Shown here: positions 1 through 64,000 of the stretch, one piece after another | Layout: each line of letters opens with the position of its first letter | How positions within the stretch are numbered: the first letter of the stretch is position 1 | From: Rhodococcus jostii RHA1 | GTDB lineage: Bacteria; Actinomycetota; Actinomycetes; Mycobacteriales; Mycobacteriaceae | Assembly: GCF_000014565.1 (NCBI RefSeq) | Contig: NC_008268.1 | Coordinates: 3,348,001-3,412,000, forward strand | DNA length: 64,000 nt | Direction: 5' to 3' | Made by a program: the position numbers and the translations under genes | The notes under the pieces: model-generated | What the model was told of the DNA's origin: nothing | The model's database searches: none | What the model saw: the letters and a program-made list of their open reading frames with translations, nothing else

Positions 1-859
1 ACAGGGTGTCGTTCATGGCCTGGTCAGCGAGCGCGCCAGCGAGGATGGGCCCGTCTCCGCAGATGGTGCAGGCGATATCGAATGCAGGCTGCCCGGGTTC
101 GCAATGGCGGCAGTGATTTCGAACGATCAACGTCTCGGGGCTATCCGGATCTTGGTGGAGCCAGTCGACGGCGAGGTCGGCACGTTGGCTTGCGGCTTCC
201 GCGCGGGTTGTCGGTTCGTTCCCGCAGGTGGGGCATGAACGTGATGCCCTCGGGGCAGGATTGGCCGGCCCTGATGTCGTCGACTTGATGGCCTTCACAC
301 CAGGCCGTTTGTTCAGGTGCCCGTACACCGTGGTGCGCGGCACTTTCAGCATGTCGGCGATCTGCGCGACGGTGTGTTCCTTGGCGTCGTATAGCCGTTG
401 AGCGAGTTCGATCTGGTCCGGGCTGAGCTTCGAGGGCCGGCCGCCCTTGCGTCCACGGGCGCGGGCGGCGGCGAGTCCGTCGCGGGTATTGGCCACGATC
501 AGCTCGCGCTGGAACTCGGCCAGGACCGACAGCATGCCGAACATGGCGCGGCCTTCGGCGGTTGCGGTGTCGATTCCCTGCTCGAGGACCTTCAAACCGA
601 CACCGCGTTCGCGTAGCTCGGCACCGAGGGTGATCAGGTGCAGCACCGAGCGTCCGAGTCGATCGAGTCGCGTGATCACCAGGGTGTCGCCCTCGCGCAG
701 CCGCTGAAGCACCAGATCCAGCTGGGGCCGTGATGCTTTGGCGCCGCCGGAATGTTCGATGTGAATGTTCTTGGCGTCGACGTCGGCCCTGCGCAGGGCG
801 TCGACTTGGTGGTCTGTGTTCTGGTCTGCGCTGGAGACGCGCGCGTAGCCGATCAGCAT
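1..859 (-). CDS. Serine recombinase (resolvase/invertase family) with C-terminal zinc ribbon, 3' end beyond window
   Basis: The frame stays open from an ATG at 859 to the window edge (286 codons), so the C-terminus is missing. The N-terminus has the resolvase catalytic motif YARVSSADQ (Ser9 is the expected nucleophile), followed by RLDRLGR and a helix-turn-helix near residues 140-185 with a VAQIADMLKVPRTTVYGHL pattern. After it come CxxC pairs (CPTC, HCRHC, CTIC), an unusual zinc-ribbon tail also seen in the resolvase at 34,231. The family makes site-specific double-strand exchanges at res-like sites. Inverted TGTCG/CGACA repeats lie just upstream (861-979). It is probably a mobile-element or plasmid resolvase. 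Family assignment is firm; its substrate site is inferred. Confidence 0.88.
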   Translation of the reverse strand, partial: MLIGYARVSSADQNTDHQVDALRRADVDAKNIHIEHSGGAKASRPQLDLVLQRLREGDTLVITRLDRLGRSVLHLITLGAELRERGVGLKVLEQGIDTATAEGRAMFGMLSVLAEFQRELIVANTRDGLAAARARGRKGGRPSKLSPDQIELAQRLYDAKEHTVAQIADMLKVPRTTVYGHLNKRPGVKAIKSTTSGPANPAPRASRSCPTCGNEPTTRAEAASQRADLAVDWLHQDPDSPETLIVRNHCRHCEPGQPAFDIACTICGDGPILAGALADQAMNDTL

Positions 860-860
860 G

Positions 861-979
861 TGTCGAAAATACCCTGGCGTGAGGTTTTTCGACATAGATT
901 TTCGACGCGGGTTACCGACGCTTTTCCAGGCGATTTCCGCAGTTCGTAGCAGGTGTCGCATAACCTTCGATTCTCGACA
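861..979. promoter_or_regulatory. Candidate res-type recombination site upstream of the resolvase
   Basis: A perfect 9-bp inverted repeat (TGTCGAAAA at 861-869, TTTTCGACA at 886-894) gives a 34-bp unit directly before the recombinase start. A further half site (TTTTCGAC) lies at about 899-906. A second 26-bp unit with TGTCG/CGACA ends spans 954-979. Spaced inverted units next to the gene are typical of resolvase res sites. No third full unit is clear. Confidence 0.45.
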
Positions 980-1254
980 ACCTTTGAGTGAAGCGGAGTG
1001 CGACTGCGTCCGACCTACAGACTTGCACCCGATCCGTTTGGCGCCCCGGCAATGGGAATGTCACCGGACGGGGCTATCGGGTTCGTGCTGGTCAGCGAGT
1101 TTCGGTCAGGGACCCGCTTTCGGGACGAGCCGGTGGGGGTTCGGCTTACGGACGGCAATGCGGATGAAATCATGACTCGAAATTTCGGCGCTCCGCCTCG
1201 ACGCCGTGGGGTTCGCGGCGAATGTTCTTCCACCCACCAGCAACCTTTTCGGGG
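980..1254. other. Intergenic, nothing recognised
   Basis: Together with the repeat block before it, this makes about 395 bases between the recombinase start and the 3' end of the PucR-type gene. No convincing coding frame, RNA gene or strong hairpin was seen. Confidence 0.4.
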
Positions 1255-2514
1255 TCAGTCCGGGGTGTCGGTGAGGTGGTGGTGCAGTTTGAGTGCGATG
1301 TGGAGTGCGGTGGCGCGCCAGCCGTCGTCGAGGGCTTCTGCGCCGAGTAGTTCGCGGATTCGGTTGAGGCGGTAGTACAGGGTCGCGCGGTGGATCGAGA
1401 GTGCCTCGCAGGTGGTGTCGACGCGGCGTCCGGCGTCGAGGTAGGCGATGATCGTCTGCCAGTGTTCGGTACTGCCGGTGCGCAGTATCAGCGCGGCGTC
1501 CTCGCTGATCTCTTTCACGGTGTCCGCTCGTATGGGCCTGCCGTAGAGCAGACGCCAGGTTCCGAGTTCGTCCCAGCGCCGAAACCCTCTCCGCCCCTTA
1601 TGCGGTGAGGAGAACGCGGCGGCGAATTCGGCGCGGCGGGTGGACTCTTCCACCTCGGTGGGGGTGTCGGCGGGGGCGGTGCCCGCCGCGGTGACCTCGT
1701 AGCCCGCGGAGCGGGCGGTGCGGATCAGGGTCGATTCGAACTCCCCGTTCTCACCGGGGGTGGCGATCTTGGTGACGGTGACCAGCTGGTCGTCGATGTA
1801 ACGCGCCAGGAAGGGGCGGGTGAACTGGCGCCGGGCCAGCTCCAGCGGGAGGTCTCGCCCGTGACGGTCCGACGGGGTGCGGCTGCGGCGTGGCCGGAGG
1901 CTGGCGACGTGCACGACCAGCCCGCCCCGGGTGGTGAGGTAGTCGCGGTCGATCGCCTCCTGGACGGCGGCGTCCGCAGTTTCTCGGGTGAGCGCTGCGG
2001 TCAGGATCCGGGCGAGGTCGTCGGCGCGTTCACGGATCTCGGTGTCGTCGGACGCCAGTAGCGGCGCCAGCGCCATCACGGTGCGGTCGGCCTCGGCCAT
2101 GGCCGCGTCGCTGACCGGTGGCTGGTCGAACAGCCAGAGGTAACCGAGCAGCAGGGCCTCGAACCGGATGGGGAAACAGACCCGCGGGAGCATGCCGTAC
2201 TCGTCGTTGCGGGGGAGCCGCAGCGGTGTGGTGGAGGTGGCCACGCCGAGGCTGAGCATCCATGGCAGGGGTGGGCGTGGGGGTGCGCGGTCGATGATCG
2301 CGGTCACCCGGATCTGGTCGATCGGACCGGTCTGGGCGCTCGCGCACAGCAGCTCGAAGCGGGGGTTGTCGACGGCCACCGACCGGCCCAGCGTGTCGGC
2401 CAGGTCGTCGACGAACACCTGGATCTCGCTGAGTCGGCTCGGCGCCTGTCCCTCGACCCTAGACATATGTCGAAGGTACTCGAGACGGGCGGCTAGAGAC
2501 AACGTGCAGGTCAC
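1255..2514 (-). CDS. PucR/CdaR-type transcriptional regulator of the adjacent aromatic amino acid operon
   Basis: A 419-residue protein with the C-terminal helix-turn-helix of the PucR family (HTH_30): about residues 350-410, including the pattern CEALSIHRATLYYRLNRI. The N-terminal and central parts resemble the GAF-like sensor regions usual in this family. It is divergent from the amino acid dehydrogenase gene, with under 90 bp between starts, so it is the likely local regulator responding to an aromatic amino acid or its keto acid (inference). The start is uncertain: the GTG at 2514 opens the frame, but an ATG at 2466 (403 residues) is equally possible and neither has a clear ribosome site. 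Confidence 0.8.
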   Translation of the reverse strand: MTCTLSLAARLEYLRHMSRVEGQAPSRLSEIQVFVDDLADTLGRSVAVDNPRFELLCASAQTGPIDQIRVTAIIDRAPPRPPLPWMLSLGVATSTTPLRLPRNDEYGMLPRVCFPIRFEALLLGYLWLFDQPPVSDAAMAEADRTVMALAPLLASDDTEIRERADDLARILTAALTRETADAAVQEAIDRDYLTTRGGLVVHVASLRPRRSRTPSDRHGRDLPLELARRQFTRPFLARYIDDQLVTVTKIATPGENGEFESTLIRTARSAGYEVTAAGTAPADTPTEVEESTRRAEFAAAFSSPHKGRRGFRRWDELGTWRLLYGRPIRADTVKEISEDAALILRTGSTEHWQTIIAYLDAGRRVDTTCEALSIHRATLYYRLNRIRELLGAEALDDGWRATALHIALKLHHHLTDTPD

Positions 2515-2597
2515 GGCACCACGATGGGAACCACTGGGACTGCGACCCGGATCACATCGGAGATTTGCGGGTAGACGCAGCAGAGAAGGAGCGCATC
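2515..2597. promoter_or_regulatory. Divergent promoter region between pucR-type regulator and dehydrogenase operon
   Basis: About 83 bp separate the two divergent genes, so both promoters and any operator must lie here or in the overlapping 5' ends. AAGGAG at 2586-2591 stands six bases before a GTG at 2598 and decides the dehydrogenase start. No clear palindrome was identified. Confidence 0.5.
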
Positions 2598-3932
2598 GTG
2601 GATCAGAGCATTTTCATCCCACTGCAGGCCGCCGGCCTGACGTCGTTGAAGCTGCAGTACGACTGGCGGACCGACCGGCACCGCCTGTATGCGGCGAAGG
2701 AATGGGATGCCGATCTGGACTTCGCGGACTACAACCGCAGCTTCCACGCGGAGAGCCTGCTGACCGCGGACGCCGTCTACCTGGGTCATGAGCAGGTCCT
2801 CGCCCTCTTCGCCGAGCACGGCCTGACCGACTACCTGAACCAGGTCCTCGAATTGCTGCGTGGTGGCAAACATTTCGGCATCGAGGTCTACTACCACGCA
2901 GGCCGGAACATCCGGTTCATGTGTCATCAGCACAGTCGTCGGCAGGGCCTGCGGAACAAGCGGCACGCCACCCTGGCCGGCGGCATCCGCCGCCACCCGC
3001 TCGAGGAGCGGGAGCTGGACGTGATCATCGACGGCCTCAACCTCGGCCGGGCGATGAGCTTCAAGAACATCGCCGCCGACCTCAACTTCGGCGGCTGCAA
3101 GACCACCGTGCAGATGGACCCCCTCGACCTCGAGGACCTGGAGGCGTTGGGTTTTCTGTCCTTCGCACTCGACCGCTGCCGCACCATGACCGGCCCGGAC
3201 ATGAACTTTCCCACCGCGATGTCCGACGTCATCAACGAGCACTTCTCAATGTCGTTCACCAGCGGCCCCGCCTCCCCGCTCGGGGAGACCGGCAAACCGA
3301 CCGCGTACGGCACCTACCTCGCCCTGCAGGAGGCCATCCGCTTCCAAGAGGGCACCGGCACGCTGACCGGCAAGACCGTAGCGGTGATGGGCCTCGGTGC
3401 GGTCGGCTGGTCGATGGCCGAATACCTGCTCGACGGCGGCGCACGGCTGATCGTCTCCGACATCGACCAGACCCGGGCGGCGGACTTCCTTGCCGCCCAC
3501 CCCGGTCGCCCGGTCGAATCGGTGCCGGTCGGGGCCATCATCGACGTCGACGCGGACGTGTTCTGCCCGTGCGCGATCGGCGGCATCCTCGACGAGGACA
3601 CCATCCGGCGGATCACCTTCCGGTACGTCTTCGGGCCGGCCAACAACCAACTCAAGGCCACCACCCAGGACGAGGAGATCCGGCTGGCGAACCTGCTGGC
3701 AGAACGGGGCATCCTCTTCCAGACCGAATGGTGGCACAACACCGCCGGCGTGTTGTGCGGCGCCGAGGAATACCTGCGCGGCGCCGACGCGAACACCACC
3801 GACCTGATGGCGAAGGTCGAACGCATCGTCCCGGCCAAGACCTGGGCGAACCTCACCCAGGCGAAGGCACTCGGTATCACCCCCACCGAGAACGCATACC
3901 GCACCTGCGTCGACACCATCTACCAGCGATAA
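2598..3932 (+). CDS. NAD(P)-dependent amino acid dehydrogenase (Glu/Leu/Phe/Val family), probably phenylalanine dehydrogenase-like
   Basis: A 444-residue protein that should oxidatively deaminate an amino acid to its 2-keto acid. The substrate domain carries the family lysine in FGGCKTTVQ and the GPDMNFP segment. The Rossmann fold shows VMGLGAVG and VSDID, followed by CAIGGILDE and GPANNQL. The GTG start at 2598 is chosen over an in-frame upstream ATG at 2565 because of AAGGAG six bases before it. It lies 9 bp before an amino acid permease and just upstream of hydroxyphenylpyruvate dioxygenase, so phenylalanine and/or tyrosine is the most likely substrate. Leucine or valine cannot be excluded. 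At 444 residues it is longer than typical phenylalanine dehydrogenases (about 350-380). Confidence 0.82.
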   Translation: MDQSIFIPLQAAGLTSLKLQYDWRTDRHRLYAAKEWDADLDFADYNRSFHAESLLTADAVYLGHEQVLALFAEHGLTDYLNQVLELLRGGKHFGIEVYYHAGRNIRFMCHQHSRRQGLRNKRHATLAGGIRRHPLEERELDVIIDGLNLGRAMSFKNIAADLNFGGCKTTVQMDPLDLEDLEALGFLSFALDRCRTMTGPDMNFPTAMSDVINEHFSMSFTSGPASPLGETGKPTAYGTYLALQEAIRFQEGTGTLTGKTVAVMGLGAVGWSMAEYLLDGGARLIVSDIDQTRAADFLAAHPGRPVESVPVGAIIDVDADVFCPCAIGGILDEDTIRRITFRYVFGPANNQLKATTQDEEIRLANLLAERGILFQTEWWHNTAGVLCGAEEYLRGADANTTDLMAKVERIVPAKTWANLTQAKALGITPTENAYRTCVDTIYQR

Positions 3933-3941
3933 GAGACCGAC

Positions 3942-5360
3942 ATGTCCGAAACCGCCACTCCTGTCCCCGCGCAGATGCACCGCGGGCTGCAGAACCGCCA
4001 CATCCGGATGATCGGCCTCGGGTCGGCGATCGGCACCGGACTGTTCCTGGTGTCCGGGTCCACCATCCAGACCGCCGGCCCCGCCGTCCTGCTCGCCTAT
4101 GTGCTCGCCGGTGCGGTGATCTTCCTGATCATGCGGATGCTCGGCGAGATGGCCGTGCACAGCCCGGTCGCCGGATCCTTCAGCGAATACGCCCGCGAGC
4201 ACTGCGGACCCCTAGTCGGGTTCATCGCCGGCTGGAACTGGTGGATGACCTGCATCGTCGTCAGCATGCTCGAGCTGACCGCGGTCGGCACCTTCATGGA
4301 CTTCTGGTTCCCCGGGATCCCGCACTGGGTGACCGCCGCCGTCGCCCTGGTCTTGATCACCGGCGTCAACCTCATCCACGTCAGCGCATTCGGGGAGTTC
4401 GAATTCTGGTTCACCCTGATCAAGGTCGCCGCTGTGGTCGCGATGATCGTCTTCGGTGTCGCCATCGTCTTCGGCGCCGGCCACTACGACACGGCCGCCC
4501 TGAGCAACCTGTGGAACAGCGGCGGATTCGCCCCACACGGAATCACCGGCATCCTGCTGTCCCTGGTCGCGGTCACCTTCACCTTCGGCGGCATCGAATC
4601 GCTCGGCACCACCGCCGGCGAGGCCAAGGACCCCGCCCGCAGCATCCCCAAGGCTGTCAACGGCGTCATCGTCCGCATCCTGATCTTCTACGTCGGCGCG
4701 ATCGGCGTCATGCTGATGATCTGGCCCTGGGCCCGGGTCGGAGTCGACGGCAGCCCGTTCGTGCTGATGCTCGACGGACTCGGCGTCGGCGGCGCCGCGA
4801 CCCTGCTCAACATCGTGGTGCTCGTCGCCGCCCTGTCGGTGTACAACACCATGGTCTACAGCAACGCCCGTGTCCTGCACGGGATGGCCGCGAAGAAGCA
4901 GGCACCGGCCCTGCTCGCCAAGACCAACCACCGCGGTGTGCCGGTCACCGGGATCGTCATCAACTCCGCCATCACCGCGATCGTGGTGCTGCTCAACTAC
5001 CTCTTCCCCGGTCAGCTGCTGATGATCCTGGTGGCGATCATTCTCTCCGCGGAAATCATCACCTGGAGCACCATCGCGATCAGCCACCTGAGGTTCCGGC
5101 GGACCGTCGGAGCCGGCGTGTTCCGGTCCCCGCTGTACCCGTACACCAACTACCTCGTGCTGGCCTACCTCGCCGGTGTGGTGGTCCTGATGACCCAGCT
5201 ACCGGACTTTCGGGCCGGCGCCATCGCCCTGCCCCTCTGGCTCGCCGGCCTACTCGCCGCCGCCCTGCTCTACCGGAGAATCCGCCGTAACAGGGACCAC
5301 GCCTCCGCCGACACCGCCGCGGAGGCCGGACGGCCGCTGATCGACCACACCCCCACCTGA
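3942..5360 (+). CDS. APC-family amino acid permease, probably aromatic amino acid uptake
   Basis: A 472-residue integral membrane protein with about 12 hydrophobic segments. The N-terminus, QNRHIRMIGLGSAIGTGLF, is the hallmark of the AroP/PheP/GabP branch of APC amino acid:proton symporters. It is followed by ...GPAVLLAYVLAG and LGEMAV. It starts 9 bp after the dehydrogenase stop with a weak AAGAGA ribosome site, so the two are co-transcribed. Between the dehydrogenase and hydroxyphenylpyruvate dioxygenase, its natural role is import of phenylalanine or tyrosine. The exact substrate is inferred from context only. Confidence 0.85.
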   Translation: MSETATPVPAQMHRGLQNRHIRMIGLGSAIGTGLFLVSGSTIQTAGPAVLLAYVLAGAVIFLIMRMLGEMAVHSPVAGSFSEYAREHCGPLVGFIAGWNWWMTCIVVSMLELTAVGTFMDFWFPGIPHWVTAAVALVLITGVNLIHVSAFGEFEFWFTLIKVAAVVAMIVFGVAIVFGAGHYDTAALSNLWNSGGFAPHGITGILLSLVAVTFTFGGIESLGTTAGEAKDPARSIPKAVNGVIVRILIFYVGAIGVMLMIWPWARVGVDGSPFVLMLDGLGVGGAATLLNIVVLVAALSVYNTMVYSNARVLHGMAAKKQAPALLAKTNHRGVPVTGIVINSAITAIVVLLNYLFPGQLLMILVAIILSAEIITWSTIAISHLRFRRTVGAGVFRSPLYPYTNYLVLAYLAGVVVLMTQLPDFRAGAIALPLWLAGLLAAALLYRRIRRNRDHASADTAAEAGRPLIDHTPT

Positions 5361-5376
5361 CCGCTCCGCCGACCGG

Positions 5377-5413
5377 CGCGGACCGTCCCGACAGCCTCGC
5401 GGGACGGTCCGCG
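5377..5413. terminator. Stable hairpin between permease and dioxygenase genes
   Basis: A 14-bp stem (CGCGGACCGTCCCG at 5377-5390 pairing with 5400-5413) with a 9-base loop and no T-tract. It may reduce read-through or protect the upstream mRNA, so hpd may be expressed at a different level or from its own promoter. Confidence 0.55.
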
Positions 5414-5429
5414 ACCGGTCTCGCCCTGA

Positions 5430-6689
<1,260 letters not shown>

Positions 6690-6715
6690 CATCCACCACC
6701 GCCAATCCACCGAAA

Positions 6716-6742
6716 GTGCCGATCAGCTCGGACGATCGGCAC
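6716..6742. terminator. Hairpin after hpd
   Basis: A perfect 9-bp stem, GTGCCGATC (6716-6724) with GATCGGCAC (6734-6742), loop 9, lies 27 bases after the hpd stop. It is a plausible factor-independent terminator although the T-tract is absent. Confidence 0.55.
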
Positions 6743-7104
6743 CCGGTCATCCACCCGTAGGCGAGGCGGACCGCCTGCGGGTGGAATGCGGAATCCACGA
6801 TGTCGACCGCACGTCCAGAAACCCATGCCGGAACGAGCTGGCCGGAGGTCCTGCCAGGTGAAGACGTCCGGATCGGGGCGATCAACGGGTATAACGGCCG
6901 ATGCATGGTGGACTTGTCACCGGAAAGGGATCCGTCAATGGGACCCGGTCGCCTTGTCGAGGGACACTCGTCTGCCGTGTTTCACGGCGGTGATGGCGTC
7001 GATGAGGCTAACGTCCTGACCATGCCTATCCGGGTCGGTGTCGCGTCTCTGAGCTGGTTTTCGGGTATGTACCGCCGTCGAGCTACGTCCGCATCGGGAG
7101 AGCT
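6743..7104. other. Intergenic, no gene seen
   Basis: About 360 bases with no supported coding frame. Short frames on both strands have no ribosome site and look random. The end of the stretch holds the ribosome site (GGGAG) of the next gene. Confidence 0.4.
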
Positions 7105-7609
7105 ATGTCGTGGCACATAGGGATGCTTCCGCCGGAAACACCCGACCTCGGCGCCATCGCGCACGGGCCTGCCATTCTGGCGCGCAGCCAAGGCTTGCAG
7201 GTCGGGCTTCGCACGATCATCGCCTACAAGGGTGGGCTCGAAATCGCCGTGATGGTCGTCGCGACCGGCGCGCATGCCGACGTCGCCGAACGCCAGTATA
7301 AGGGCGCCGGCCGAGATCGACCCGGTCACCGGACGCCCGAACCCCCACCCGGTCCTGGGGGTGGCCTTCCGGTTCAGTGCTGCCGACGACTCGACCGAGC
7401 AACCATTTCCCCGCCGCAGCACCGCCGCACGATCGAAACCCGGCATGTTCCGGCGCGAATTCTTGTACACCACGAGTGAACTTCCTCGCTCGACCCTCCT
7501 GCGGTACCTCGTCGCATGGCCGCAGGTCGGGCTTTCCGCCACCACAGTCGAACTCACGCTCCCTGACCCGGATGATCTGCGTCGCCACATCATCCCCATG
7601 CCGAACTAA
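7105..7609 (+). pseudogene. Small hypothetical protein gene split by a frameshift
   Basis: An ATG at 7105 has a good ribosome site (GGGAG, 4-base spacer) and begins MSWHIGMLPPETPDLG, a plausible coding sequence for about 62 codons. Past about 7290-7310 this frame turns into low-complexity Pro/Arg/Gly. The next forward frame, carrying EIDPVTGRPNPHPVLG and ending TLPDPDDLRRHIIPMPN at 7609, takes over as the better coding sequence. The two halves together give one protein of about 167 residues, so one indel (real or a sequencing error) is likely. No function is recognised. Confidence 0.55.
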
Positions 7610-7614
7610 GCGGG

Positions 7615-8343
7615 TCATCTGGTGTCGTCGGGCTCCGTCAGGACGAGCGTGCCCGGAGGTGACTGCAACTGCAGGTCGAGCAGTTCGGCGACGACCCGGT
7701 AGCGCCCAGCCGCAAGCTCCTCGATGTCCGATCCCAGGTTGACCTGGAGGGACATGCGGCCGCCCGGCTCGAGGTCGGGCAGCGGAGGTGCGTGGGCGAA
7801 GAGCGTCACGCCGGATCCCAGCCGTTCGCCGTCCGGTCCGAGCACCCACCCGCGGACGGTCATGTGATCGCCGACGTCGTTCCTCCAAACGTGGTCTGAG
7901 GTATTGAGTACATCGATCGACAATTCCGGCAGTGTGCCAACCGTGGCGGTCTGCTCGGCTGGCCACCGCAGTTCCAGACCCGCCCGCCGGGCCGCGCAGG
8001 GCCGCCGCAGCGGGACCGGGCCGGGATCGGTGCTGACGGTCCAGGCTTCTCCGATCCAGTGCAGGAACACCAGTACCCACCCATTTCGCTGGTGGGGGTG
8101 TGGCGCGGCGAAGACGTCTCGTGGGTTGTCGATGAACTCCCAGCTGGGGAAGATCGGTCGCCAACCCTGGCGGGGGAGATCGAGCAGGTCATCAGGAGAG
8201 CGAAGGGTGAGCTTGCGGCCACCGATCAGGTCCCACAGCGACGAACCGGGTCCTTCGAGCGCCGCCGGATCGACTTCGAGGGAGCCGAGCTGAACCAGCC
8301 CCGGGTCTGACCGGTTCTCTTCGGAATCCGACCTCCTCATCAT
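7615..8343 (-). CDS. Hypothetical protein, 242 aa
   Basis: Convergent with the frameshifted gene, with 5 bases between their stops. Rich in Trp, Asp and Pro, with a C-terminal part that looks like an immunoglobulin-type beta fold (SIDVLNTSDHVWRND..., ...RYRVVAELLDLQL). No signal peptide or membrane segment. The frame opens ATGATG at 8343/8340, without a clear ribosome site. Not recognised; codon use is normal for a high G+C gene, supporting that it is real. Confidence 0.6.
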   Translation of the reverse strand: MMRRSDSEENRSDPGLVQLGSLEVDPAALEGPGSSLWDLIGGRKLTLRSPDDLLDLPRQGWRPIFPSWEFIDNPRDVFAAPHPHQRNGWVLVFLHWIGEAWTVSTDPGPVPLRRPCAARRAGLELRWPAEQTATVGTLPELSIDVLNTSDHVWRNDVGDHMTVRGWVLGPDGERLGSGVTLFAHAPPLPDLEPGGRMSLQVNLGSDIEELAAGRYRVVAELLDLQLQSPPGTLVLTEPDDTR

Positions 8344-8553
8344 CGAATTATCGCGCGCTGTCGAACCTTTTGTTCACATGATGCCCGACGAAAGCACGTC
8401 ACCGGTCAGCGATCCGCTTCCGGTGGGCACCGGCCAGCTCCGAGCCGTGTTGGGTTCCGATTCGTCTCGCTGCAGGTTCCCCGCACCGGGCGCTCTGGCG
8501 TAATCGAACCAGATAGCGTGAACTACAAGTAGCCGCCGATCGCAAGGAGCGCC

Positions 8554-8877
8554 ATGCGCAAGCCGCTGTTGTTTGCCGCTGGAACGGTCGTGGTCGCTGG
8601 CGTTGCGATAGGCGTGCTCATCAACACCACCTCGCCCGCTCCTGCCCCTCCCTCTGACAAGGACCACAGTTCCGTGACTGACGACCAGAGCGCACCGGAA
8701 GACGACTGGGACGAGATCGACCCGGAAGAACCGATTATCGACGGTGACCCGCCTCTGACAGCAGAGGACTACGTCCGCGACTCACAACCTGACTCGCAGA
8801 CCGCCGATGACGGCATGACCCTGATCCCCGGTACCGCGGTCTCGGGTGAGGGTTGGACCGCGGAGGCGCCCGGATAA
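8554..8877 (+). CDS. Small exported or membrane-anchored acidic protein
   Basis: 107 residues. A single N-terminal hydrophobic segment (about residues 4-24, LLFAAGTVVVAGVAIGVLI) follows MRK, then a strongly acidic, Pro-rich region. It is either a signal anchor or an uncleaved signal peptide, since no clear AxA site is seen. A ribosome site, AAGGAG, lies 6 bases before the ATG. Function unknown. Confidence 0.6.
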   Translation: MRKPLLFAAGTVVVAGVAIGVLINTTSPAPAPPSDKDHSSVTDDQSAPEDDWDEIDPEEPIIDGDPPLTAEDYVRDSQPDSQTADDGMTLIPGTAVSGEGWTAEAPG

Positions 8878-8978
8878 GGATCCGCTTACGGCTGCGACAC
8901 CGTTCGAGTATGAACGGGCAGAACTCCATCGCGGGGAACTGCGTGCGACGGACAGCACGGGTTCGGTAGCGTTCATTG

Positions 8979-10001
8979 ATGGACCTGGTCACTCTCGTTC
9001 TCGCGTCACCACGCGGACGATTTTTCTGCGCGAACGTCGCGTACATGTGCAGTACGGACGAGCGAGCCGCCGACCCGTACCGTCCACGAACGCCTGCGGA
9101 CGTGCTCGAGGTGATCGAGGCAGTCGATGTTCAAGCCATCTCGGGGCTGTCCGAACGGGACCTACTCAACGCTCTCGCGTTCGCGACAGACTGGGCACGG
9201 TACTGGCAACCGCCGGACGAGGACGATCTCATGTTCGCCATGCAGGACACCGTGGCGGCTTTACATCCAGTAGCTGCCACCGTTCTGGACTCCCCGCTCA
9301 CCCGGTGGTGGGCGGAGCCAGTCGACCTCGACAACCAGCGGATGATCGGCCAACTGCATTCGAACGACGAGGAGTGGCCGGAATCGACGCTGCCCTACCG
9401 CAGTACTGCTGTCGGCCTCGATCAATGGCGCGACCACGTCCTCGCGATGGAAGCGCGGTTTCGCACTTGGCGCGCAGAACGTCCAGACAACGCCATCAGT
9501 GGGGAATGGTGGTCGACACCGTTACCCAGTGCCGCCTTGGAAACCAGCCGGGCACGGGATGACGTGGGCGCACTGGAATTGCTCCTGGAGGAAGACTCGT
9601 TCGGCGGGGACGAAGCGCGGGTCTGGCCGGTCACTGTCCGCCGCACACCCCGGGTCTACGAGATCACGAATCCGACGGACTGGGCGCGTTTGGTCGACGC
9701 GTATCCCTTGGCCGTCGTCGAGTCCAAGCGCTCCGATTGGTTCCACACCACCGGTGAGTATCACGACTGGTTCATTCCCGACTGGACTGCGGTGGCCGAC
9801 GACTACGACGCCGTGCACCTCACTTTGCATGGCTACCTGACCACACCCGGCCTCGCAATCCCATTGGCAGACAACAACGGTGCAACTGTCCTGGCCGGGT
9901 GGAACCCGGACGCGACGTGGTGGCTGAACAACGACGTCGCTCACGTCGACGACGAGCCCGCCTTGTGGCGATGGTGTGACGATCACTGGGTACGAGCCTG
10001 A
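8979..10001 (+). CDS. Hypothetical actinobacterial protein, 340 aa
   Basis: Soluble, Trp/Asp-rich, about 340 residues. The end (about residues 220-340) contains VYEITNPTDWARLVDAYPL, HTTGEYHDWFIPDW and YDAVHLTLHGYLTTPG, reminiscent of uncharacterised actinobacterial proteins found near toxins or immunity genes. I do not recognise a characterised family. The ATG at 8979 (preceded by an in-frame TTG at 8976) is used. An internal ATG (MCSTDERAADPY) is an alternative. No ribosome site is visible, so the message may be leaderless. Confidence 0.6.
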   Translation: MDLVTLVLASPRGRFFCANVAYMCSTDERAADPYRPRTPADVLEVIEAVDVQAISGLSERDLLNALAFATDWARYWQPPDEDDLMFAMQDTVAALHPVAATVLDSPLTRWWAEPVDLDNQRMIGQLHSNDEEWPESTLPYRSTAVGLDQWRDHVLAMEARFRTWRAERPDNAISGEWWSTPLPSAALETSRARDDVGALELLLEEDSFGGDEARVWPVTVRRTPRVYEITNPTDWARLVDAYPLAVVESKRSDWFHTTGEYHDWFIPDWTAVADDYDAVHLTLHGYLTTPGLAIPLADNNGATVLAGWNPDATWWLNNDVAHVDDEPALWRWCDDHWVRA

Positions 10002-10111
10002 GCCCCGGAGAAGGATCGTCATCCGGCACGTTCCGGCGTTCGTGGAATCACCACCGGCAGTGATCATCTGACGAGGCCCGACGTAGCACTCTCAACTCGA
10101 AGCGAGAAAGG

Positions 10112-12319
10112 CTAGCTGCCGATGGTGATCGAGATATCGTCCGGTTCGCTGCGGGCTGCGAGGTAGTGGGTCCAGTCGCGGCGGGTGTAGTCCGCCCATT
10201 GGGTGGTGGTGTTGATATGCATTCCGAGCAGGTCGGCCACCACGGGTGCGGGCAGCTCGGCGGTGAGGGTGAAGAGGGCGGTGTTTCGGCCGACCCTGGT
10301 GGGGATGCCGAGTTTGGTGAGGTAGATGCTGAGCGTGTGGGCGGTGAGGGGCACGCCCGGTGTGGTGGGGCTGGGAAACAGGTAGGGGGCGCGGCCTGGT
10401 GGTGCGGCGGTGGCGGTGTCCTGGGCCGACACGAGCAGGTCGGTGACGAGCGCGGCAATTGCCGGGGGTAGCTGTAGCGGATTCCGCGAGAAGGTGAGGA
10501 AGGTTGCGCCGCCGCGTTGGGTGACCGCGTCGGTGGTGAGCAGCCGGATGCGGGTGAGCGGAATGCCGTAGAGCAGCACGATCAGCCCTGCGACGCGGAC
10601 TGTTACCGGGATGGTGGTGTCGGCGAGGAGGCGGCGGATGCGGTCGGTGTGGTTGGCGGTGTCGAGGACTTCGGTGGGAAGCGTGGCGGGTTTCGCGGGC
10701 AGGGTGATGTCGTCGTCGATGAGACCGCGTTGGCTCAGCCAGATGATGAAGCCGGTGATGGCGCAGGTTCTGTCGCGGCTGCCGGCGAGCCAGTGTTCGA
10801 GGTGGGGTTGATCGAGGTTGTCGATGGTGAGGTGTTGGTCGTCGAGCCAGCGCAGCAGCCGGATCGCGATTCGGATCTTGTTGCGGTCGGAGGCGGCGCT
10901 GTGGTCGGTGTATCGGCGGCGGATGGCGCGTCGGCGGGCCCGGCGCAGCACACTCCATTGTGCGTAGGGTCTGATCAGCAATACCTGATGCGGCGGCAGG
11001 GTTTCGAGCACCGTGTCGAGCCACGGTTCGAGCCGTCCGAGGGGTTCGAGCCGGTCGGGCAGAATTTCGAGGTGCACCAGGACGGCGCGGAGGTAGTGCA
11101 GGGCCGTGGATGGGGCTAGGTCGTCCAGATCGTTGTGGCTGATCGGCTTCGCCAGTGCGCCGAGGTGGCGCAGCAGCGCGGCGGGCTTGGCCCGGTCGAG
11201 CCAGCGCAGCGTGGAGTCCGCCCGTTCTTTCCCGGCGAGATGGTCGACCAGCGGTTGCAGTTGGGCCCGCACACCGCCGTGTTCGTCGGCCAGCAGTTCG
11301 GTGAGGCGCCGGCGTATCGCACACCGCCGGCAGGTGCGAACGTAGTGCTGGGGTCCTGCTTCTCCGCAGGTGGTGCAGAGATGGTCGACTGCTCGCCCGG
11401 CGCAGGGACTGCAGATGGCCAGGCCGGCTGAGTTGGTGCCGGTGAGGACTCGGGTGTTGCCGCAGTTGGCACAGTGCTTCGGTGCCGCCACCGCCTGGCG
11501 GTAACAGCGTGCACAGACCGGGCCTCGCGGCCACAACGCCTTCGCCGGCCGAAAGTGTGTGCAGTCGACGCAGTGGTGGTGGACTTCGGGTCGACATCGG
11601 CTGCACAGGTCGGCGGCGCCGTCGCGGCCGCGGAGCGCGATCGGTGTGATCCGGCCGCAGCCACCGCATTCGCGTCGGGGGCGTTGGTAGCAGTGCGCGC
11701 ACAGTGGGCCGTTCGAGTCGTGGGCTTTCGCGGCGGCGTTGCGCCCGCAGGATCCGCAGGTATGAACCGGGCGCGCGCAGGTGCCGCACAGTGGGCGCCC
11801 TTCAGGGTCGCGGCGCGAGGGTATTCGCGAGCGTCCGCAGCGGGTGCAGGTTTCGACGCGCTCTGGATCGACCTGGTAGCACTGGCGGCAGATCGGGCCT
11901 TCGGGTCGAACGGCGGTGGGGTTGCCCCGGCGGCCGCAGCGGGCGCAGATGGCGGTCTTCTCGCGGGTGACGCACCACTCGCAGCAGCGTCCCTCCGGGG
12001 CGAGGCGGATCAGCCGGGGCCACTGTTTCCCGCAGCGGACGCAGCCGGGAAGGGTGACGCGATGTCCGGCCGCGTCCAGGGCGTAGGCGAGGCGGACCAA
12101 GCCGATCGGCGCGTGCGGGTCGGGGGCGGTGAGGGCGTCGGGGTGAGCGGCGAGGTGACGGTCGAGGGCGCGTGCCCCGCGCCCATTCCACGATCCGACG
12201 TCGGTGAGGATGTGTTGGGCGTGCTGGGCGGTGATGGCCGGGGCCACGGACATAATCGTGCTGACCAGTCGGTGGCGCACGTCGTCGATCGAGTCGTGGG
12301 GTGGTCGGGGCGATGTCAC
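10112..12319 (-). CDS. Zinc-knuckle-rich protein with decayed tyrosine-recombinase-like core
   Basis: 735 residues. Residues about 70-310 hold roughly ten CxxC pairs in tandem treble-clef-like units (CVRCGKQW, CCEWC, CARCGRRG, CRQC, CTRCGRS, CGSCG, CGGCG and others). The C-terminal 350 residues resemble a tyrosine recombinase: a SAM-like region, GLIVLLYGIPLTRIRLL at the first catalytic Arg position, and LLGMHINTTTQWADY at the H...Y position. The HxxR signature is lost (GRNTALFTLT), so strand cleavage is doubtful. The GTG start at 12319 overlaps the HTH gene stop by GTGA. It is the third gene of a coupled cassette with an integrase and may act as accessory DNA-binding partner (inference). Confidence 0.75.
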   Translation of the reverse strand: MTSPRPPHDSIDDVRHRLVSTIMSVAPAITAQHAQHILTDVGSWNGRGARALDRHLAAHPDALTAPDPHAPIGLVRLAYALDAAGHRVTLPGCVRCGKQWPRLIRLAPEGRCCEWCVTREKTAICARCGRRGNPTAVRPEGPICRQCYQVDPERVETCTRCGRSRIPSRRDPEGRPLCGTCARPVHTCGSCGRNAAAKAHDSNGPLCAHCYQRPRRECGGCGRITPIALRGRDGAADLCSRCRPEVHHHCVDCTHFRPAKALWPRGPVCARCYRQAVAAPKHCANCGNTRVLTGTNSAGLAICSPCAGRAVDHLCTTCGEAGPQHYVRTCRRCAIRRRLTELLADEHGGVRAQLQPLVDHLAGKERADSTLRWLDRAKPAALLRHLGALAKPISHNDLDDLAPSTALHYLRAVLVHLEILPDRLEPLGRLEPWLDTVLETLPPHQVLLIRPYAQWSVLRRARRRAIRRRYTDHSAASDRNKIRIAIRLLRWLDDQHLTIDNLDQPHLEHWLAGSRDRTCAITGFIIWLSQRGLIDDDITLPAKPATLPTEVLDTANHTDRIRRLLADTTIPVTVRVAGLIVLLYGIPLTRIRLLTTDAVTQRGGATFLTFSRNPLQLPPAIAALVTDLLVSAQDTATAAPPGRAPYLFPSPTTPGVPLTAHTLSIYLTKLGIPTRVGRNTALFTLTAELPAPVVADLLGMHINTTTQWADYTRRDWTHYLAARSEPDDISITIGS

Positions 12320-12642
12320 TGCTCGGTGGCCGGGCGTCGAATCGTGGTGCGCTGGACCGCCGGACGGTCGGAGGAGCCGGCGTTCGCCGCTTTGCGGACG
12401 GACTGGTTGACGATCGTCGGCTCGATCAGGTCGTTCGGGGTGCAGTCGAGGATGTCGCACAGGGCAACGAGGGTGTCCATGCTCAACCGCTGGGGCGGCT
12501 GGGTGACCAGGCGGTAGACCTGCTCACGGGAGAGGGTGATGCCGCGTTCGGCGAGCAGCGGAACCAGGTCGGAGGTGTGGAAGATGTCGTGCTCGGCCAT
12601 CTTGTGACGCAGGTGCCACTCGTAGCCCATCTTTTTGATCAT
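12316..12642 (-). CDS. XRE/Cro-type HTH protein of the recombinase cassette
   Basis: 108 residues with a Cro/C1-type helix-turn-helix (FHTSDLVPLLAERGITLS...VYRLV...LSMDTLVALCDIL), about residues 15-70, like YozG-type repressors. The ATG at 12642 overlaps the stop of the upstream integrase as ATGA, and its own stop overlaps the next gene as GTGA. Coupling in a strict int-xre-zinc-knuckle order suggests a regulator or accessory factor of recombination. Confidence 0.8.
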   Translation of the reverse strand: MIKKMGYEWHLRHKMAEHDIFHTSDLVPLLAERGITLSREQVYRLVTQPPQRLSMDTLVALCDILDCTPNDLIEPTIVNQSVRKAANAGSSDRPAVQRTTIRRPATEQ

Positions 12643-13751
12643 TGTTCGCTCCACAGTTCGCCGAGTCGGGTGCGCAGGGCGCGGGTCAGCAGTTGATTGC
12701 GGTACTCATTGGACACTCCGGTGTAGATCGCGGTCGTCGAGGCATGCGCGTGTCCGACCTGTTCCTGCACGAAGCGGACGGGATAGTCGAATTCGATGAG
12801 ATGTGTGACGTAGGAGTGCCGCAGGCAGTGCAAGTCCAGCGCACTGTCGAGACCGCATTCGCGGCGGGCGCCGGCGAACGCGAGGTTCACCGAACGTGGG
12901 GAAATCCGGCCGGCCCGCTCGGTCACCCACAACGCTGGATGTGCGCCCGGTGCCAGCGCGGGACGCACCTCGGACAGGTACTGCTCGATCACTTCGACGA
13001 TCCAATCGAACTCCGGCACGGTCAACACGGTCCGGCGCTTGGCGGGCCCGCCTTTCGAGGCCTTGCCGTACCGGACCGCGACCGAGCCGACCTGCCGATG
13101 TTGCGGGGCCTGGGGATTGCGGCGCAGGTCGACCAGGTCGATCCGGCAGACTTCCGCGCGTCGGAGCCCGAATGCGTAACAGAACTTCAGCAGGGCCGAG
13201 TCCCGCATCGCGGCCAGCGCCCCCTTTCGCCCGCTGGCTCGGATGGTATCGACGCGGCTGTCCAGTGTGTCGAACAGTGCCTGCACCTCGTCGTAACTCA
13301 GGGGCCTGCGACGCGGGGTGCCCTCGTAGTCCGCCACGTGGAGAACCGAATTTCCCTCGTGAAACACCAATTCCGGTGCGCGACCGAATCGGTCGAGGCA
13401 CACCTGCGTCCACCCGTAACGACGGTCGGTGAGGTACTCGCAGAACAGCCGGATCGTGATCTCGTAGCTGCGCACGGTCGACAGCGCGAGCGGACGCTCA
13501 CCGGACCGCAACTAACTGATCCACTCCTCGGCCTCCGCCGGGGACCACTGCCACGGATACTGGTTCGTGAACTCGGTGAACCGCCTGATCATCCGGACCC
13601 GTCCCGCGATCGTGGGCTCCTTCAAGAACCGACTCCGCTGCTGCCGTGTCCACCCCTCGATCATCGCCTCCGCCATGGCCGGGGCTGGGTCAAGATGCAC
13701 CACATTGTCGGCGAGCATCAGCCGCGCCGCGCCGGGCGCCTCGTTGTCCAC
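12639..13751 (-). pseudogene. Tyrosine recombinase (integrase) interrupted by an in-frame amber codon
   Basis: Read as one frame it is a 370-residue phage/plasmid-type integrase. Residues 1-79 and the part after the stop form one SAM-like core-binding domain (WQWSPAEAEEWIS, stop, then LRSGERPLALSTVRSYEI). The catalytic domain is complete: FGLRRAEV (Arg), LHCLRHSY (HxxR) and VGHAHASTTAIY (His and Tyr). The TAG at 13512-13514 sits where a Gln (CAG) would fit. A TTG immediately after the stop could re-initiate, giving a 290-residue product lacking the N-terminal arm. A GTG at 13751 begins the frame. First gene of the three-gene cassette; a palindrome lies immediately upstream. Either an inactivated gene, suppressed readthrough or a sequencing error. 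Confidence 0.8.
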
Positions 13752-13752
13752 C

Positions 13753-13779
13753 TCAATGTTGTATCAGACACAACATTGA
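13753..13779. promoter_or_regulatory. Perfect palindrome at the integrase start, candidate operator
   Basis: TCAATGTTGT (13753-13762) and ACAACATTGA (13770-13779) form a perfect 10-bp inverted repeat around a 7-base spacer, ending one base before the GTG start of the integrase. This position would let a repressor, possibly the cassette's own XRE protein, block transcription. A recombinase binding site is an alternative. Confidence 0.55.
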
Positions 13780-13839
13780 TGCATCCACTTCAGCGCGTGA
13801 ATGCCCGCGATGTTCTGGTTCGAGGATGGCTCTGTGTCG

Positions 13840-14031
13840 TCAGAACAGGCCGATCTGATTGCGCGCCGCGTCGGTGTCGGTGCGCTGCTGGTAGGCGGCG
13901 GCGAAGGCGCGTGCGGCGGATTCGGTGCAGCCGATCTCGCGGCCGACCTGACTCCAGGACAGTCCGCTCTCGTGCAGTTGCCAGGCGTCGCGTTCGTCGT
14001 CGGTGGTCGGGTGGGCGGCGTGGATGGTCAC
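13840..14031 (-). CDS. Tiny helix-turn-helix protein
   Basis: 63 residues. The core (ERDAWQLHESGLSWSQVGREIG) followed by CTESAARAFAAAYQQR is a simple homeodomain-like helix-turn-helix. The GTG at 14031 overlaps the stop of the DnaB N-domain gene (GTGA), so it is translated from the same message. Probably a DNA-binding regulator of the nrdH operon or a plasmid function. Specific role unknown. Confidence 0.6.
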   Translation of the reverse strand: MTIHAAHPTTDDERDAWQLHESGLSWSQVGREIGCTESAARAFAAAYQQRTDTDAARNQIGLF

Positions 14032-14588
14032 TGGCCTGCTCCTCGGAGGTGGTTGAGACGCTGGGTGGCGGCGCGTTGCCGACGGCCGAGGACGCACATG
14101 TGTTCGTAGAGTTGGTCTTCGGGCAGCTTCTCGGCGGCCTGAGCGAGGGATTCGGCGACGGCGCGGAAGCTGCGCCGGTAGGCCTGGCTGACGACTGTGC
14201 GGGCGTAGTGGTCAACGGCGATGTGGTCGGCACCCCGGGTGGTGATGTTCGCCAGGTACCGGGAACGCTCGGCACCGTGGTGGCCGGCGAGCTCGCCGGT
14301 GCGTTCGAGTTCGGCGGCGACCATGGTGGGATCGTGTGGGACTCCGGAACTTACGAGCCTGGCGATCACGGCGAACAGTTCGCGGTGGATAGGTCGTTCG
14401 AAGTCCGCGGTCTCGAGGGCGGCGACAGTCCGGGCCGCGGCTTCCGCTGGCGCCCACAGCAGTGCGCACAAGCACAGGACCTCGATGTCGGTGTGGGCGT
14501 CGATGCCGAGGTCGGAGGCCTCGATGGAGTCTGCTGGCGTGGCGTCGGCGGTCTCAGTGGTGGGTATCAGCTCGAGTGCTGCGGCCAT
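14028..14588 (-). CDS. Orphan DnaB-like helicase N-terminal domain protein
   Basis: 186 residues. From about residue 30 it matches the N-terminal domain of replicative DnaB helicases (IEVLCLCALLWAP...VAALETADFERPIHRELFAVIARL...GVPHDPTMVAAEL). There is no Walker A/B ATPase domain. Such stand-alone domains occur on actinobacterial plasmids and phages and may bind the host helicase loader or primase (inference). The ATG at 14588 has an AAAGGG ribosome site about 9 bases upstream. It follows nrdH by 77 bp and overlaps the next HTH gene. Confidence 0.7.
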   Translation of the reverse strand: MAAALELIPTTETADATPADSIEASDLGIDAHTDIEVLCLCALLWAPAEAAARTVAALETADFERPIHRELFAVIARLVSSGVPHDPTMVAAELERTGELAGHHGAERSRYLANITTRGADHIAVDHYARTVVSQAYRRSFRAVAESLAQAAEKLPEDQLYEHMCVLGRRQRAATQRLNHLRGAGQ

Positions 14589-14665
14589 GTCGGTCAGCCC
14601 TTTCGTGTCGGTAGGAACAAATGGCCTCAAGCGGCAGGGAGTCGAGCCGGCAATCGCACCGTTTT

Positions 14666-14926
14666 TCACGGGACGATTTGTTGTATCGGCTGCAATAATT
14701 CCCAGTTGGCGAGTGCCGCGATGCGGTCGGGGCGAAAGCCGGACCAGTGTTGGTCGCCGGCCACGACGACGGGCGCTTGGAGGTAGCCGAGTCCCATCAC
14801 CCGGTCGCGGGCGGAGAGGTTCTCGGTGAGGTCGACGATCGAATAGTCGATCCCCTTTTTGTCGAGGGCGCGGTAGGTGGAATTGCACTGAACGCAGTCC
14901 GGTTTGGTGTATACGGTGACCGTCAT
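14666..14926 (-). CDS. nrdH: NrdH-type glutaredoxin-like redox protein
   Basis: 86 residues with a thioredoxin fold. CVQC redox pair at Cys11 and Cys14 (VYTKPDCVQC), QAPVVV cis-Pro segment and the NrdH-specific WSGFRPD. NrdH supplies electrons to class Ib ribonucleotide reductase. No nrdEF is nearby, so this is an accessory plasmid/phage-type copy. The ATG at 14926 is preferred over an upstream frame opening at 14989 because GGAGGGGG lies just before it. Confidence 0.85.
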   Translation of the reverse strand: MTVTVYTKPDCVQCNSTYRALDKKGIDYSIVDLTENLSARDRVMGLGYLQAPVVVAGDQHWSGFRPDRIAALANWELLQPIQQIVP

Positions 14927-15492
14927 AATTTCCCCCTCCGTTGCATTTCCGATTGTGTCCATTTTATCGAATAATTGCGCCATTTCCAAGCCTTTCCCAG
15001 TTATTCGACGAGTAATTTACGGGCAATACATAAATGGTTGACGTGCCATTCTTCCGCAATATGGCGTCCCGCGATCAACCCCCGCGAGCGGGCCACTTAA
15101 GCACTCCCACCTGCCCATACTTCCGCCTAACCCTTGCACTGGCGGAGGTTCTGGCGCGTCGCCGGAGCGTCAAGGTGAGCGGGAAAGTTTTCCGCGAAAT
15201 AAGGGAGTGGACGACCGCGTGGAAAAGTTTCCGAGGAGCGGACTTGATGCGGAGGCGTGGCGATAGAAAACTGAAAGAGAAAAGGGAAAAGGTGCCCGAT
15301 TTGTTTTTCTTTTCGCTTCTCGGCGCTTTTTCGTTTTATCGGGTCACCTGCCGTTGGTGCGCCGGGTCCGCGGGTCGGCCGCGGTAGCGAGTGGTCCGCC
15401 TTCGGCCGTAGCCCGCGCCGCGTGTGGGCTGGTGGGGTGGGGCTGGGTCTTCGGCGCTGCGGCCGACCGCGTGTTCGCGGTAACCCGGCTGG
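14927..15492. other. A+T-rich non-coding stretch, promoter of nrdH and possible plasmid regulatory region
   Basis: Markedly A+T-rich for this window at 14,930-15,060 and 15,260-15,350, the latter with T-runs bracketed by CCCGAT/ATCGGG. No coding frame is supported; a 179-codon Pro/Arg-rich reverse frame looks random. It lies between nrdH and the parB 3' end, where a centromere (parS) or origin could sit, but no iterons were recognised. Confidence 0.4.
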
Positions 15493-15534
15493 CCCCTGGC
15501 CGGGGCGAGGTGGGTTCTCGCCCCGGCCAGGGGG
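15493..15534. terminator. Strong hairpin after parB
   Basis: A 17-bp G+C stem, CCCCTGGCCGGGGCGAG (15493-15509) pairing with 15517-15533, sits six bases beyond the parB stop in the direction of transcription. Likely the original parB terminator. Confidence 0.75.
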
Positions 15535-15539
15535 TTTGG

Positions 15540-16562
15540 TCAGTCGATCTCGACGTCGTCGGGGGTGCGGTGTCCTCCGATGACTTCCTCGACCGGGGTC
15601 AGGGTGTGGCCGTGCTCGGTCAGGAAGGTCAGGTAGCGGTCGGTGCTTCGGGGGCGCGAGCGCCACGCGTCGTTGACCATCCGGGCTTCCAGTGCGGCGG
15701 CGACCAGCGCGAGGGTGATCACCTGGGCGCGGTTGTCGGTGGCGGTGTCGAGCAGTTTGAGCAGGCCGCTGCCGATGTTGAAGTCGGTGAAGCCGAGCAG
15801 CTCGGGAACCAGGGTGCTGGCGTTGTACTCGGAGAGCAGTCCGGAGTCGGCGGCGAGGGTTGCCGCGATGAATGTGGCGGTGCCCTTCGGGGCGGTCTTG
15901 CGTGCCAGCAGTGTGGTGCGCAGGAAGTCGCGGCGGACGGTGGTGGCTGCGGCGGCCTGCTTGTTCAGCTCCCGCACCTGGCGGCGTTCCTTACGCTGGC
16001 GTTCCTTGGACTCGGCTTCCATCCGGAGGGCTGCGGCCGCGTCGTCCTCGGTGCCTTCACCCTCGGTTGCGGTTCGGGCGGCTGCGAGTACCGGTGAGAG
16101 CGCTACTCCGGCACCGTCGAGGTCGAGGCACACGTACTCCGGTGTCCAGACCTGGCGGGTTTGCACCGTGTTCGCGTGCCGGTGCCCCTCATACGGGGTG
16201 GCGTCGGGGTGGTTCTCGGTGGACCAGTCCACCTCCTCGCCGTCGACTTCCTCGCCGCTCTCGGTGTCGAAGTAGCGTTCGTCCTTGCTTAGCCACACCG
16301 CCCACCGGGCCGGGTCGGTCTCGGTGTGGGCGGTGGTGACCTCGCTGCCGTCGGCGGCGACCAGGTCGGCGAGCAGGATATCGGTTCCGTACTGGGGTTC
16401 TTCGGCGAGGATCGTGTATCCCTTGTCGAGGTAGGACTGGGCGGCGGCGGCGCGTTCGGCCCTCTCCGCACGGTCGTCGAGCAGCCGTTGCGCGATGTAT
16501 CGGAACTGGTACCGGCCAGCGGTCATCAGCTTGTCGACGGCCTCGGTGTCTCCTTCCGCTTC
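15540..16562 (-). pseudogene. parB: parB, 3' fragment, separated from its middle part by the 21.9-kb element
   Basis: The open frame covers 340 codons of the C-terminal half of an actinobacterial plasmid ParB: EAEGDTEAVDKLMTAGRYQF, IAQRLLDDRAERAERAAAA, YLDKGYTILAEEP, DPARWAVWL and VWTPEYVCLDLDGAG. The frame has no ribosome site at its first ATG (16526) and coding continues upstream to 16562, where it stops abruptly at the element end. The preceding residues VARF are found at 38,473. Read together, the two flanks give EIVARF-EAEGDTEAV with no gain or loss of frame. ParB binds parS and partitions plasmids; here it cannot be made intact. Confidence 0.85.
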
Positions 16563-16564
16563 GA

Positions 16565-16582
16565 TTATGTGGACATTTCACG
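16565..16582 (+). repeat. Left terminal inverted repeat of the 21.9-kb element
   Basis: TTATGTGGACATTTCACG, facing inward. It matches the right repeat at 17 of 18 positions. The adjoining inward sequence has further GGACA motifs (about 16,599 and 16,610) that could be extra recombinase binding sites. Confidence 0.85.
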
Positions 16583-17291
16583 TTGGTCAATCTTCTGGAC
16601 AAGCCCAGGACATGGACCTCTCGATCGTTCGGCTCGCATGCGGGAAGCAACCTGGCCCATGAGGGCGTTCCGGCCCGTAGATGAAGGTTGAAATGCCCGG
16701 ATCATGCAGTCCCACTCCTGCGCCGTGAAGACCGCCGGAAAGAACCCAAATGGGGGTGCCGCGGCATAGCCGCGGCAGTGCTTGGAAACTATGGTCGGTC
16801 AGTCGTCGGATGCGACCGGGTCGGTTCGGCATTGGCAGGACCGGGGGTATTGCTCGACGAGAGAAGCCGGAGGTCCTTCCGCTGCCGGGGCAGGTGTTTC
16901 GGGACTCCCATGGGTGTGTCGCTCGGCGGACACCTGCTGCTCCCAGTACATGTGCCCTCGGGCCAAGCGTGGAAGGCTCACGCGACTCCCCTTCTCCGTG
17001 TCCGACGCGCAATCACACCGGGCTTGGGTCATAAAGGCCCGGCACCGTCCTCGCCCTAGCCGCACAACTGGCTTTGCTCAGGTCGACTATCCGCTACCGG
17101 CATTCACATCCAAGCTCGATCGTCCCACCGGACACCTGTGGCTGTCGATCCCTGTCAAGTTTCGGGAGGGAACGGGATGCCCTGCAGGGGGTGGGCTATC
17201 CGTCGGACCCCGTTGCCGCGGCCGAATCGTGGATCAGCTGGGAGCCGATCTCGTCGGGATGTTGCCGCCCGCGGCTCGACTGGTATGACGG
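16583..17291. other. Element left end, non-coding
   Basis: About 700 bases inside the left repeat. Several overlapping frames exist on both strands, but none has a ribosome site or domain pattern. It may contain recombinase binding sites or decayed genes. Confidence 0.4.
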
Positions 17292-18398
17292 TTATCCCGT
17301 GAGTCCGTCGGCGTCGAGGCCGGGCGTCTCGGGCATCTGGAACCCTCCACCGGTCTCACCCGACAGGCCGGGCGTCTCGGGCATCTCGAACCCTCCACCG
17401 GTCTCACCCGACAGGCCGGGCGTCTCGGGCATCTCGAACCCTCCACCGGTCTCACCCGACAGGCCGGGCGTCTCGGGCATCTCGAACCCTCCACCGGTCT
17501 CACCCGACAGGCCGGGCGTCTCGGGCATCTCGAACCCTCCACCGGTCTCACCCGACAGGCCGGGCGTCTCGGGCATCTCGAACCCTCCACCGGTCTCACC
17601 CGACAGGCCGGGCGTCTCGGGCATCTGGAACCCTCCACCGGCGCTGCTGGCGGCCTCGCTACCGAAATTGGGCACGGTGGGTTGCTCAGGGTCCCCACCG
17701 AGCCCACCAGCGACCGGGGCCTGCTCGGCCGGGAAGGTTCCCCGGTCGGCGGGATGTGGCGTCGGCGGCGTGAAGGACTCTGCCGCTTCGCATACCAGCT
17801 TCCCATCCTTTTCCCAGCACCTCGCGGTTGCAGGTTCGGATCGGGGTGTTTGTTTTGGCATCTCCACTGCACGGAGGCTTAGTGCAACTGACGCTGCAAT
17901 CGCGAGAACGGCGATAGCAGCAATAGCAGCAATAGCAGCAAGAATGCTTAGTTTCGGCTTGGGTTTCGACTTCGGCGTCGACTCCGAGGGCGGCCTAGGG
18001 TAGGAGTGAGATTCCCTCAGAATATCTGTCGTTAGTCCACCTTCTAACGCGTTGTGCCAAGCCTCCTTGAGGGCGGTGCGAGTCACTTCCCACTCAGCAA
18101 TGCGGTCTTGCCACTCCTGGTAGAGCCTTTCCTCCTCCTGTCGGAGTCTGTCTAGCTCTTCCCGGGAGGTGGTCTGCTCACGCGATGGATCCGCACCGGA
18201 ACTCCACTGTTCAGCATAGTTTTTCTCGTACTCGTCGCGCCGGTCGCGAGCCTCCCTCCACCCTCTCTCAGCATCTTCCATGCGGTGATATGCGTCCCGC
18301 CAATCCCAAAGGGCCTCAACGTGTTTATCAAGAAGTTTCTGCTGGTTCGCACTAATTGATATGCATGTGTTGGTCGTGACGGCTACTTGTTCGCTCAT
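17292..18398 (-). CDS. Single-pass membrane protein with coiled coil and seven 16-residue repeats
   Basis: 368 residues. Residues 15-145 are highly charged and helical (coiled coil, Glu/Arg-rich). Residues about 148-175 are one hydrophobic Ala/Ile/Leu segment. The rest is Pro/Gly-rich and ends in seven copies of GGGFEMPETPGLSGET. The first and last copies have Gln for Glu. With no signal peptide, the coiled coil would be cytosolic and the repeats outside (type II-like anchor, inferred). Possibly a sensor or scaffold reaching the cell surface. It belongs to no family I recognise. Codon use is normal, and the first Met (18398) is kept. Confidence 0.65.
   Translation of the reverse strand: MSEQVAVTTNTCISISANQQKLLDKHVEALWDWRDAYHRMEDAERGWREARDRRDEYEKNYAEQWSSGADPSREQTTSREELDRLRQEEERLYQEWQDRIAEWEVTRTALKEAWHNALEGGLTTDILRESHSYPRPPSESTPKSKPKPKLSILAAIAAIAAIAVLAIAASVALSLRAVEMPKQTPRSEPATARCWEKDGKLVCEAAESFTPPTPHPADRGTFPAEQAPVAGGLGGDPEQPTVPNFGSEAASSAGGGFQMPETPGLSGETGGGFEMPETPGLSGETGGGFEMPETPGLSGETGGGFEMPETPGLSGETGGGFEMPETPGLSGETGGGFEMPETPGLSGETGGGFQMPETPGLDADGLTG
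17318..17638. repeat. Tandem 48-bp repeat, seven copies, inside the gene
   Basis: Units begin ggccgggcgtctcggg and repeat every 48 bp from 17318. The five inner copies look identical, and the outer two differ at one base that changes Glu to Gln. Such identity points to recent expansion or homogenisation. Confidence 0.9.
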
Positions 18399-18678
18399 GA
18401 CGGGTACTTTCTCTTTCGGCGGGGATCAGCCTCGCCTCCTGCCCGATCGCGTCAGAAACGGTTCGGTTGGATATGTTGTCCAGCGATGCGGCGGTGTGTG
18501 CGGGTGCTCTGCTCTTCGGAAGCCCCCGAGGGATGCCATCGCTGCTGTCTTACCCGGTGCTCGAACAACTCAACGCCGAGATGGAGGATGTTTTCGCACC
18601 CTGCCTCTGAGGTGGCCATGACCGATCGGGCCGTGCCAGTGCTGGATGCCGGATGTTGCGCCTCGGGCGGTTCGGCAC
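18399..18678. other. Intergenic, nothing recognised
   Basis: Between the repeat protein gene and the 3' end of the secreted-protein gene; no supported feature. Confidence 0.35.
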
Positions 18679-19551
18679 TCAGAGGGTGATTTGCGTCGAG
18701 GCCTGGGCGGGCTTTGCCGGGTTGCTGTTCTCCCACAGGAATGTGTATGCGCCGGGGACGGGTTCGTCCATGACGAAGACAATCCACTCGCCTTCGATCT
18801 TGTTTATCGAGGAGACGTTCTCAGAGATGAATCCGCCGCGCTTGTCGCCGCGGGCGGACTGGCCGTCCGGACCTGACAGTTCGAAGTCGCCGGGGTTGAC
18901 ATCAGAGAACCCACCGGTCGAGCAACGGCCGCAGTTTGCGTTGATCTTGACCCAGACCTCATGCTTGCCCTTCTCGCCGGGCTGGTAGCTCGGCCAGAGA
19001 AATGCCTCGTCCAGGGTGATCTCCATGTCCGTGCCGAATGTCATCCCGACCGGGAGGCCCCTCGGCTCGATGCTCTCGACGCTGTCTTGTTCGGCTAGCG
19101 GGATTCGTGTCTGGTTCTCGTCGGCCTGGCCGTAAACGAGGACGACGCTGTCGATGACGTCGGGTGCGTCCGACGAAGTCTTCACAGATGCCGTGGCCGT
19201 GCCGAACGCTTCCCCGCCGCCAGCGATCTCGGGACTGTCGAATGACAGCTTGACCACTGCGCCATCGACCTCGAGGTATGCCTTGTCGGTAGGAGTGTGG
19301 CTGACTCCGACCAGGTTCTTGTAGTTCAGGTCGAAATCGAGTGTCGTCGACGCATCGTCCGAGTTCGCGGTCACCTTGTCGACGGTGATCTCGAAGCCAT
19401 CGTGCCAGCCGATCTTGTCGATCTCGCGCTCGAATGCCGACTGGCTACCTTCCGACGTGGGTTCAGCGGCCGAGGCTAGTGCGGGGAGCAGGAGAGCTGC
19501 GGGTACAACAGCACTGATCAGAAGAGTCGAGCGAAGGGACTTGGGCCACAT
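18679..19551 (-). CDS. Secreted protein with Ig-like (DUF4352-type) domain
   Basis: 290 residues from ATG 19551. A clear signal peptide (MWPKSLRSTLLISAVV...PALASAAEP, cleavage after ASA) is followed by a beta-rich domain (FEITVDKVTANSDDASTTLDF...). The latter resembles the DUF4352 immunoglobulin-like fold common in lipoproteins and secreted proteins of Gram-positives. A second half contains CGRC and another beta region ending ASTQITL. No lipobox. An upstream in-frame start at 19596 is disfavoured because the signal peptide begins at 19551. Likely an envelope or extracellular component of the element's cargo. Confidence 0.65.
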   Translation of the reverse strand: MWPKSLRSTLLISAVVPAALLLPALASAAEPTSEGSQSAFEREIDKIGWHDGFEITVDKVTANSDDASTTLDFDLNYKNLVGVSHTPTDKAYLEVDGAVVKLSFDSPEIAGGGEAFGTATASVKTSSDAPDVIDSVVLVYGQADENQTRIPLAEQDSVESIEPRGLPVGMTFGTDMEITLDEAFLWPSYQPGEKGKHEVWVKINANCGRCSTGGFSDVNPGDFELSGPDGQSARGDKRGGFISENVSSINKIEGEWIVFVMDEPVPGAYTFLWENSNPAKPAQASTQITL

Positions 19552-20201
19552 AGCGAATCTTTCTTTGGCGGGGGGCAGCGTTTCCGTGCCGATCAACGCT
19601 TCCTAGCTTCTCGCGGACAGGCACGGGATATCTTCGACAGCGGGGTGGAAGTTCCTCACCCCCGATGCTGTTCGTGCACCCGCTCCCTGCGCATCCACGA
19701 CCGAGCCCGACATCGACGAACGCCCCCGGTCGAACACGACCTTGAGCGAGGAGCAGTTCGACCTCTTCGAACAGGACGCTGATCTCTACCTCCGCTCAGC
19801 TCAGGGCCAGCGCCAGGTCCCTGTCGGCGCGGTCACCTGTCGAGCGCGTGCCGATCGATCTCCCTACCCGATTTTCCCTGCCGATCTCGCAGCAAGGCGG
19901 CGCACCCGACGTGCCTGCGGTGGGGCGTCTGCGCGCCGGATATCCCGAGCGATCACGTTTCCAGTGCCTTCGACTGAAATGCGCTCTACATCAATTCTCT
20001 GGAAGACCACCGCATGCCAGGAAAAATGTGGTGCGACACTGAGTTTGGCTACTCCAGACAACAGGGCGGAGAGCGCCGCATCAATTTGTCCCGACGATGC
20101 AGGGGTGAGGAACTTCAGACCTGCCGAGGATATCAATCCGCTTCATTTCGCGGGAATCTTGTCGGGACAGCTAAACCGACAAGCAACACAAGGAGTTTCA
20201 C
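19552..20201. other. Intergenic 650 bp, possible gene remnants
   Basis: Around 19,740-19,830 a forward stretch reads LSEEQFDLFEQDADLYLRSA, which looks like former coding sequence but breaks down after about 35 codons. No complete gene is supported. The end carries the ribosome site (AAGGAG) of the next gene. Confidence 0.35.
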
Positions 20202-20732
20202 ATGTCGAACATCAAGAAGCGCACTGTTACGGCGATTGCCATTGCAGCTTTCGCGCTGTCGGCAGGTGCGGGAATTGCGTCCGCCGAACCGGGGGCGCCC
20301 GGGGGCGCGGGGGGCAGCGCCCCAGGCGCACCCGGGGTCGGCGCACCGGGTTTCGGCGCCCCCGGTACGGGCGGTGACGCGCAGAGCAACGCCGAGACCG
20401 GCAACGCCAATGCCGGTGACGGCGGCGCCGGCGCCCCCGGAATTTCCTTCGGCGGCCCGACCATCGGACTGAACAACGGCGGCGGCAACGGCAACAGTGA
20501 GGTGGGCAGCGGCGGCGACGGCGGCAATGCACGTTCCGGCGACGCCACCACGGGCCCGACCACCGGCGGCGACGGCTTCGGCGGCTGGGGTGTCGGCGGC
20601 AGCGGCGCGGGTGGCAACGGTGGAGCGGCCCCTGGAGGTGACGGCGGCACCATCAAGCAGGCACCTGCACCCTCCAACCAGGGCGGCGGCGGCAAGATCT
20701 GCGGCATCGTCCCGATTCCGATCGTCTGCTGA
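20202..20732 (+). CDS. Secreted glycine-rich protein
   Basis: 176 residues. Signal peptide MSNIKKRTVTAIAIAAFALS...GIASAEP with AxA cleavage, then a Gly/Ala/Asn-rich low-complexity region (GGxGGxG runs, like exported actinobacterial PGRS-type repeats), ending GGGKICGIVPIPIVC with two Cys that could form a disulfide. AAGGAG precedes the ATG by 8 bases. It is paralogous to the gene at 21,280: similar ribosome site and signal peptide, and a shared GPTIGL motif. Role unknown; surface or matrix protein is inferred. Confidence 0.7.
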   Translation: MSNIKKRTVTAIAIAAFALSAGAGIASAEPGAPGGAGGSAPGAPGVGAPGFGAPGTGGDAQSNAETGNANAGDGGAGAPGISFGGPTIGLNNGGGNGNSEVGSGGDGGNARSGDATTGPTTGGDGFGGWGVGGSGAGGNGGAAPGGDGGTIKQAPAPSNQGGGGKICGIVPIPIVC

Positions 20733-20763
20733 TTGCGATTTCCTGCTCATAGGATCGCGGATT

Positions 20764-20814
20764 CCCACAGGGCCGGCTCACCCACGGCGACACGGGGCCG
20801 GTCGGCCCTGTGGG
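20764..20814. terminator. Terminator hairpin after the glycine-rich protein gene
   Basis: CCCACAGGGCCG (20764-20775) pairs with CGGCCCTGTGGG (20803-20814), loop 27, 31 bases after the stop. Confidence 0.6.
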
Positions 20815-21279
20815 GGTCCACATGCACGCCAGGGGACCTGCGGCGTGCCCTTCAGCCCGAGAACGCCAGGGCATCGAGCTATCGGGAGAATGGTGCGCTG
20901 GGCGGTCTGTCTCCGCCCCCGACGATCACCCCGAGCATGGCACGGCGGCGTACCCGCCCCTGAACACGCTGCTTCGAAGCTGCGCTTCCGGGGGCATCGA
21001 CCACTCCTGCGGCAATCACCCAACCGGGGGTCCTTCGTCCTCATTCATCCAGCCCGCGTCAACGCGCACGATTCGCGACTGGACGGTAAGAGGCAGGCGG
21101 GTCACTACTGCTATCCGTCGCCGCAGACCACCGGTTTTCCCTTCGCGCCGGGGTGTCCAGTCGAAGCAATTCCTCGGGATCGGCGGTGAGTCCAAAGACC
21201 GTCAGCCGATCTCGGCGACATCCAACCGTTTCGGGGCGCCCTAGACCTCTCTCGACTTCATCACGCAAGGAGTTTGACC
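20815..21279. other. Intergenic, no gene seen
   Basis: About 465 bases between two secreted-protein genes. Only short unsupported frames; presumably holds the promoter of the next gene. Confidence 0.35.
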
Positions 21280-21585
21280 ATGTCGAACACTATGAAATTT
21301 GCTGTTCCCCTGATCGCCTTCACCGCAGTTGCCCTGTCCGTCAGTGGGGGAATCGCCAGCGCGGAAACCAATGACAGCGGCTGGCCGGGGGACTACAGCT
21401 GGGAAGGGCCGCAAGACACTACCTCGCGCGATTCCTCGGCCGCGCCACCCGCACCGACCGTCTCCGTCCATATCCCCGGTGTTTCACTGCCCGGGATCAC
21501 CGTCGGCGGTGTCGGTGTCGGCACCGACGGTATCGCCTTCCCGGGCCCCACCATCGGCCTGCCCGGGCCGGCTGCGCTGCCGTAA
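21280..21585 (+). CDS. Small secreted protein, paralogue of the glycine-rich protein
   Basis: 101 residues with signal peptide (MSNTMKFAVPLIAFTAVALS...GGIASAE). The mature part is Pro/Gly/Val-rich with VHIPGVSLPGITVGGVGVG and FPGPTIGLPGP. AAGGAG lies 7 bases before ATG 21280, and an in-frame TTG at 21274 is less likely. The 5' leader and signal peptide closely resemble those of the gene at 20,202, so the two are duplicates that diverged in the mature region. Confidence 0.65.
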   Translation: MSNTMKFAVPLIAFTAVALSVSGGIASAETNDSGWPGDYSWEGPQDTTSRDSSAAPPAPTVSVHIPGVSLPGITVGGVGVGTDGIAFPGPTIGLPGPAALP

Positions 21586-21817
21586 CCGCTCTCTCCATCC
21601 GCTGTACGACAACTTCTTTCATCCTCAGCGGATACCGCGGTACGCGGCGGCAGTCCCTCTTTCCACCGTCGGCTCGGTGTTGCGGACGAAGACCCGATGG
21701 TGCGGCATCGGGCACTCGGTCTCCGGGCAGTATTGGGCTCGTGACTCGCGCCACGGCTGGGCCCGGCCCGCGGGGTCGGGGCGTTCCCGGGCGGCGCTGT
21801 CGCTCGAGGTACGAGTT

Positions 21818-23818
21818 TTACCGCTGGTCGGTGGTGGTGCTAGTGGATCTGGTGCTGCGGTGGGTTCGACGGTAGCGGCGTCGACGGCCGATGCGGGCGG
21901 CGCCGACGGCGGCGGCGGCCCCGGCCGCCGCCGCGACTGCCGCACAGGCCACCACGGTGGTGGTGGTGGGTAGACGAGCGGTGAGAATCCAGAGGGCGCC
22001 CACGACCGCGGCGCCGAGCACGCCGGCGGTGACGGTGGCGCCGGTGATTCCGGTGATCCGGCTCCGCCCCCGGCGCAGCGAGCGCAGGAACGATTCGAGG
22101 TAGGCAACGGCGAACAGGGTCAGAGCGGCGAGTCCGACGGCGGCGGCGGTGGTGGTCGCCGGCTGGGTGGTGCGGACCGGAAACGTCCACGTGTCGATCA
22201 CCTGACCGGCCTGGAGCAGGGTCAGGGTTCCGGTGAGCGTTCCGGCCACGAAGTACTGTCCGCCGGGTGGGGGCAGTGTCGCGACCGCGGCACCACCCTG
22301 GTTGATCAGTGGCGCGGCGCCGGTGTTCTTGACCGGGATGTCGAGCACGTCGAGGGCCAGGGTCGCAGTGTCGGCGAGACCGGCACCGGCCACCGTCACC
22401 GACACCGGCACGGTCAGATCGAGGGGGACGGGCGCACCGCCGGCTGGGTCCACGCCGGCGACGGTGACAACGCCGACCGGCGGCACATCGACCGGAGGCG
22501 AACCGAGACCGAGCAAGGCCACCAGAACGGTGATGGCCGTCAGGGCGGCGGCGATGACCAGCGGAACACGAGGGGAGGGGAGATTGACGACGGTGCGGAC
22601 GTTGACGAGGTCGGCGCCCGATACGTCGGCGAGGCGGGCGCCGGGGGCGTGGACGGTGATCGACGGGCGCACCGTCGGCGGCGGTTCGGTGGCACGGGAC
22701 CCGGGCGCTGTCGCGGTGGGTGATGCGGTCGGGTCGATGGATCCGGTCGGTGCCGTCGGGTCAGTGGTTGCTGCCGGGTCGGCCCGGTGCGAGTCGGTGC
22801 CGGGAGGGCCCGGGATGGGTCGTCGGGGTGCGGCGTGTGGCCGGGTCAGCGGCAACGGTGGATGGTCGTCGCTGTCGGTCAGAGTCGGGGTGTGCGGGGG
22901 TCCGAGACCGGTGGCCGAGACGATGGTGTCGGCTCCCATCACCGGGATGCCCTCGGTGGTCAGCCACCCCGGGCCCCAGCGACCGGTGGAGGCGGCGGCC
23001 AGCGCGATCCCGAAGGCCTCTGCGGAGGGGTAACGCAGGGTGGGGTCGGTGGCCAATCCGCGCATGACCACGTCGGCGATCGAGTCGGGGACCGCGGGCG
23101 CGGTCTCCTGCAGCGGGGTGGGGTCGTCGAAGGCGTGCATGAACAGCAGGGCCATGGCGTCGTCAGCTGGCGGGAACGGCAGTTCCCCGGCGAGGAGTTC
23201 GTAGAGCATGGTGGCCAGCGCGTAGACGTCGGTGGCGGGAGTGAGTTCGCCGCCGCGGGCCTGTTCCGGTGCGATGTAGGACGGGGTGCCGAGGACGTCG
23301 CCAGCCTTGGTGGCCAGGGTTTGGTCGCCGCCGATGACTTTGGCGATGCCGAAGTCGGTCACCTTGATCGCCCCGGAGGCCGCGAACAGCAGATTTTCGG
23401 GTTTGATGTCGCGGTGCAGGATGGACCGGTTGTGGGCGGCGGTCAACCCGGCCGCGCAGGCCAGTGCCACCGCGACGGCGGAGTGGGCGTTGAATCCGGT
23501 GCAGGTGAACCTGTTCCACACCGTGCCGCCGGGCAGCAGTTCCATCACCAGCAGGCACAGGCCGTCGTGTTCGACGAAGTCGTAGACCGGCACCACGTGC
23601 GGGTGGTCGAGGGAGGCGAGTAGCTGGCCCTCGGCGGTGAATCGGCGCCGGATGCCCGGGTCGGTGGCGAAGGCGGGCGGGAGCTGTTTGATCGCGACCG
23701 GGCGACCGAGGGCGCGGTGACGGCCGGCGAGCACGATTCCCCATCCGCCATGGCCGAGTTCGCCGCCCACCTCGTACGCGGGGAGGGCGGCGGTCACACG
23801 ATCGATGTCGGTATCCAT
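21818..23818 (-). CDS. Membrane Ser/Thr protein kinase (PknB-like, Hanks type)
   Basis: 666 residues. The kinase domain is at about 14-275: Gly loop GELGHGGWG, catalytic Lys44 (VAIKQL), HRDIKPEN (HRD 135-137), DFG 155-157 (KVTDFGIAKV) and GTPSYIAPEQ. All key residues are present, so it should be active. A Pro/Thr-rich linker (about 300-410) leads to a membrane segment near 425, an extracytoplasmic beta-rich region, then two or three further hydrophobic segments and a basic tail. It is the last gene of a three-gene operon, 12 bp after the upstream gene. An FHA protein diverges upstream of that operon, a classic phospho-Thr reader for such kinases. Confidence 0.9.
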   Translation of the reverse strand: MDTDIDRVTAALPAYEVGGELGHGGWGIVLAGRHRALGRPVAIKQLPPAFATDPGIRRRFTAEGQLLASLDHPHVVPVYDFVEHDGLCLLVMELLPGGTVWNRFTCTGFNAHSAVAVALACAAGLTAAHNRSILHRDIKPENLLFAASGAIKVTDFGIAKVIGGDQTLATKAGDVLGTPSYIAPEQARGGELTPATDVYALATMLYELLAGELPFPPADDAMALLFMHAFDDPTPLQETAPAVPDSIADVVMRGLATDPTLRYPSAEAFGIALAAASTGRWGPGWLTTEGIPVMGADTIVSATGLGPPHTPTLTDSDDHPPLPLTRPHAAPRRPIPGPPGTDSHRADPAATTDPTAPTGSIDPTASPTATAPGSRATEPPPTVRPSITVHAPGARLADVSGADLVNVRTVVNLPSPRVPLVIAAALTAITVLVALLGLGSPPVDVPPVGVVTVAGVDPAGGAPVPLDLTVPVSVTVAGAGLADTATLALDVLDIPVKNTGAAPLINQGGAAVATLPPPGGQYFVAGTLTGTLTLLQAGQVIDTWTFPVRTTQPATTTAAAVGLAALTLFAVAYLESFLRSLRRGRSRITGITGATVTAGVLGAAVVGALWILTARLPTTTTVVACAAVAAAAGAAAAVGAARIGRRRRYRRTHRSTRSTSTTTDQR

Positions 23819-23830
23819 GTGCCGGTCCGA

Positions 23831-24724
23831 TCAACGGGGTCGGTTGGTGCCGAGGGGACGAGTGTGCGGTGGGCCGGTGTCCGACGGCCACCGGTCGGTG
23901 GGACCTTCACCGATCCGCCCGGTCCGGTCGTCGTCCACGCCGTCACCGTCTTCGAGTTCGTCATCGACCATGTCGTCCTCGTCCTCATCCTCGGCCGTGT
24001 CCGGGGTGGGGGTGAGGTAGCCGAGGATGAAGAAACCGACGGCGAATCCGCCGGCGAGAAGCAGCCACCGATCCAGGGTCGGCGCCCACACCCGGGTGGC
24101 GGACAGGGTGAACGCGAGCACCAGCCCGATCCCGACGCCCGGGGTGAGCATCCGCAGGCCGCGTCGCCACCGGTTCTCGTGCAGTCGGCGCCGGGCGATG
24201 CCGAGGACTGCGTCGAGCACCGCGAGTGCGGTGAGCAGCGCCAGCGCCAGCCCGAACAGCCCGTACACCGACATCAGTGAGCCGCGCACATCGGTCACGG
24301 TCGAGATGTCGGCCAGAACGGTCCCATCATCGCCGCGGACGGTAACCGTCCCATTGATCAGGCCGGTGGCCTGCCCGTCGAGCCCGGAGAGGTCGAGCTC
24401 GAAATCGAGAGACTGGGTCTGTCCCGGCGCGACGGTCAACCCGACCGCGGTGTGATAGGAGAAGAAGGTCAACCCGAGGACGTGCCCGGACAGGTCGACC
24501 GCAGCGACGGTGACCGGGGCCGCGGTGGCGTTGTCGAGATTCACCGTCACCTGCGCAGGGCTGTGCGGGTCGAGACGGACCGGATAGGTCGGGCTGGCGG
24601 TGGCGATGTCCTGACCGTTGACGGTCACCGTCATCCCCACCGACTCTGCTGCACCGGCGCCTGGAGCGCCGAGTAGCACTGTCCCGAGGGCAATTACGAG
24701 CGCAATCAACCACCGCATGATCAT
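23831..24724 (-). CDS. Exported Ig-like membrane protein, kinase operon
   Basis: 297 residues. Signal peptide (MIMRWLIALVIALGTVLL...GAGAAES), then a beta-sandwich domain of about 120 residues (QVTVNLDNATAAPVTVAAVDLS...) resembling COG1470/NPCBM-associated Ig-like domains. Two hydrophobic stretches follow (about 155-180 and 205-240), and a very acidic cytosolic-looking tail. The ATG overlaps the stop of the upstream repeat protein as ATGA, indicating translational coupling. Probably forms an envelope complex with that protein and the kinase (inference). Confidence 0.7.
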   Translation of the reverse strand: MIMRWLIALVIALGTVLLGAPGAGAAESVGMTVTVNGQDIATASPTYPVRLDPHSPAQVTVNLDNATAAPVTVAAVDLSGHVLGLTFFSYHTAVGLTVAPGQTQSLDFELDLSGLDGQATGLINGTVTVRGDDGTVLADISTVTDVRGSLMSVYGLFGLALALLTALAVLDAVLGIARRRLHENRWRRGLRMLTPGVGIGLVLAFTLSATRVWAPTLDRWLLLAGGFAVGFFILGYLTPTPDTAEDEDEDDMVDDELEDGDGVDDDRTGRIGEGPTDRWPSDTGPPHTRPLGTNRPR

Positions 24725-26136
24725 GATTCCTCCTCGCGACCCGGCTGTGGAGTGAGAAGGCGTCGACGATAGATCGACAAACCTACGAGCAGGAAGAACA
24801 CGATCACCACGGCGGTGGCGGTGGACCCCGTCGCTTGGCTGACCAGCACGATATCCAGTGGCGCGGCGAACGTGGGACCACAGTCGGCTGAGACATCGTG
24901 ACGTCCGACATCGGCGCCCACTGCGCGTAGCGGTGCTCGGAAGACGCCGGTGTCGTCGGCGCGAACTCCGCCGACTTGCGCACCATCGACCGAGAGCAGT
25001 ACCTCGGCGTCAGGTGGGCATCCTGCTCCGGCCATGGTCACCGCTTCGCCAGGTTCCACGGCCGCCGCGGCGAATACCAGACCGGGCTCTTGTGGTGGTG
25101 GAACCGCGTCGGGGACGACATCAGCAGGAGCGATCAAGCTCGGCACCTCCGGTAGTAGCACAAAGGGCCCTGGAACCATCAACTCTTCTCCTGGCCCCGG
25201 CCTGGATAGCCCCGGAACCTCTCGCACCGGAGTACATCGCGCAGGGTCGGTGCATCCCTCCGGCCATCGAATCGTCGGCGGTGTACACGGCGGGATGATG
25301 CAGGGTCCCTCACCGGTCCGGGTCAGAGGCTCGCGGGGAATGTCGACGCCCTTGCAGGGGAACTCGGGCGGCTCGCAGACCTCGCCACCCTCCCGGGTCA
25401 GAGGCTCGCGGGGAATGTCGACGCCCTTGCAGGGGAACTCGGGCGGCTCGCAGATCTCGCCGCCGCGTATCGGTGGAATGTCGGTGTTGCGCTCGCAGTG
25501 TGTGCCAGCCGGATAGCAGCCACGCCCGATCTCACCCGGGAACTCCTCCGGAATGACCTCCTCGGGTGGCGTCCACGGCTGCTGTTCCGGTGGCGTCCAC
25601 GGCTGCTGCTCGGGTGGCGTCCACGGCTGCTGTTCCGGTGGCGTCCACGGCTGCTGCTCGGGTGGCGTCCACGGCTGCTGCTCGGGTGGCGTCCACGGCT
25701 GCTGTTCCGGTGGCGTCCACGGCTGCTGCTCGGGTGGCGTCCACGGCTGCTGCTCGGGTGGCGTCCACGGCTGCTGTTCCGGTGGCGTCCACGGCTGCTG
25801 CTCGGGTGGCGTCCACGGCTGCTGCTCGGGTGGGACCCAGGGAGCGACACCGCCAGGATCCGGGGAACAGTCCGGTGGCACACAGATCGGTTGCTGATCG
25901 TCGGCGGCCGTGTACGGTGCCGGGTCGAGACCCTCTCCTGGGCCTGGGAGAGGAAGCTGGGGCATCGTCGGCCACGGCGCGACGGGTTGTTGCCGCACAA
26001 CAACGGCGGCCACCGATTGTGGCGCAGCGACCGCGTGCGGGGATCCTGAGGGAAACCCGAAAAACCCGAGAGCGCCGACTGCCACCGGAGTGGACATCAC
26101 CATGACCGACCGCCGCCAACGGGTTGGCCGGGGCAT
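24721..26136 (-). CDS. Surface protein with WTPPEQQP tandem repeats and C-terminal membrane anchor
   Basis: 471 residues from ATG 26136. Signal-type N-terminus (MPRPTRWRRSVMVMSTP...HAVAAPQ), then eleven 8-residue repeats (WTPPEQQP), a Cys-rich part with two 25-residue repeats (EPPEFPCKGVDIPREPLTR), an Ig-like domain and one membrane helix near the C-terminus (AVVIVFFLLVGLSIYRRRL) with a short basic tail. This is a type I membrane protein exposing a Pro-rich stalk. First gene of the kinase operon; its promoter region is shared with the divergent FHA gene. Longer starts (26262, 26349) are possible but would bury the signal peptide. Confidence 0.7.
   Translation of the reverse strand: MPRPTRWRRSVMVMSTPVAVGALGFFGFPSGSPHAVAAPQSVAAVVVRQQPVAPWPTMPQLPLPGPGEGLDPAPYTAADDQQPICVPPDCSPDPGGVAPWVPPEQQPWTPPEQQPWTPPEQQPWTPPEQQPWTPPEQQPWTPPEQQPWTPPEQQPWTPPEQQPWTPPEQQPWTPPEQQPWTPPEQQPWTPPEEVIPEEFPGEIGRGCYPAGTHCERNTDIPPIRGGEICEPPEFPCKGVDIPREPLTREGGEVCEPPEFPCKGVDIPREPLTRTGEGPCIIPPCTPPTIRWPEGCTDPARCTPVREVPGLSRPGPGEELMVPGPFVLLPEVPSLIAPADVVPDAVPPPQEPGLVFAAAAVEPGEAVTMAGAGCPPDAEVLLSVDGAQVGGVRADDTGVFRAPLRAVGADVGRHDVSADCGPTFAAPLDIVLVSQATGSTATAVVIVFFLLVGLSIYRRRLLTPQPGREEES
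25321..25470. repeat. 75-bp direct repeat, two near-identical copies
   Basis: Copies start near 25321 and 25396 and differ at few positions. They encode the Cys-containing 25-residue unit of the surface protein. Confidence 0.8.
25563..25830. repeat. 24-bp tandem repeat, eleven copies
   Basis: Unit ggtggcgtccacggctgctg plus four bases (ttcc or ctcg) that vary in a near-regular pattern, suggesting expansion by 48- or 72-bp blocks. Encodes the WTPPEQQP stalk. Confidence 0.9.
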
Positions 26137-26492
26137 CTGCCCCACCCCCTCGGGTGCGCGTTCGGTACTTTCAGTCTGCGCCGGTGCCGAGCGCCGGGGC
26201 AATACCCGACGCGCACCGAGTTCCGGGCTACCGGGGCAAGTGTGATGACGGGTTCGAAGCATGGCATCTTCTCGGGTCGAAGTGATCGACCTCCAGTGTG
26301 ATGTGTCGGCCACGGCTAAATCTTCACCCTCCGGGTGGACCCTTATCACCCTTCATCGAAACCGGCACGCCGATGCGGGACGGCCGCACACACGACCATG
26401 GTGCCGCGCCGACCTGCGGAATTAGACTGGCAAAAGCAAGGCGAAGCGTCCGACCGAAAGTCGTGTGCCCGAAATTGCCGGGGAGGACGACG
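26137..26492. promoter_or_regulatory. Divergent promoter region of the kinase operon and FHA gene
   Basis: 356 bases between the chosen starts. The forward ribosome site GGGAGG is just before ATG 26493. No perfect palindrome was noticed. Co-regulation of the two transcription units from here is inferred. Confidence 0.4.
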
Positions 26493-27113
26493 ATGAATGC
26501 TCTGAGCGAACCGAACCTCTGCTATCTCGATGGCGGAGACGGCACCCGCGAGTTCGTGTTGTCCGTGGACGTACCGCGGATCACCGTGGGCCGCTCGGAG
26601 AAGGCCGATATCGCGTTGCCGTCAGATCCGAACGTGTCGCGGCTGCACGCCACCATCGAATGGATCGGATCCTATTGGACGGTGACCGATGACGGACTCT
26701 CCCGGAACGGAACCTTCGTCAATGGTGATCGCCTCAGTGGGCGCCGCCGGCTCCACGCCGGTGACGTCATCCGGATCGGATCCTCGTCGCTGACCTTCCG
26801 CACGTTCATTGCGGCCAGCGGGGAGATGACCGGCACCGCCGACTCCCTGCCCACCCGAGCCGCCCTGACCACGGCACAGTTCGCGGTCCTGGTGGAGTTG
26901 TGCCGGCCGTACAAAGACAACGCACTCTTCGCCCACCCCGCCTCGAACCAGGAGATCGCCGACCGCCTATTCTTGACGGTCGACACAGTCAAATGCCATC
27001 TCCGCGTTCTCTTCTCGAAGTTCGGTCTCGAGGATTTACCGAACAACCAGAAACGCATGCAACTCGTCGTCCGAGCCCGACACAGCGGCATCATCGTCGA
27101 CGCCGATCTGTGA
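26493..27113 (+). CDS. FHA domain protein with LuxR/GerE-like C-terminal helix-turn-helix
   Basis: 206 residues. The FHA domain (about 20-100) has the canonical core: VGRSEKADI, SRLHATI and GLSRNGTFVNG, which binds phosphothreonine. The C-terminal 85 residues (ALTTAQFAVLVELCRPY...ASNQEIADRLFLTVDTVKCHL) form a helix-turn-helix like LuxR-type activators. This makes a direct link from Thr phosphorylation to transcription or complex assembly. It diverges from the operon encoding the Ser/Thr kinase, its probable partner. The start is fixed by GGGAGG; frames opening upstream (26298) are not needed. Confidence 0.88.
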   Translation: MNALSEPNLCYLDGGDGTREFVLSVDVPRITVGRSEKADIALPSDPNVSRLHATIEWIGSYWTVTDDGLSRNGTFVNGDRLSGRRRLHAGDVIRIGSSSLTFRTFIAASGEMTGTADSLPTRAALTTAQFAVLVELCRPYKDNALFAHPASNQEIADRLFLTVDTVKCHLRVLFSKFGLEDLPNNQKRMQLVVRARHSGIIVDADL

Positions 27114-27226
27114 ATCCGAGGAAATCTCTCGACCCTCGGCGTCTCGATCGGCCAGGCCGTCGGGGTCCTACGGCTCTCCCTGCTCCGTGCGGCGCCGCCA
27201 CAAGGCCGGTGCACCGGAAGCCGCAC

Positions 27227-27256
27227 CTGCAACCCCACGAGATGCTGGGGTTGCAG
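27227..27256. terminator. Terminator after the FHA gene
   Basis: Perfect 11-bp stem (CTGCAACCCCA, 27227-27237, with 27246-27256) and 8-base loop, about 110 bases past the stop. Confidence 0.65.
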
Positions 27257-27356
27257 TAGTACTGGCCGAATCGGGGTCTATACCTGAGTAGGTTGGGGTC
27301 TTCGGGGCTATTAATGGACGGTACTGATCAACGAGACCCGACTGCAGCCGGTCGGC

Positions 27357-27758
27357 TTATGGCCCAGGCGCCCATCCCTGGCCCTGCACACATAGGATCG
27401 GAATGCCTTCCGGCGTTTGTGAGGCCCTGTCGATCGAGGGGTCGCATGGTTCCCCAATGTTGTGGACACCGACGATCTCGGCGGGGACCCACTTGCCGTC
27501 CGGGTAGTAGTCACTGGAGTAGACGCAGACGATGTCCTCGCCGGTGTTCACGTCGACTCCGACCCGATTTCCTGAGCACCGCTGACCTGCTGCTCCGGGT
27601 ATGGGCTCGGGCTGAACTGCATCGGTGACGTACGCGACCGTTACGCCGCCGCTGACGGTTGCCGGTGGAGCGGCTGAGGCGATGCCGAACCCGAAGGCAA
27701 TCAGGGGCACGATCGCGGCCGATGCAACGGACGCCGCACGCAAGAATCTGTTATTCAT
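27357..27758 (-). CDS. Small secreted protein with four cysteines
   Basis: 133 residues from ATG 27758. Signal peptide MNNRFLRAASVASAAIVPLI...GIASAAP, then a compact domain with GQRCSGNRVGVD, IVCVYSSDYYPDGKW, GEPCDPS and ILCVQGQGW, i.e. four Cys that could pair. The C-terminus GQGWAPGP is typical of small exported actinobacterial proteins. Upstream in-frame starts exist but the signal peptide decides. No function recognised. Confidence 0.65.
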   Translation of the reverse strand: MNNRFLRAASVASAAIVPLIAFGFGIASAAPPATVSGGVTVAYVTDAVQPEPIPGAAGQRCSGNRVGVDVNTGEDIVCVYSSDYYPDGKWVPAEIVGVHNIGEPCDPSIDRASQTPEGIPILCVQGQGWAPGP

Positions 27759-28451
27759 TGTTTCACTTACTAGTTCGTGTACCCGGCCAGAGTGCCGAGT
27801 GCTGTGGTGGACTTGTTGCGATAACTGATTGCGGGTATCACATTTGGGAACGTCGGGATTCCCGCTCTCTGTACACAATTCTCATCTCTGACACCCCGCC
27901 GAAACCATCCTCACCAGGGTGGAAACGCATCACCCCCGATGATCATTCTGACGGGGTTCCGGCTCTGTTTCGCCACAACGTGTGGGCCACCGACAAGGGC
28001 CCGGGAGGCCTGACGGTGGCAAGGAAAACGTGGAGGATGATCGATCTGATGGAGTTGTTCCGGCATTGGCATACCGGAAGGTCTCAGGGTGCCGATCTCG
28101 ACGGCCCTGAGAGATCGACCGCAAACCATCCGGAAATACCTGGCTCCGGCACTGATCATCCTGCCGAGGCCCGGCAACTGTCCGGACATGGTGCGGTGCG
28201 ATGCGCAGCGTGGGAGCGGTCCCTGTCCCCGATCCCGCCCTGGCAGCGATGGCCGGATCCCTATTTCGACGCCGATGCTCACCGTCACGGCGTGTTCGCC
28301 GCCGTCGCCGGGCCAGCCGCACGACCCCTGGCCCTTGCAGAACTCGACGACAGGAAGTATTGAGCTACAAAAGTTTTCGGAGGGGTTTTGCGACACTCAA
28401 CGATTCGATAACGACAGGTCGCCGGGGACTGTTCGTGTGAGTCCCGGAGTA
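27759..28451. other. Intergenic, no confident gene
   Basis: About 690 bases. A reverse frame of 161 codons (27,911-28,396) and overlapping forward frames were considered, but their composition looks random and none has a ribosome site. Could hold a decayed gene. Confidence 0.35.
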
Positions 28452-28475
28452 TCCGAGAAACGATCGTTTCTCGGA
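28452..28475. terminator. Perfect 24-bp palindrome after the small membrane gene
   Basis: TCCGAGAAACGA followed at once by its reverse complement (28452-28475). It lies 24 bases beyond the stop at 28499 and so may end the minus-strand operon; a protein-binding palindrome is the alternative. Confidence 0.6.
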
Positions 28476-28498
28476 CAGGCACAATATCTATTTGCGAT

Positions 28499-28747
28499 CT
28501 ATCTGCGAGAGGTGCGGTCTTCAGATTTCTCCCGCCCTGGATGAGACTGTGTCAACCTTGTCCTCACGACGCCACCGGCCTCGACGAGGGCATCAAGGAC
28601 GAACCAGGTCGCGAGGAAGGCGAGTGCTTCGAGGGCAAAGCTCCCGAACTTGTAGAAGAAGCTTGCAATGAGGAACGAGATGACGAACACCGGTACCTGA
28701 CGGACGACCACGTCCAGTGTCCGAAGCGTTCGCACGAGTTGGAACAT
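28499..28747 (-). CDS. Small two-helix membrane protein
   Basis: 82 residues. Two hydrophobic segments (about 18-38, PVFVISFLIASFFYKFG, and 41-62, ALEALAFLATWFVLDALV) and a basic/acidic tail. GGAGG stands 8 bases before ATG 28747, better than the upstream frame start at 28822. Last gene of the minus-strand group beginning with the protease. Unknown role; size and topology resemble holin-like or toxin-like peptides, but nothing specific supports that. Confidence 0.6.
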   Translation of the reverse strand: MFQLVRTLRTLDVVVRQVPVFVISFLIASFFYKFGSFALEALAFLATWFVLDALVEAGGVVRTRLTQSHPGREKSEDRTSRR

Positions 28748-28912
28748 TTCGTGTCCTCCATGTGTCCTGCGGAAGAAGGTGATTCCAGAACCGTTATCAG
28801 TTCCGTCGCAGCGGCCGTGCAAGTTGCGCCGTTTTGGCAGTCATCGCTGCCTGATGTCTCGCCGTGCCATTTTTGGCGCCATGGATCGTCAAGTAGGTTC
28901 GGCCCGAATCTC

Positions 28913-29050
28913 TCACCGCCGTCGCCGGTCACGCCGTCGCCGGTCACGCCATCGCCCGACTACCACCCAGAGACACAATGACCAGAGCAGCGTCAGTCCG
29001 GCCAGGGTGAGCAGGCAGGGCGGGCATTCCCGCAAGCGGTTTCCGTTCAT
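28913..29050 (-). CDS. 45-residue single-pass membrane peptide, coupled to upstream gene
   Basis: Begins MNGNRLRECPPCLLTLAG, has one hydrophobic segment (about 13-32) and ends in a run of Arg/Asp. Its ATG overlaps the stop of the 411-residue gene as ATGA, so it is translated by coupling. The CPPC pair before the helix is notable. Too small to assign. Confidence 0.5.
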   Translation of the reverse strand: MNGNRLRECPPCLLTLAGLTLLWSLCLWVVVGRWRDRRRRDRRRR

Positions 29051-30282
29051 ACGATCGGCACCTCGGGTTTGATTTCACGCGGCAGACAACCATCGATATC
29101 CGGGTGGTATGCCCACTGGTTCTCCGGTCGCTGCTGGCGGATGTGAGTGTCCTGTTGCTCAGGTGTCATCGCGGTCAACGGCTGCCCGGGGAGTGGCACT
29201 TTCAAGACGAGCCGGCACCATTGTTTTACGAAGTTGTCGGCGTCCGCGGGTGGGATGTGTCCACCGGTGCGGGGGGGCAGCACGATCTTCTGCATTGTGT
29301 GCACCGGGTGGATTTCGTTCCAGCCTTGGTGCGAGCCGTCCCAGACCCATTCACCGGTGACGATCACCGGCTCATCCAGCTCGACCCACCGCTTGACAGG
29401 TCCGGTGCCGAGTTCCTCATCGAACTCTCGGGCATCTTCCCAGGCATTGGCGATCGCGGTCACCATGATCGGAAAGAGCGCCCACGCAACCACGGTCTCG
29501 ATGATGTCGCAGATCACGTCGCCGATGAGGGGGATCCCACCGAGGGCCGCACGACATCCGTCACCGACTCCGGTGGCCAGGTCGAGAAACGGTGCGACCG
29601 CCCTACACACCATAAATATGCGCGCACCCTCGAACTCGCAGTGCAGTACCGGAACTTCACCGAATGAGTAGTTCGTGAGAATGTTTTCCTCGATGTTGCG
29701 TTCGATCTCGTCTTCCTTCTGTTCATATGGGCTGCCTTCATCCGTTGCCCCTCGGCGGATGTAGGTCGTGGAGTATGGCTTCGCGGATCCATCGGTGCGG
29801 GGGTCGTCCGGTACGGGCATCGTGTCCGGATCATGCAGGATTAGCGCACCCTGAATACCGTCGGAGGTCACTTTCTGCCAGTTCGACAGCCTGTTCTGTG
29901 GGGGGTACCGGTCCTCGCCGCGCGCAATCCGTGCGCGGACCTCGAAGTCCGACTCGATGAACTCGACGGTTTCGTGCGGGAACAACAGCAGATTCACGCA
30001 GAAATCGTTGTCGATGTTCTCGGGAAAGGACTTGTCCTTCTCGATGCCCGCAATGGTTCCGATCGCGCAGTGCACGCCTCCGAGACAGACGAGCTTACGG
30101 CCGAGCAGGTAGTCGCAGCCGTCTTCGGCGACCGCAGCCCAGCTCGTGCCCCATCCGAAAAGGGAAAAAACAAAGGCGACAACGCCGTCCGAGAACGCCG
30201 GATTGGAGTAAGTACTCTTTGCGACGCAGCGGGTGTAGCGGCCGTAGCCGACCACCACGTCGCCGGTCGGACCCTCGGTCAT
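29047..30282 (-). CDS. Hypothetical membrane-associated protein of the protease operon, 411 aa
   Basis: Contains several hydrophobic stretches: about 33-50, 65-80, and a stronger one at 235-285 (GDGCRAALGGIPLIGDVICD...VVAWALFPIMVTAIANAW). The rest is hydrophilic, with Cys residues in the N-terminal half. ATG 30282 overlaps the upstream stop (TGATG) and has AGGGAG seven bases before it; GTG 30285 is the alternative. No recognised domain. Its position suggests it works with the Ig-like membrane protein before it and the coupled 45-residue peptide after it. Confidence 0.6.
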   Translation of the reverse strand: MTEGPTGDVVVGYGRYTRCVAKSTYSNPAFSDGVVAFVFSLFGWGTSWAAVAEDGCDYLLGRKLVCLGGVHCAIGTIAGIEKDKSFPENIDNDFCVNLLLFPHETVEFIESDFEVRARIARGEDRYPPQNRLSNWQKVTSDGIQGALILHDPDTMPVPDDPRTDGSAKPYSTTYIRRGATDEGSPYEQKEDEIERNIEENILTNYSFGEVPVLHCEFEGARIFMVCRAVAPFLDLATGVGDGCRAALGGIPLIGDVICDIIETVVAWALFPIMVTAIANAWEDAREFDEELGTGPVKRWVELDEPVIVTGEWVWDGSHQGWNEIHPVHTMQKIVLPPRTGGHIPPADADNFVKQWCRLVLKVPLPGQPLTAMTPEQQDTHIRQQRPENQWAYHPDIDGCLPREIKPEVPIV

Positions 30283-31289
30283 CACGCGACTCCCTCTGCA
30301 ATCAGGGTGACCCCACCGATCAGGTGGCGGCTCTCGAACCCGTTGACGTTGATCGCCTGCCGTCCGACGAATCCGTCCGGAGAAGTCACCGTGACCTCCA
30401 CGTCGTTGGCCTCACCGGCCCCCAGACGGAGCTGCTGGTCGTCGACGCCGCCGAAGCTCACTCGCCAGCCGGCGGGGACCGGGTGAGCGAGTGGCTCGTG
30501 CTCGGCCCGTGCACGACGGTCCCGCTCCTCCGCATTCGGCGTCTCGGGCGGGCACAGGCGGCGGGGCGGTAGTTCGTAGCCGTCGACGGCCAGCCGAATG
30601 GTGGCCGCACGGCGCAGTGTGTTGCGGACCGGCACGGTGAATCGCGCTGTGGGACTGTTGAGTGATTTCACGTCGACGTTGTGCTGGCCCAGGTTGTTGT
30701 CCGGGTTTGCATCGAAGGGCCACACGATAAGCGCCTGCAGGCAGTAGTGTCCGGGCCTCGGCGGGGTTCGCCAGTCGACCTTCGCCACGCCCGGCGAACC
30801 GGCCGCCCCCTTGACGGGCACGTCGACCTTGTCGACACCGATCGGAACCGATACTCCGCCTATCCCGAAGTCGAGATAGGACAGCCGAACCTCGACGTCC
30901 GCGGCGGGCCCGTCGGTGGAGCCGTTCCAGATCCGCGCGAACACCCGGTATTCCGTATCCGGCGACAACGCCGATGCGTCGACCGCGACGCCGGGGGCCG
31001 CAGCCAATTCCAAATGAATATCCGGATTGCGCCAAGTGACCGCCAAGCCCTGCTTTCGCAACCAGAACTGGCTGTAGATCAGCGGATCCGCCTCTCGGAA
31101 CGCGAACTCGGGAATAACTCCTGACGGAGCCGAACCCGTAACCGACCCATCCGACCTGTTGACCCGACGCGACCGCGCTGGACGCCCACGAACGCAGGCA
31201 CACAGAAACCTCACCAGCGTGAGGAACAGAACAACCACGGCGACGAGTAAATATCCCCCGACAAGCATCCAAAGGATGCGCTCGGCCAT
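30282..31289 (-). CDS. Membrane-anchored Ig-like (CARDB-type) protein
   Basis: About 335 residues from ATG 31289. One N-terminal membrane segment (ILWMLVGGYLLVAVVVLFLTLV), then basic residues, then a region with the pattern of CARDB/Ig folds (VFARIWNGSTDGPAADVEVRL, ...DNNLGQHNVDVKS, TVPVRNTLRRAATIRLAV). This often mediates binding in bacterial surface or effector complexes. The start is uncertain because no good ribosome site precedes 31289; frames open up to 31490. Stop overlaps the next gene. Confidence 0.6.
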   Translation of the reverse strand: MAERILWMLVGGYLLVAVVVLFLTLVRFLCACVRGRPARSRRVNRSDGSVTGSAPSGVIPEFAFREADPLIYSQFWLRKQGLAVTWRNPDIHLELAAAPGVAVDASALSPDTEYRVFARIWNGSTDGPAADVEVRLSYLDFGIGGVSVPIGVDKVDVPVKGAAGSPGVAKVDWRTPPRPGHYCLQALIVWPFDANPDNNLGQHNVDVKSLNSPTARFTVPVRNTLRRAATIRLAVDGYELPPRRLCPPETPNAEERDRRARAEHEPLAHPVPAGWRVSFGGVDDQQLRLGAGEANDVEVTVTSPDGFVGRQAINVNGFESRHLIGGVTLIAEGVA

Positions 31290-31685
31290 CCTGCGGGTCG
31301 GATTCAGCGAGATACCATCACAATCATCTATGCGCCCAACCTCTCGGAGGCTTGCGCTTCGCCCACACCCGCCGCCCTCGGCGGCTCTTGTCGTCCGGCA
31401 GGACCGAACTCTCGACCTTCTGTTCACCATTCGGTTTCCCAGGTCAGGCCGGTCGACATTTGCCCACCGACATCGTGTGGCTGCCCACACTTCTATTCCT
31501 CGTGGCGACCGATTCTCGGCGCCATGTCGCCCGTAGCAGGGGGCCAGATGTAATTCGGAAGATCCTGCCCTATCAATCGTCCGCCGTAAGACGACAAAAG
31601 GTCAAGACTGGTCAGTTCGCCGCAGCCGGCGGCAGCGACCGCATCACCGACCAGCTCGGCGAAGTGCATCCCGCTAAGGTCCGAG
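31290..31685. other. Gap between protease gene and Ig-like gene
   Basis: Up to 396 bases without a supported gene, shorter if the Ig-like protein starts further upstream. May hold an internal promoter. Confidence 0.35.
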
Positions 31686-32690
31686 CTACGGGTACTCCCG
31701 CTTCGCGAACCTGACGAGGCGGACGATATCGGCCCCGCCTGAGCACCAATTCAGCTTGTAGTCGGGGATGAAGGGTATCGGGCCTTCTGAGGATACGACT
31801 GCCGTCACGAATGGCCAGGGTCGAGCTCCGGAACCGTCGTCGTAATTCCACCAGGCGAACATCGGCGAGCCGGACTGACCTGCTTTCACGTCGGCGTCGG
31901 TGGTCATGGCGCGGCCGGAGCCGTAGTCCCAGTCGTCCTCGTCCATGCTCTTGTTCCCGATGAAGATTGGATGGATCCCGCCAGCGACGTCACCTGGGTA
32001 CCCGATCGAGGACCAGACGGCGTCGTCGTCCCAGTCGCTGTCGTATTCCTTGACCCCGAGCCAACCGAAGGCCTCGCCGAGCCGTTTGTCTAGCACGAGG
32101 CAGGCGTAGTCCTCGTCGACCTCTGTGGACAGGATGCTTCCCTTGACCTTGGTATACGCAATCGCGCGCGTGTCGTAGGCAGTCTCACGAGATGTCGCGC
32201 CTGCCAGGTGGACTTCGATCTTCTCCAGCCCGCCCGACGACCAGTCGACGCAATGACTCGCGGTGAGTACGTGACGTGGCCCGATCAACACGCCCGAGCC
32301 ATACCCGAGGGCGTTGGTGATCTTGCAGACGGATCCCCACGGGTAGTTGTGGTCGTTGTAGACCACGCGGTCGTCGGGGGGATACACGGCGCACGGCTTG
32401 AGCGGTTGACCGTTGCGGAGCACCTTCGGTGGCCGCGGCAGGCGTGCCTTCGCAGGCCGGTAGGAGGTCGCGATCCACGGCGGGCAGTAACCCCCGAGGA
32501 CGCCCGGCACATCCTGACGCTGCGCAGTCTCGTCCTGACGCTGCGCATCCGCGCGTTCGAGGAAATGACGCTCGCGCTGCGGCCGCGCTTCCCGATGGAA
32601 CAGTCTCCGCAGCTCGGCTGGGACGTCCGCCGCGGCTGGCTCACCTTCCCGCCGCCTGAGTTCCACCCAGCTCAGCGCACGTTCGCTCAT
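31686..32690 (-). CDS. Trypsin/V8-like serine protease without signal peptide
   Basis: 334 residues from ATG 32690 (GGAG 6 bases upstream). The S1-type triad is complete: His146 (LTASHC), Asp194 (DEDYACLVLD) and Ser273 (AGQSGSPMF). The GxSGSP form is that of glutamyl endopeptidase/V8-like enzymes. The N-terminal 80 residues are charged and helical, with no signal peptide or membrane helix, so the protease probably works in the cytosol. That is unusual for S1 proteases and known mainly from effector or conflict systems (established for caspase/trypsin-type effectors, inferred here). It heads the minus-strand group with Ig-like and membrane proteins. Confidence 0.85.
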   Translation of the reverse strand: MSERALSWVELRRREGEPAAADVPAELRRLFHREARPQRERHFLERADAQRQDETAQRQDVPGVLGGYCPPWIATSYRPAKARLPRPPKVLRNGQPLKPCAVYPPDDRVVYNDHNYPWGSVCKITNALGYGSGVLIGPRHVLTASHCVDWSSGGLEKIEVHLAGATSRETAYDTRAIAYTKVKGSILSTEVDEDYACLVLDKRLGEAFGWLGVKEYDSDWDDDAVWSSIGYPGDVAGGIHPIFIGNKSMDEDDWDYGSGRAMTTDADVKAGQSGSPMFAWWNYDDGSGARPWPFVTAVVSSEGPIPFIPDYKLNWCSGGADIVRLVRFAKREYP

Positions 32691-32854
32691 CTCACTCTCC
32701 CGTCGGTGCGGTCCGCTCATCGAATCCGTTGCCCAAGCAGGATCTACCTCTATGATCGCCCTCGGACCGTGCGAAGCGCACGAGTACCCGACTACTCAAA
32801 TCTTGCGCGCATCCCACGTGGGTGCTGCGCTCACCCAGGCTCACCGGGCCTAGA

Positions 32855-32960
32855 TCGACCTGACGAACATCTACGTGGACAAGAAGCCCGGGGCGCATTC
32901 GGTTGTGTTGACCGACATCAGACAGCCGAAAGCCCACGACAGCTAGAGCGCGAGGGATTT
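32855..32960 (+). pseudogene. Short relic of a serine resolvase gene
   Basis: The stretch gaacatctacgtggacaaga and its surroundings (about 43 bases) are almost identical to the region of the intact resolvase encoding NIYVDKKSGA (34,321-34,350). The sequence on either side does not align. A decayed fragment left by duplication or recombination. Confidence 0.65.
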
Positions 32961-33226
32961 GTGGCGGGACTATCTGCCATCTCGGAGTCCGAGTACGAGA
33001 GCCTCGCAGAACAAGTGCGGTCTAGGTCCGATCAAGAACCTCAACTATGACCGATTGAATCTCCTGGGCGTGGCGACTGATCGGTTGACCGGTCAACGAT
33101 CGCGGAGAGAAGACGGTCACCAAGGTGTGCTTGCGGTCTCGTCGTTGGAAATGAGACGTCACCCAGACCGTATCCGGATCCTGTAAAAACCCAGGTCGCG
33201 GCGTCTCATAAGTCAATTCCACAATT

Positions 33227-33480
33227 GCGTGTCACAACCTTCGTGCAGATCTGACTTTCGGTACGCCCCTGGAGACGGATTGGGGTACGCACGGATAACG
33301 ACGCCCGAACTCGCGCGTTCGGCGCGCTCACCAAAGCTGGGATCGACCCCCCCGGCAAACGGTCCGCGGACAAGAAGTCCGGGGCCACCACCGAACGTCC
33401 CGAACTGCAGCTACGTTCGAACGGGCGATGTGATCGTGGTGCACATCCTCGACCGGGCGACCGCACCGTCCGCCCGCCCG
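33227..33480 (+). pseudogene. Decayed second copy of the resolvase 5' region
   Basis: About 250 bases align with 34,186-34,450: gtgtcacaac then a divergent leader, ggggtacgc (GYARV), caaagctgggatcgac (KAGID), gacaagaagtccggggccac and gatgtgatcgtggtgcaca. Several indels destroy the frame, and the catalytic Ser motif is damaged. The shared leader shows the upstream recombination region was duplicated too. Confidence 0.75.
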
Positions 33481-33519
33481 CCCCCTGGGGAGGCTCTCGC
33501 ACCGGGCGATCGGCGATCG

Positions 33520-33756
33520 CTACAACAGGTCGGAGTACTGCGAGCGAGCCCTCATGGCATGAATGAGCAGCTCGTTCCCACTGTCGAAGCGCAGGACAAC
33601 CAGTTCCAGGAGCCGTCCATTCGGGTCGAAACCCAGCCGGAACTCGCGCGCGGGGTTGTCGTCGTCCAGACCAGCGGTATATACGTGATGTTCTGCCGCG
33701 TAGATGCCATCATTTTCACTGATCCCGTGTTTGAGCGCGGATTTATGCGCCTTCAC
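33520..33756 (-). CDS. Probable toxin of a type II toxin-antitoxin pair
   Basis: 78 residues from a GTG at 33756 that overlaps the antitoxin stop (GTGA). It begins VKAHKSALKHGISENDGIYAAEHHVY and has LGFDPNGRLLELVVLRFD and ELLIHAMRARSQY. This pattern matches a small actinobacterial family (HALKHG...LEVI...VIHAMPLRPQY) paired with ribbon-helix-helix antitoxins and related to BrnT-like RNase toxins. Family link is from memory of motifs, so function is tentative. Confidence 0.65.
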   Translation of the reverse strand: MKAHKSALKHGISENDGIYAAEHHVYTAGLDDDNPAREFRLGFDPNGRLLELVVLRFDSGNELLIHAMRARSQYSDLL

Positions 33757-34013
33757 GCGACCTGGGTCCAGGCACGCACCGCTTCTCGAATCGCCTCGGA
33801 TCGGGAAACATGCTCCCGCTCGGCACGGGCGTTCAATGCCTCTAGCAATGCCTCGTCCATCCGCACCGGCACTACTGCGCCGGGGCCGTCCCCCACGGTC
33901 GGTCGGCCGCGTTTGCGCAGCTTTTCGACGTCGTAACCGGCCTCGGCCTCGTCTGCCCACTCCTGGATCATCCCGTCCGTGACGGGTGCTCCGTTGATCG
34001 TCTCCTCAGCCAT
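33753..34013 (-). CDS. Ribbon-helix-helix antitoxin
   Basis: 86 residues. The C-terminal 45 residues form a CopG/MetJ-type ribbon-helix-helix (VVPVRMDEALLEALNARAER...VSRSEAIREAVRAW), which binds operator DNA, with the N-terminal part likely neutralising the toxin. Antitoxin first, toxin second, overlapping by 4 bases. A short palindrome lies directly upstream. A TA pair would help keep the element or plasmid. Confidence 0.82.
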   Translation of the reverse strand: MAEETINGAPVTDGMIQEWADEAEAGYDVEKLRKRGRPTVGDGPGAVVPVRMDEALLEALNARAEREHVSRSEAIREAVRAWTQVA

Positions 34014-34020
34014 ATCATTA

Positions 34021-34031
34021 TCGTAATACGA
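34021..34031. promoter_or_regulatory. Candidate antitoxin operator
   Basis: TCGTAATACGA, a 5+1+5 palindrome 8 bases before the antitoxin ATG, placed for autoregulation by the ribbon-helix-helix protein. Confidence 0.5.
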
Positions 34032-34230
34032 AAATGAGCTCTAGGCCACGTCCTCAATCAGGCCCTGGGGGCGGTAGGGGCAGTCGATCCGAGGCATACC
34101 TGCCGCTCCCGGTTCCGGTGGTCCATCGGACCACCCCGGAGACAGCAAAGGACTACGTAGCAGCCCGAAAATTGGTTTTACCTTCCGTGTCACAACATCG
34201 TACAGAACTAACTTTCGCTACTCTCGTCAC

Positions 34231-35190
34231 ATGGAGTTGGGGTACGCCCGGGTGTCGACGAGTAAGCAGGACCTGACGCGGCAGATCGACGCGCTCCGCA
34301 AGGCCGGGGTCGACCAGGCGAACATCTACGTGGACAAGAAGTCCGGGGCCACCACCGAACGTCCTGGATTGCAGGCGCTACTGAGTTACGCCCGCGGCGG
34401 CGATGTGATCGTGGTGCACACCCTCGACCGACTCGGCCGCACCGTCCGCGACACCCTCAACCTGATCCACGACCTGCACCAGCGTGGCATCGGATTCCGG
34501 AACCTGGCCGATCCGATCCGGATCGACTCGACGAACCCGGACGACCCGATGGGGCAGTTGGCGGTGGTACTGCTGGCGCTGTTCGGGCAGATGGAACGCA
34601 CCTACGCGGTCGAGCGGGCCGCCCACGCCCGCACCGTCGCCACCGACAAGGGTCGCCGCACCGGCCGACCCAGCGTGGTCACCGACGCCCAACTCGCCTA
34701 CGCCACCCAGCTCCGCAACGACGGCGCCACGATGGCCGAGATCACCGACAAGACCGGGCTGACCCGCTCGACCCTCTACCGGCACCTGCCGCCCCGACCG
34801 GCGCAGACGCTCACCGCCGACGCCGCGCCTGAGGAAAAGCCATCGCCGGCACTGGTTCCGGTGGCGCCCTCACCGGCGGCCGGACCCTCGGCCTGTCCGA
34901 CCTGCGGATACCAACCCACCACCCGCCGGGATCTCGTCCCGCACCGCGCCGACCTCGCCACCATCTGGCTACACCTCGACGAGCGCGGCCGCCTGCGCGA
35001 GGCACGGCACTGCGCCCGCTGTCAGCCCCATGGTCACGTCCTGGTGATCAGCTGCCGCCGGTGCGGGGACGGTCCGCTGGTCACCGGGCCAGGTTCCGGC
35101 ACCGACGAGATCCCTGCGCCGGTCCGGGACTGGCTCGCACACCACAACTGGTCGGTGGGGTTAGATCTGTTGTGTCCCAACCATTCCTGA
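34231..35190 (+). CDS. Serine resolvase with C-terminal zinc ribbon
   Basis: 319 residues. Catalytic motif YARVSTSKQDL (Ser9), HTLDRLGRTVRDTLN, DPMGQLAVVLLALFGQMER, then a helix-turn-helix (MAEITDKTGLTRSTLYRHL) and a tail with CPTCGYQP, HCARC and SCRRCGDG, as in the recombinase at 1-859. Roles: resolution of cointegrates or multimers. No ribosome site is visible before ATG 34231, so the message may be leaderless. Two decayed copies of its 5' part lie within 1.4 kb upstream. Convergent with the TnpB-like gene, 3 bases between stops. Confidence 0.9.
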   Translation: MELGYARVSTSKQDLTRQIDALRKAGVDQANIYVDKKSGATTERPGLQALLSYARGGDVIVVHTLDRLGRTVRDTLNLIHDLHQRGIGFRNLADPIRIDSTNPDDPMGQLAVVLLALFGQMERTYAVERAAHARTVATDKGRRTGRPSVVTDAQLAYATQLRNDGATMAEITDKTGLTRSTLYRHLPPRPAQTLTADAAPEEKPSPALVPVAPSPAAGPSACPTCGYQPTTRRDLVPHRADLATIWLHLDERGRLREARHCARCQPHGHVLVISCRRCGDGPLVTGPGSGTDEIPAPVRDWLAHHNWSVGLDLLCPNHS

Positions 35191-35193
35191 TCC

Positions 35194-37284
35194 TCAGTGG
35201 GTTTCGCCGTCGTCGAGGTCGTCGAGCAGGTGCTGCAGCCGCCGGCACGTCGCTTCGTGGCGTTCGACTTCCCGCTCCCAGCCGCGGGTGCGGGCGTCGT
35301 CGATCAGTACTTGCTCGGTCGCCAGGCGCGCCCTGATCCGGGGCGCGTACTCGCTGGTGGTGAGGAACTTCGGGCAGGTCAGGATCAGGTCGCATTCGCA
35401 CGGACCCTCCGCAGGTAGCCGCAGGCAGTGTCCCAGTTCGAGTTCGGTCTTGAGGAAATTCGTCTTCAGCCAGTCCACGGTGTCGTCGTCGAGGGCATCG
35501 TGCAGCAGGGCATCGGCCGCCGGGCCGGCGATCCGGTGCCCGTCGGCGAGCGCCGTCTCGTATTGACGGCGGATCTCGGGATCGGAGATTCGGCTGTAAA
35601 TCATGGACATGGTCGCGCTGCGATGGCCGAGTATTGCCATGATCGTCTGGATGCGGGCGCCGCCCTCGGCGAGTTGGGTGCCGAGGGTGTGTCGCAATCG
35701 GTGTGCGCTGACGGTGGGGGCTCCGCGGTCATCGACCAGTCCCGTAGCGGCGCAGACGGTCCGGAACGCCTCGTCGAAGAGGGTCTTGACCGAGAGCAGC
35801 TTGCCGCGGCGGATGAAGACGTAATCGACTCGGCGGCCGGTGACCTCGTCGATCCGGGCGATCGAGCGTTGGGCCCGGGCCAGGCCGATGGCATGGTCGA
35901 GGGCGGCGGCCGCGTCCGGGTGTAGGGGGACGATCCGTTCGCTGTGTCCCTTGCCGACCGGGATCCGCAGCCGTGGATGTCCGCCCGGATAGGTGTCGAG
36001 GCAATCCCAGGTCAGTCTGCGGATCTCGTCGCGGCGGGCCCCGGACCAGCGCAGCAGCAACAGTGCGGCTCGTTGCAGCGGATCGGACAGGTCGCCGATC
36101 GCGGTCATGATCGCATCGAGTTCGTGTTGAGGGAGGTAGCGGGGAATCGATTCCGGGCGCCGGGGTGTGTCGCGGGAGGTCAGCAATGGTCGGCCGGGGA
36201 CCTCGGCCCACTCCCACACCGCGGTGTCGCGGCAGAACCCGGCGATCGCGTTGAGTTCGTGCTTGACCGTGGTCGTCGACAACGGCTGGCCGGTGTGTTG
36301 GCTCGGACAGGTGGGCAGCCACCGCATGTACTCCTCGATGGTGGCGCGATCGAGCTGGGCGAGGCTGGTGATCTCTGGCTGGTGGACGCCGAGCCAGTTG
36401 ACGAACCTGCGCATTGCCTGCCGGACGTTGTGCACCGTCTGCGGCCGATCCAGCTTGGCGTCGAGGCGGAGTTGGAGGTATCGCTCGATGACCGCCCGAA
36501 TCTTGGGCGGGCACGGTTCTGGGAGCAGGCGGTCGGTCCAGTTTGCGATCGTTCGCGTGCCGATGCGCGGCGCGGTGGTGACCTGGCCGACGTTGTACAG
36601 CAGCACATGGGTGCCGTGGAGATTCGCGAGGTGGTTGCGGAGGAACATGAGATTGGCGTCGGGAGCATCGAGGAACTGGCCGTTCGCGAACAATATCCGG
36701 CGCAGGACATTGAAATCTTCGCGTGCTGCGAAGGCGCGGATGGCCGACCCGAACGCAAACAGATCCGCGTCGGTGATCGCGGTCAGATCGGGGTCGCCGC
36801 GATGGAGCATGAGCCGGCCCAGGCACCAGATCAGGCTGTTGCGCGCCTTGACCGAGGAATGGCCCAGTTCGGTCAGCCGCGCGACCCACTGCTCGAGCAG
36901 CGCGAGATCGACGCCGAGGCCGGTGCCGCCACCCCGCCGGTCGAGCAAACGTGCGTACTTGCGGCCGAGAAGGAACTCGAAGTCCAGGCCGACCCCCTGC
37001 ACCATGGACAGATACACCAGGTAGCCGCTGGCACGATGCGAGTCGGTCCGTCCGTTCGAGCGCATGCCCTCGCCGACGAATCCCAGCCGCACCGGCAGGG
37101 GTTCGGTGAACCAGGTTTCCAGGTCCGGCCACCGCTCGACGAACCGGCGATAGGCACCCATCCGCTCCCACCGGGCCGGAAGTTGGGGCACGTGGGTGTC
37201 TACCCACGCCTGGTATTCGCCTTCGTCGACGTGTCGTCGCGGGCGCGGGACCGGTGCCGGCCGCTCAATCGCCGGCCCGGTCAT
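35194..37284 (-). CDS. Tyrosine recombinase, TnpB-like partner of the element
   Basis: 696 residues from ATG 37284, which overlaps the stop of the upstream recombinase as ATGA. A long N-terminal part (1-290) precedes a core-binding domain and a complete catalytic domain: SGARRDEIRRL (Arg), HRLRHTLGTQL (HxxR) and GHRSATMSMIYSRI (His, Tyr). A tail with Cys residues (GPCECDLILTCPKF) resembles the Zn-binding tail of TnpB-type integrases. Together with the 374-residue recombinase it matches the TnpA/TnpB pair of Tn554-like transposons. Both are at the right end of the parB-inserted element and read inward. Confidence 0.85.
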   Translation of the reverse strand: MTGPAIERPAPVPRPRRHVDEGEYQAWVDTHVPQLPARWERMGAYRRFVERWPDLETWFTEPLPVRLGFVGEGMRSNGRTDSHRASGYLVYLSMVQGVGLDFEFLLGRKYARLLDRRGGGTGLGVDLALLEQWVARLTELGHSSVKARNSLIWCLGRLMLHRGDPDLTAITDADLFAFGSAIRAFAAREDFNVLRRILFANGQFLDAPDANLMFLRNHLANLHGTHVLLYNVGQVTTAPRIGTRTIANWTDRLLPEPCPPKIRAVIERYLQLRLDAKLDRPQTVHNVRQAMRRFVNWLGVHQPEITSLAQLDRATIEEYMRWLPTCPSQHTGQPLSTTTVKHELNAIAGFCRDTAVWEWAEVPGRPLLTSRDTPRRPESIPRYLPQHELDAIMTAIGDLSDPLQRAALLLLRWSGARRDEIRRLTWDCLDTYPGGHPRLRIPVGKGHSERIVPLHPDAAAALDHAIGLARAQRSIARIDEVTGRRVDYVFIRRGKLLSVKTLFDEAFRTVCAATGLVDDRGAPTVSAHRLRHTLGTQLAEGGARIQTIMAILGHRSATMSMIYSRISDPEIRRQYETALADGHRIAGPAADALLHDALDDDTVDWLKTNFLKTELELGHCLRLPAEGPCECDLILTCPKFLTTSEYAPRIRARLATEQVLIDDARTRGWEREVERHEATCRRLQHLLDDLDDGETH

Positions 37285-38405
37285 CGGCGATCTCGTAACG
37301 CGGTCGCGTACTCGTCCCGAACCTGTGTGTCGGACACTCGGGTGTAGATCCGGGTCGACTCCGGTGAGGCGTGTCCGAGGCGTCGCTGCAGCGCCAGCTC
37401 CCGCATCCCGGCCTCCCACATCGCCGTCGCGTGGGTATGCCGCAAGGCGTGGGGAGTTTTGTCGGCCGTACGAAATCCGAGCGTGTCGAGCCGCCGGGCG
37501 AACATCCGCACCAACGCGTCGTACGAGAGCGGCACGCAGCGGCGAGCACCCCGCCCACCGACCAGGAACACGAACGGACTCGGTGCATCGACCGGACGTT
37601 CATGGAGCACATACCGATTCACCGCATCCAGCGTGCGCGGCTCAAGCAGGTCGACGACCCGCTCCTGACGCGACTTCGCACGTACACCCCGCGGATGGTC
37701 GTTACGTTTGCGAATCGTGACTCGCCTTCGGCCATAAGCAATGTCGCCGAGTTGAAGCCCGAGAACCTCTCCTGGACGCAGGCCACCGTCGAGCATCAAC
37801 AGCACCATCGCCAGATCCCGCAAACTGCGCATACTCTCCAACAACGCCGTCACCTCGCACTCACGCAGCGGCCGCGGCAAGCGGCGCGGCAACCGGACCC
37901 GTACCTCCCGGCTGACCGGCTGCTGCCGACTCGCGTTTCCGGTGAACGGGCGGTGTCGCTCGGCGACCATCGCCAACGCGACATCGCGACGGCGGCGCAT
38001 CGGATTCTCGCCGATGACGAGTTCGGCGACGATCGCCCAGTCGTAGAAGCTCGATACCGCGGCCAGTACTCGCGCCACGCTAGCCGGCGCCAACAGACGT
38101 CCGCCGGACCCGACCGGTGCAAGACCCAGCCGCTGGGCAGGTCCGCGCACCGGACGGCGGCGCAGCCATCCCAGCAGTTCCAGGGCCAGCGCTGGCCGGA
38201 ATTCGCGCCAGTCGATTCCGCATTCGGCGAAGAACTCGAACGCCAGGCGCAGGTCGTAGCCGTACGCCAACGCCGTGTTCGGGCTCCGGCCGGAATCGAG
38301 CACGTACCGCAGGAACCGGGTCACCGGCGGCACCGGCTCGCCATCGGCTCCGACCAGGACCACCGAGGACACGATCCCGCCCGTCTTCACGGTCTGCACG
38401 TGCAC
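37281..38405 (-). CDS. Tyrosine recombinase, TnpA-like
   Basis: 374 residues. N-terminal SAM-like domain (SPNTALAYGYDLRLAFEFF), catalytic domain with GGLRPGEVLGL, HALRHTHATAM and GHASPESTRIYTRV, so all of R, HxxR, H and Y are present. It starts only 46 bases inside the right terminal repeat and is followed by the coupled TnpB-like gene. Likely the enzyme that recognises the repeats and moves the element. A small TnpC-like third gene is not seen beside it, unlike classic Tn554. Confidence 0.88.
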   Translation of the reverse strand: MHVQTVKTGGIVSSVVLVGADGEPVPPVTRFLRYVLDSGRSPNTALAYGYDLRLAFEFFAECGIDWREFRPALALELLGWLRRRPVRGPAQRLGLAPVGSGGRLLAPASVARVLAAVSSFYDWAIVAELVIGENPMRRRRDVALAMVAERHRPFTGNASRQQPVSREVRVRLPRRLPRPLRECEVTALLESMRSLRDLAMVLLMLDGGLRPGEVLGLQLGDIAYGRRRVTIRKRNDHPRGVRAKSRQERVVDLLEPRTLDAVNRYVLHERPVDAPSPFVFLVGGRGARRCVPLSYDALVRMFARRLDTLGFRTADKTPHALRHTHATAMWEAGMRELALQRRLGHASPESTRIYTRVSDTQVRDEYATALRDRR

Positions 38406-38450
38406 GACCCCAGCCCACCACTGATTGTCCTGCCCCGGGTGACGACCCGC

Positions 38451-38468
38451 CGTGAGATGTCCACATAA
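38451..38468 (-). repeat. Right terminal inverted repeat of the 21.9-kb element
   Basis: Read on the minus strand, TTATGTGGACATCTCACG, matching the left repeat at 17 of 18 positions. Outside it four bases (gaaa on the plus strand) precede the parB sequence. Confidence 0.85.
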
Positions 38469-38472
38469 GAAA

Positions 38473-38831
38473 GAACCGGGCCACGATTTCGGCTTGCTCG
38501 AGATCGAGTTGACCGGAATCGAGGGCGGTGCGCGCGGTGGCCGACGTGCCGACGGCGGCGGCGGCCTTGACCTGGGTACGAGGCAGGTGCACCGCTTTGG
38601 AAATCTTGGTCACCGACGCGCCCAGATCGAGCATCTGAGCGATACCGGCGGCGCGCTGCCCGTCGGTCAGGTCGTTGCGGTGATCGTTCGCGACGACCTG
38701 CTGGGTGATCCGCTGGATACCGCGCTCGGCGTCACTGGTGGCGGTGTCCGGTGTGACCAGGGCGGGGAGGTTGGTCAGCCCGGCGTCGCGGGCGGCAAGG
38801 GTGCGTTCCCTCGAAGGTCTGGGCGTGTTGC
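38473..38831 (-). pseudogene. parB: parB, middle fragment
   Basis: Codes for ERTLAARDAGLTNLPALV, then QQVVANDHRNDLTDGQRAAG, the helix-turn-helix IAQMLDLGASVTKISKAV and QLDLEQAEIVARF, i.e. the ParB/Srx-to-HTH part of ParB. It ends exactly at the element boundary (38,473) and continues in frame as the 3' fragment at 16,562. At its other end the homology stops near 38,831, a few codons after what should be the GHRR motif, next to the second recombinase operon. The N-terminal part of parB is absent from this window, so a second rearrangement removed it. Confidence 0.85.
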
Positions 38832-38867
38832 AGACGAGTTCGGCCTTGACGGAGTTACGTTCGCAGG

Positions 38868-40391
38868 GTGCCCACTGCGGACGCGGTTTCCGGAGGGAAT
38901 TCGGACTGGCCCGATGGCGGTGAGTGGATGTTGTACTGGACCACTCGTGGTGTCGAGGTGCCTGTCGGGTTCGACGATGCGCTGGACGGGTGGGGGGAGA
39001 TCGATACCCGCGAGCGGGCGCTGGGCGTCGACGAGGCTACGCCGATCCTGATTGACCCGGTCGGTCGGATCGATCCGCGACTGGCGAGGTTCTTCCGTCG
39101 GTCGCGGATCGCGTTTCTCGCCGAGGGAACACGGCAGTCGTATGTGAAGGATTACCGACTGTTCTTCAGCTTTTTGTGGCGGCGCGGGAAGTACTGGGAT
39201 CAGGCCGATTACGACGACATCGGCGACTACGAGGCGTGGCGACGCCGGTCGACGGACAACCCGCGGCGGGTCGGTGGAGCCAAGTGGGCTCGGGAGTTGG
39301 CCGCGTTCAAGTTGCTGTTCGACTGGGCGGTGGTCACCGGGTCGGTGCAGCGTAGCCCGGTGGCGACGCACACGGTGCGCCGGCGCGACGGCGCCGTGGT
39401 CGAGGTGGCCGACAGTCGACCGAAGGACGTGCGGGTCGCCAACGTCAAGTGGGTGACCCCGCGAACCTATCGGCTGTGGCGCGACATCGGGTTGCGCGGC
39501 TACTCGGGCGACGGTGTGCCGGAGCCGGGTTGGCGCGGCCGCAACGACGGCCGCAACACGGCCTTCGCGGATCTGTTGTTCGACAGCGGACTGCGCCTGC
39601 GGGAGGGCGGTTGCTTGCTCACTGTCGAGGTTCCGGTCCCGATGACCGGTCAGGTCTATTGCGAGGGCCCAGTGGCGGCCGCGACCGCGAAGCGTCGCGA
39701 ACGCTGCTTCTACGTCCCGGTCGAGACACTGAGCGGGATCGCCGGTTACATCGCCACGACCCGGCGTGACGCGATTCGTCGTGCGCAGCGGGCGGGCCGA
39801 TACGACCGGCTGGCGGGGAAGCTGATCGTCACCAAGACGTCGCCGGGTCAGCGCCGACTGGCCTGGGAAGACGGGTTGGGGCGCCGCGGTGAGTTCCCTG
39901 TCACGGCGATCGACGAGCGGCAGCGGCGTCGGTTGTTCGTCGAGGGAGAGGCGGGGCTCGAGCCGCTGCAGTTGTGGCTCACCGATGCCGGTCTGCCGAT
40001 GGACTACCGCTCCTGGGAGGCGGTGTTCGCCGCGGCCAACGCCCGGTGCCTGCGGTTCGGGAAACCGATCGGCATCACTCCGCACAGCTGCCGACATTCC
40101 TTCGCGCTGAAGATGCTGGTCACCCTGCAGCGTGGGCTCGATGCCCGATTCGGCCTGGACAAGGCGGAGCGAGACCACCTGCGCAACGTCTACGGAAATG
40201 CGTTCACGCTGGTCAAAGACCTTCTTGGACACCGGAGCGAACAGACGACCCGAGAAATTTATCTCGAACCGCTCAACGGTCTGCGCCTCGGAATGATCCT
40301 GGACGGCAGCGACGACCTCAGTGCGGTCCTCGCGCAGGTCTCCGCGTCCACCGGCCGGGTCGTCGATATCGCACCCGATGAGGGAGCCTAG
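38868..40391 (+). CDS. Tyrosine recombinase, first gene of the four-gene operon
   Basis: 507 residues from a GTG at 38868. Core-binding domain about 80-180 (GTRQSYVKDYRLFFSFLW), catalytic domain with DSGLRLREGG (Arg), ITPHSCRHSFALKML (HxxR) and GHRSEQTTREIYLEP (His, Tyr). It is complete. The next gene begins one base after its stop. It resembles the first recombinase of the multi-integrase modules (Tn554-like or recombinase-in-trio types) common on actinobacterial plasmids. Confidence 0.87.
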   Translation: MPTADAVSGGNSDWPDGGEWMLYWTTRGVEVPVGFDDALDGWGEIDTRERALGVDEATPILIDPVGRIDPRLARFFRRSRIAFLAEGTRQSYVKDYRLFFSFLWRRGKYWDQADYDDIGDYEAWRRRSTDNPRRVGGAKWARELAAFKLLFDWAVVTGSVQRSPVATHTVRRRDGAVVEVADSRPKDVRVANVKWVTPRTYRLWRDIGLRGYSGDGVPEPGWRGRNDGRNTAFADLLFDSGLRLREGGCLLTVEVPVPMTGQVYCEGPVAAATAKRRERCFYVPVETLSGIAGYIATTRRDAIRRAQRAGRYDRLAGKLIVTKTSPGQRRLAWEDGLGRRGEFPVTAIDERQRRRLFVEGEAGLEPLQLWLTDAGLPMDYRSWEAVFAAANARCLRFGKPIGITPHSCRHSFALKMLVTLQRGLDARFGLDKAERDHLRNVYGNAFTLVKDLLGHRSEQTTREIYLEPLNGLRLGMILDGSDDLSAVLAQVSASTGRVVDIAPDEGA

Positions 40392-40392
40392 C

Positions 40393-42159
40393 GTGGCGGG
40401 CCGACATCGGAGCAGGGCGGTGTTGCCTGCCGCGGAGTATCGACGTCCAGCCCCGGTGGACAGCACCGGCCTGGTGGTGACCCTGTGGTCCGAAAACGGG
40501 ATCGCCGAAGGCGTTTTCGACTTCACCTCACTGCCGGGCACCCTGGTGCTGCGGCAACAGTTCGCGGCGGCGTTCGATCGCCAGATCGGGCCGGACGGCC
40601 CGTGGCGTGCCTGGGACACCTGCTACTGCGGCTATCAAAGTGCTCGGTTGCTGCTGACCGGGTTGGCCACCGTGGAGCGGCCGCCGGAGACGATGGCGCA
40701 GATCACCCCCGCCATGTGGCTCTCTTGGCGCATGTCACTGCCGCCGACCGCCGGAACCCGCCACCATCTGGTCGCCCTCCGGACGCTGCTGGCCCAGGCG
40801 CCCGAGCTTCCGCCCGAGACACTCGAGGTCGTCGACCGGCGCGTCGATCCCGCTCCGGCGTCGACGGAGAGCGCCTACACCTACCAGGAGTTTCTGCGCA
40901 TCCGCTCGGCCGCGGCGACCGTCTTCAACAGCGCCCTGATCCGGATCCGGGACAACCGCGAACATCTGCGCCGCTGGCGGACCGGCGAGTTCCGGGCGGC
41001 GAGCAGCGACTGGTTGCTCGGTGAGGCGCTGGACTGTGTGGCCCGCACGGGTGACGTGCCGTTGCTCGCCGCATGGCCGGGCGGCGGGCGACGGCCCTCG
41101 CGCCGGCATCTGGGCGCCCTCGGGGGGCGTGCACCGCAGCAGACCTGGGGCCGGCTGTTCCTCAGTCGCCGCGAAGTATTCGCGGCGGCGATCCTGCTGG
41201 TGGCCAGCGAATCGTGGAACAAGTCCGTGCTGCACCGGATGCGGATCCCGGAGCACGACCCGGCGCTCACCGACGACGTCGACGTCTTCACCGTGCACCT
41301 CGACAAGCCCCGCCGACCGGTGCGGCTGCGGCACACCAGCGCCAACCTCCTCGACAACGGCCCGAGCAGTGCGGGACGGCTGCTGCGCCACGTCATCGAG
41401 GCCACCGACCCGGCCCGCGAGACCCTGGCGGTGCTGGGCCGGCCCACCGACCGGCTGCTGGTCTACCGCACCGCGTGTCCGTCTCGCCGCGGGCAGGAAT
41501 TCGCGTTCGGCATCGCCAAGAGCCTGACGGTCGGGACCGAATCGGTGAGCCTGCGCCGGCTGCGGCGCACCGTGCAGGTGCTGATCCGCAAGGAACCCGC
41601 CCAGAACACGCAGCAGGTCCACGACACCGTCTACATGCTGCGAGATCCCGCCGGCCGCGCCGCCGCCGGCGAGACGATCGCCCGAGGACTCACCGACGCC
41701 GCCGAGCACGCCCACCTCATCGGAGCGATGCGGCTGGTCCTCGGCGGCGACGCCGAGACGTTGGTCGAGTTGTCCGACGATCCCGAACTCGCCGCAGCCA
41801 TCCAACGCGGCGACCTCGACACCGCCACCGCAGCCTGCACCGATTTCACCCACAGCCCACACAACGACCCGGGCCTGCCCTGCACCGCGTCGTTCCTGCT
41901 GTGTCTGGCCTGCCCGAACGCGGTCGCCACCCGACGGCACCTACCGCGGCTGGTCCACCTGCACGACGGGTTGACCGAACTGCACACCGTCCTGGACACC
42001 GCCGTCTGGGACCGGCAGTGGCAGCAGCACTTCGAGCGGATCTCAGCGCTGCTGGACACCCACACCACCGCGGCCGAACGATCCGACGCCCGCACCCGGA
42101 TCACCGATGCGGACCGCACGACCATCGACCGGCTGCTCCGCAGAACCTTCGACGCATGA
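40393..42159 (+). CDS. Large accessory protein of the recombinase operon
   Basis: 588 residues. The GTG at 40393 is chosen because AGGGAG stands 6 bases upstream. An ATG at 40379 overlapping the upstream gene is possible. No clean R-HxxR-H-Y set is visible. A late segment, VSLRRLRRTVQVLIRKEPAQ followed by QQVHDTVYML, looks like a degenerate recombinase end. CxxC-type residues appear near the C-terminus (FLLCLACPNA). Homologues sit between two integrases in similar operons, so an architectural role in the synaptic complex is inferred. Ends overlapping the next gene by ATGA. Confidence 0.65.
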   Translation: MAGRHRSRAVLPAAEYRRPAPVDSTGLVVTLWSENGIAEGVFDFTSLPGTLVLRQQFAAAFDRQIGPDGPWRAWDTCYCGYQSARLLLTGLATVERPPETMAQITPAMWLSWRMSLPPTAGTRHHLVALRTLLAQAPELPPETLEVVDRRVDPAPASTESAYTYQEFLRIRSAAATVFNSALIRIRDNREHLRRWRTGEFRAASSDWLLGEALDCVARTGDVPLLAAWPGGGRRPSRRHLGALGGRAPQQTWGRLFLSRREVFAAAILLVASESWNKSVLHRMRIPEHDPALTDDVDVFTVHLDKPRRPVRLRHTSANLLDNGPSSAGRLLRHVIEATDPARETLAVLGRPTDRLLVYRTACPSRRGQEFAFGIAKSLTVGTESVSLRRLRRTVQVLIRKEPAQNTQQVHDTVYMLRDPAGRAAAGETIARGLTDAAEHAHLIGAMRLVLGGDAETLVELSDDPELAAAIQRGDLDTATAACTDFTHSPHNDPGLPCTASFLLCLACPNAVATRRHLPRLVHLHDGLTELHTVLDTAVWDRQWQQHFERISALLDTHTTAAERSDARTRITDADRTTIDRLLRRTFDA

Positions 42160-44309
42160 CCACCGCGGACGCATCGAACCCCGGTGCCGACGGACACCGG
42201 CCGGTACACGACGACGACCCCTTCCTCGATCCGCACCGACTGCCCGACACCCTTCAGCCCGGGGCCGTGTCCCGGTTCGGTGACCTGCGGTGGGATCTGT
42301 CCCCACTCAACACCCAGGACCACCAGGGGCACGATTGCCTGAACTGGCAGCTGTTCCCACTGCCACTACGCGCGTCGTTCCGACGGGCCGGGTGGGCGTT
42401 GGTCAACCTCCCGACCCCCGACGCGCTGCTGGGGAGTCGAAATGCTCACCGACGCAAGTGGCTACACCCGGCCTCGATGCGCAACGTCGTCGGCCAATGG
42501 TGCCAACTCGCGCAGTGGATGCTCACCCGCAACATCACCGAACTCGGCGCGCTGACCGTCGACGACCTCTCCGACTACGCCATCGAGGTCAGTCGTCTCC
42601 AGATCTCCACGACGACAGCGAGGAACCGCCTCACCGCCGTCGGCCTGCTGTGGGGCTTCGCCCCGCACCTGCCGCCCGGCGACCGCATTCCGATGCCACC
42701 GTGGCACGCCGAATGCATCCGGGACTACCTGCCGCGGACCGACACCGCCAACGAAAACGGCACACCCCCGATCCACCCGGCGGTGATGTCGCCGCTGCTG
42801 ATCTGGGCGATGCGGTTCGTCGACGACTTCGCCGACGACATCCTCGCCGCCTGGCAGGAACACCACACACTGACCGGCCGGATCCGGCCGCACGCCGACC
42901 CCGCGGCGACCGCGACCATGCGGGAGCTGGTCGAACAGTACGCCGCCGAGAATCGGCCGCTACCCGGTTGCATCCACAACGGGCGCCCGATGCTCGCGAT
43001 CTCCTACCTCGCCGGCCGCGCCAATGCCAGCAAGGAACAGGCCAGCCACGCCGTCCGGGCCTACGGACCGCACCTGCCCGTGGCGGGGGAAGCACCGCTG
43101 AGCAGCCCCATTCGCGGGCGCCTGGACGGGCGAGCGTGGCTCGAGCACATCACCTTCCACGAAGCCCCGCAGCTCATGCACCGACTGTCCACCGCCTGCC
43201 TGATCGTCCTCTTGTACCTGACCGGGATGAGACCCGGCGAAGCGCTCGAACTGCGGGTCGGGTGTTGCCCGGAACCCGGACCCGACGACCCGCGCCCCCA
43301 CGGCTACCAAATCCACGGCAACTACTTCAAGGGCGCCCGCGACGACGACGGCAAGCACGTGGTCGGTGGGCTTCCCCGGGACACGCCCTGGACCGCGATC
43401 GCGCCGGTGGTCCGCGCGGTACGCGTGCTCGAGCGAATGGCGGACGGGCCATTGTTGTTCCCCGTGAAAACTGCCTGGGCCTCGACCACGTCGGGCTCCC
43501 GGAAGCGGCGTGGAGAGGCACTGACCTGTCAGGGCGCCAACGGTCGGATCTCGGCCTTCACCACATGGCTGAACGACTACACGGCCCGCACCCGCCCCGA
43601 CGAACGCATCCCCGACGACCCGCACGGCCCGGTTCACGTCAACCGCTTCCGGCGCACCCTCGCCTGGCACATCGCCCGCCTGCCCGGCGGCCGCATCGCC
43701 CTCGCGGTGCAGTACGGACACCTACGCGCGTCCACGATCACCGACGGCTACGCCGGACGAGCCCGCGACGGATTACGCCGGATCCTCGACATCGAAACCG
43801 CCCGCGCCATGGCCGACTACCTCGACACCGTCGCCGACCGCCTCCACCACGGCGAACACGTCTCCGGACCCGCCGCCCGCCGCCTGATCAGCGCCGCCAC
43901 CGAAGCCCGGAACCGGTTCGAGGGCATGTTCCTGACCCCCACACAGGCCCGCGCCCTGCTCAAAGTTCCGCAGTTCCACGTTCACGACAACCCCGAGGCC
44001 TTCCTCACCTGCAACTACGACCCCGCCAAAGCGCTCTGCCACCCGGATCGCGCCCACCTGTCCGGCCGGTCGACATCCCCGGCGATCGACCGGTGCGATC
44101 CGGCCTGCGCGAACATCGCGCGCACCGACACCCACATCGCCGCACTGCGCACCGAGATCGCCCGACTCCGCGACGAAATCGTCGAGCCGGCCACCCCGAT
44201 GCCGCTGCGTGAACGCCTCCGTCAACGAGCAGCCCACCTGAACAAGCTCGTCGAACAACACGAGAAGACCCGCACCACGAACCGCGAGGAGACCGACGTT
44301 GACCGATGA
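42156..44309 (+). CDS. Tyrosine recombinase, third gene, with altered HxxR
   Basis: 717 residues. The ATG at 42156 overlaps the preceding stop (ATGA). The catalytic domain shows TGMRPGEALELRV (Arg) and YGHLRASTITDGYAGR (His, Tyr), but the HxxR box reads NRFRRTLAW, with Asn in place of His. A C-terminal region has Cys/His residues (FLTCNYDPAKALCHPDR, CDPACANI) typical of TnpB-type integrases, then a coiled coil (IARLRDEIVEPATPMPLRE). Probably acts together with the first recombinase. Confidence 0.8.
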   Translation: MTTADASNPGADGHRPVHDDDPFLDPHRLPDTLQPGAVSRFGDLRWDLSPLNTQDHQGHDCLNWQLFPLPLRASFRRAGWALVNLPTPDALLGSRNAHRRKWLHPASMRNVVGQWCQLAQWMLTRNITELGALTVDDLSDYAIEVSRLQISTTTARNRLTAVGLLWGFAPHLPPGDRIPMPPWHAECIRDYLPRTDTANENGTPPIHPAVMSPLLIWAMRFVDDFADDILAAWQEHHTLTGRIRPHADPAATATMRELVEQYAAENRPLPGCIHNGRPMLAISYLAGRANASKEQASHAVRAYGPHLPVAGEAPLSSPIRGRLDGRAWLEHITFHEAPQLMHRLSTACLIVLLYLTGMRPGEALELRVGCCPEPGPDDPRPHGYQIHGNYFKGARDDDGKHVVGGLPRDTPWTAIAPVVRAVRVLERMADGPLLFPVKTAWASTTSGSRKRRGEALTCQGANGRISAFTTWLNDYTARTRPDERIPDDPHGPVHVNRFRRTLAWHIARLPGGRIALAVQYGHLRASTITDGYAGRARDGLRRILDIETARAMADYLDTVADRLHHGEHVSGPAARRLISAATEARNRFEGMFLTPTQARALLKVPQFHVHDNPEAFLTCNYDPAKALCHPDRAHLSGRSTSPAIDRCDPACANIARTDTHIAALRTEIARLRDEIVEPATPMPLRERLRQRAAHLNKLVEQHEKTRTTNREETDVDR

Positions 44310-44742
44310 GAACGACCGGCGTGCCATCACCGCGGCCATGCAGCGATTGTTCGCGGGAACACCGCTGCGCTCCTCGGGCAAGCTGGATATCGTCACCCTC
44401 GCGCAAGAAGCCGGGGTGAAACGAAACAAGCTGACCCACAAGCACACCGACCTCAAGGATCTCTTCTACGCGCAGCGACGAACCCGCGACGGCGTCCCCG
44501 ACAACGAGGCCAAGCTCCGCGAGCAGATCGTCACCTTGGAAAAGGCCAACCAGTCACTGCGAGAGGACCGAGACCGCTACCGCCTGACCAGCGAAATGTT
44601 CGCTCGCGCGTTGCACGTACTGACCATCGAGAACGACAACTTCCGCCGCGACGCACGCAACCGACCGCCACCCCCGCCGAGCCACTACGATCATCCGCGC
44701 CTAGCCGAACACCTCAAACCTGGAACCTCCACATCGAGGTAA
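44299..44742 (+). CDS. TnpC-like (DUF6262-type) small coiled-coil protein
   Basis: 147 residues from a TTG at 44299 that overlaps the previous gene by 11 bases and has GAGGAG 7 bases before it. N-terminal helix-turn-helix-like part (SGKLDIVTLAQEAGVKRNKL), then a coiled coil (AKLREQIVTLEKANQSLRED). It resembles TnpC of Tn554, which influences frequency and orientation of transposition. Last gene of the operon. Confidence 0.78.
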   Translation: MTDENDRRAITAAMQRLFAGTPLRSSGKLDIVTLAQEAGVKRNKLTHKHTDLKDLFYAQRRTRDGVPDNEAKLREQIVTLEKANQSLREDRDRYRLTSEMFARALHVLTIENDNFRRDARNRPPPPPSHYDHPRLAEHLKPGTSTSR

Positions 44743-44827
44743 GAAGTAACCCGGAGATCGTTGACGGTTGTTCTGGCCGGACCGGAATGTGACTGCGTTT
44801 CTCCTGCGTGGCTCTGCCCGAAGACGA

Positions 44828-44893
44828 CGACCCCGGGGTGTTGCTCTTCGCCAGAAAAGGCGAAGAGCCGACGGTTCTGCACACCCGGGGTCG
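44828..44893. terminator. Long composite stem-loop after the recombinase operon
   Basis: An outer stem (CGACCCCGGGGTGT at 44828-44841 with 44881-44893, one bulge) encloses a perfect inner 10-bp hairpin (GCTCTTCGCC at 44843-44852 with 44859-44868). It may end transcription from both sides. It could also be an element end or IS remnant. Confidence 0.5.
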
Positions 44894-45017
44894 ATAGCCA
44901 GGCGTTCGTCGACTGGCTTTAACTAAGCTAGCGCAGCTCTTAGTGCCCGCGGCATGCCGAAACAACATATCCCCGCGCGTCATTGAGCCTGATGAGGTTG
45001 TCGACGTACCCAGTCGG

Positions 45018-46130
45018 CTACGCCGAAAGCTCCCAGCTCTTTACGGTCGCCATGGGACTGAATACCGAGGGGTCGACGTCCGACTGGATCGGCTTGGCAT
45101 CGAGGGCACGCTGTGGCCAGTCACGGTTCGCCAGTGCCGGCTTGCCTAGCGAGATCACCTGGGCGGAGCCGTTCTCGATCAGCGCGTCTGCTGCCGCGGG
45201 GTCACCGAGTTGCCCGTTGGCGATAACAGGCAAGCCCGAGTACTTCGTCGCGAAGGCTGCAAGCGTGGTGCCTGAGTCCGCGAAGGCAGGTGCGGTGGCA
45301 TCGAACTCGGTGGTGTGGATGTAGTCGACGCCGGTTTCGGCCAGCCCCTGGAAGATCTCCGCCGCGTCGGACTCACCTCCGGCCCAACGGTGATTGTAAT
45401 CGCTCACCTTGGATTGCGAAATCCGCACTCCCACAGTGACCTTGGAGCCAACCACCTGCCGAACTGCGGCGATGACCTCTCGGTAGATCTTCAGTCGGTT
45501 GGCGAGGGATCCGCCGTACTCGTCATCACGCTGGTTCATGTAATCGGTGAGGAACTGGTCGAGCAGATAACCGTTGGCGCCGTGGATCTCCACCCCGTCG
45601 AATCCGGCGGCTACCGCATGCTGGGCAGCCTGGGCGAATCCAGCGCACACGTCGTCGATGTCCCGCAGAGACAGGGCGCGCGGCGTCGCGTACGGGCCTG
45701 TACCTCCGTAGAAGCCCAGTTGCTCGCCGAGTGGAGGTGTCGTCGAGGGTGCGATCGTTTCGGTCACGTACCTGTTGCCCTGGGACTGCGCACCCGCGTG
45801 CATCAGCTGGGCGAAGATTCTTGCGCCAGCGGTGTGAACCCGCTCAACCACGGGCTTCCACGAGTCCGCGTGCTGGGCTGTCGCTAATCCGGGCTGGTTC
45901 AGATACCCCTGGCTGTACTTCGTGTCGGGATAGATGCCTTCGGTGATGAGAAGGCCGAACCCTCCCTTCGCGAAAACCTCGTAGTACGACGCGATCGACT
46001 CGTTCGCCGACCCGTCCTCGTCGCCGCTCACCCGTGTCATCGGTGCGAGTGCAACGCGATTGGCCAGCTCCGTCGATCCCAGCTTGAGCGGTGAGAACAG
46101 GGTGCTTGCCGTTGTAGACGTGTGTTGCAT
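45018..46130 (-). CDS. Old yellow enzyme-family NADH:flavin oxidoreductase
   Basis: 370 residues, FMN-binding TIM barrel. Motifs: NRVALAPMTRVS, FAQLMHAGAQSQGNRY, and GFDGVEIHGANGYLLDQFL (His-Gly-Ala-Asn, typical of the substrate-binding pair), then VRISQSK and VIANGQLG. Family members reduce activated C=C bonds of enones, enals or maleimide-type compounds using NAD(P)H. It is preceded by a 25-bp double LacI-type operator (46,216-46,240) almost identical to the one before the asparaginase, so both belong to one regulon. A maleimide- or enone-like substrate would fit the hydrolases upstream (inference). Confidence 0.88.
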   Translation of the reverse strand: MQHTSTTASTLFSPLKLGSTELANRVALAPMTRVSGDEDGSANESIASYYEVFAKGGFGLLITEGIYPDTKYSQGYLNQPGLATAQHADSWKPVVERVHTAGARIFAQLMHAGAQSQGNRYVTETIAPSTTPPLGEQLGFYGGTGPYATPRALSLRDIDDVCAGFAQAAQHAVAAGFDGVEIHGANGYLLDQFLTDYMNQRDDEYGGSLANRLKIYREVIAAVRQVVGSKVTVGVRISQSKVSDYNHRWAGGESDAAEIFQGLAETGVDYIHTTEFDATAPAFADSGTTLAAFATKYSGLPVIANGQLGDPAAADALIENGSAQVISLGKPALANRDWPQRALDAKPIQSDVDPSVFSPMATVKSWELSA

Positions 46131-46204
46131 TTGGGGCCTTCCCGAACATAGTGATCGTGCATGTCGTTGATGACATCTGTTGCCCTGGCGCTTGGGGCAT
46201 GCCC

Positions 46205-46501
46205 CTACGGCCTAAACAAACGATTGTGGCAAACGTTTGTGTAGTCGGCAAGTCCGTGTGCCCGAACCTCGGAGATGGGTCGATCTGAGCGTTCGCTGAC
46301 CGCGTCGACGAGGTCGTCATACGTCCGGCACACCACGGATGCGCCGGTGGGGCTGCTAACCACCCAGCCAGCGGTGATGGCACGAACCGTGTCCCGTCGC
46401 AGTAGCCCCCCGATTCGACGGGCCACTGCGGTCCGCTGCCGTGGTCCGCTGACCAGCTCAGCGGCCCAGTCGAGTGGCGCGCCGCCGCATCCGCCGCACA
46501 T
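46205..46501 (-). CDS. Small actinobacterial protein coupled to the SDR scar
   Basis: 98 residues beginning MCGGCGGAPLDWAAELVSGP. The CxxC start and the following RTAVARRIGGLL...GWVVSSPTGA...YDDLVDAV pattern recall a small uncharacterised actinobacterial family. Its ATG overlaps the stop of the SDR remnant (TGATG), as if once translated after it. The final ten codons are encoded by the LacI-type operator sequence, so the end of the protein may have been altered by, or have given rise to, the operator. Confidence 0.5.
   Translation of the reverse strand: MCGGCGGAPLDWAAELVSGPRQRTAVARRIGGLLRRDTVRAITAGWVVSSPTGASVVCRTYDDLVDAVSERSDRPISEVRAHGLADYTNVCHNRLFRP
46216..46240. promoter_or_regulatory. Double LacI-type operator before the old yellow enzyme gene
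   Basis: Two 12-bp palindromic units, ACAAACGATTGT (46216-46227) and GCAAACGTTTGT (46229-46240), 13 bp apart. Reverse-complementing 48745-48769 gives the same 25 bases with two differences. Confidence 0.75.
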
Positions 46502-46775
46502 CAGGGCATCACGTCGCCCGAGTTGGGGCCGAGGACCTGTCCGACGAACAGATTTCCCCCGGATCCGAGGCGAGCAGCACCGCTGTGGGAGCGATCTCCT
46601 CTGGCAGTCCGAACCGGCCGAGCGGCAACTGCGCACGTTTGGCGCGCTTCCAGTCATCGTCGAAGTCGTAGACAGCGATGGTCCAGGCGAAGAAAGCGAT
46701 ACCGGACGCACGGCGAGTCTCTTTACCGGTGACGCGCCGCAGTCCCGGGGGCGGGGCGACATGTGCGTGAGACAT
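46501..46775 (-). pseudogene. Deletion scar: MFS transporter N-terminus fused to SDR C-terminus
   Basis: The frame starts MSHAHVAPPPGLRRVTGKET and continues ASGIAFFAWTIAVYDF, which matches the first membrane segment of the MFS family (compare SIVCFLAWVFSVYDF at 54,017-55,543). It then changes directly to DDWKRAKRAQLPLGRFGLPE, the C-terminus of an SDR (compare WRQAKEAELPLGRFGLPH at 52,344). Near the end a one-base frameshift after LLASDPG breaks the frame; the correct continuation, GNLFVGQVLGPNSGDVMP, is in another frame. A deletion of the transporter and SDR genes of a paralogous operon followed by decay explains all of this. Confidence 0.8.
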
Positions 46776-46840
46776 CAGTCTGCTCTCTTGCTAGAGGGTT
46801 CACTGGGGGATACAGGTGGGAGGACGGATAGGGGTGTGGC

Positions 46841-47719
46841 TCACCGGCGTGGTGAGCGCTTCTTGAAGTCCTCGGCGATGGTGTTGAAATTCGTCCAGGT
46901 GACGCCGTCGTGCGAGCTGATGTGCTCGATGAGCCGTTCGAGCATCAGGAGCACCTGAGGACGACCGGAGACATCGGGATGAATGGTGAAGGTGAAGACG
47001 GCGTAGTCGCTCTCCCGGTAGACCCAATCGAACTGATCCCGCCACATCTCCTCGATGTGCCGTGGGCTCACGAAGCCGTGACTGTTGGGGCTGCCCTTGA
47101 TGAACATCATCGGCGGCAGGTCGTCGAGGTACCAGCTCGCGGGGATTTCGACCAGATCGGTCTCCTCGCCCCGGACGAGGGGTTTCATCCATTGCCCGGC
47201 GGGCTTGTCATAGTCGATCGGAGTCCACGAGTCGCCGACGCGCACGTAGTACGGCTCGAAATCGCGGTGCATGAGTGAGTGGTCGTAGGTAATGCCCCGC
47301 TCGACGAGGAGCTCGTTGGTGACTTTGCTGAACTCCCACCAGGGGGCGACGTAGCCGGTGGGACGGTTACCGGTGCGAGTGGTGATGAGATCGATGCAGT
47401 GGTCGAGGATCTCCGACTCCTGCTCACGTGTCATCGCGATGGGGTTCTCGTGGCTGTATCCGTGGAGACCGATCTCGTGTCCGCTTGCGACAACGGCGTC
47501 GAACTGTTCCGGGAAGGTCTCGATGGAATGCCCTGGCCAGAACCAGGTGGCAGGCAGGTCGTACTTGGCAAGCAAATTGTTGAGTCGGGGGACGCCGACT
47601 TCGCCGGCGAAGACGCCCCGGGAGATGTCGCCGGGTGAGTTCTCGCCTCCATACGAACCCAGCCAGCCACCGACCGCGTCGACGTCGATACCGAAGGCGA
47701 CGAAAATCTCCTTGGCCAT
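46841..47719 (-). CDS. NodB-domain hydrolase (polysaccharide deacetylase superfamily), possible cyclic imide hydrolase
   Basis: 292 residues. NodB-type metal site pieces: [10 protein letters not shown] (Asp), [15 protein letters not shown] (His), and [14 protein letters not shown] (HxxxxH-like). This variant of the superfamily includes allantoinase PuuE and the cyclic imide hydrolases of pseudomonads (about 290 residues, which do not act on polysaccharide). An asparaginase gene 3 bp upstream, amidase genes nearby and a regulator in common suggest an imide or amide pathway: imide to half-amide here, half-amide to acid and ammonia by an amidase. Substrate is inferred. Confidence 0.78.
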
Positions 47720-47722
47720 AGT

Positions 47723-48724
47723 TCAGTCCTCCTTGTTGTCTGCGTAGATATCGATCAGGGAGTTGACCTGCTCCGAGGCATCCACTCGCTGGGACAGCCA
47801 GAGGGCCAGGAGTATTCGGAGCTGCGTGGCCGGCAGGCCTGACGCCGCAGGAACGCCCGCGGCCACCAAGTCGGCCCCGCCACCATTTCCGTACACGCCG
47901 GCGACCGGACCTTCGGGGACTCGGGTGGACAGCACGAGGAATACTCCTCGCGGCAAGAGATCCCGCGCGGCTGCGACCACCGCCGGGTTGGCGTTGCCGA
48001 TGCCGGTGCCGGCCACGATCACACCCTTCGCCCCGGCCGCGACGGCTGCATGGATCAACGCGGCGTCGCCGCCCGGATACATCTCGACCAGATCGACGCG
48101 GGTGTCGTCGAACGCGAGGGTGGGCCGCGGTAGCGGCTTGGGACGGCGGGGGGCGGAGATGATCGACACGGCGCCTCCGCTGACGTTGCCGACGCTGCCG
48201 CCGACCATCGAGTCGAACGCCGCCAGAGCGGTCGTGTGCATCTTGCGCGTTCCCCGAGCGGGGAGAATCCGCCCGGCGAAGGCGATCAGCACACCCAGCT
48301 CGCGGGCGTCGGGCGAGGCCGCAACCCGCACGGCGTCCGCAAGATTGCGGGGGCCGTCACCGGCGACAGCGTCACGGGGATGCTGTGCGCCGGTCAACAC
48401 GAGGGGGCGGGGATCGTCGTGCACGAGATCGAGGAGGATCGCTGTCTCCTCCATCGTGTCGGTGCCGTGGGTGATGACGATTCCGTCGACACGCTCGTGC
48501 TCGCGAGCGAGCAGGTCGGCGACTTGGTCACTGATCTGGCGCAGGTGACCGAGCGTCATCTGGTACGAGCCGATGGTCATCAGGTCGATCGTTTCGATCT
48601 CGACGCCGGCTATGCCGGTGCCCTCGAGAAGAGTGGCCGCCGTCTGGTTCGCGACGACACCGCCCTCGGAGGTCGTGGAGGCGATTGTGCCTCCGGTAGC
48701 GATGATCGCTATTCGCAACGGCAT
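47723..48724 (-). CDS. L-asparaginase-family amidohydrolase
   Basis: 333 residues from ATG 48724. The N-terminal signature IIATGGTIAS supplies the nucleophilic Thr13. The second signature, GIVITHGTDTMEETA, supplies the Thr-Asp pair; both are complete. No signal peptide, so cytosolic. It should hydrolyse asparagine or a related omega-amide such as a half-amide. First gene of the LacI-type regulated operon; the double operator sits at 48,745-48,769, just before the start. A TTG at 48748 inside the operator is an unlikely start. Confidence 0.88.
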   Translation of the reverse strand: MPLRIAIIATGGTIASTTSEGGVVANQTAATLLEGTGIAGVEIETIDLMTIGSYQMTLGHLRQISDQVADLLAREHERVDGIVITHGTDTMEETAILLDLVHDDPRPLVLTGAQHPRDAVAGDGPRNLADAVRVAASPDARELGVLIAFAGRILPARGTRKMHTTALAAFDSMVGGSVGNVSGGAVSIISAPRRPKPLPRPTLAFDDTRVDLVEMYPGGDAALIHAAVAAGAKGVIVAGTGIGNANPAVVAAARDLLPRGVFLVLSTRVPEGPVAGVYGNGGGADLVAAGVPAASGLPATQLRILLALWLSQRVDASEQVNSLIDIYADNKED

Positions 48725-48744
48725 GCCAAGAAGTGAAGCACAAT

Positions 48745-48793
48745 ACAAACGTTTGCCGCAATCGTTTGGGCTTACTTTTCACAAACGTTTGTG
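48745..48793. promoter_or_regulatory. LacI-type operators in the divergent asparaginase/lacI region
   Basis: ACAAACGTTTGC (48745-48756) and GCAATCGTTTGG (48758-48769) form a 25-bp double unit before the asparaginase gene. A perfect 14-bp palindrome CACAAACGTTTGTG (48780-48793) lies nearer the regulator gene. The AAACGTTT core is typical of LacI-family operators. Confidence 0.8.
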
Positions 48794-48875
48794 TGTTGAT
48801 CGTTGTGGGGGTCTTCGTTCGGTAGTCTGAGGTCGAGAGATCGAGTTCGATGTCGATGACCAGGGAGGCGAGCCG

Positions 48876-49916
48876 TTGAAGGCGTCACAGAAAGGCCCGC
48901 TGACACTCCGCATGATCGCGACCGAGCTGGGGATAAGCCCGTCGACGATTTCGCGGGTCCTCAACACTGAAGGCGACGCCGCCCTGCGTTGGGGATCCCC
49001 CGAAACCGTGGCCCGAATCCGGGCATTCGCCGAGGAGCATGGGTATTCCCCCAATCCTCAAGCGTCGAGTCTGAGGACGCGGCGGTCCGGCCTCATCGGG
49101 GTGCTGGTGCCACGCCTGGAGGACTACGTGCTCGCGACCATCTACGGAGGCATTGAGGAAGCGGCGTGGGAATCTGGACTGTCCACCTTCGTCACCAACT
49201 CGCTGGACATCCCGGCCAATCAACGAGCGCGGACACAAATGATGATCGATCGCCGCGTCGACGGAATGATCTTCGGCGATGCCCACCTCGACCACCAATT
49301 CCTCGACGAAGTCCATGACCAGGGGCTCAAGTTCACCTTGGCCTCCCGGCGCGCGGGCCGCTACACCTCGGCAACCGTCGACGATGTCAAGGGCGGTCGC
49401 CTCGTCGGACAACACTTGGCTGATACCGGCCGCCGAAACGTTGCGGTTCTGGCGGGTCTCGAATTTGCGTCCACAGCACGCGATCGCGCACGGGGGGCGG
49501 TCGAAGCGTTGGCCGACAACGGAATCGAGGTACCGACTGATCGCATCGTGTACTCGGGCTTTGATCCCGCGGGTGGACGCGCGGCGGTCGAGAAGGTTCT
49601 GGCGACAGGACCGGTGCCCGATGCGATCTTCGCGACCAACGATTTCGCTGCACTGGGAGCCTTCGGAGCCCTCCGAGACAGGGGCATCCACGTACCCGAC
49701 GACGTCGCGCTTGTCGGGTACAACGACACCCCCTTGGCCGAGGGAGGCGCCGTCCCACTGACAACTATCCGCTCTCCCATGCATGAGCTGGGTCGACACG
49801 CCCTCCGCCTGTTGCTCGAGGTCCTGGCCGGCAGGACACCGGAGTCTGTACTCCTCGAGCCCGAATTGATAGTGAGGCGGAGCAGCGACACTCGCGCGAC
49901 AACGACCCCGGTGTAG
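48876..49916 (+). CDS. LacI-family transcriptional regulator
   Basis: 346 residues from a TTG at 48876 with GGGAGG about 7-8 bases upstream. N-terminal LacI helix-turn-helix (LRMIATELGISPSTISRVLN, residues about 10-30), then a periplasmic-binding-protein-like sensor (GLIGVLVPRLEDYVLA...IYGGIEEAA, PDAIFATNDFAALGA, DDVALVGYNDTPLAEG). Divergent from the asparaginase operon with three AAACGTTT-type operators between. It should repress that operon and the old yellow enzyme gene until an inducer binds. Confidence 0.92.
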   Translation: MKASQKGPLTLRMIATELGISPSTISRVLNTEGDAALRWGSPETVARIRAFAEEHGYSPNPQASSLRTRRSGLIGVLVPRLEDYVLATIYGGIEEAAWESGLSTFVTNSLDIPANQRARTQMMIDRRVDGMIFGDAHLDHQFLDEVHDQGLKFTLASRRAGRYTSATVDDVKGGRLVGQHLADTGRRNVAVLAGLEFASTARDRARGAVEALADNGIEVPTDRIVYSGFDPAGGRAAVEKVLATGPVPDAIFATNDFAALGAFGALRDRGIHVPDDVALVGYNDTPLAEGGAVPLTTIRSPMHELGRHALRLLLEVLAGRTPESVLLEPELIVRRSSDTRATTTPV

Positions 49917-49955
49917 GAGCGGAGAACCTCAAATCGGCGCGACCAGTCTCGCCGA

Positions 49956-51359
49956 CTAGAGCGGTCTGAGATGACCCCAGGGTGAGGCCTCCTCGAGCGT
50001 CCCCGCGATTCGGAAGAGGTCGGCGTCGCGATTCGTTCCCGTGACAACTTGCAGGCCCACTGGCATCCCACTCGTGGTGAAGCCGCACGGTATGGAGGCT
50101 GCGGGGTTGCCGGTCAGGTTGAAGGGGTATGTGTAGTAGGCCCACGACACGAGGCCGCGGTCCGGCAGCTCCGGGGGGACATTGATGCCGGCGCCCAGTT
50201 CGGCGACGGGAAGAGTCGGGGTGACCAAAACGTCATACCGGCTGAAGAATTGACGTACGTGCTCCCTGAGTTCAAACCGTTGAAAGAATTTGGCGAAGTA
50301 GTCCGCGAGTGTCTCGCGGTACAGCGCTTGCGTAATCGCTTCGGCGACATCGGGATCGAGCAAGTGCCGGGAATGGTCCAGCTCCTCGCGCAACTTCAGT
50401 CCGACCCCGGCGTAGAACTCGGCCTCCCAGAGCCCGATGGGATCGTCAGGTAGCACCTCGTCGATCAGGTCGACATGACAACCCGCCTCTTCCAATCGCC
50501 CGACGGCGGATTCGCAGAGCTCTCGCACCTCGTCGCTGACGGACGCGTAACCGAGGGTCGGGCTCCACGCAACTCGCATGTTGGTCGTCCCGCGACCGCA
50601 GGCGCCGACAAGATCGGGGACATCCTGTGCCACGCTCGACGGGTCGCGCGCGTCGAACCCGGACATCACTTCGATCAACAGCGCGGCATCGCGGACCGAC
50701 CGTGCAATCGCGCCGACGTGGCCGAGGGAGGGGGTGGCACTGGTCGGGAAGACGGGGACTCGACCGTACTGCGCCTTGACGCCGACCAACCCACAGAGGG
50801 CGGCCGGTATCCGGACGGATCCGCCGCCGTCGGTTCCGAGGGCGAAGGGCGTCACCCCGGCCGCCACGCTGGCCGCTGCGCCCGAGCTGGAGCCACCCGG
50901 CGATTTGTCGGTGTTCCACGGATTGCGGGTCACCCCGGTCAGAGGGCTGTCCCCGCCACCGGCCTTGGCGCCGAACTCCGTGGTCGTGGTCTTGCCCAGG
51001 ATGCAGGATCCCGCTGACTTGATCCGCTCGACCGAGGGTGCATCGGCACGCGCGACGTTGTCGGCCCTGGTCTTGGACCCGAACGTCGTCCGGACGCCCT
51101 CGACGTCGATCAAGTCCTTCACCGAGAGCGGAATTCCGTGTAATTTTCCGAGCTGCCCGCCGGCGAGGACCTGGGCCTCTGCGGCGCGAGCGGCCTTCAG
51201 GGCCACATCAGGTGTTGCGGTCACAAAGGCGTTGAGTGTCGGTTCCAGGTCGTCCATCCGGGTCAAGGCCGCCTCGGTGACCTCGACCGGTGACACCTGC
51301 TTGGTGGATATCAGCTGCCTCAGCTCGAAGGCGGTGAGGTATGAAAAATCGATGCTCAC
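49956..51359 (-). CDS. Amidase-signature hydrolase
   Basis: 467 residues with the complete Ser-cisSer-Lys triad: Lys81 (IPLSVKDLID), cis-Ser157 (KSPGGSSSGAA) and nucleophile Ser181 (GTDGGGSVRIPA). It should hydrolyse a C-N amide bond of a small molecule, releasing ammonia. Last gene of the five-gene operon (transporter, two SDRs, cyclase-family hydrolase, amidase). Convergent with lacI, 39 bases between stops. Substrate not deducible; aryl or aliphatic amides are equally possible. Confidence 0.88.
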   Translation of the reverse strand: MSIDFSYLTAFELRQLISTKQVSPVEVTEAALTRMDDLEPTLNAFVTATPDVALKAARAAEAQVLAGGQLGKLHGIPLSVKDLIDVEGVRTTFGSKTRADNVARADAPSVERIKSAGSCILGKTTTTEFGAKAGGGDSPLTGVTRNPWNTDKSPGGSSSGAAASVAAGVTPFALGTDGGGSVRIPAALCGLVGVKAQYGRVPVFPTSATPSLGHVGAIARSVRDAALLIEVMSGFDARDPSSVAQDVPDLVGACGRGTTNMRVAWSPTLGYASVSDEVRELCESAVGRLEEAGCHVDLIDEVLPDDPIGLWEAEFYAGVGLKLREELDHSRHLLDPDVAEAITQALYRETLADYFAKFFQRFELREHVRQFFSRYDVLVTPTLPVAELGAGINVPPELPDRGLVSWAYYTYPFNLTGNPAASIPCGFTTSGMPVGLQVVTGTNRDADLFRIAGTLEEASPWGHLRPL

Positions 51360-51550
51360 TTGACGTTTCGCTCTTCCTACTTGGCCGTGCGGAGGGACGT
51401 CCCCATCGAATTACGTGTGACGGCACCACGCCGCAGTCAGGGCGGCCGAGTCGGCGCCCTGACTGCGGCTGGAGGTCGATACACCATGTATCGAAGCGGG
51501 CAGGAACAACTGCTGTTCAGCGATCGCGTCGAGAATGGCCGGATCCCGAG

Positions 51551-52252
51551 CTACTCGTCCAGGATGGCGAACGCACGAGTGGGCCCGCCGGTGCCATGCA
51601 TGAGCGCGAGCGGCACTCCGAAGAACATGAACTCGCCCTTACCGACCAGTTCCTCGAGGTTGACCAGCCATTCGTAGTGGGTGATGCCGCGGTCTCGGCA
51701 CACACGGTGGTTGTAGAAGTAGTTGTGATTCGGGGCATCCGTTGACGGCCCCTCCACCCCATGCACCTTCGAGCCGTGGTCGGCGAGCCAGTGCGTGGCG
51801 TCCGTACTGATGCCGGGGTTGCTGGTCACCACCGAATGGTTGGGATAGTGACGTTTGTGCAGACCTGTGTTGAGGAGCACGATATGGCCGTCCACCGTCA
51901 CCCCGGATTGCTCCTGTCCCCTTTCCAGGTCTTCGACCTCGATCATCCCCAGGTCGGGGATGTGCGTCATGTCGAAACACACCGCCTTTCCGAAGAACAT
52001 CTCCAGCGGCATCTCACCGACCTTGAGGCCGTCGGGGTTGACGTGGAAGAAGGAGTCGACGTGGGTGCCGATGTGGTCGAGGGTGCCGATGTACGACGTG
52101 GCCAGGGACATCGGATCGTCGTCGGTCCCGAGGTTGAGCTTGACCGAGTCTTCGTGCCGGGTATGCGGGACGTGAACGGGGCTCTGAAAGAACTTGTGGC
52201 TGGGCATGTTGTCGTCAATCGGAAGAGATAGGTCGATCACGCGCTGTGCCAT
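51551..52252 (-). CDS. Cyclase-family metal-dependent hydrolase (kynurenine formamidase/isatin hydrolase-like)
   Basis: 233 residues from ATG 52252 (AGGAG 8 bases upstream; a GTG at 52267 is disfavoured). The HxGTHxD metal motif is present as HIGTHVDSFFHV, with DGHIVLLNTGLHKRHY and GVEGPSTDAPNHNYFYNHRV. Members hydrolyse cyclic amides, lactones or formamides. In an operon with an amidase and SDRs it could open a ring produced upstream (inference). Confidence 0.83.
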   Translation of the reverse strand: MAQRVIDLSLPIDDNMPSHKFFQSPVHVPHTRHEDSVKLNLGTDDDPMSLATSYIGTLDHIGTHVDSFFHVNPDGLKVGEMPLEMFFGKAVCFDMTHIPDLGMIEVEDLERGQEQSGVTVDGHIVLLNTGLHKRHYPNHSVVTSNPGISTDATHWLADHGSKVHGVEGPSTDAPNHNYFYNHRVCRDRGITHYEWLVNLEELVGKGEFMFFGVPLALMHGTGGPTRAFAILDE

Positions 52253-52343
52253 GGTGTGACTCCTCACATCAGATCGTATGGAAATTGTGCGGCCGCTCGC
52301 GGCCCGTACCGACTGGCCGGGGTTGGACCGGGGGGATCAACGC

Positions 52344-53093
52344 TCACGGCATCACATCGCCACTGTTGGGCCCCAAGGTCTGCCCGACGTACAGGTTGCC
52401 TCCGGGGTCGCTGGCGAGCAGGACCGCGGTGGGCGCGATCTCGTGCGGCAACCCGAATCGGCCCAGCGGCAGTTCGGCCTCCTTCGCCTGTCGCCAGTCC
52501 TCGGTGATGCCGGCGAAGAGCGGGGTCCAGACCGGTCCGGGGGCAATCGCGTTGACCAAGACCCCACTGGGGGCCAATTCGCGGGCCAGCGCCCTCGTCA
52601 GTCCGATGACACCCGCCTTAGCGGCGCAGTAATGGACCAGGCCGACACCGCCTTTGATCCCCAGTTGGCTGCTGATGTTGATGATGCGACCGGACCCTTG
52701 TGCCAGCATGTGCGGTACCGCCCACCGGCAGCACAGGAACACGCTGCGCAGATCAACGGAGATCATTTCGTCCCAGGTGGCGACGTCCATCTCGGCCAAC
52801 GGGACCTCTGTCAGCAGCCCGGCGCAGTTCACCAGGATGTCGAGTGCACCGAATTCCGCCAGGCATCGATCTACCATCATTTTGGTTTGGTCGGGATCGG
52901 TCACGTCGACGACGACACCCACCGCTTTTGCCTCGCCCTCCGAGTAACGGCTCACGGCGGCCGCGAGGCGCTCCTCGTCGCGATCGGCAAGCAGCAGGTG
53001 TGCGCCCTCGGCCGCGTAGGCGTCGGCGATGGCTGCTCCGATCCCGCTCGCGGCACCTGTCACGATCGCGGTACGCCCTTCGAGTATACCCAT
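52344..53093 (-). CDS. Short-chain dehydrogenase/reductase
   Basis: 249 residues, classical SDR: TGAASGIGAAIA for NAD(P), LVNCAGLL, the catalytic Ser in INISSQLG and HYCAAKAGVIG (YxxxK). C-terminal sequence LPLGRFGLPHEIAPTAVLLASD is nearly identical to the fragment in the scar at 46,501-46,775, so this gene has a decayed paralogue in the window. Reduces or oxidises an alcohol/ketone of the operon's substrate. Confidence 0.87.
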   Translation of the reverse strand: MGILEGRTAIVTGAASGIGAAIADAYAAEGAHLLLADRDEERLAAAVSRYSEGEAKAVGVVVDVTDPDQTKMMVDRCLAEFGALDILVNCAGLLTEVPLAEMDVATWDEMISVDLRSVFLCCRWAVPHMLAQGSGRIINISSQLGIKGGVGLVHYCAAKAGVIGLTRALARELAPSGVLVNAIAPGPVWTPLFAGITEDWRQAKEAELPLGRFGLPHEIAPTAVLLASDPGGNLYVGQTLGPNSGDVMP

Positions 53094-53122
53094 TATCTTC
53101 TGCCTTCCACTCGTTTACCCGG

Positions 53123-53923
53123 TCACTTCGGCCAGCGGACGGTCAGGCCGCCGTCGACGATGATCTGTTGCCCTGTAACGAATCCCGCGTCCTCGCTGGT
53201 GAGGAAGCGCACGACCCGTGCCACCTCGTCGGCGCACCCCACCCTGCCCCACGGAATGATCTTGCCGATATCGGCGAGTCCCTCGGGGCCGAGGGAGTTG
53301 ACCCCGTCAAGGGACTGCGGGGTCTCGATGAGGCCCGGGATGACCGCGTTGACGCGAATACCGGATTCTGCCAGTTCCGTTGCGAGCGAACGGCACAGTC
53401 CCAGCACGCCGGCCTTCGCGGCCGCATAGTGTGCGTGATGATCCCAGCCGTAGACTCCGCCGGCAATGGAGGAGATGGCCACCATCGCGCCCGGCCCGGT
53501 CATTCGACTGGCCGCCGACCGGAAGGTGCGCAGTACACCCGTCAGGTCCACGGACAGCATGTCGTCCCAAGCGGCGTCGTCCAACTCGGCCAAAGACGCC
53601 TGCCGCAGGATCCCGGCGTTGGCGACGGCGATGTCAAGCCGCCCGTAGATGTCGATGGCGCTCTGTGCGAACGTCTCGACTTGGCCGCTGTCGCGCACGT
53701 CCACCGCAACCGCTGTGCACTGGCCGCCGATCGCCTCGACCTGCTTGACGGTGTCGTTGACGTCGTGCGGATCGCCGGTGTAGTAGCCGATGACGCTGGT
53801 GGCGCCGGCGCGGGCGTAGGCCACCGCCAGGGCCTGGCCGATGCCGCTGGATCCTCCGGTAATGAGCGCGACTTTGCCCTGCAGGCCGTCATCACGGGTG
53901 GGGGTACTGGTGTTGTGGGGCAC
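53123..53923 (-). CDS. Short-chain dehydrogenase/reductase
   Basis: 266 residues. TGGSSGIGQALA coenzyme motif, VANAGIL, catalytic Ser region VAISSIAGG and HYAAAKAGVLG. Ends TGQQIIVDGGLTVRWPK as usual for this group. 29 bp before the second SDR; both are probably co-transcribed with the transporter and act on successive or related substrates. Confidence 0.87.
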   Translation of the reverse strand: MPHNTSTPTRDDGLQGKVALITGGSSGIGQALAVAYARAGATSVIGYYTGDPHDVNDTVKQVEAIGGQCTAVAVDVRDSGQVETFAQSAIDIYGRLDIAVANAGILRQASLAELDDAAWDDMLSVDLTGVLRTFRSAASRMTGPGAMVAISSIAGGVYGWDHHAHYAAAKAGVLGLCRSLATELAESGIRVNAVIPGLIETPQSLDGVNSLGPEGLADIGKIIPWGRVGCADEVARVVRFLTSEDAGFVTGQQIIVDGGLTVRWPK

Positions 53924-54016
53924 GGAACTTACCTCTCACTGGTAGTTGGTTTATGCAGGCGTGGACCGCCCCGGGCTGGGTATAAAGGTCCACGCTGGTG
54001 GTGACGTGGCGGTTCT

Positions 54017-55543
54017 TTAGGCCGTGACCGCGTCCGTGTCGTCGACGTCGACGTCGACGTCGTCGTCGACGTCACCGTGGTGGTGGTTCTGATCGACCTT
54101 GCGGCATCCGAGCATCACCAGGCCGGATCCGAACATTCCCACGGCTCCCGCGATGAACGCGGCCATCGGGACGTCAACGCCGGTGGACAGGATGATCGTC
54201 AGCAGACCCGCGCCGAGGATGGCGCCGACCGGGCCCATGATGTGCGCGGCGTTGGGGCCCGTCCCGCGTACACGGGCGGGAAAGGACTCGCTCATGTAGA
54301 AGAGCATCGCAGCGTAGGGGCCGTTCAAGAAGAAGATTCCGAGGGCATACAGGGGGATGACGAAACCGGCGTTATTCGGACCGAAGAGCATCACTGTCAT
54401 GACGGCGCCGCCGATGATCCAACCGACCATGATGGTGGTCCGCCGGTTGACACGATCACCGACATAGCCGTGGGCGAGGTAGCCGAGGAAGCCGGCCGCG
54501 TTGGACACGATGAGGATGAGCAATGCGTTGCCGAACGATACGCCCTTGCCGTCGGTGAGGATCGTGGTTCCGAGGACGGCGAAGACCTGAATGCCCATCC
54601 AATTCAACAGCCACGCCGCCGACAGGCAGATCGTGTGCCGACGGAGGTCCGGAGCGAAGATCTGGCGCAGCCCGGACTCTTGATCCCGGGTGATATCCAG
54701 GTCGTAGAGGGCGGCGAGGCGTTCCGCGTCGTTGGCCCGGCCTTCCTTACGCAATTCTCTCGTGCGCCGCAGCGCGATGAACGCCGGCGACTCCCGCAGA
54801 CGGCGCGCGAGGAACACGACCACAATGGCGGGGAAGGTGGCGAGGACGAAGATCCAGCGCCACTCCACAAACGGAAGCAGGGCCGCGGCGAAGGCCGAGG
54901 CGAGTAGAGCGCCTACGGGCCAACCACTTTGGACGAAGCTGAACATGAATCCCCGACGACGACTCTTACCGTAGATCTCGTTGAGATAGACACTGTTCAC
55001 GACCTCCTCCGAGTAGCCAAGACCCGAGATCGCACGAATTCCGATCAAGGCGAGCGCGCCGTTCGCCAGACCCGTCAGACCCGATGTCAGCGCGGCGCCC
55101 ACGGTGCAGAAGACCAACGCTGGTTTGCGTCCCACGCGGTCGAGCAACGGGCCAACTGCCAGGGACACGAAGAAGGTGCCCAAGGTGACCCAGGTGGCGA
55201 CTGCGGTGGCCGTACTCGTGGACCACTCGAAGGTCTTCGCTATCTCGGGTAGCAGGGTGCCGAAGAGGACGAAGTCATAGACCGAGAACACCCAGGCAAG
55301 GAAGCAGACGATCGACGTCGTCAGCAGGAACTTGCGGCTGTGCTCGGGCGGGCCCTTCAGAAGGACCTCGTCGGAGGGCTTGCCGGACGCCCATTCCTGG
55401 TCATCTGCATCGGGGAGCGGGCCGCTCCGGGATGACGTGGCAAGCGGGGAAGGATCGGTGGGGGACACGGGGTAGGCCTTTCGTTCGAGCCGACCGGTAG
55501 TACCGAGCAGCGAGGTCGAGGCGGTCGGGGCAACCAGTGGCAC
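54017..55543 (-). CDS. MFS transporter (sugar/metabolite:proton symporter type)
   Basis: 508 residues with about 12 membrane segments. The first is SIVCFLAWVFSVYDFVLFG, and GPLLDRVGRKPALVF is the loop 2-3 signature. The ...RRLRESPAFIAL segment in the central loop recalls the metabolite-H+ symporter family (ProP/ShiA/KgtP or NanT types). C-terminal tail is Asp/His-rich. The start is uncertain: GTG 55543 or GTG 55468 (AAAGG upstream). First gene of the amide-catabolic operon; a putative IclR operator lies about 120 bp upstream. Confidence 0.87.
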   Translation of the reverse strand: MPLVAPTASTSLLGTTGRLERKAYPVSPTDPSPLATSSRSGPLPDADDQEWASGKPSDEVLLKGPPEHSRKFLLTTSIVCFLAWVFSVYDFVLFGTLLPEIAKTFEWSTSTATAVATWVTLGTFFVSLAVGPLLDRVGRKPALVFCTVGAALTSGLTGLANGALALIGIRAISGLGYSEEVVNSVYLNEIYGKSRRRGFMFSFVQSGWPVGALLASAFAAALLPFVEWRWIFVLATFPAIVVVFLARRLRESPAFIALRRTRELRKEGRANDAERLAALYDLDITRDQESGLRQIFAPDLRRHTICLSAAWLLNWMGIQVFAVLGTTILTDGKGVSFGNALLILIVSNAAGFLGYLAHGYVGDRVNRRTTIMVGWIIGGAVMTVMLFGPNNAGFVIPLYALGIFFLNGPYAAMLFYMSESFPARVRGTGPNAAHIMGPVGAILGAGLLTIILSTGVDVPMAAFIAGAVGMFGSGLVMLGCRKVDQNHHHGDVDDDVDVDVDDTDAVTA

Positions 55544-55659
55544 ACGGTTGCCTCACCAACAGGTCGAGTCATCGTTCAGACCTGGAACCTCATCGAAATC
55601 GGGTCGCGGAGTGCGGAAGCGAAAGCAGTCCACGGGAGGGTGCACTTCTACGACCCGAT

Positions 55660-55691
55660 CGTAATTTCCGTATTGCGAAAATATACTTTCG
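55660..55691. promoter_or_regulatory. Probable IclR-type operator upstream of the MFS operon
   Basis: TTTCCGTATTGCGAAA (55665-55680), whose reverse complement matches 57250-57265 at 14 of 16 positions. A second overlapping palindrome, GCGAAAATATACTTTCG, follows, as it does (in similar form) at the other site. Confidence 0.65.
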
Positions 55692-55721
55692 TTCTACGAA
55701 TAGTGACAGGGGTCACCCGGG

Positions 55722-55919
55722 ATGTCAATACCGTCTGTCGTCACCGAGATGGCTACCGGGGGAGCGGACGTCGACCGACTCTACGAAGACATCGTCGGCG
55801 CCGAGTACTCAATCGATCGGACCTCCGCGCTACGCAACGACATCGACGACGTCCGCGCAGCTCTCGAAGCCCAGGTCGCCTACCTCGACAGTCTCATCGG
55901 ACCACACCGGCATGCATGA
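55722..55919 (+). CDS. Small hypothetical protein, 65 aa
   Basis: MSIPSVVTEMATGGADVDRL, then an acidic helical region (YEDIVGAEYSIDRTSALRND...ALEAQVAYLDSLIG). Third-position G+C is high, as in neighbouring real genes, but there is no ribosome site and no known family. It might be a remnant of a larger coding region. Confidence 0.35.
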   Translation: MSIPSVVTEMATGGADVDRLYEDIVGAEYSIDRTSALRNDIDDVRAALEAQVAYLDSLIGPHRHA

Positions 55920-56379
55920 GTTAGTTCATGCAGGCATTTGCGTTAACTGATGCTGGCACACGCGCCCCGGTGTCACAGGCGTGTGTTTCACAATCGGACA
56001 TGCCGACGCCCTGCGGTTCTAGTTTGATTCGGAGTGATCAACAGACGCTGGAATTTACCGGTGGGGCGTCGAGGGGTCGCCCCTCCCGGTGGTGCGAGGC
56101 CCCACGTTGGTGCGCCCACGGCGGCGGCCCTCCCGAGGTGATCAGAACCGATTTCAGGATGGACACCGCAGCGTTCTGTCGGGCACTGGTCGCGTATCTC
56201 GACGTCGCCGCGCCGGCACCGCTGCGGCCGCTTGGTCGAGCAAGTGATCACCGTCGCTCGTCGAAGGTTCTGGCTGGGCACCTGAACTTGAAGAGACCGT
56301 CCGGACTGATTGTGAAGGATGTTGTTTGCGAAAGGATTACCGCGGTGACAGGTCCGCAGCACAAATACCCGTGAGTGAG
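55920..56379. other. Intergenic, no confident gene
   Basis: 460 bases between the small frame and the WhiB gene. One 148-codon forward frame has mixed composition and no ribosome site. Possibly a decayed gene. Confidence 0.35.
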
Positions 56380-56751
56380 ATGAGTGAGACCGATCCGATG
56401 ACTTGTATATCCGCTCGTGCGCCGAGCACTGTGCCGGCTTCCCGCGGTGAAGGTACGCCACGGACCGGACCGCCCGCCGACCGTGATCGTGGAGATTGGC
56501 GCATCCTGGGGTCGTGCCGGAACGTCGAGTCGTCGTTGTTCTTCTCTCCAGAGGGGGAGCGTGGTCGGGACCGGGCGCGGCGCGAAGCGCACGCCAAACG
56601 CGTCTGCCAGGACTGCCCGGTGCTCACCGAATGCCGCGAGTACGCCCTGGCCGCTGCCGAACCGTACGGAACGTGGGGCGGGATGTCCGAGAACGACCGC
56701 AGACGGCACATCCGGCCCGCAGACAGAGGGGCGGGCCGCCGACCTTCCTGA
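56380..56751 (+). CDS. WhiB-family iron-sulfur regulator
   Basis: 123 residues from ATG 56380 (a GTG three codons upstream is possible). Four cysteines in the WhiB arrangement: Cys46 (GSCRNVES), Cys76, Cys79 (VCQDCPVLTEC) and Cys85, for a [4Fe-4S] cluster, then the GTWGGMSE beta-turn and a basic C-terminus (RRRHIRP). Family members bind the sigma factor and respond to redox or NO. The family is found only in actinobacteria and their phages, which fixes the lineage of the window. Confidence 0.9.
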   Translation: MSETDPMTCISARAPSTVPASRGEGTPRTGPPADRDRGDWRILGSCRNVESSLFFSPEGERGRDRARREAHAKRVCQDCPVLTECREYALAAAEPYGTWGGMSENDRRRHIRPADRGAGRRPS

Positions 56752-57249
56752 CGGGGAACCGGTGCGCTGACAGACGATGCGCGCGATTGCAGTGGTGATC
56801 TACTCGGCTGTTCGAACGTTCGCCGCGTCGCGGGTCGATGACGATGTGGTCGGGATGCCTCTCCACTACGCCCAGGGCGGTCCTCGCGCCCTTGACCGAT
56901 GCGATCGCCCCGGTGAGCGTCGAGGTGGTGCTGGCTCCGACCGGGGCAGTGGCGGGGACGGCGATCTGACTTCTCGCCTGAGCTTCGGCAGACCGCTTCC
57001 TTGCTTGCTGGGGGCGCCCTCAGGGGGCGAGGTGGGTGAGCTCGGTTCTCGCGGGTTCAGCGCGCTTCGCCTACTCGCCTGCGCCGCGGACGAGGGACCG
57101 GGAATCTCCGCGATAGGGGATTCCTCGGGGTGCTGGTGTGCAGGTCGACTGCCGCGTTCCGAACGGTGAGAGTCAGGAGCTAGTGGTGGGCTCGTGGGCG
57201 CCGGCGCTTCCGTCCACGTACCGGAGGTCGAGCGAGCGCACCATAGCGA
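56752..57249. other. Intergenic, nothing recognised
   Basis: About 500 bases between whiB and the regulatory region of the IclR gene. No supported frame or RNA. Confidence 0.35.
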
Positions 57250-57275
57250 TTTCGTAATTCGGAAATATTCTTCCG
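57250..57275. promoter_or_regulatory. Probable IclR operator, autoregulatory
   Basis: TTTCGTAATTCGGAAA (57250-57265) overlapping CGGAAATATTCTTCCG (57260-57275), about 150 bp before the IclR gene. Both halves recur upstream of the MFS operon. Confidence 0.65.
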
Positions 57276-57420
57276 CAAAATGAGATAATATTGTGATCCG
57301 TGGTGCGGAGGATCTGCGATCGCGTCAGGCACAAGGGGGCCACGCTATCATCGCTCGAACCAAGCCTTCCGCTTCGTGGAATACGTTGATGGGCCGGTGA
57401 CCGCAGAATGGAGATCAGGC

Positions 57421-58197
57421 ATGACAACAGCAACTCGGGCCAGCGCCGGCGGTGGAGTTCAATCGGTCGAGCGGGTGTTCGACATCCTCGAGCTCATGGC
57501 GTCGGCCGGCGGCGCGATCGGGGTCAGTGAGCTGGCCGACCGGGCGGGGCTCCCCCTTCCGACCATTCACCGGCTGATTCGCACCCTCGTGGATCGGGGG
57601 TACGTGCGTCAGTTGCCGACCCGCCGATACGCGTTGGGGCCGAAGTTGATTCGACTGGGGGACAGTGCTACCCAGCTCATCGGGTCCTGGTCGCGACCTC
57701 ACCTGTCGGATTTGGTCGAGCGCACCGGCGAGACCGCGAACATGGCGGTGCTCGACGGGAACATGGCGGTCTATGTGGCACAGGTTCCGTCCCCCCACTC
57801 GATGCGCATGTTCACCGAGGTCGGTCGGCGCGTGTTCCCGCACTGCACCGGAGTGGGAAAGGCGCTGCTTCTGCAGCTGTCCAACGAGACGGTTCGTTCG
57901 CTGGTGACCAGGACGGGTATGCCGTCGTACACCGAGAATTCCATCACCGATCCCGAGACGCTCATCGCCGATCTCGAGGTGAGTAGAAGACGCGGCTACG
58001 CCATCGACGAGGGTGAGCAGGAGATCGGTGTTCGCTGCTTCGCCGTGCCGGTCCCCAACGCGCCTACCCCGACTGCTGTGTCGATCTCGGGACCGGCGGC
58101 GCGCGTGACCGTCGAGTCCGCCGATGAGATCGCTCCCCTGCTCCAGCGGGTGGCGCTGGAGCTGGGGACCGAGTTCGACAAGGATGCCGCTCTGTAA
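57421..58197 (+). CDS. IclR-family transcriptional regulator
   Basis: 258 residues from ATG 57421 (GGAG upstream). Winged helix-turn-helix at about 15-75 (SVERVFDILELMAS...GVSELADRAGLPLPTIHRLI), then the IclR sensor domain (ETANMAVLDGNMAVYVAQV, HCTGVGKALL, RRRGYAIDEGEQEIGVRCFA). Close in type to AllR/GlxR-like regulators that sense glyoxylate or allantoin derivatives. It neighbours the gcl-glxR-hyi genes, and a probable binding site also lies upstream of the MFS operon. Confidence 0.9.
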   Translation: MTTATRASAGGGVQSVERVFDILELMASAGGAIGVSELADRAGLPLPTIHRLIRTLVDRGYVRQLPTRRYALGPKLIRLGDSATQLIGSWSRPHLSDLVERTGETANMAVLDGNMAVYVAQVPSPHSMRMFTEVGRRVFPHCTGVGKALLLQLSNETVRSLVTRTGMPSYTENSITDPETLIADLEVSRRRGYAIDEGEQEIGVRCFAVPVPNAPTPTAVSISGPAARVTVESADEIAPLLQRVALELGTEFDKDAAL

Positions 58198-58270
58198 AGC
58201 GGTGGGGGAGGCAGGCTCCGGTGTCGGGCCGGTGCTATTGGGGGCGTGCCGATTGATCAGTCCTTGCCCA

Positions 58271-59782
58271 TCAGTGGTCCTCTTCGCCGATTCTGTGGAC
58301 GTGGATCAGGTTGGTCGAGCCGACGGTGCCGGGCGGCGACCCGGCCACGATGACCACCAGTTCCCCCTTCTGGTACCGGCCCAACCCGAGCAGCGCGTGG
58401 TCGACCTGCCGCACCATCGCGTCGGTGCTCTCGACCGGATCGACGATGAACGTCTCGGTACCCCACGTCAGCGACAACTGGCTGCGCACCTCCGGCAGCG
58501 GGGTGAACGCCAGCAACGGCAACGGCGTGTGCAGCCGCGCCAACCGGCGCACCGTGTCCCCGGACTGGGTGAACGCGACCAGCGCCTTCGCATCCAGCCG
58601 CTCCCCGATGTCGCGGGCCGCATAGGAGATGACACCGCGCTTGGTCCGCGGCACGTGCGTGAGCGGCGGCACCTGAGTGGACTCGTTCTCCACCGCCTCG
58701 ACGATCCGCGCCATCGTGCGCACCGTCTCCATCACGTACTTGCCCACCGACGTCTCACCCGACAGCATCACCGCGTCCGCACCGTCGAGGACCGCGTTCG
58801 CGACGTCGGACGCCTCGGCGCGGGTGGGCCGCGAGTTCTCGATCATCGACTCCAGCATCTGCGTCGCGACGATGACCGGCTTCGCGTTCTCCCGGGCGAT
58901 CTGGATCGCCCGCTTCTGCACCAGCGGCACCTGTTCGAGCGGCAACTCCACCCCCAGGTCACCACGGGCGACCATCACCGCGTCGAACGCCAGCACGATC
59001 GCCTCGAGGTTGTCGATCGCCTCCGGCTTCTCGAGCTTCGCGATCACCGGGATCCGGCGACCGACCCGATCCATCACGGCGTGAACCAGTTCCACGTCGG
59101 CCGGCGACCGCACGAACGACAGGGCGATGAAGTCGACACCGAGACCGAGCGCGAACTCGAGGTCGGCGATGTCCTTCTCCGACAGCGCCGGGACCGACAC
59201 GTTCATCCCCGGCAGGGACACACCCTTGTTGTTGCTGACCGGGCCGCCCTCGGTGACCCGGCAGATCACGTCGTTGCCGTCCACCCCGGAGACGACGAGA
59301 CCGACCTTGCCGTCGTCGACCAGCAGGCGGTCACCGGCCTTGGCGTCCTCGGCGAGCTGCTTGTAGGTGGTCGACACCCGGTCGTGGGTGCCCTCGACCT
59401 CGTCGACGGTGATCCGCACTTCCTCACCGTTGGCCCACGTGGTGCGCCCCTCGGCGAACCGGCCGAGCCGGATCTTCGGGCCCTGCAGGTCGGCGAGGAC
59501 ACCGACCGCCTTCCCCGTCGCGTCCGAGGCCGCCCGGACGCGTTTGTAGTTCTCCTCGTGGTCGGCGTGTTCGCCGTGGCTGAAATTCAGCCGCGCCACG
59601 TCCATACCGCTTTCGACGAGTTCGCGAATACGGTCACCGGTGGCGGTAGCAGGTCCAAGTGTGCATACGATCTTCGTGTGGCGTAGTGGAGCAGTGTGGC
59701 TGTCGAAGTGGCGTGTGGTGCTCGCCGACTCGCTGACGACTTCACTGCGGTGCGGTGCGGTGCGCGTGACCGACTCGGTCAT
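58271..59782 (-). CDS. pyk: Pyruvate kinase
   Basis: 503 residues. KIVCTLGPAT, NFSHG, GVLADLQGPKIRLG, IPVIAKLEKPEAIDNLEAIV (active-site Lys and Mg ligands), MVARGDLGVELPLEQVP and MLSGETSVGKY are all present. Phosphoenolpyruvate and ADP give pyruvate and ATP. Its N-terminus is about 30 residues longer than usual, but ATG 59782 overlaps the stop of the DUF3263-like gene (ATGA), supporting that start. With gcl and glxR it would drain glycerate-derived carbon to pyruvate. Confidence 0.95.
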   Translation of the reverse strand: MTESVTRTAPHRSEVVSESASTTRHFDSHTAPLRHTKIVCTLGPATATGDRIRELVESGMDVARLNFSHGEHADHEENYKRVRAASDATGKAVGVLADLQGPKIRLGRFAEGRTTWANGEEVRITVDEVEGTHDRVSTTYKQLAEDAKAGDRLLVDDGKVGLVVSGVDGNDVICRVTEGGPVSNNKGVSLPGMNVSVPALSEKDIADLEFALGLGVDFIALSFVRSPADVELVHAVMDRVGRRIPVIAKLEKPEAIDNLEAIVLAFDAVMVARGDLGVELPLEQVPLVQKRAIQIARENAKPVIVATQMLESMIENSRPTRAEASDVANAVLDGADAVMLSGETSVGKYVMETVRTMARIVEAVENESTQVPPLTHVPRTKRGVISYAARDIGERLDAKALVAFTQSGDTVRRLARLHTPLPLLAFTPLPEVRSQLSLTWGTETFIVDPVESTDAMVRQVDHALLGLGRYQKGELVVIVAGSPPGTVGSTNLIHVHRIGEEDH

Positions 59783-60056
59783 CGCGTACTCAGCCGGGTG
59801 TCATCGTGTGCAAGTGCGTTCTTGGTCGAGTGGCATGCGAGCCGGACCTGGCAGATCAGCTGGAGCTGAGCCGAGACCGTCGGGGTGATACCAAGACTGT
59901 GCAGGAAATGCTTCTTCATCAGGATCTGCTCCAATCGGCGGAAGTATTGGACGGGGGTGAGACCGAATTCGACAAAGATGTCGGCGTCGGATCTCCGCCG
60001 CCCCAGTGCCGCCACTTCTGTGCGAAGTGCACTATTGCAGTGGTGGTATCGATCAT
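59779..60056 (-). pseudogene. DUF3263-like small protein gene with a frameshift
   Basis: ATG 60056 has a very good ribosome site (GGAGGA) and starts MIDTTTAIVHFAQKWRHWGGG. The continuation DADIFVEFGLTPVQYFRRLE, typical of DUF3263-like actinobacterial proteins, is in a different frame, reached by one indel near 59,990. The second frame runs to 59,779 and its stop overlaps the pyk ATG. Either a true pseudogene, programmed frameshift or sequencing error. Confidence 0.65.
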
Positions 60057-60280
60057 TTCTCCTCCTCGGATGGGGACGTATGTACCGCGTGGGAGCCGCC
60101 GAACCGCGGTCGGTAGCGTCCGAGGTGACCAGCCTGAAGAAGGGGTGTGGCGGGTATCGATTCCGCCGTCCGGCGGTTCCCCCATACCTGCGCGATCGAT
60201 CGAGCCCGGGAGCCGAAACGGTGAGAGCCGGCTCCCGGACGCGTGGCACCGACATCCATGCTTATCTGCTGATCGAGTTG

Positions 60281-62086
60281 CTAATCAAGCAGGGCGTAGG
60301 ACGACGGTGCATCGTCGGGGCTCTCGGCGAGTGCCTCGAATTCGTTCACATTGTCCAACTCGGTTCCCATGGCGATGTTGGTGATGCGTTCGAGGAACAC
60401 CTCGACGATCACGGGGACTTTGTGCTCGCCCGCCAACGTCTTGGCCCGTTCGAGGGCCCCGGCAATCTCACCGGGTTCGGTCACTCGGATTGCCTTGCAG
60501 CCGAGCCCTTCCGCCACACGGAGATGGTCGACGCCGTACCCCTTCGGGACCGCGGGCAGCACGTCGTGTTCGGTGGCTTCCTGGGTGTTGATGTTGTCGA
60601 ATCCGAGCGAGACACAGAAGTTCATGTCGAACTGGCGCTGGGCCTGCCGGATCAGTCCCAGGTAGGAGTTGTTCACCACCACGTGGATGTAGGGCAGGTT
60701 GAATTGCGCGCCGACCGCCAGTTCCTCGATCAGGAACTGGAAATCGTAGTCGCCGGAGAGCCCGACCACCGTGGCGGTCGGATCGGCGGTCACGACACCG
60801 AGGGCGGCCGGCAGAGTCCAGCCCAGCGGGCCGGCCTGCCCGCAGTTGATCCAGTTCCGCTCCTTGTACACGTGCAGGAACTGCCCACCCGCGATCTGCG
60901 AGAGCCCGATCGCGCTGACATACCGGACGTCGCGCCCGAAGACGCGGTTCATCTCCTCGTACACCCGCTGCGGCTTGACCGGGACGTCGTCGAAGTGGGT
61001 CTTGCGCTGCATGGTCCGCTTCCGGGTGGCACAGTCCTCGACCCAGGTGCTGCGGTCCGGCAGGGTTCCGGCGGCCTTGCGCTCCTTCGCGACGGCGACG
61101 AACAGTTCGAGCGCCGCCTTGGCGTCGGAGACGATCCCGTAGTCCGGTGCGAACACGCGCCCGATCTGGGTGGGTTCGATGTCGACGTGAACGAACTTGC
61201 GCCCCTTGCGGTAGGTGTCGAGGCCGCCCGTGTGCCGGTTGGCCCAGCGGTTGCCGATGCCCAGGACGAAGTCCGAGGCCAGCATGGTCGCGTTGCCGTA
61301 CCGGTGGGCGGTCTGCAGACCGGCCATGCCCGCCGCGAGGCGGTGGTCGTCCGGGATGGTGCCCCAGCCCATCAGCGTCGGCACCACCGGAACGTCCAGC
61401 AGTTCCGCCAGTTCCACGAGCAGATCCGCGGCGTCGGCGTTGATGATGCCGCCGCCGGCGACGATCAGCGGGCGGTCGGCGGACCCCAGCATGTCGAGGG
61501 CCTTCTCCGCCTGCGCCCGGGTCGCCGCCGGCTTGTACACGGGCAGCGGCTGGTAGGTGTCCGGGTCGAACTCGATCTCCGCCAGTTGCACGTCGATCGG
61601 CAGGTCGAGGAGAACCGGTCCGGGCCTGCCGGACCGCATCAGGTGAAATGCCTGCGCGAACGCACCCGGAACCTGGGCGGGCTCGAGCACCGTCATGGCC
61701 ATCTTCGTGACCGGACCCGCGATCGCGGCGATGTCGACGGCCTGGAAGTCTTCCTTGTGCAGGCGTGCGACCGGGGCCTGCCCGGTGATCGCGAGGATCG
61801 GGATCGAGTCCGCCATCGCCGAGTACAGGCCGGTGATCATGTCGGTCCCGGCCGGCCCGGACGTCCCGATGCAGATACCGATGTTTCCGGCCTTGGCGCG
61901 GGTGAATCCCTCGGCCATGTGGGATGCGGCCTCGACGTGGCGGGCGAGGACGTGCTTGATCCCACCGTGGTCGCGCATTGCTGCGTAGAACGGGTTGATC
62001 GCCGCACCGGGGAGGCCGAAGGCCTGGGTGGCACCTTCGAGTTCCAGAATCTTGACCGCTGCATCAGCGGCGCGCATACGAGGCAT
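60281..62086 (-). CDS. gcl: Glyoxylate carboligase (tartronate-semialdehyde synthase)
   Basis: 601 residues, thiamine-diphosphate enzyme that joins two glyoxylates to tartronate semialdehyde and CO2. [16 protein letters not shown] has Val where most ThDP enzymes have the catalytic Glu, a hallmark of Gcl. The C-terminal ThDP/Mg motif is [16 protein letters not shown]...[16 protein letters not shown] lies 8 bases before ATG 62086. Third gene of hyi-glxR-gcl, 36 bp after glxR. Confidence 0.96.
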
Positions 62087-62122
62087 ATCAGTTCTCCATC
62101 GAGGATTACGAGTTGAGGCGGG

Positions 62123-63007
62123 TCACTGGGAGGGGCGGCCGGACAGCCGCTCCACTCCGCGCAGCAGGCCCGAATGATCCAGGCCACCATCACCGTTCGC
62201 ACGGGCGGAGGCCATCAGCTGGGCGAGGACGGCGCCGAGGGGTGTCACGACGCCTGCCTCACGGGCAGCGCTGGTGACGATGCCGAGGTCCTTGTGGTGC
62301 AGGTCGATGCGGAATCCGGGTTCGAACGACCGGTCCAGCATCTTCTGCGCCTTCTGGTTCAGGACGGCGGATCCGGCGAGCCCGCCGCCGAGTACCTCCA
62401 CGGCGGCCGCGGTGTCGACACCGTAGGCCTCGAGGAAGATGATCGCCTCCGCGAGGAGCTGGATGTTGCCGGCGACGATCAGCTGGTTCGCTGCCTTCAC
62501 CGTCTGTCCGGAGCCGTTCGGGCCCACGTGGACCACGGTCTTCCCGACGACGTCGAGGATCGGGCGGGCCGACTCGAAGTCTTCCGGGGCGCCGCCGACC
62601 ATGATCGACAGTGCGGCGTTGACCGCCCCGGCCTCGCCACCCGATACCGGGGCGTCGATCAGCCGGAATCCACGCTCGGTCGCCTGCGCGGCGAGTGCGG
62701 TGGTGACGTCGGGCCGGATGCTGGAGAAGTCGATGATCAGCGCGCCTGACGGGGTGTGCTCGAAGACTCCGTCCTCACCGGTGAGTACGGCCTGTACGTC
62801 GGGGGAGTCGGGGACCATCACGGCCACGACGTCGGCGCCGGCAACGGCCTTGGCGATGGAGTCCGCTGCGGTGCCGCCGGCCTCGACGAGTGCCGCGGTG
62901 CGGTCCGGTATGAGGTTGTATCCGACCACCTGGTGGCCGGCCTTCGCCAGGTTGCAGGCCATGGGGCTGCCCATGATGCCGAGTCCGATGAATGCAATGG
63001 TGCTCAT
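62123..63007 (-). CDS. glxR: 2-Hydroxy-3-oxopropionate (tartronate semialdehyde) reductase
   Basis: 294 residues of the beta-hydroxyacid dehydrogenase family. IAFIGLGIMGSPMACNLAKAG (coenzyme and signature), DAPVSGGEAGA (substrate), GPNGSGQTVKAANQL with the catalytic Lys, then HKDLGIV. Reduces tartronate semialdehyde to glycerate. AGGAG 5 bases before ATG. In the hyi-glxR-gcl operon its substrate is secure. Confidence 0.93.
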   Translation of the reverse strand: MSTIAFIGLGIMGSPMACNLAKAGHQVVGYNLIPDRTAALVEAGGTAADSIAKAVAGADVVAVMVPDSPDVQAVLTGEDGVFEHTPSGALIIDFSSIRPDVTTALAAQATERGFRLIDAPVSGGEAGAVNAALSIMVGGAPEDFESARPILDVVGKTVVHVGPNGSGQTVKAANQLIVAGNIQLLAEAIIFLEAYGVDTAAAVEVLGGGLAGSAVLNQKAQKMLDRSFEPGFRIDLHHKDLGIVTSAAREAGVVTPLGAVLAQLMASARANGDGGLDHSGLLRGVERLSGRPSQ

Positions 63008-63042
63008 GAGGTCTCCTCGAAGTCGTTCGTTGGGGGAAGGTG

Positions 63043-63867
63043 TCAGGCCTCGACGCGGCGCGCGCCGCGCAGCTCACGGGTCAGCCAGTCGAAGGTGTCC
63101 GGCCGGGTGGCTTTGTACTCGAGCCCGACATAGCCGGCGTAGCCGTGTCCGGCGAGCCTCTTCAGGTAGCCGTCGATGTCGAGGGTTCCGGTGCCGGGTT
63201 CGCCGCGGCCGGGTGCGTCCGCGATCTGTACGTGCCCGATGCGGTCCGCGTAGGTGTCGATCGCGGCGCCGACGTCGTCGCCGTTGACCTCGAGGTGGTA
63301 GAGGTCCGCGAGGAGCCGCAGCGTTTCGACGCCGTGCTCGCTGCGTACGCGGTCGATGACCGCGACCGCGTCGGCGGCCGTTTTGAGCGGGTAGGCCGGC
63401 GCCCCGCTGACCGGCTCGATCAGTACGACCGCACCGATCTTCTCTGCCGCCTGCCCGGCGTACGCCAGGTTCTCGGCGGCGATCGCGTCTTGCCGGTCCA
63501 CCTCGACCGTGTCGAGCCGGTTGCCGTAGAGAGCATTGAATGCTCTGGTGCCCAACGATTCTGCGATACCGATCGCGACGTCGACATTATCGCGGAAGGC
63601 GGAGACCTGTCCCGGGTCGGACAGGATTCCCCGGTCGCCGGCGGGCATGTCGCCTGCGGCGAAGTTCAGACCGGTCAGCTGCACGCCGGCGCCGCGGATC
63701 GCACGAACGAAGGAGTCGACCTCATCGTCGGCGGGGACGGGCGTGGCGAAGGGCCACCAGAACTCGACGGCGTCGAATCCGGCATCCCGGGCAGCCTGCG
63801 GTCGCTCGAGCAAGGGGATATCGGTCAGCAGAATCGAGCAATTGACAGTGTAAGCAGGGCTAACCAT
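63043..63867 (-). CDS. hyi: Hydroxypyruvate isomerase
   Basis: 274 residues of the xylose isomerase-like TIM-barrel family. NCSILLTDIPLLERPQAARD at the N-terminus, VEFWWPF, VVLIEPVSG (Glu), LADLYHLEVNGDD and HVQIADAPGRGEPGTGTLD are the expected metal and active-site parts. Interconverts hydroxypyruvate and tartronate semialdehyde. First gene of the operon seen here; AAGGA about 10 bases before ATG 63867. The promoter lies at the window end. Confidence 0.93.
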   Translation of the reverse strand: MVSPAYTVNCSILLTDIPLLERPQAARDAGFDAVEFWWPFATPVPADDEVDSFVRAIRGAGVQLTGLNFAAGDMPAGDRGILSDPGQVSAFRDNVDVAIGIAESLGTRAFNALYGNRLDTVEVDRQDAIAAENLAYAGQAAEKIGAVVLIEPVSGAPAYPLKTAADAVAVIDRVRSEHGVETLRLLADLYHLEVNGDDVGAAIDTYADRIGHVQIADAPGRGEPGTGTLDIDGYLKRLAGHGYAGYVGLEYKATRPDTFDWLTRELRGARRVEA

Positions 63868-64000
63868 CCGGGAACGTTCCTTTCAGGGGGATGCGGGGTG
63901 AGGTTGTCGTGGTGATGGAAGTTCGGCGCGCTGGTCCGCCACTGCCCAGACAGCTGAGCGCTTCTCTGGCAAACCGAAGCCGGAAAACTGAAGATTCCTC
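63868..64000. promoter_or_regulatory. Upstream region of the hyi-glxR-gcl operon, incomplete
   Basis: 133 bases to the window edge. No match to the TTTCGNAATNCGGAAA site was found in it, so IclR control of this operon, if any, would need a site further upstream. Confidence 0.4.

Follow-up and report, generated by a model that had tools for sequence, protein, structure and literature searches.

A 21.9-kb stretch that splits a parB gene on the chromosome of Rhodococcus jostii RHA1 is, with a probability that we put at roughly 0.86 from sequence comparison, a site-specific transposon mobilized by a pair of tyrosine recombinases, TnpA and TnpB. Tyrosine-recombinase elements are best known for targeting tRNA genes or conserved host genes; here the interrupted gene is a partition gene, and relatives lie in genes of other mobile DNA. 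The features of the window, the whole 64,000-nucleotide stretch that was analysed, are collected in Table 1.

Table 1. Features of the RHA1 insertion and its surroundings (window coordinates)
Feature	Position	Strand	Remarks
parB C-terminal fragment, residues 183-523	15543..16564	-	
Target's own hexamer TCGAAG, far side	16559..16564	-	Present in empty site L105
Whole insertion	16565..38474	-	21,910 bp, counting the six foreign bases on the TnpA side; its omission gives a gap-free alignment to uninterrupted parB L105
Far end, conserved 11-bp terminus TTATGTGGACA	16565..16575	+	GTCAA 10 nt further in
Remaining cargo	16583..34230		Proteins without Pfam matches besides kinase, regulator and protease
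Ser/Thr kinase, cargo	21818-23818	-	
FHA+LuxR-type regulator, cargo	26298-27113	+	
Trypsin-like protease, cargo	31686-32720	-	
Serine resolvase-family recombinase (PF00239)	34231..35190	+	Cargo of larger elements
TnpB, long tyrosine recombinase, 741 aa	35194..37419	-	R462, K490, H573, R576, H599, Y608; conserved four-cysteine tail
TnpA, tyrosine recombinase, 374 aa	37281..38405	-	R210, K244, H319, R322, H345, Y354 present
Near (TnpA-side) end, conserved 11-bp terminus TTATGTGGACA	38458..38468	-	
Foreign hexamer TCTTTC between parB and near end	38469..38474	-	Not in empty site; first two bases identical to those of the target
parB middle fragment, residues 73-182	38475..38805	-	
Probable three-recombinase (trio) element, the second to interrupt this parB	38806..44309	+	Named by analogy with pCP105

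Results

Residues 73-183 of the R. pseudokoreensis ParB protein aligned at 38805-38473 and residues 183-523 at 16565-15543, both on the minus strand and in phase, and the joined RHA1 flanks aligned without a gap to the uninterrupted R. pseudokoreensis gene (724/724 bases in one piece, 96.3% identity). The in-phase, minus-strand split of parB described in an earlier sequence-only reading was thus borne out, and the check proposed with it, a search for an intact parB carrying the joined sequence, led to this same gene, with no gap at the joint. That reading had also held that excision restores the gene, which stands only in part: residues ~70 to 523 become continuous, but the N-terminus is missing from the window, where residues before 73 gave no match (tblastn, E<=0.01); in another search the match reached back to residue 68. 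The rest of the genome had only distant matches to the N-terminal part (C4, residues 11-76, 47%; C1:3864332-3864868, residues 29-197, 36%). The loss of residues 1 to ~70 comes from a second recombinase element that interrupts parB, and restoration of a whole gene by excision is therefore ruled out. In the pCP105 trio, two of the three genes are annotated as integrases; at 38806..44309 a weak integrase match was obtained for the first ORF only.

Two mismatch-free copies of TTATGTGGACATYTCACG lie in the window, at 16565-16582 (plus strand) and 38451-38468 (minus strand), against 0.05 expected by chance at up to three mismatches and 0/100 shuffles with two. Across the 9.7-Mb genome, at the same tolerance, the two terminal copies were the only ones, although 2+2 chance matches came up there with the reversed control as well. 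Taken by itself, the 11-bp core is weaker evidence (two found in the window at up to one mismatch, 0.22 expected; at least two in 4/100 shuffles). The 18-bp inverted ends read earlier from the sequence are indeed inverted repeats at both ends, but as a terminus the 18-bp repeat is ruled out, since relatives have only the outer 11 bp, TTATGTGGACA, in common. Likewise, a single insertion is present where bounds of 16563..38472 had been proposed, although with the six foreign bases included these become 16565-38474. Such ends form a single pair in the RHA1 genome, which also encodes a single TnpA of this kind.

Both recombinase genes read inward from one end, with the TnpA start (38405) lying 46 bp in from the right end, as had been read from the sequence, and both products match Phage_integrase, with open reading frames and intact catalytic residues. 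The resolvase gene follows directly after TnpB on the opposite strand. Parts of the RHA1 cargo are common to the elements in G019:C3 and G005, and the cargo at 25.9-28.3 kb is found in the G005 element, whose target is a different parB. A PADLOC search of ten proteins returned nothing beyond general kinase and protease resemblance. The proposal that TnpA/TnpB and a large cargo form one mobile unit agrees with the natural empty sites, with the relatives that have the same ends and with cargo common to RHA1 and an element inserted in another parB type.

Among the 12 copies in our table of ends, seven (four in parB and three in resolvase genes) were compared with relatives whose site is empty. 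In all of them (7/7) the joint was gap-free and the best score was reached by dropping the six bases near TnpA and keeping the six at the far side; the far hexamer is the target's own, the TnpA-side hexamer is foreign, and no target duplication is seen. The non-target junction bases suggested earlier are therefore six and stand on one side only. Over 600/600 bases, the G013:C4 resolvase joint was identical to the intact gene of plasmid pRZP4 (514/514 in another comparison); the G048 comparison used a distant relative, and one empty gene served as the reference for both RHA1 and ZPP. The other five copies are G019:C3, with chimeric flanks, two from R. opacus B4, and those of Microvirga and Shinella. 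Records for which both ends and the joint were not established were left out of the table (Antrihabitans, two of Azospirillum, Streptomyces, Gemmobacter, NT-26, Kozakia, Sulfitobacter, Frigidibacter, two of Pseudonocardia, and G155), and R. opacus strain 9, whose near flank is the same as that of B4 pROB01, was not counted again.

TCTTTC adjoins the near end not only of the RHA1 element but also of those in G005, G019:C3, ZPP, Arthrobacter, the B4 chromosome and the G019:C6 remnant, relatives in other targets included. Two copies depart from the pattern. Against six target relatives, the B4 pROB01 copy, in an IS6-type gene, scored best with both hexamers kept in 4/6, with the near one kept in 2/6 and with the far one in 0/6, which rules out six bases as a strict rule. 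The Shinella copy reads better with the two sides exchanged, its near hexamer looking native, and Microvirga favours neither side; foreign bases at the TnpA side are therefore not upheld as a strict rule. For the B4 chromosomal copy, no empty site across the joint was found in 28 genomes.

Relatives occupy fixed codons in parB (Rhodococcus, Arthrobacter), serine resolvase, Tn3 transposase (at the DTGG motif), IS6-type transposase, DUF6915 and SRAP genes. The parB and resolvase sites have a DNA word in common, about TGGCCGAGT|TCGA. When a matrix built from the four parB sites was scored against 447,676 background positions, two of the three resolvase sites outranked every one of them, and the third came among the top 178. 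With the reverse matrix, all four parB sites came within the top 5 to 27. The two B4 sites bear only a weak likeness to the parB word, scores as high being reached by 0.9% and 0.4% of positions. A pattern of 16 fixed bases for the far end had nine matches in 28 genomes, seven in elements with TnpA and two as lone ends, against none for the reversed control. The ends were located by motif search, so the constancy of the motif is partly built in. The earlier reading had also proposed a search for further copies of the 18-bp ends beside TnpA/TnpB genes; relatives with such gene pairs were found, having the outer 11 bp in common.

At E<=1e-60, TnpB matched 24 records of a plasmid collection; the two recombinase searches together gave 25 plasmid records, 17 of which were examined. 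A class-wide TnpA search matched 2/394 genomes, including the window's own, and a TnpB scan of genome contigs gave one locus. The near-end pattern had no match in viral contigs, and a literature search for transposons inserted into parB or mobile genes returned no such case among the matches listed.

Discussion

These comparisons suggest a mechanism in which the TTATGTGGACA ends are most likely bound by TnpA and TnpB and would be joined in a circle over a six-base spacer, the circle then inserting at the short DNA word within the parB coding sequence. The circular intermediate, the travelling of TCTTTC with the element and the possibility of clean excision are all inferred from sequence.

It is improbable, in our view, that the RHA1 element is a composite whose 21.9 kb does not move as one, with a 3-4 kb TnpA/TnpB element at the right and a left end and cargo brought from another copy by deletion or recombination. 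Relatives with TnpA and TnpB alone do measure 3.4-3.5 kb (G013:C1, G013:C4, both with disrupted recombinases, and Microvirga), and the left and right flanks of G019:C3, from two different parB types, suggest recombination between copies; however, the two RHA1 flanks belong to a single parB type and together align gap-free with a single intact gene, the genome has the single end pair and TnpA noted above, and large two-ended elements exist elsewhere (G019:C3, 19.3 kb; B4 chromosome, 21.2 kb; ZPP, 16.0 kb). That the split parB and the repeats are a coincidence in a rearranged chromosome, or an assembly artefact, is hardly credible given the repeat expectation, the same architecture in other genomes and the gap-free empty sites, even though parB is disrupted on the other side too, its N-terminal part being absent; for the family, the fully identical empty resolvase site in a relative argues likewise.

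Unlikely, but to be taken seriously, is the mechanism of Tn554 and of the strand-biased circularizing integrative elements (SE) proper, namely copy-out, in which the donor site is not emptied and the six bases are swapped at each jump, the constant TCTTTC then pointing to a recent common source. The Shinella copy has SE polarity, whereas in 7/7 comparisons the target's six bases are distal to TnpA and not, as in SE, at the IntA side; moreover, TCTTTC is common to Rhodococcus and Arthrobacter elements with TnpB proteins 63% identical.

For the transposon that we favour, the exact spots in partition, resolvase and transposase genes make it look like one riding other mobile DNA. A preference for such genes, inferred from the targets, would let it spread with plasmids at the cost of one broken plasmid gene. 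To a broader proposal we give slightly less than even odds: a widespread recombinase-pair family (Actinomycetota, Alphaproteobacteria), each member homing on a fixed codon of a mobile-DNA gene (parB, serine resolvase, Tn3 transposase at DTGG, IS6-type transposase, the plasmid gene DUF6915) and bringing along a constant hexamer of its own, might parasitise plasmids and transposons through their maintenance or movement genes and be able to leave cleanly. If true, a family choosing conserved codons in such genes would parasitise mobile DNA, with a direct effect on plasmid stability, and would provide natural site-specific landing pads. The mode of movement of Tn554 is called an open question (PMC10214605); with clear ends, a hexamer and empty sites, Tn554-like movement, by clean excision or copy-out, could be tested in RHA1.

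The Tn554 family likewise pairs an ordinary with a long tyrosine recombinase, and the catalytic R, H, R and Y are also present here (374 and 741 aa). The target of Tn554 is radC, whereas here it is parB, resolvase and other genes. Tn554 has two tyrosine recombinases, inserts site-specifically and leaves a six-base footprint (PMC10214605), with no target duplication according to the title of a reference cited there; site-specific insertion is common to both, and six non-target bases without duplication were found here in 7/7, an eighth copy, B4 pROB01, not fitting. Tn554 carries tnpC after tnpB, whereas our small copies have no room for a third gene at that position (240 bp from TnpB to the far end in Microvirga, whose TnpA and TnpB are annotated intact; about 85 bp in the G013 copies), and the foreign bases are at the TnpA side, opposite to that printed for SE/Tn554. 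Strict membership is therefore not claimed, and of the earlier label of Tn554-type the similar working is what remains.

Van Houdt et al. (2012) described Tn554-related transposons with a long and an ordinary recombinase on actinobacterial plasmids and chromosomes, some without TnpC (PMC3414803); the RHA1 element likewise has such a pair and an actinobacterial host. The RHA1 chromosome is listed there, in an entry that may or may not be the copy at 16565-38474, and the parts of that paper covered here do not give ends, target or cargo. Plasmids pREL1 (NC_007491) and pNOCA01 (NC_008697) of its Table 2 are in the searched collection and outside the 24 TnpB-matching records (E<=1e-60), so the RHA1 element looks like another subfamily.

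SE also have a recombinase pair (IntA/IntB), imperfect inverted ends of 13-19 bp and a six-base spacer, with type members of 7.2 and 13.8 kb and a median of 15.7 kb (PMC10214605). They need IntA, Tfp, IntB and Srap and are described from Gammaproteobacteria only, with the six bases of the target on the IntA side (PMC10214605), whereas our small copies have two genes and the opposite polarity in 7/7, Shinella looking like an exception. GInt islands (PMC5385486) and RIT elements are similar as site-specific islands with several tyrosine recombinases, but have four gin and three rit genes, respectively, where two genes fill the small copies here; the neighbour at 38.8-44.3 kb, in turn, is RIT-like.

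Results

At both ends of the 21.9-kb element in parB of Rhodococcus jostii RHA1, the terminal repeats described by the sequence-only reading proved real. The TnpA and TnpB reading frames are open and run inward from the right end, with the tyrosine-recombinase R, K, H..R, H and Y residues preserved, and ParB fragments directly adjoin both ends, in phase. That reading had also called for an intact parB with the joined sequence; the joined flanks indeed matched parB in one piece in R. pseudokoreensis (96.3% over all 724 bases) and in an R. opacus plasmid (96.0% over 717). Its claim that excision restores the gene stood only as far as this rejoining, since the same parB is also broken by a second element and residues before about 70 are absent from the window; excising the 21.9 kb would therefore give no whole parB. 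At the position of this second interruption parB is also broken in R. opacus pCP105 (L078) and on contig C6 of genome G019 (L049). A distantly related N-terminal parB piece, whose last residue is 76, is located on contig C4 of the RHA1 genome.

Features of the window (C1:3348001-3412000; genome of 9,702,737 bases in four contigs)
Feature	Position	Description
Element in parB	16565-38474 (-)	TnpA-side (near) end right, far end left
Second interruption	38806-44309	Probable three-recombinase (RIT-like) element; breaks parB near residue 68-81
Possible further mobile element	10112-13511	XerC-like recombinase, small HTH-like protein, 782-aa protein without family matches; adjoins plasmid-derived nrdH/dnaB genes
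Cargo block	21818-27113	Ser/Thr kinase, two proteins without Pfam matches, FHA-LuxR regulator; common to the G019:C3 element
Cargo resolvase gene	34231-35190	
Repeats D7-D9	32840-33936	Partial copies of the resolvase gene, as if resolvases piled up beside the recombinase pair
Cargo-protein tandem repeat	17269-17700	48 nt (GGGFEMPETPGLSGET-like)
Cargo-protein tandem repeat	25514-25890	24 nt (QQPWTPPE-like)

The parB remnant is followed downstream by a glutaredoxin-like gene and a DnaB-N gene. An R. pseudokoreensis plasmid has these genes in the same order, which makes a plasmid origin of the remnant probable.

The 24 TnpA rows agree at the catalytic positions except for the frameshifted R. opacus B4 copy and the corresponding one of strain 9, which deviate at H319 and Y354, beside joins of stitched pieces; of 23 TnpB rows, a single one, cut off by a contig end, is missing some of these residues. 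Resolvase copies group into a single clade of the TnpA tree, and its sister comprises the parB copies, B4 and Antrihabitans.

The far end starts TTATGTGGACA in 12/12 tabulated copies and the near end in 9/12 (three resolvase copies differ by one or two changes), counts that are partly built in, as copies were located through this motif itself. Far ends also carry GTCAA about ten bases inward, and the pattern TTATGTGGACA-N8..11-GTCAA gave nine matches in 28 genomes (reversed control, 0). Seven are elements with TnpA, the window's included, and two are lone ends: one in genome G023, in which TnpA gave no match at E<=1e-40, and one on G013:C1 at 145 kb, with no TnpA/TnpB match within 25 kb on its inner side. 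On plasmid JS3073 another far end stands alone within a parB fragment, with no TnpA/TnpB match within 12 kb on the inner side; recombinases of 27-33% are present outside it, on the target side.

Copies, targets and sizes computed from end coordinates
Copy	Target (basis)	Size (kb)
RHA1 window	parB	21.9
G019:C3	parB	19.3
G005	parB	about 18.4, provided contig is circular
ZPP (plasmid pRZP5)	parB	16.0, spanning record start
Arthrobacter NicSoilB11-2	parB	4.6
G019:C6 remnant	parB	
JS3073, G013:C1 (lone far ends)	parB	
G013:C4	Serine resolvase (PF00239)	3.4
G013:C1	Serine resolvase (by eye; empty-site match annotated as recombinase)	3.4
G048	Serine resolvase (as G013:C1)	6.2
Microvirga	Tn3 transposase (PF01526)	3.5
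Streptomyces, Azospirillum	Tn3 transposase (PF01526)	
B4 pROB01	IS6-type transposase (uninterrupted relative on RHA1 contig C3, PF13610; fragment itself, no Pfam match)	33.8
Frigidibacter	DUF6915 (Pfam)	
NT-26, Sulfitobacter, Kozakia, Gemmobacter	DUF6915 (by eye)	
Shinella	SRAP (PF02586)	9.5
B4 chromosome	Intergenic	21.2

Targets were assigned for copies other than those of Antrihabitans, two Pseudonocardia, G155 and G023, and the sample is biased towards mobile-DNA targets, a plasmid collection being the source of many copies. The parB and resolvase sites have a common DNA word, their proteins being unrelated; a matrix of four parB sites scored G013:C1 and G013:C4 higher than any of 447,676 background positions and ranked G048 within the top 178, and both B4 sites fitted poorly. 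The NT-26 and Sulfitobacter copies apparently lie in opposite orientation within one gene type, DUF6915. On alphaproteobacterial plasmids (L111-L116) a related recombinase pair is present, in some beside three recombinase genes.

Because the recombinases are disrupted in both G013 copies, the Microvirga copy, which is intact, serves better as the minimal unit. The window's cargo is partly common to G019:C3 (18.6-28.3 kb) and G005 (25.9-28.3 kb). Its kinase is similar to PADLOC PD-T4-6 kinases, perhaps through no more than general kinase likeness.

Discussion

We compared seven insertions with relatives uninterrupted at the site concerned (parB in RHA1, G005, ZPP and Arthrobacter; resolvase in G013:C1, G013:C4 and G048). 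The best fit in 7/7 leaves out six bases at the TnpA-side end and retains six at the far side, with a gap-free joint, the comparison for G048 being weak, as its relative is distant, and a single empty gene serving for both RHA1 and ZPP. The best case is the G013:C4 joint, with 600/600 bases identical to the plasmid pRZP4 gene. The near-end neighbour is TCTTTC in RHA1, G005, G019:C3, ZPP, Arthrobacter, the B4 chromosome and the G019:C6 remnant, and elsewhere TCTCTG (two copies), TCTCAG, TCTCTC or TCGTAC; hexamers retained by targets include TCGAAG, TTGAGG, TTGATG and TCGAGG. Constancy across different targets suggests that the near hexamer travels with the element. The B4 pROB01 copy departs from the six-base pattern and the Shinella hexamer polarity reads the opposite way, and both count against a strict rule of six bases or of side.

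Copies also appear to decay and recombine. In the G019:C6 parB (L049:11171-12970) the near end alone remains, in frame with the gene, and FLMWTSH replaces EAD; since ACGGCGA at the joint is common to element and gene, the remnant is possibly a microhomology deletion scar. The left and right flanks of G019:C3 come from different parB types, which suggests recombination between two copies.

The actinobacterial Tn554-related class was defined with the RHA1 chromosome among its entries (Van Houdt et al., 2012; PMC3414803); the accessible part of that paper gives no ends, targets or cargo for it, and none of the open-access matches listed shows parB or mobile-gene targets for such elements. In strand-biased circularizing integrative (SE) elements the target's six bases are described as placed at the IntA side, and Tn554-related elements are likewise said to copy six bases from the donor's left to the new site's right (accessible part of PMC10214605). 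Unlike the SE arrangement, the target's six bases here lie at the far, TnpA-distal side in all seven insertions compared.
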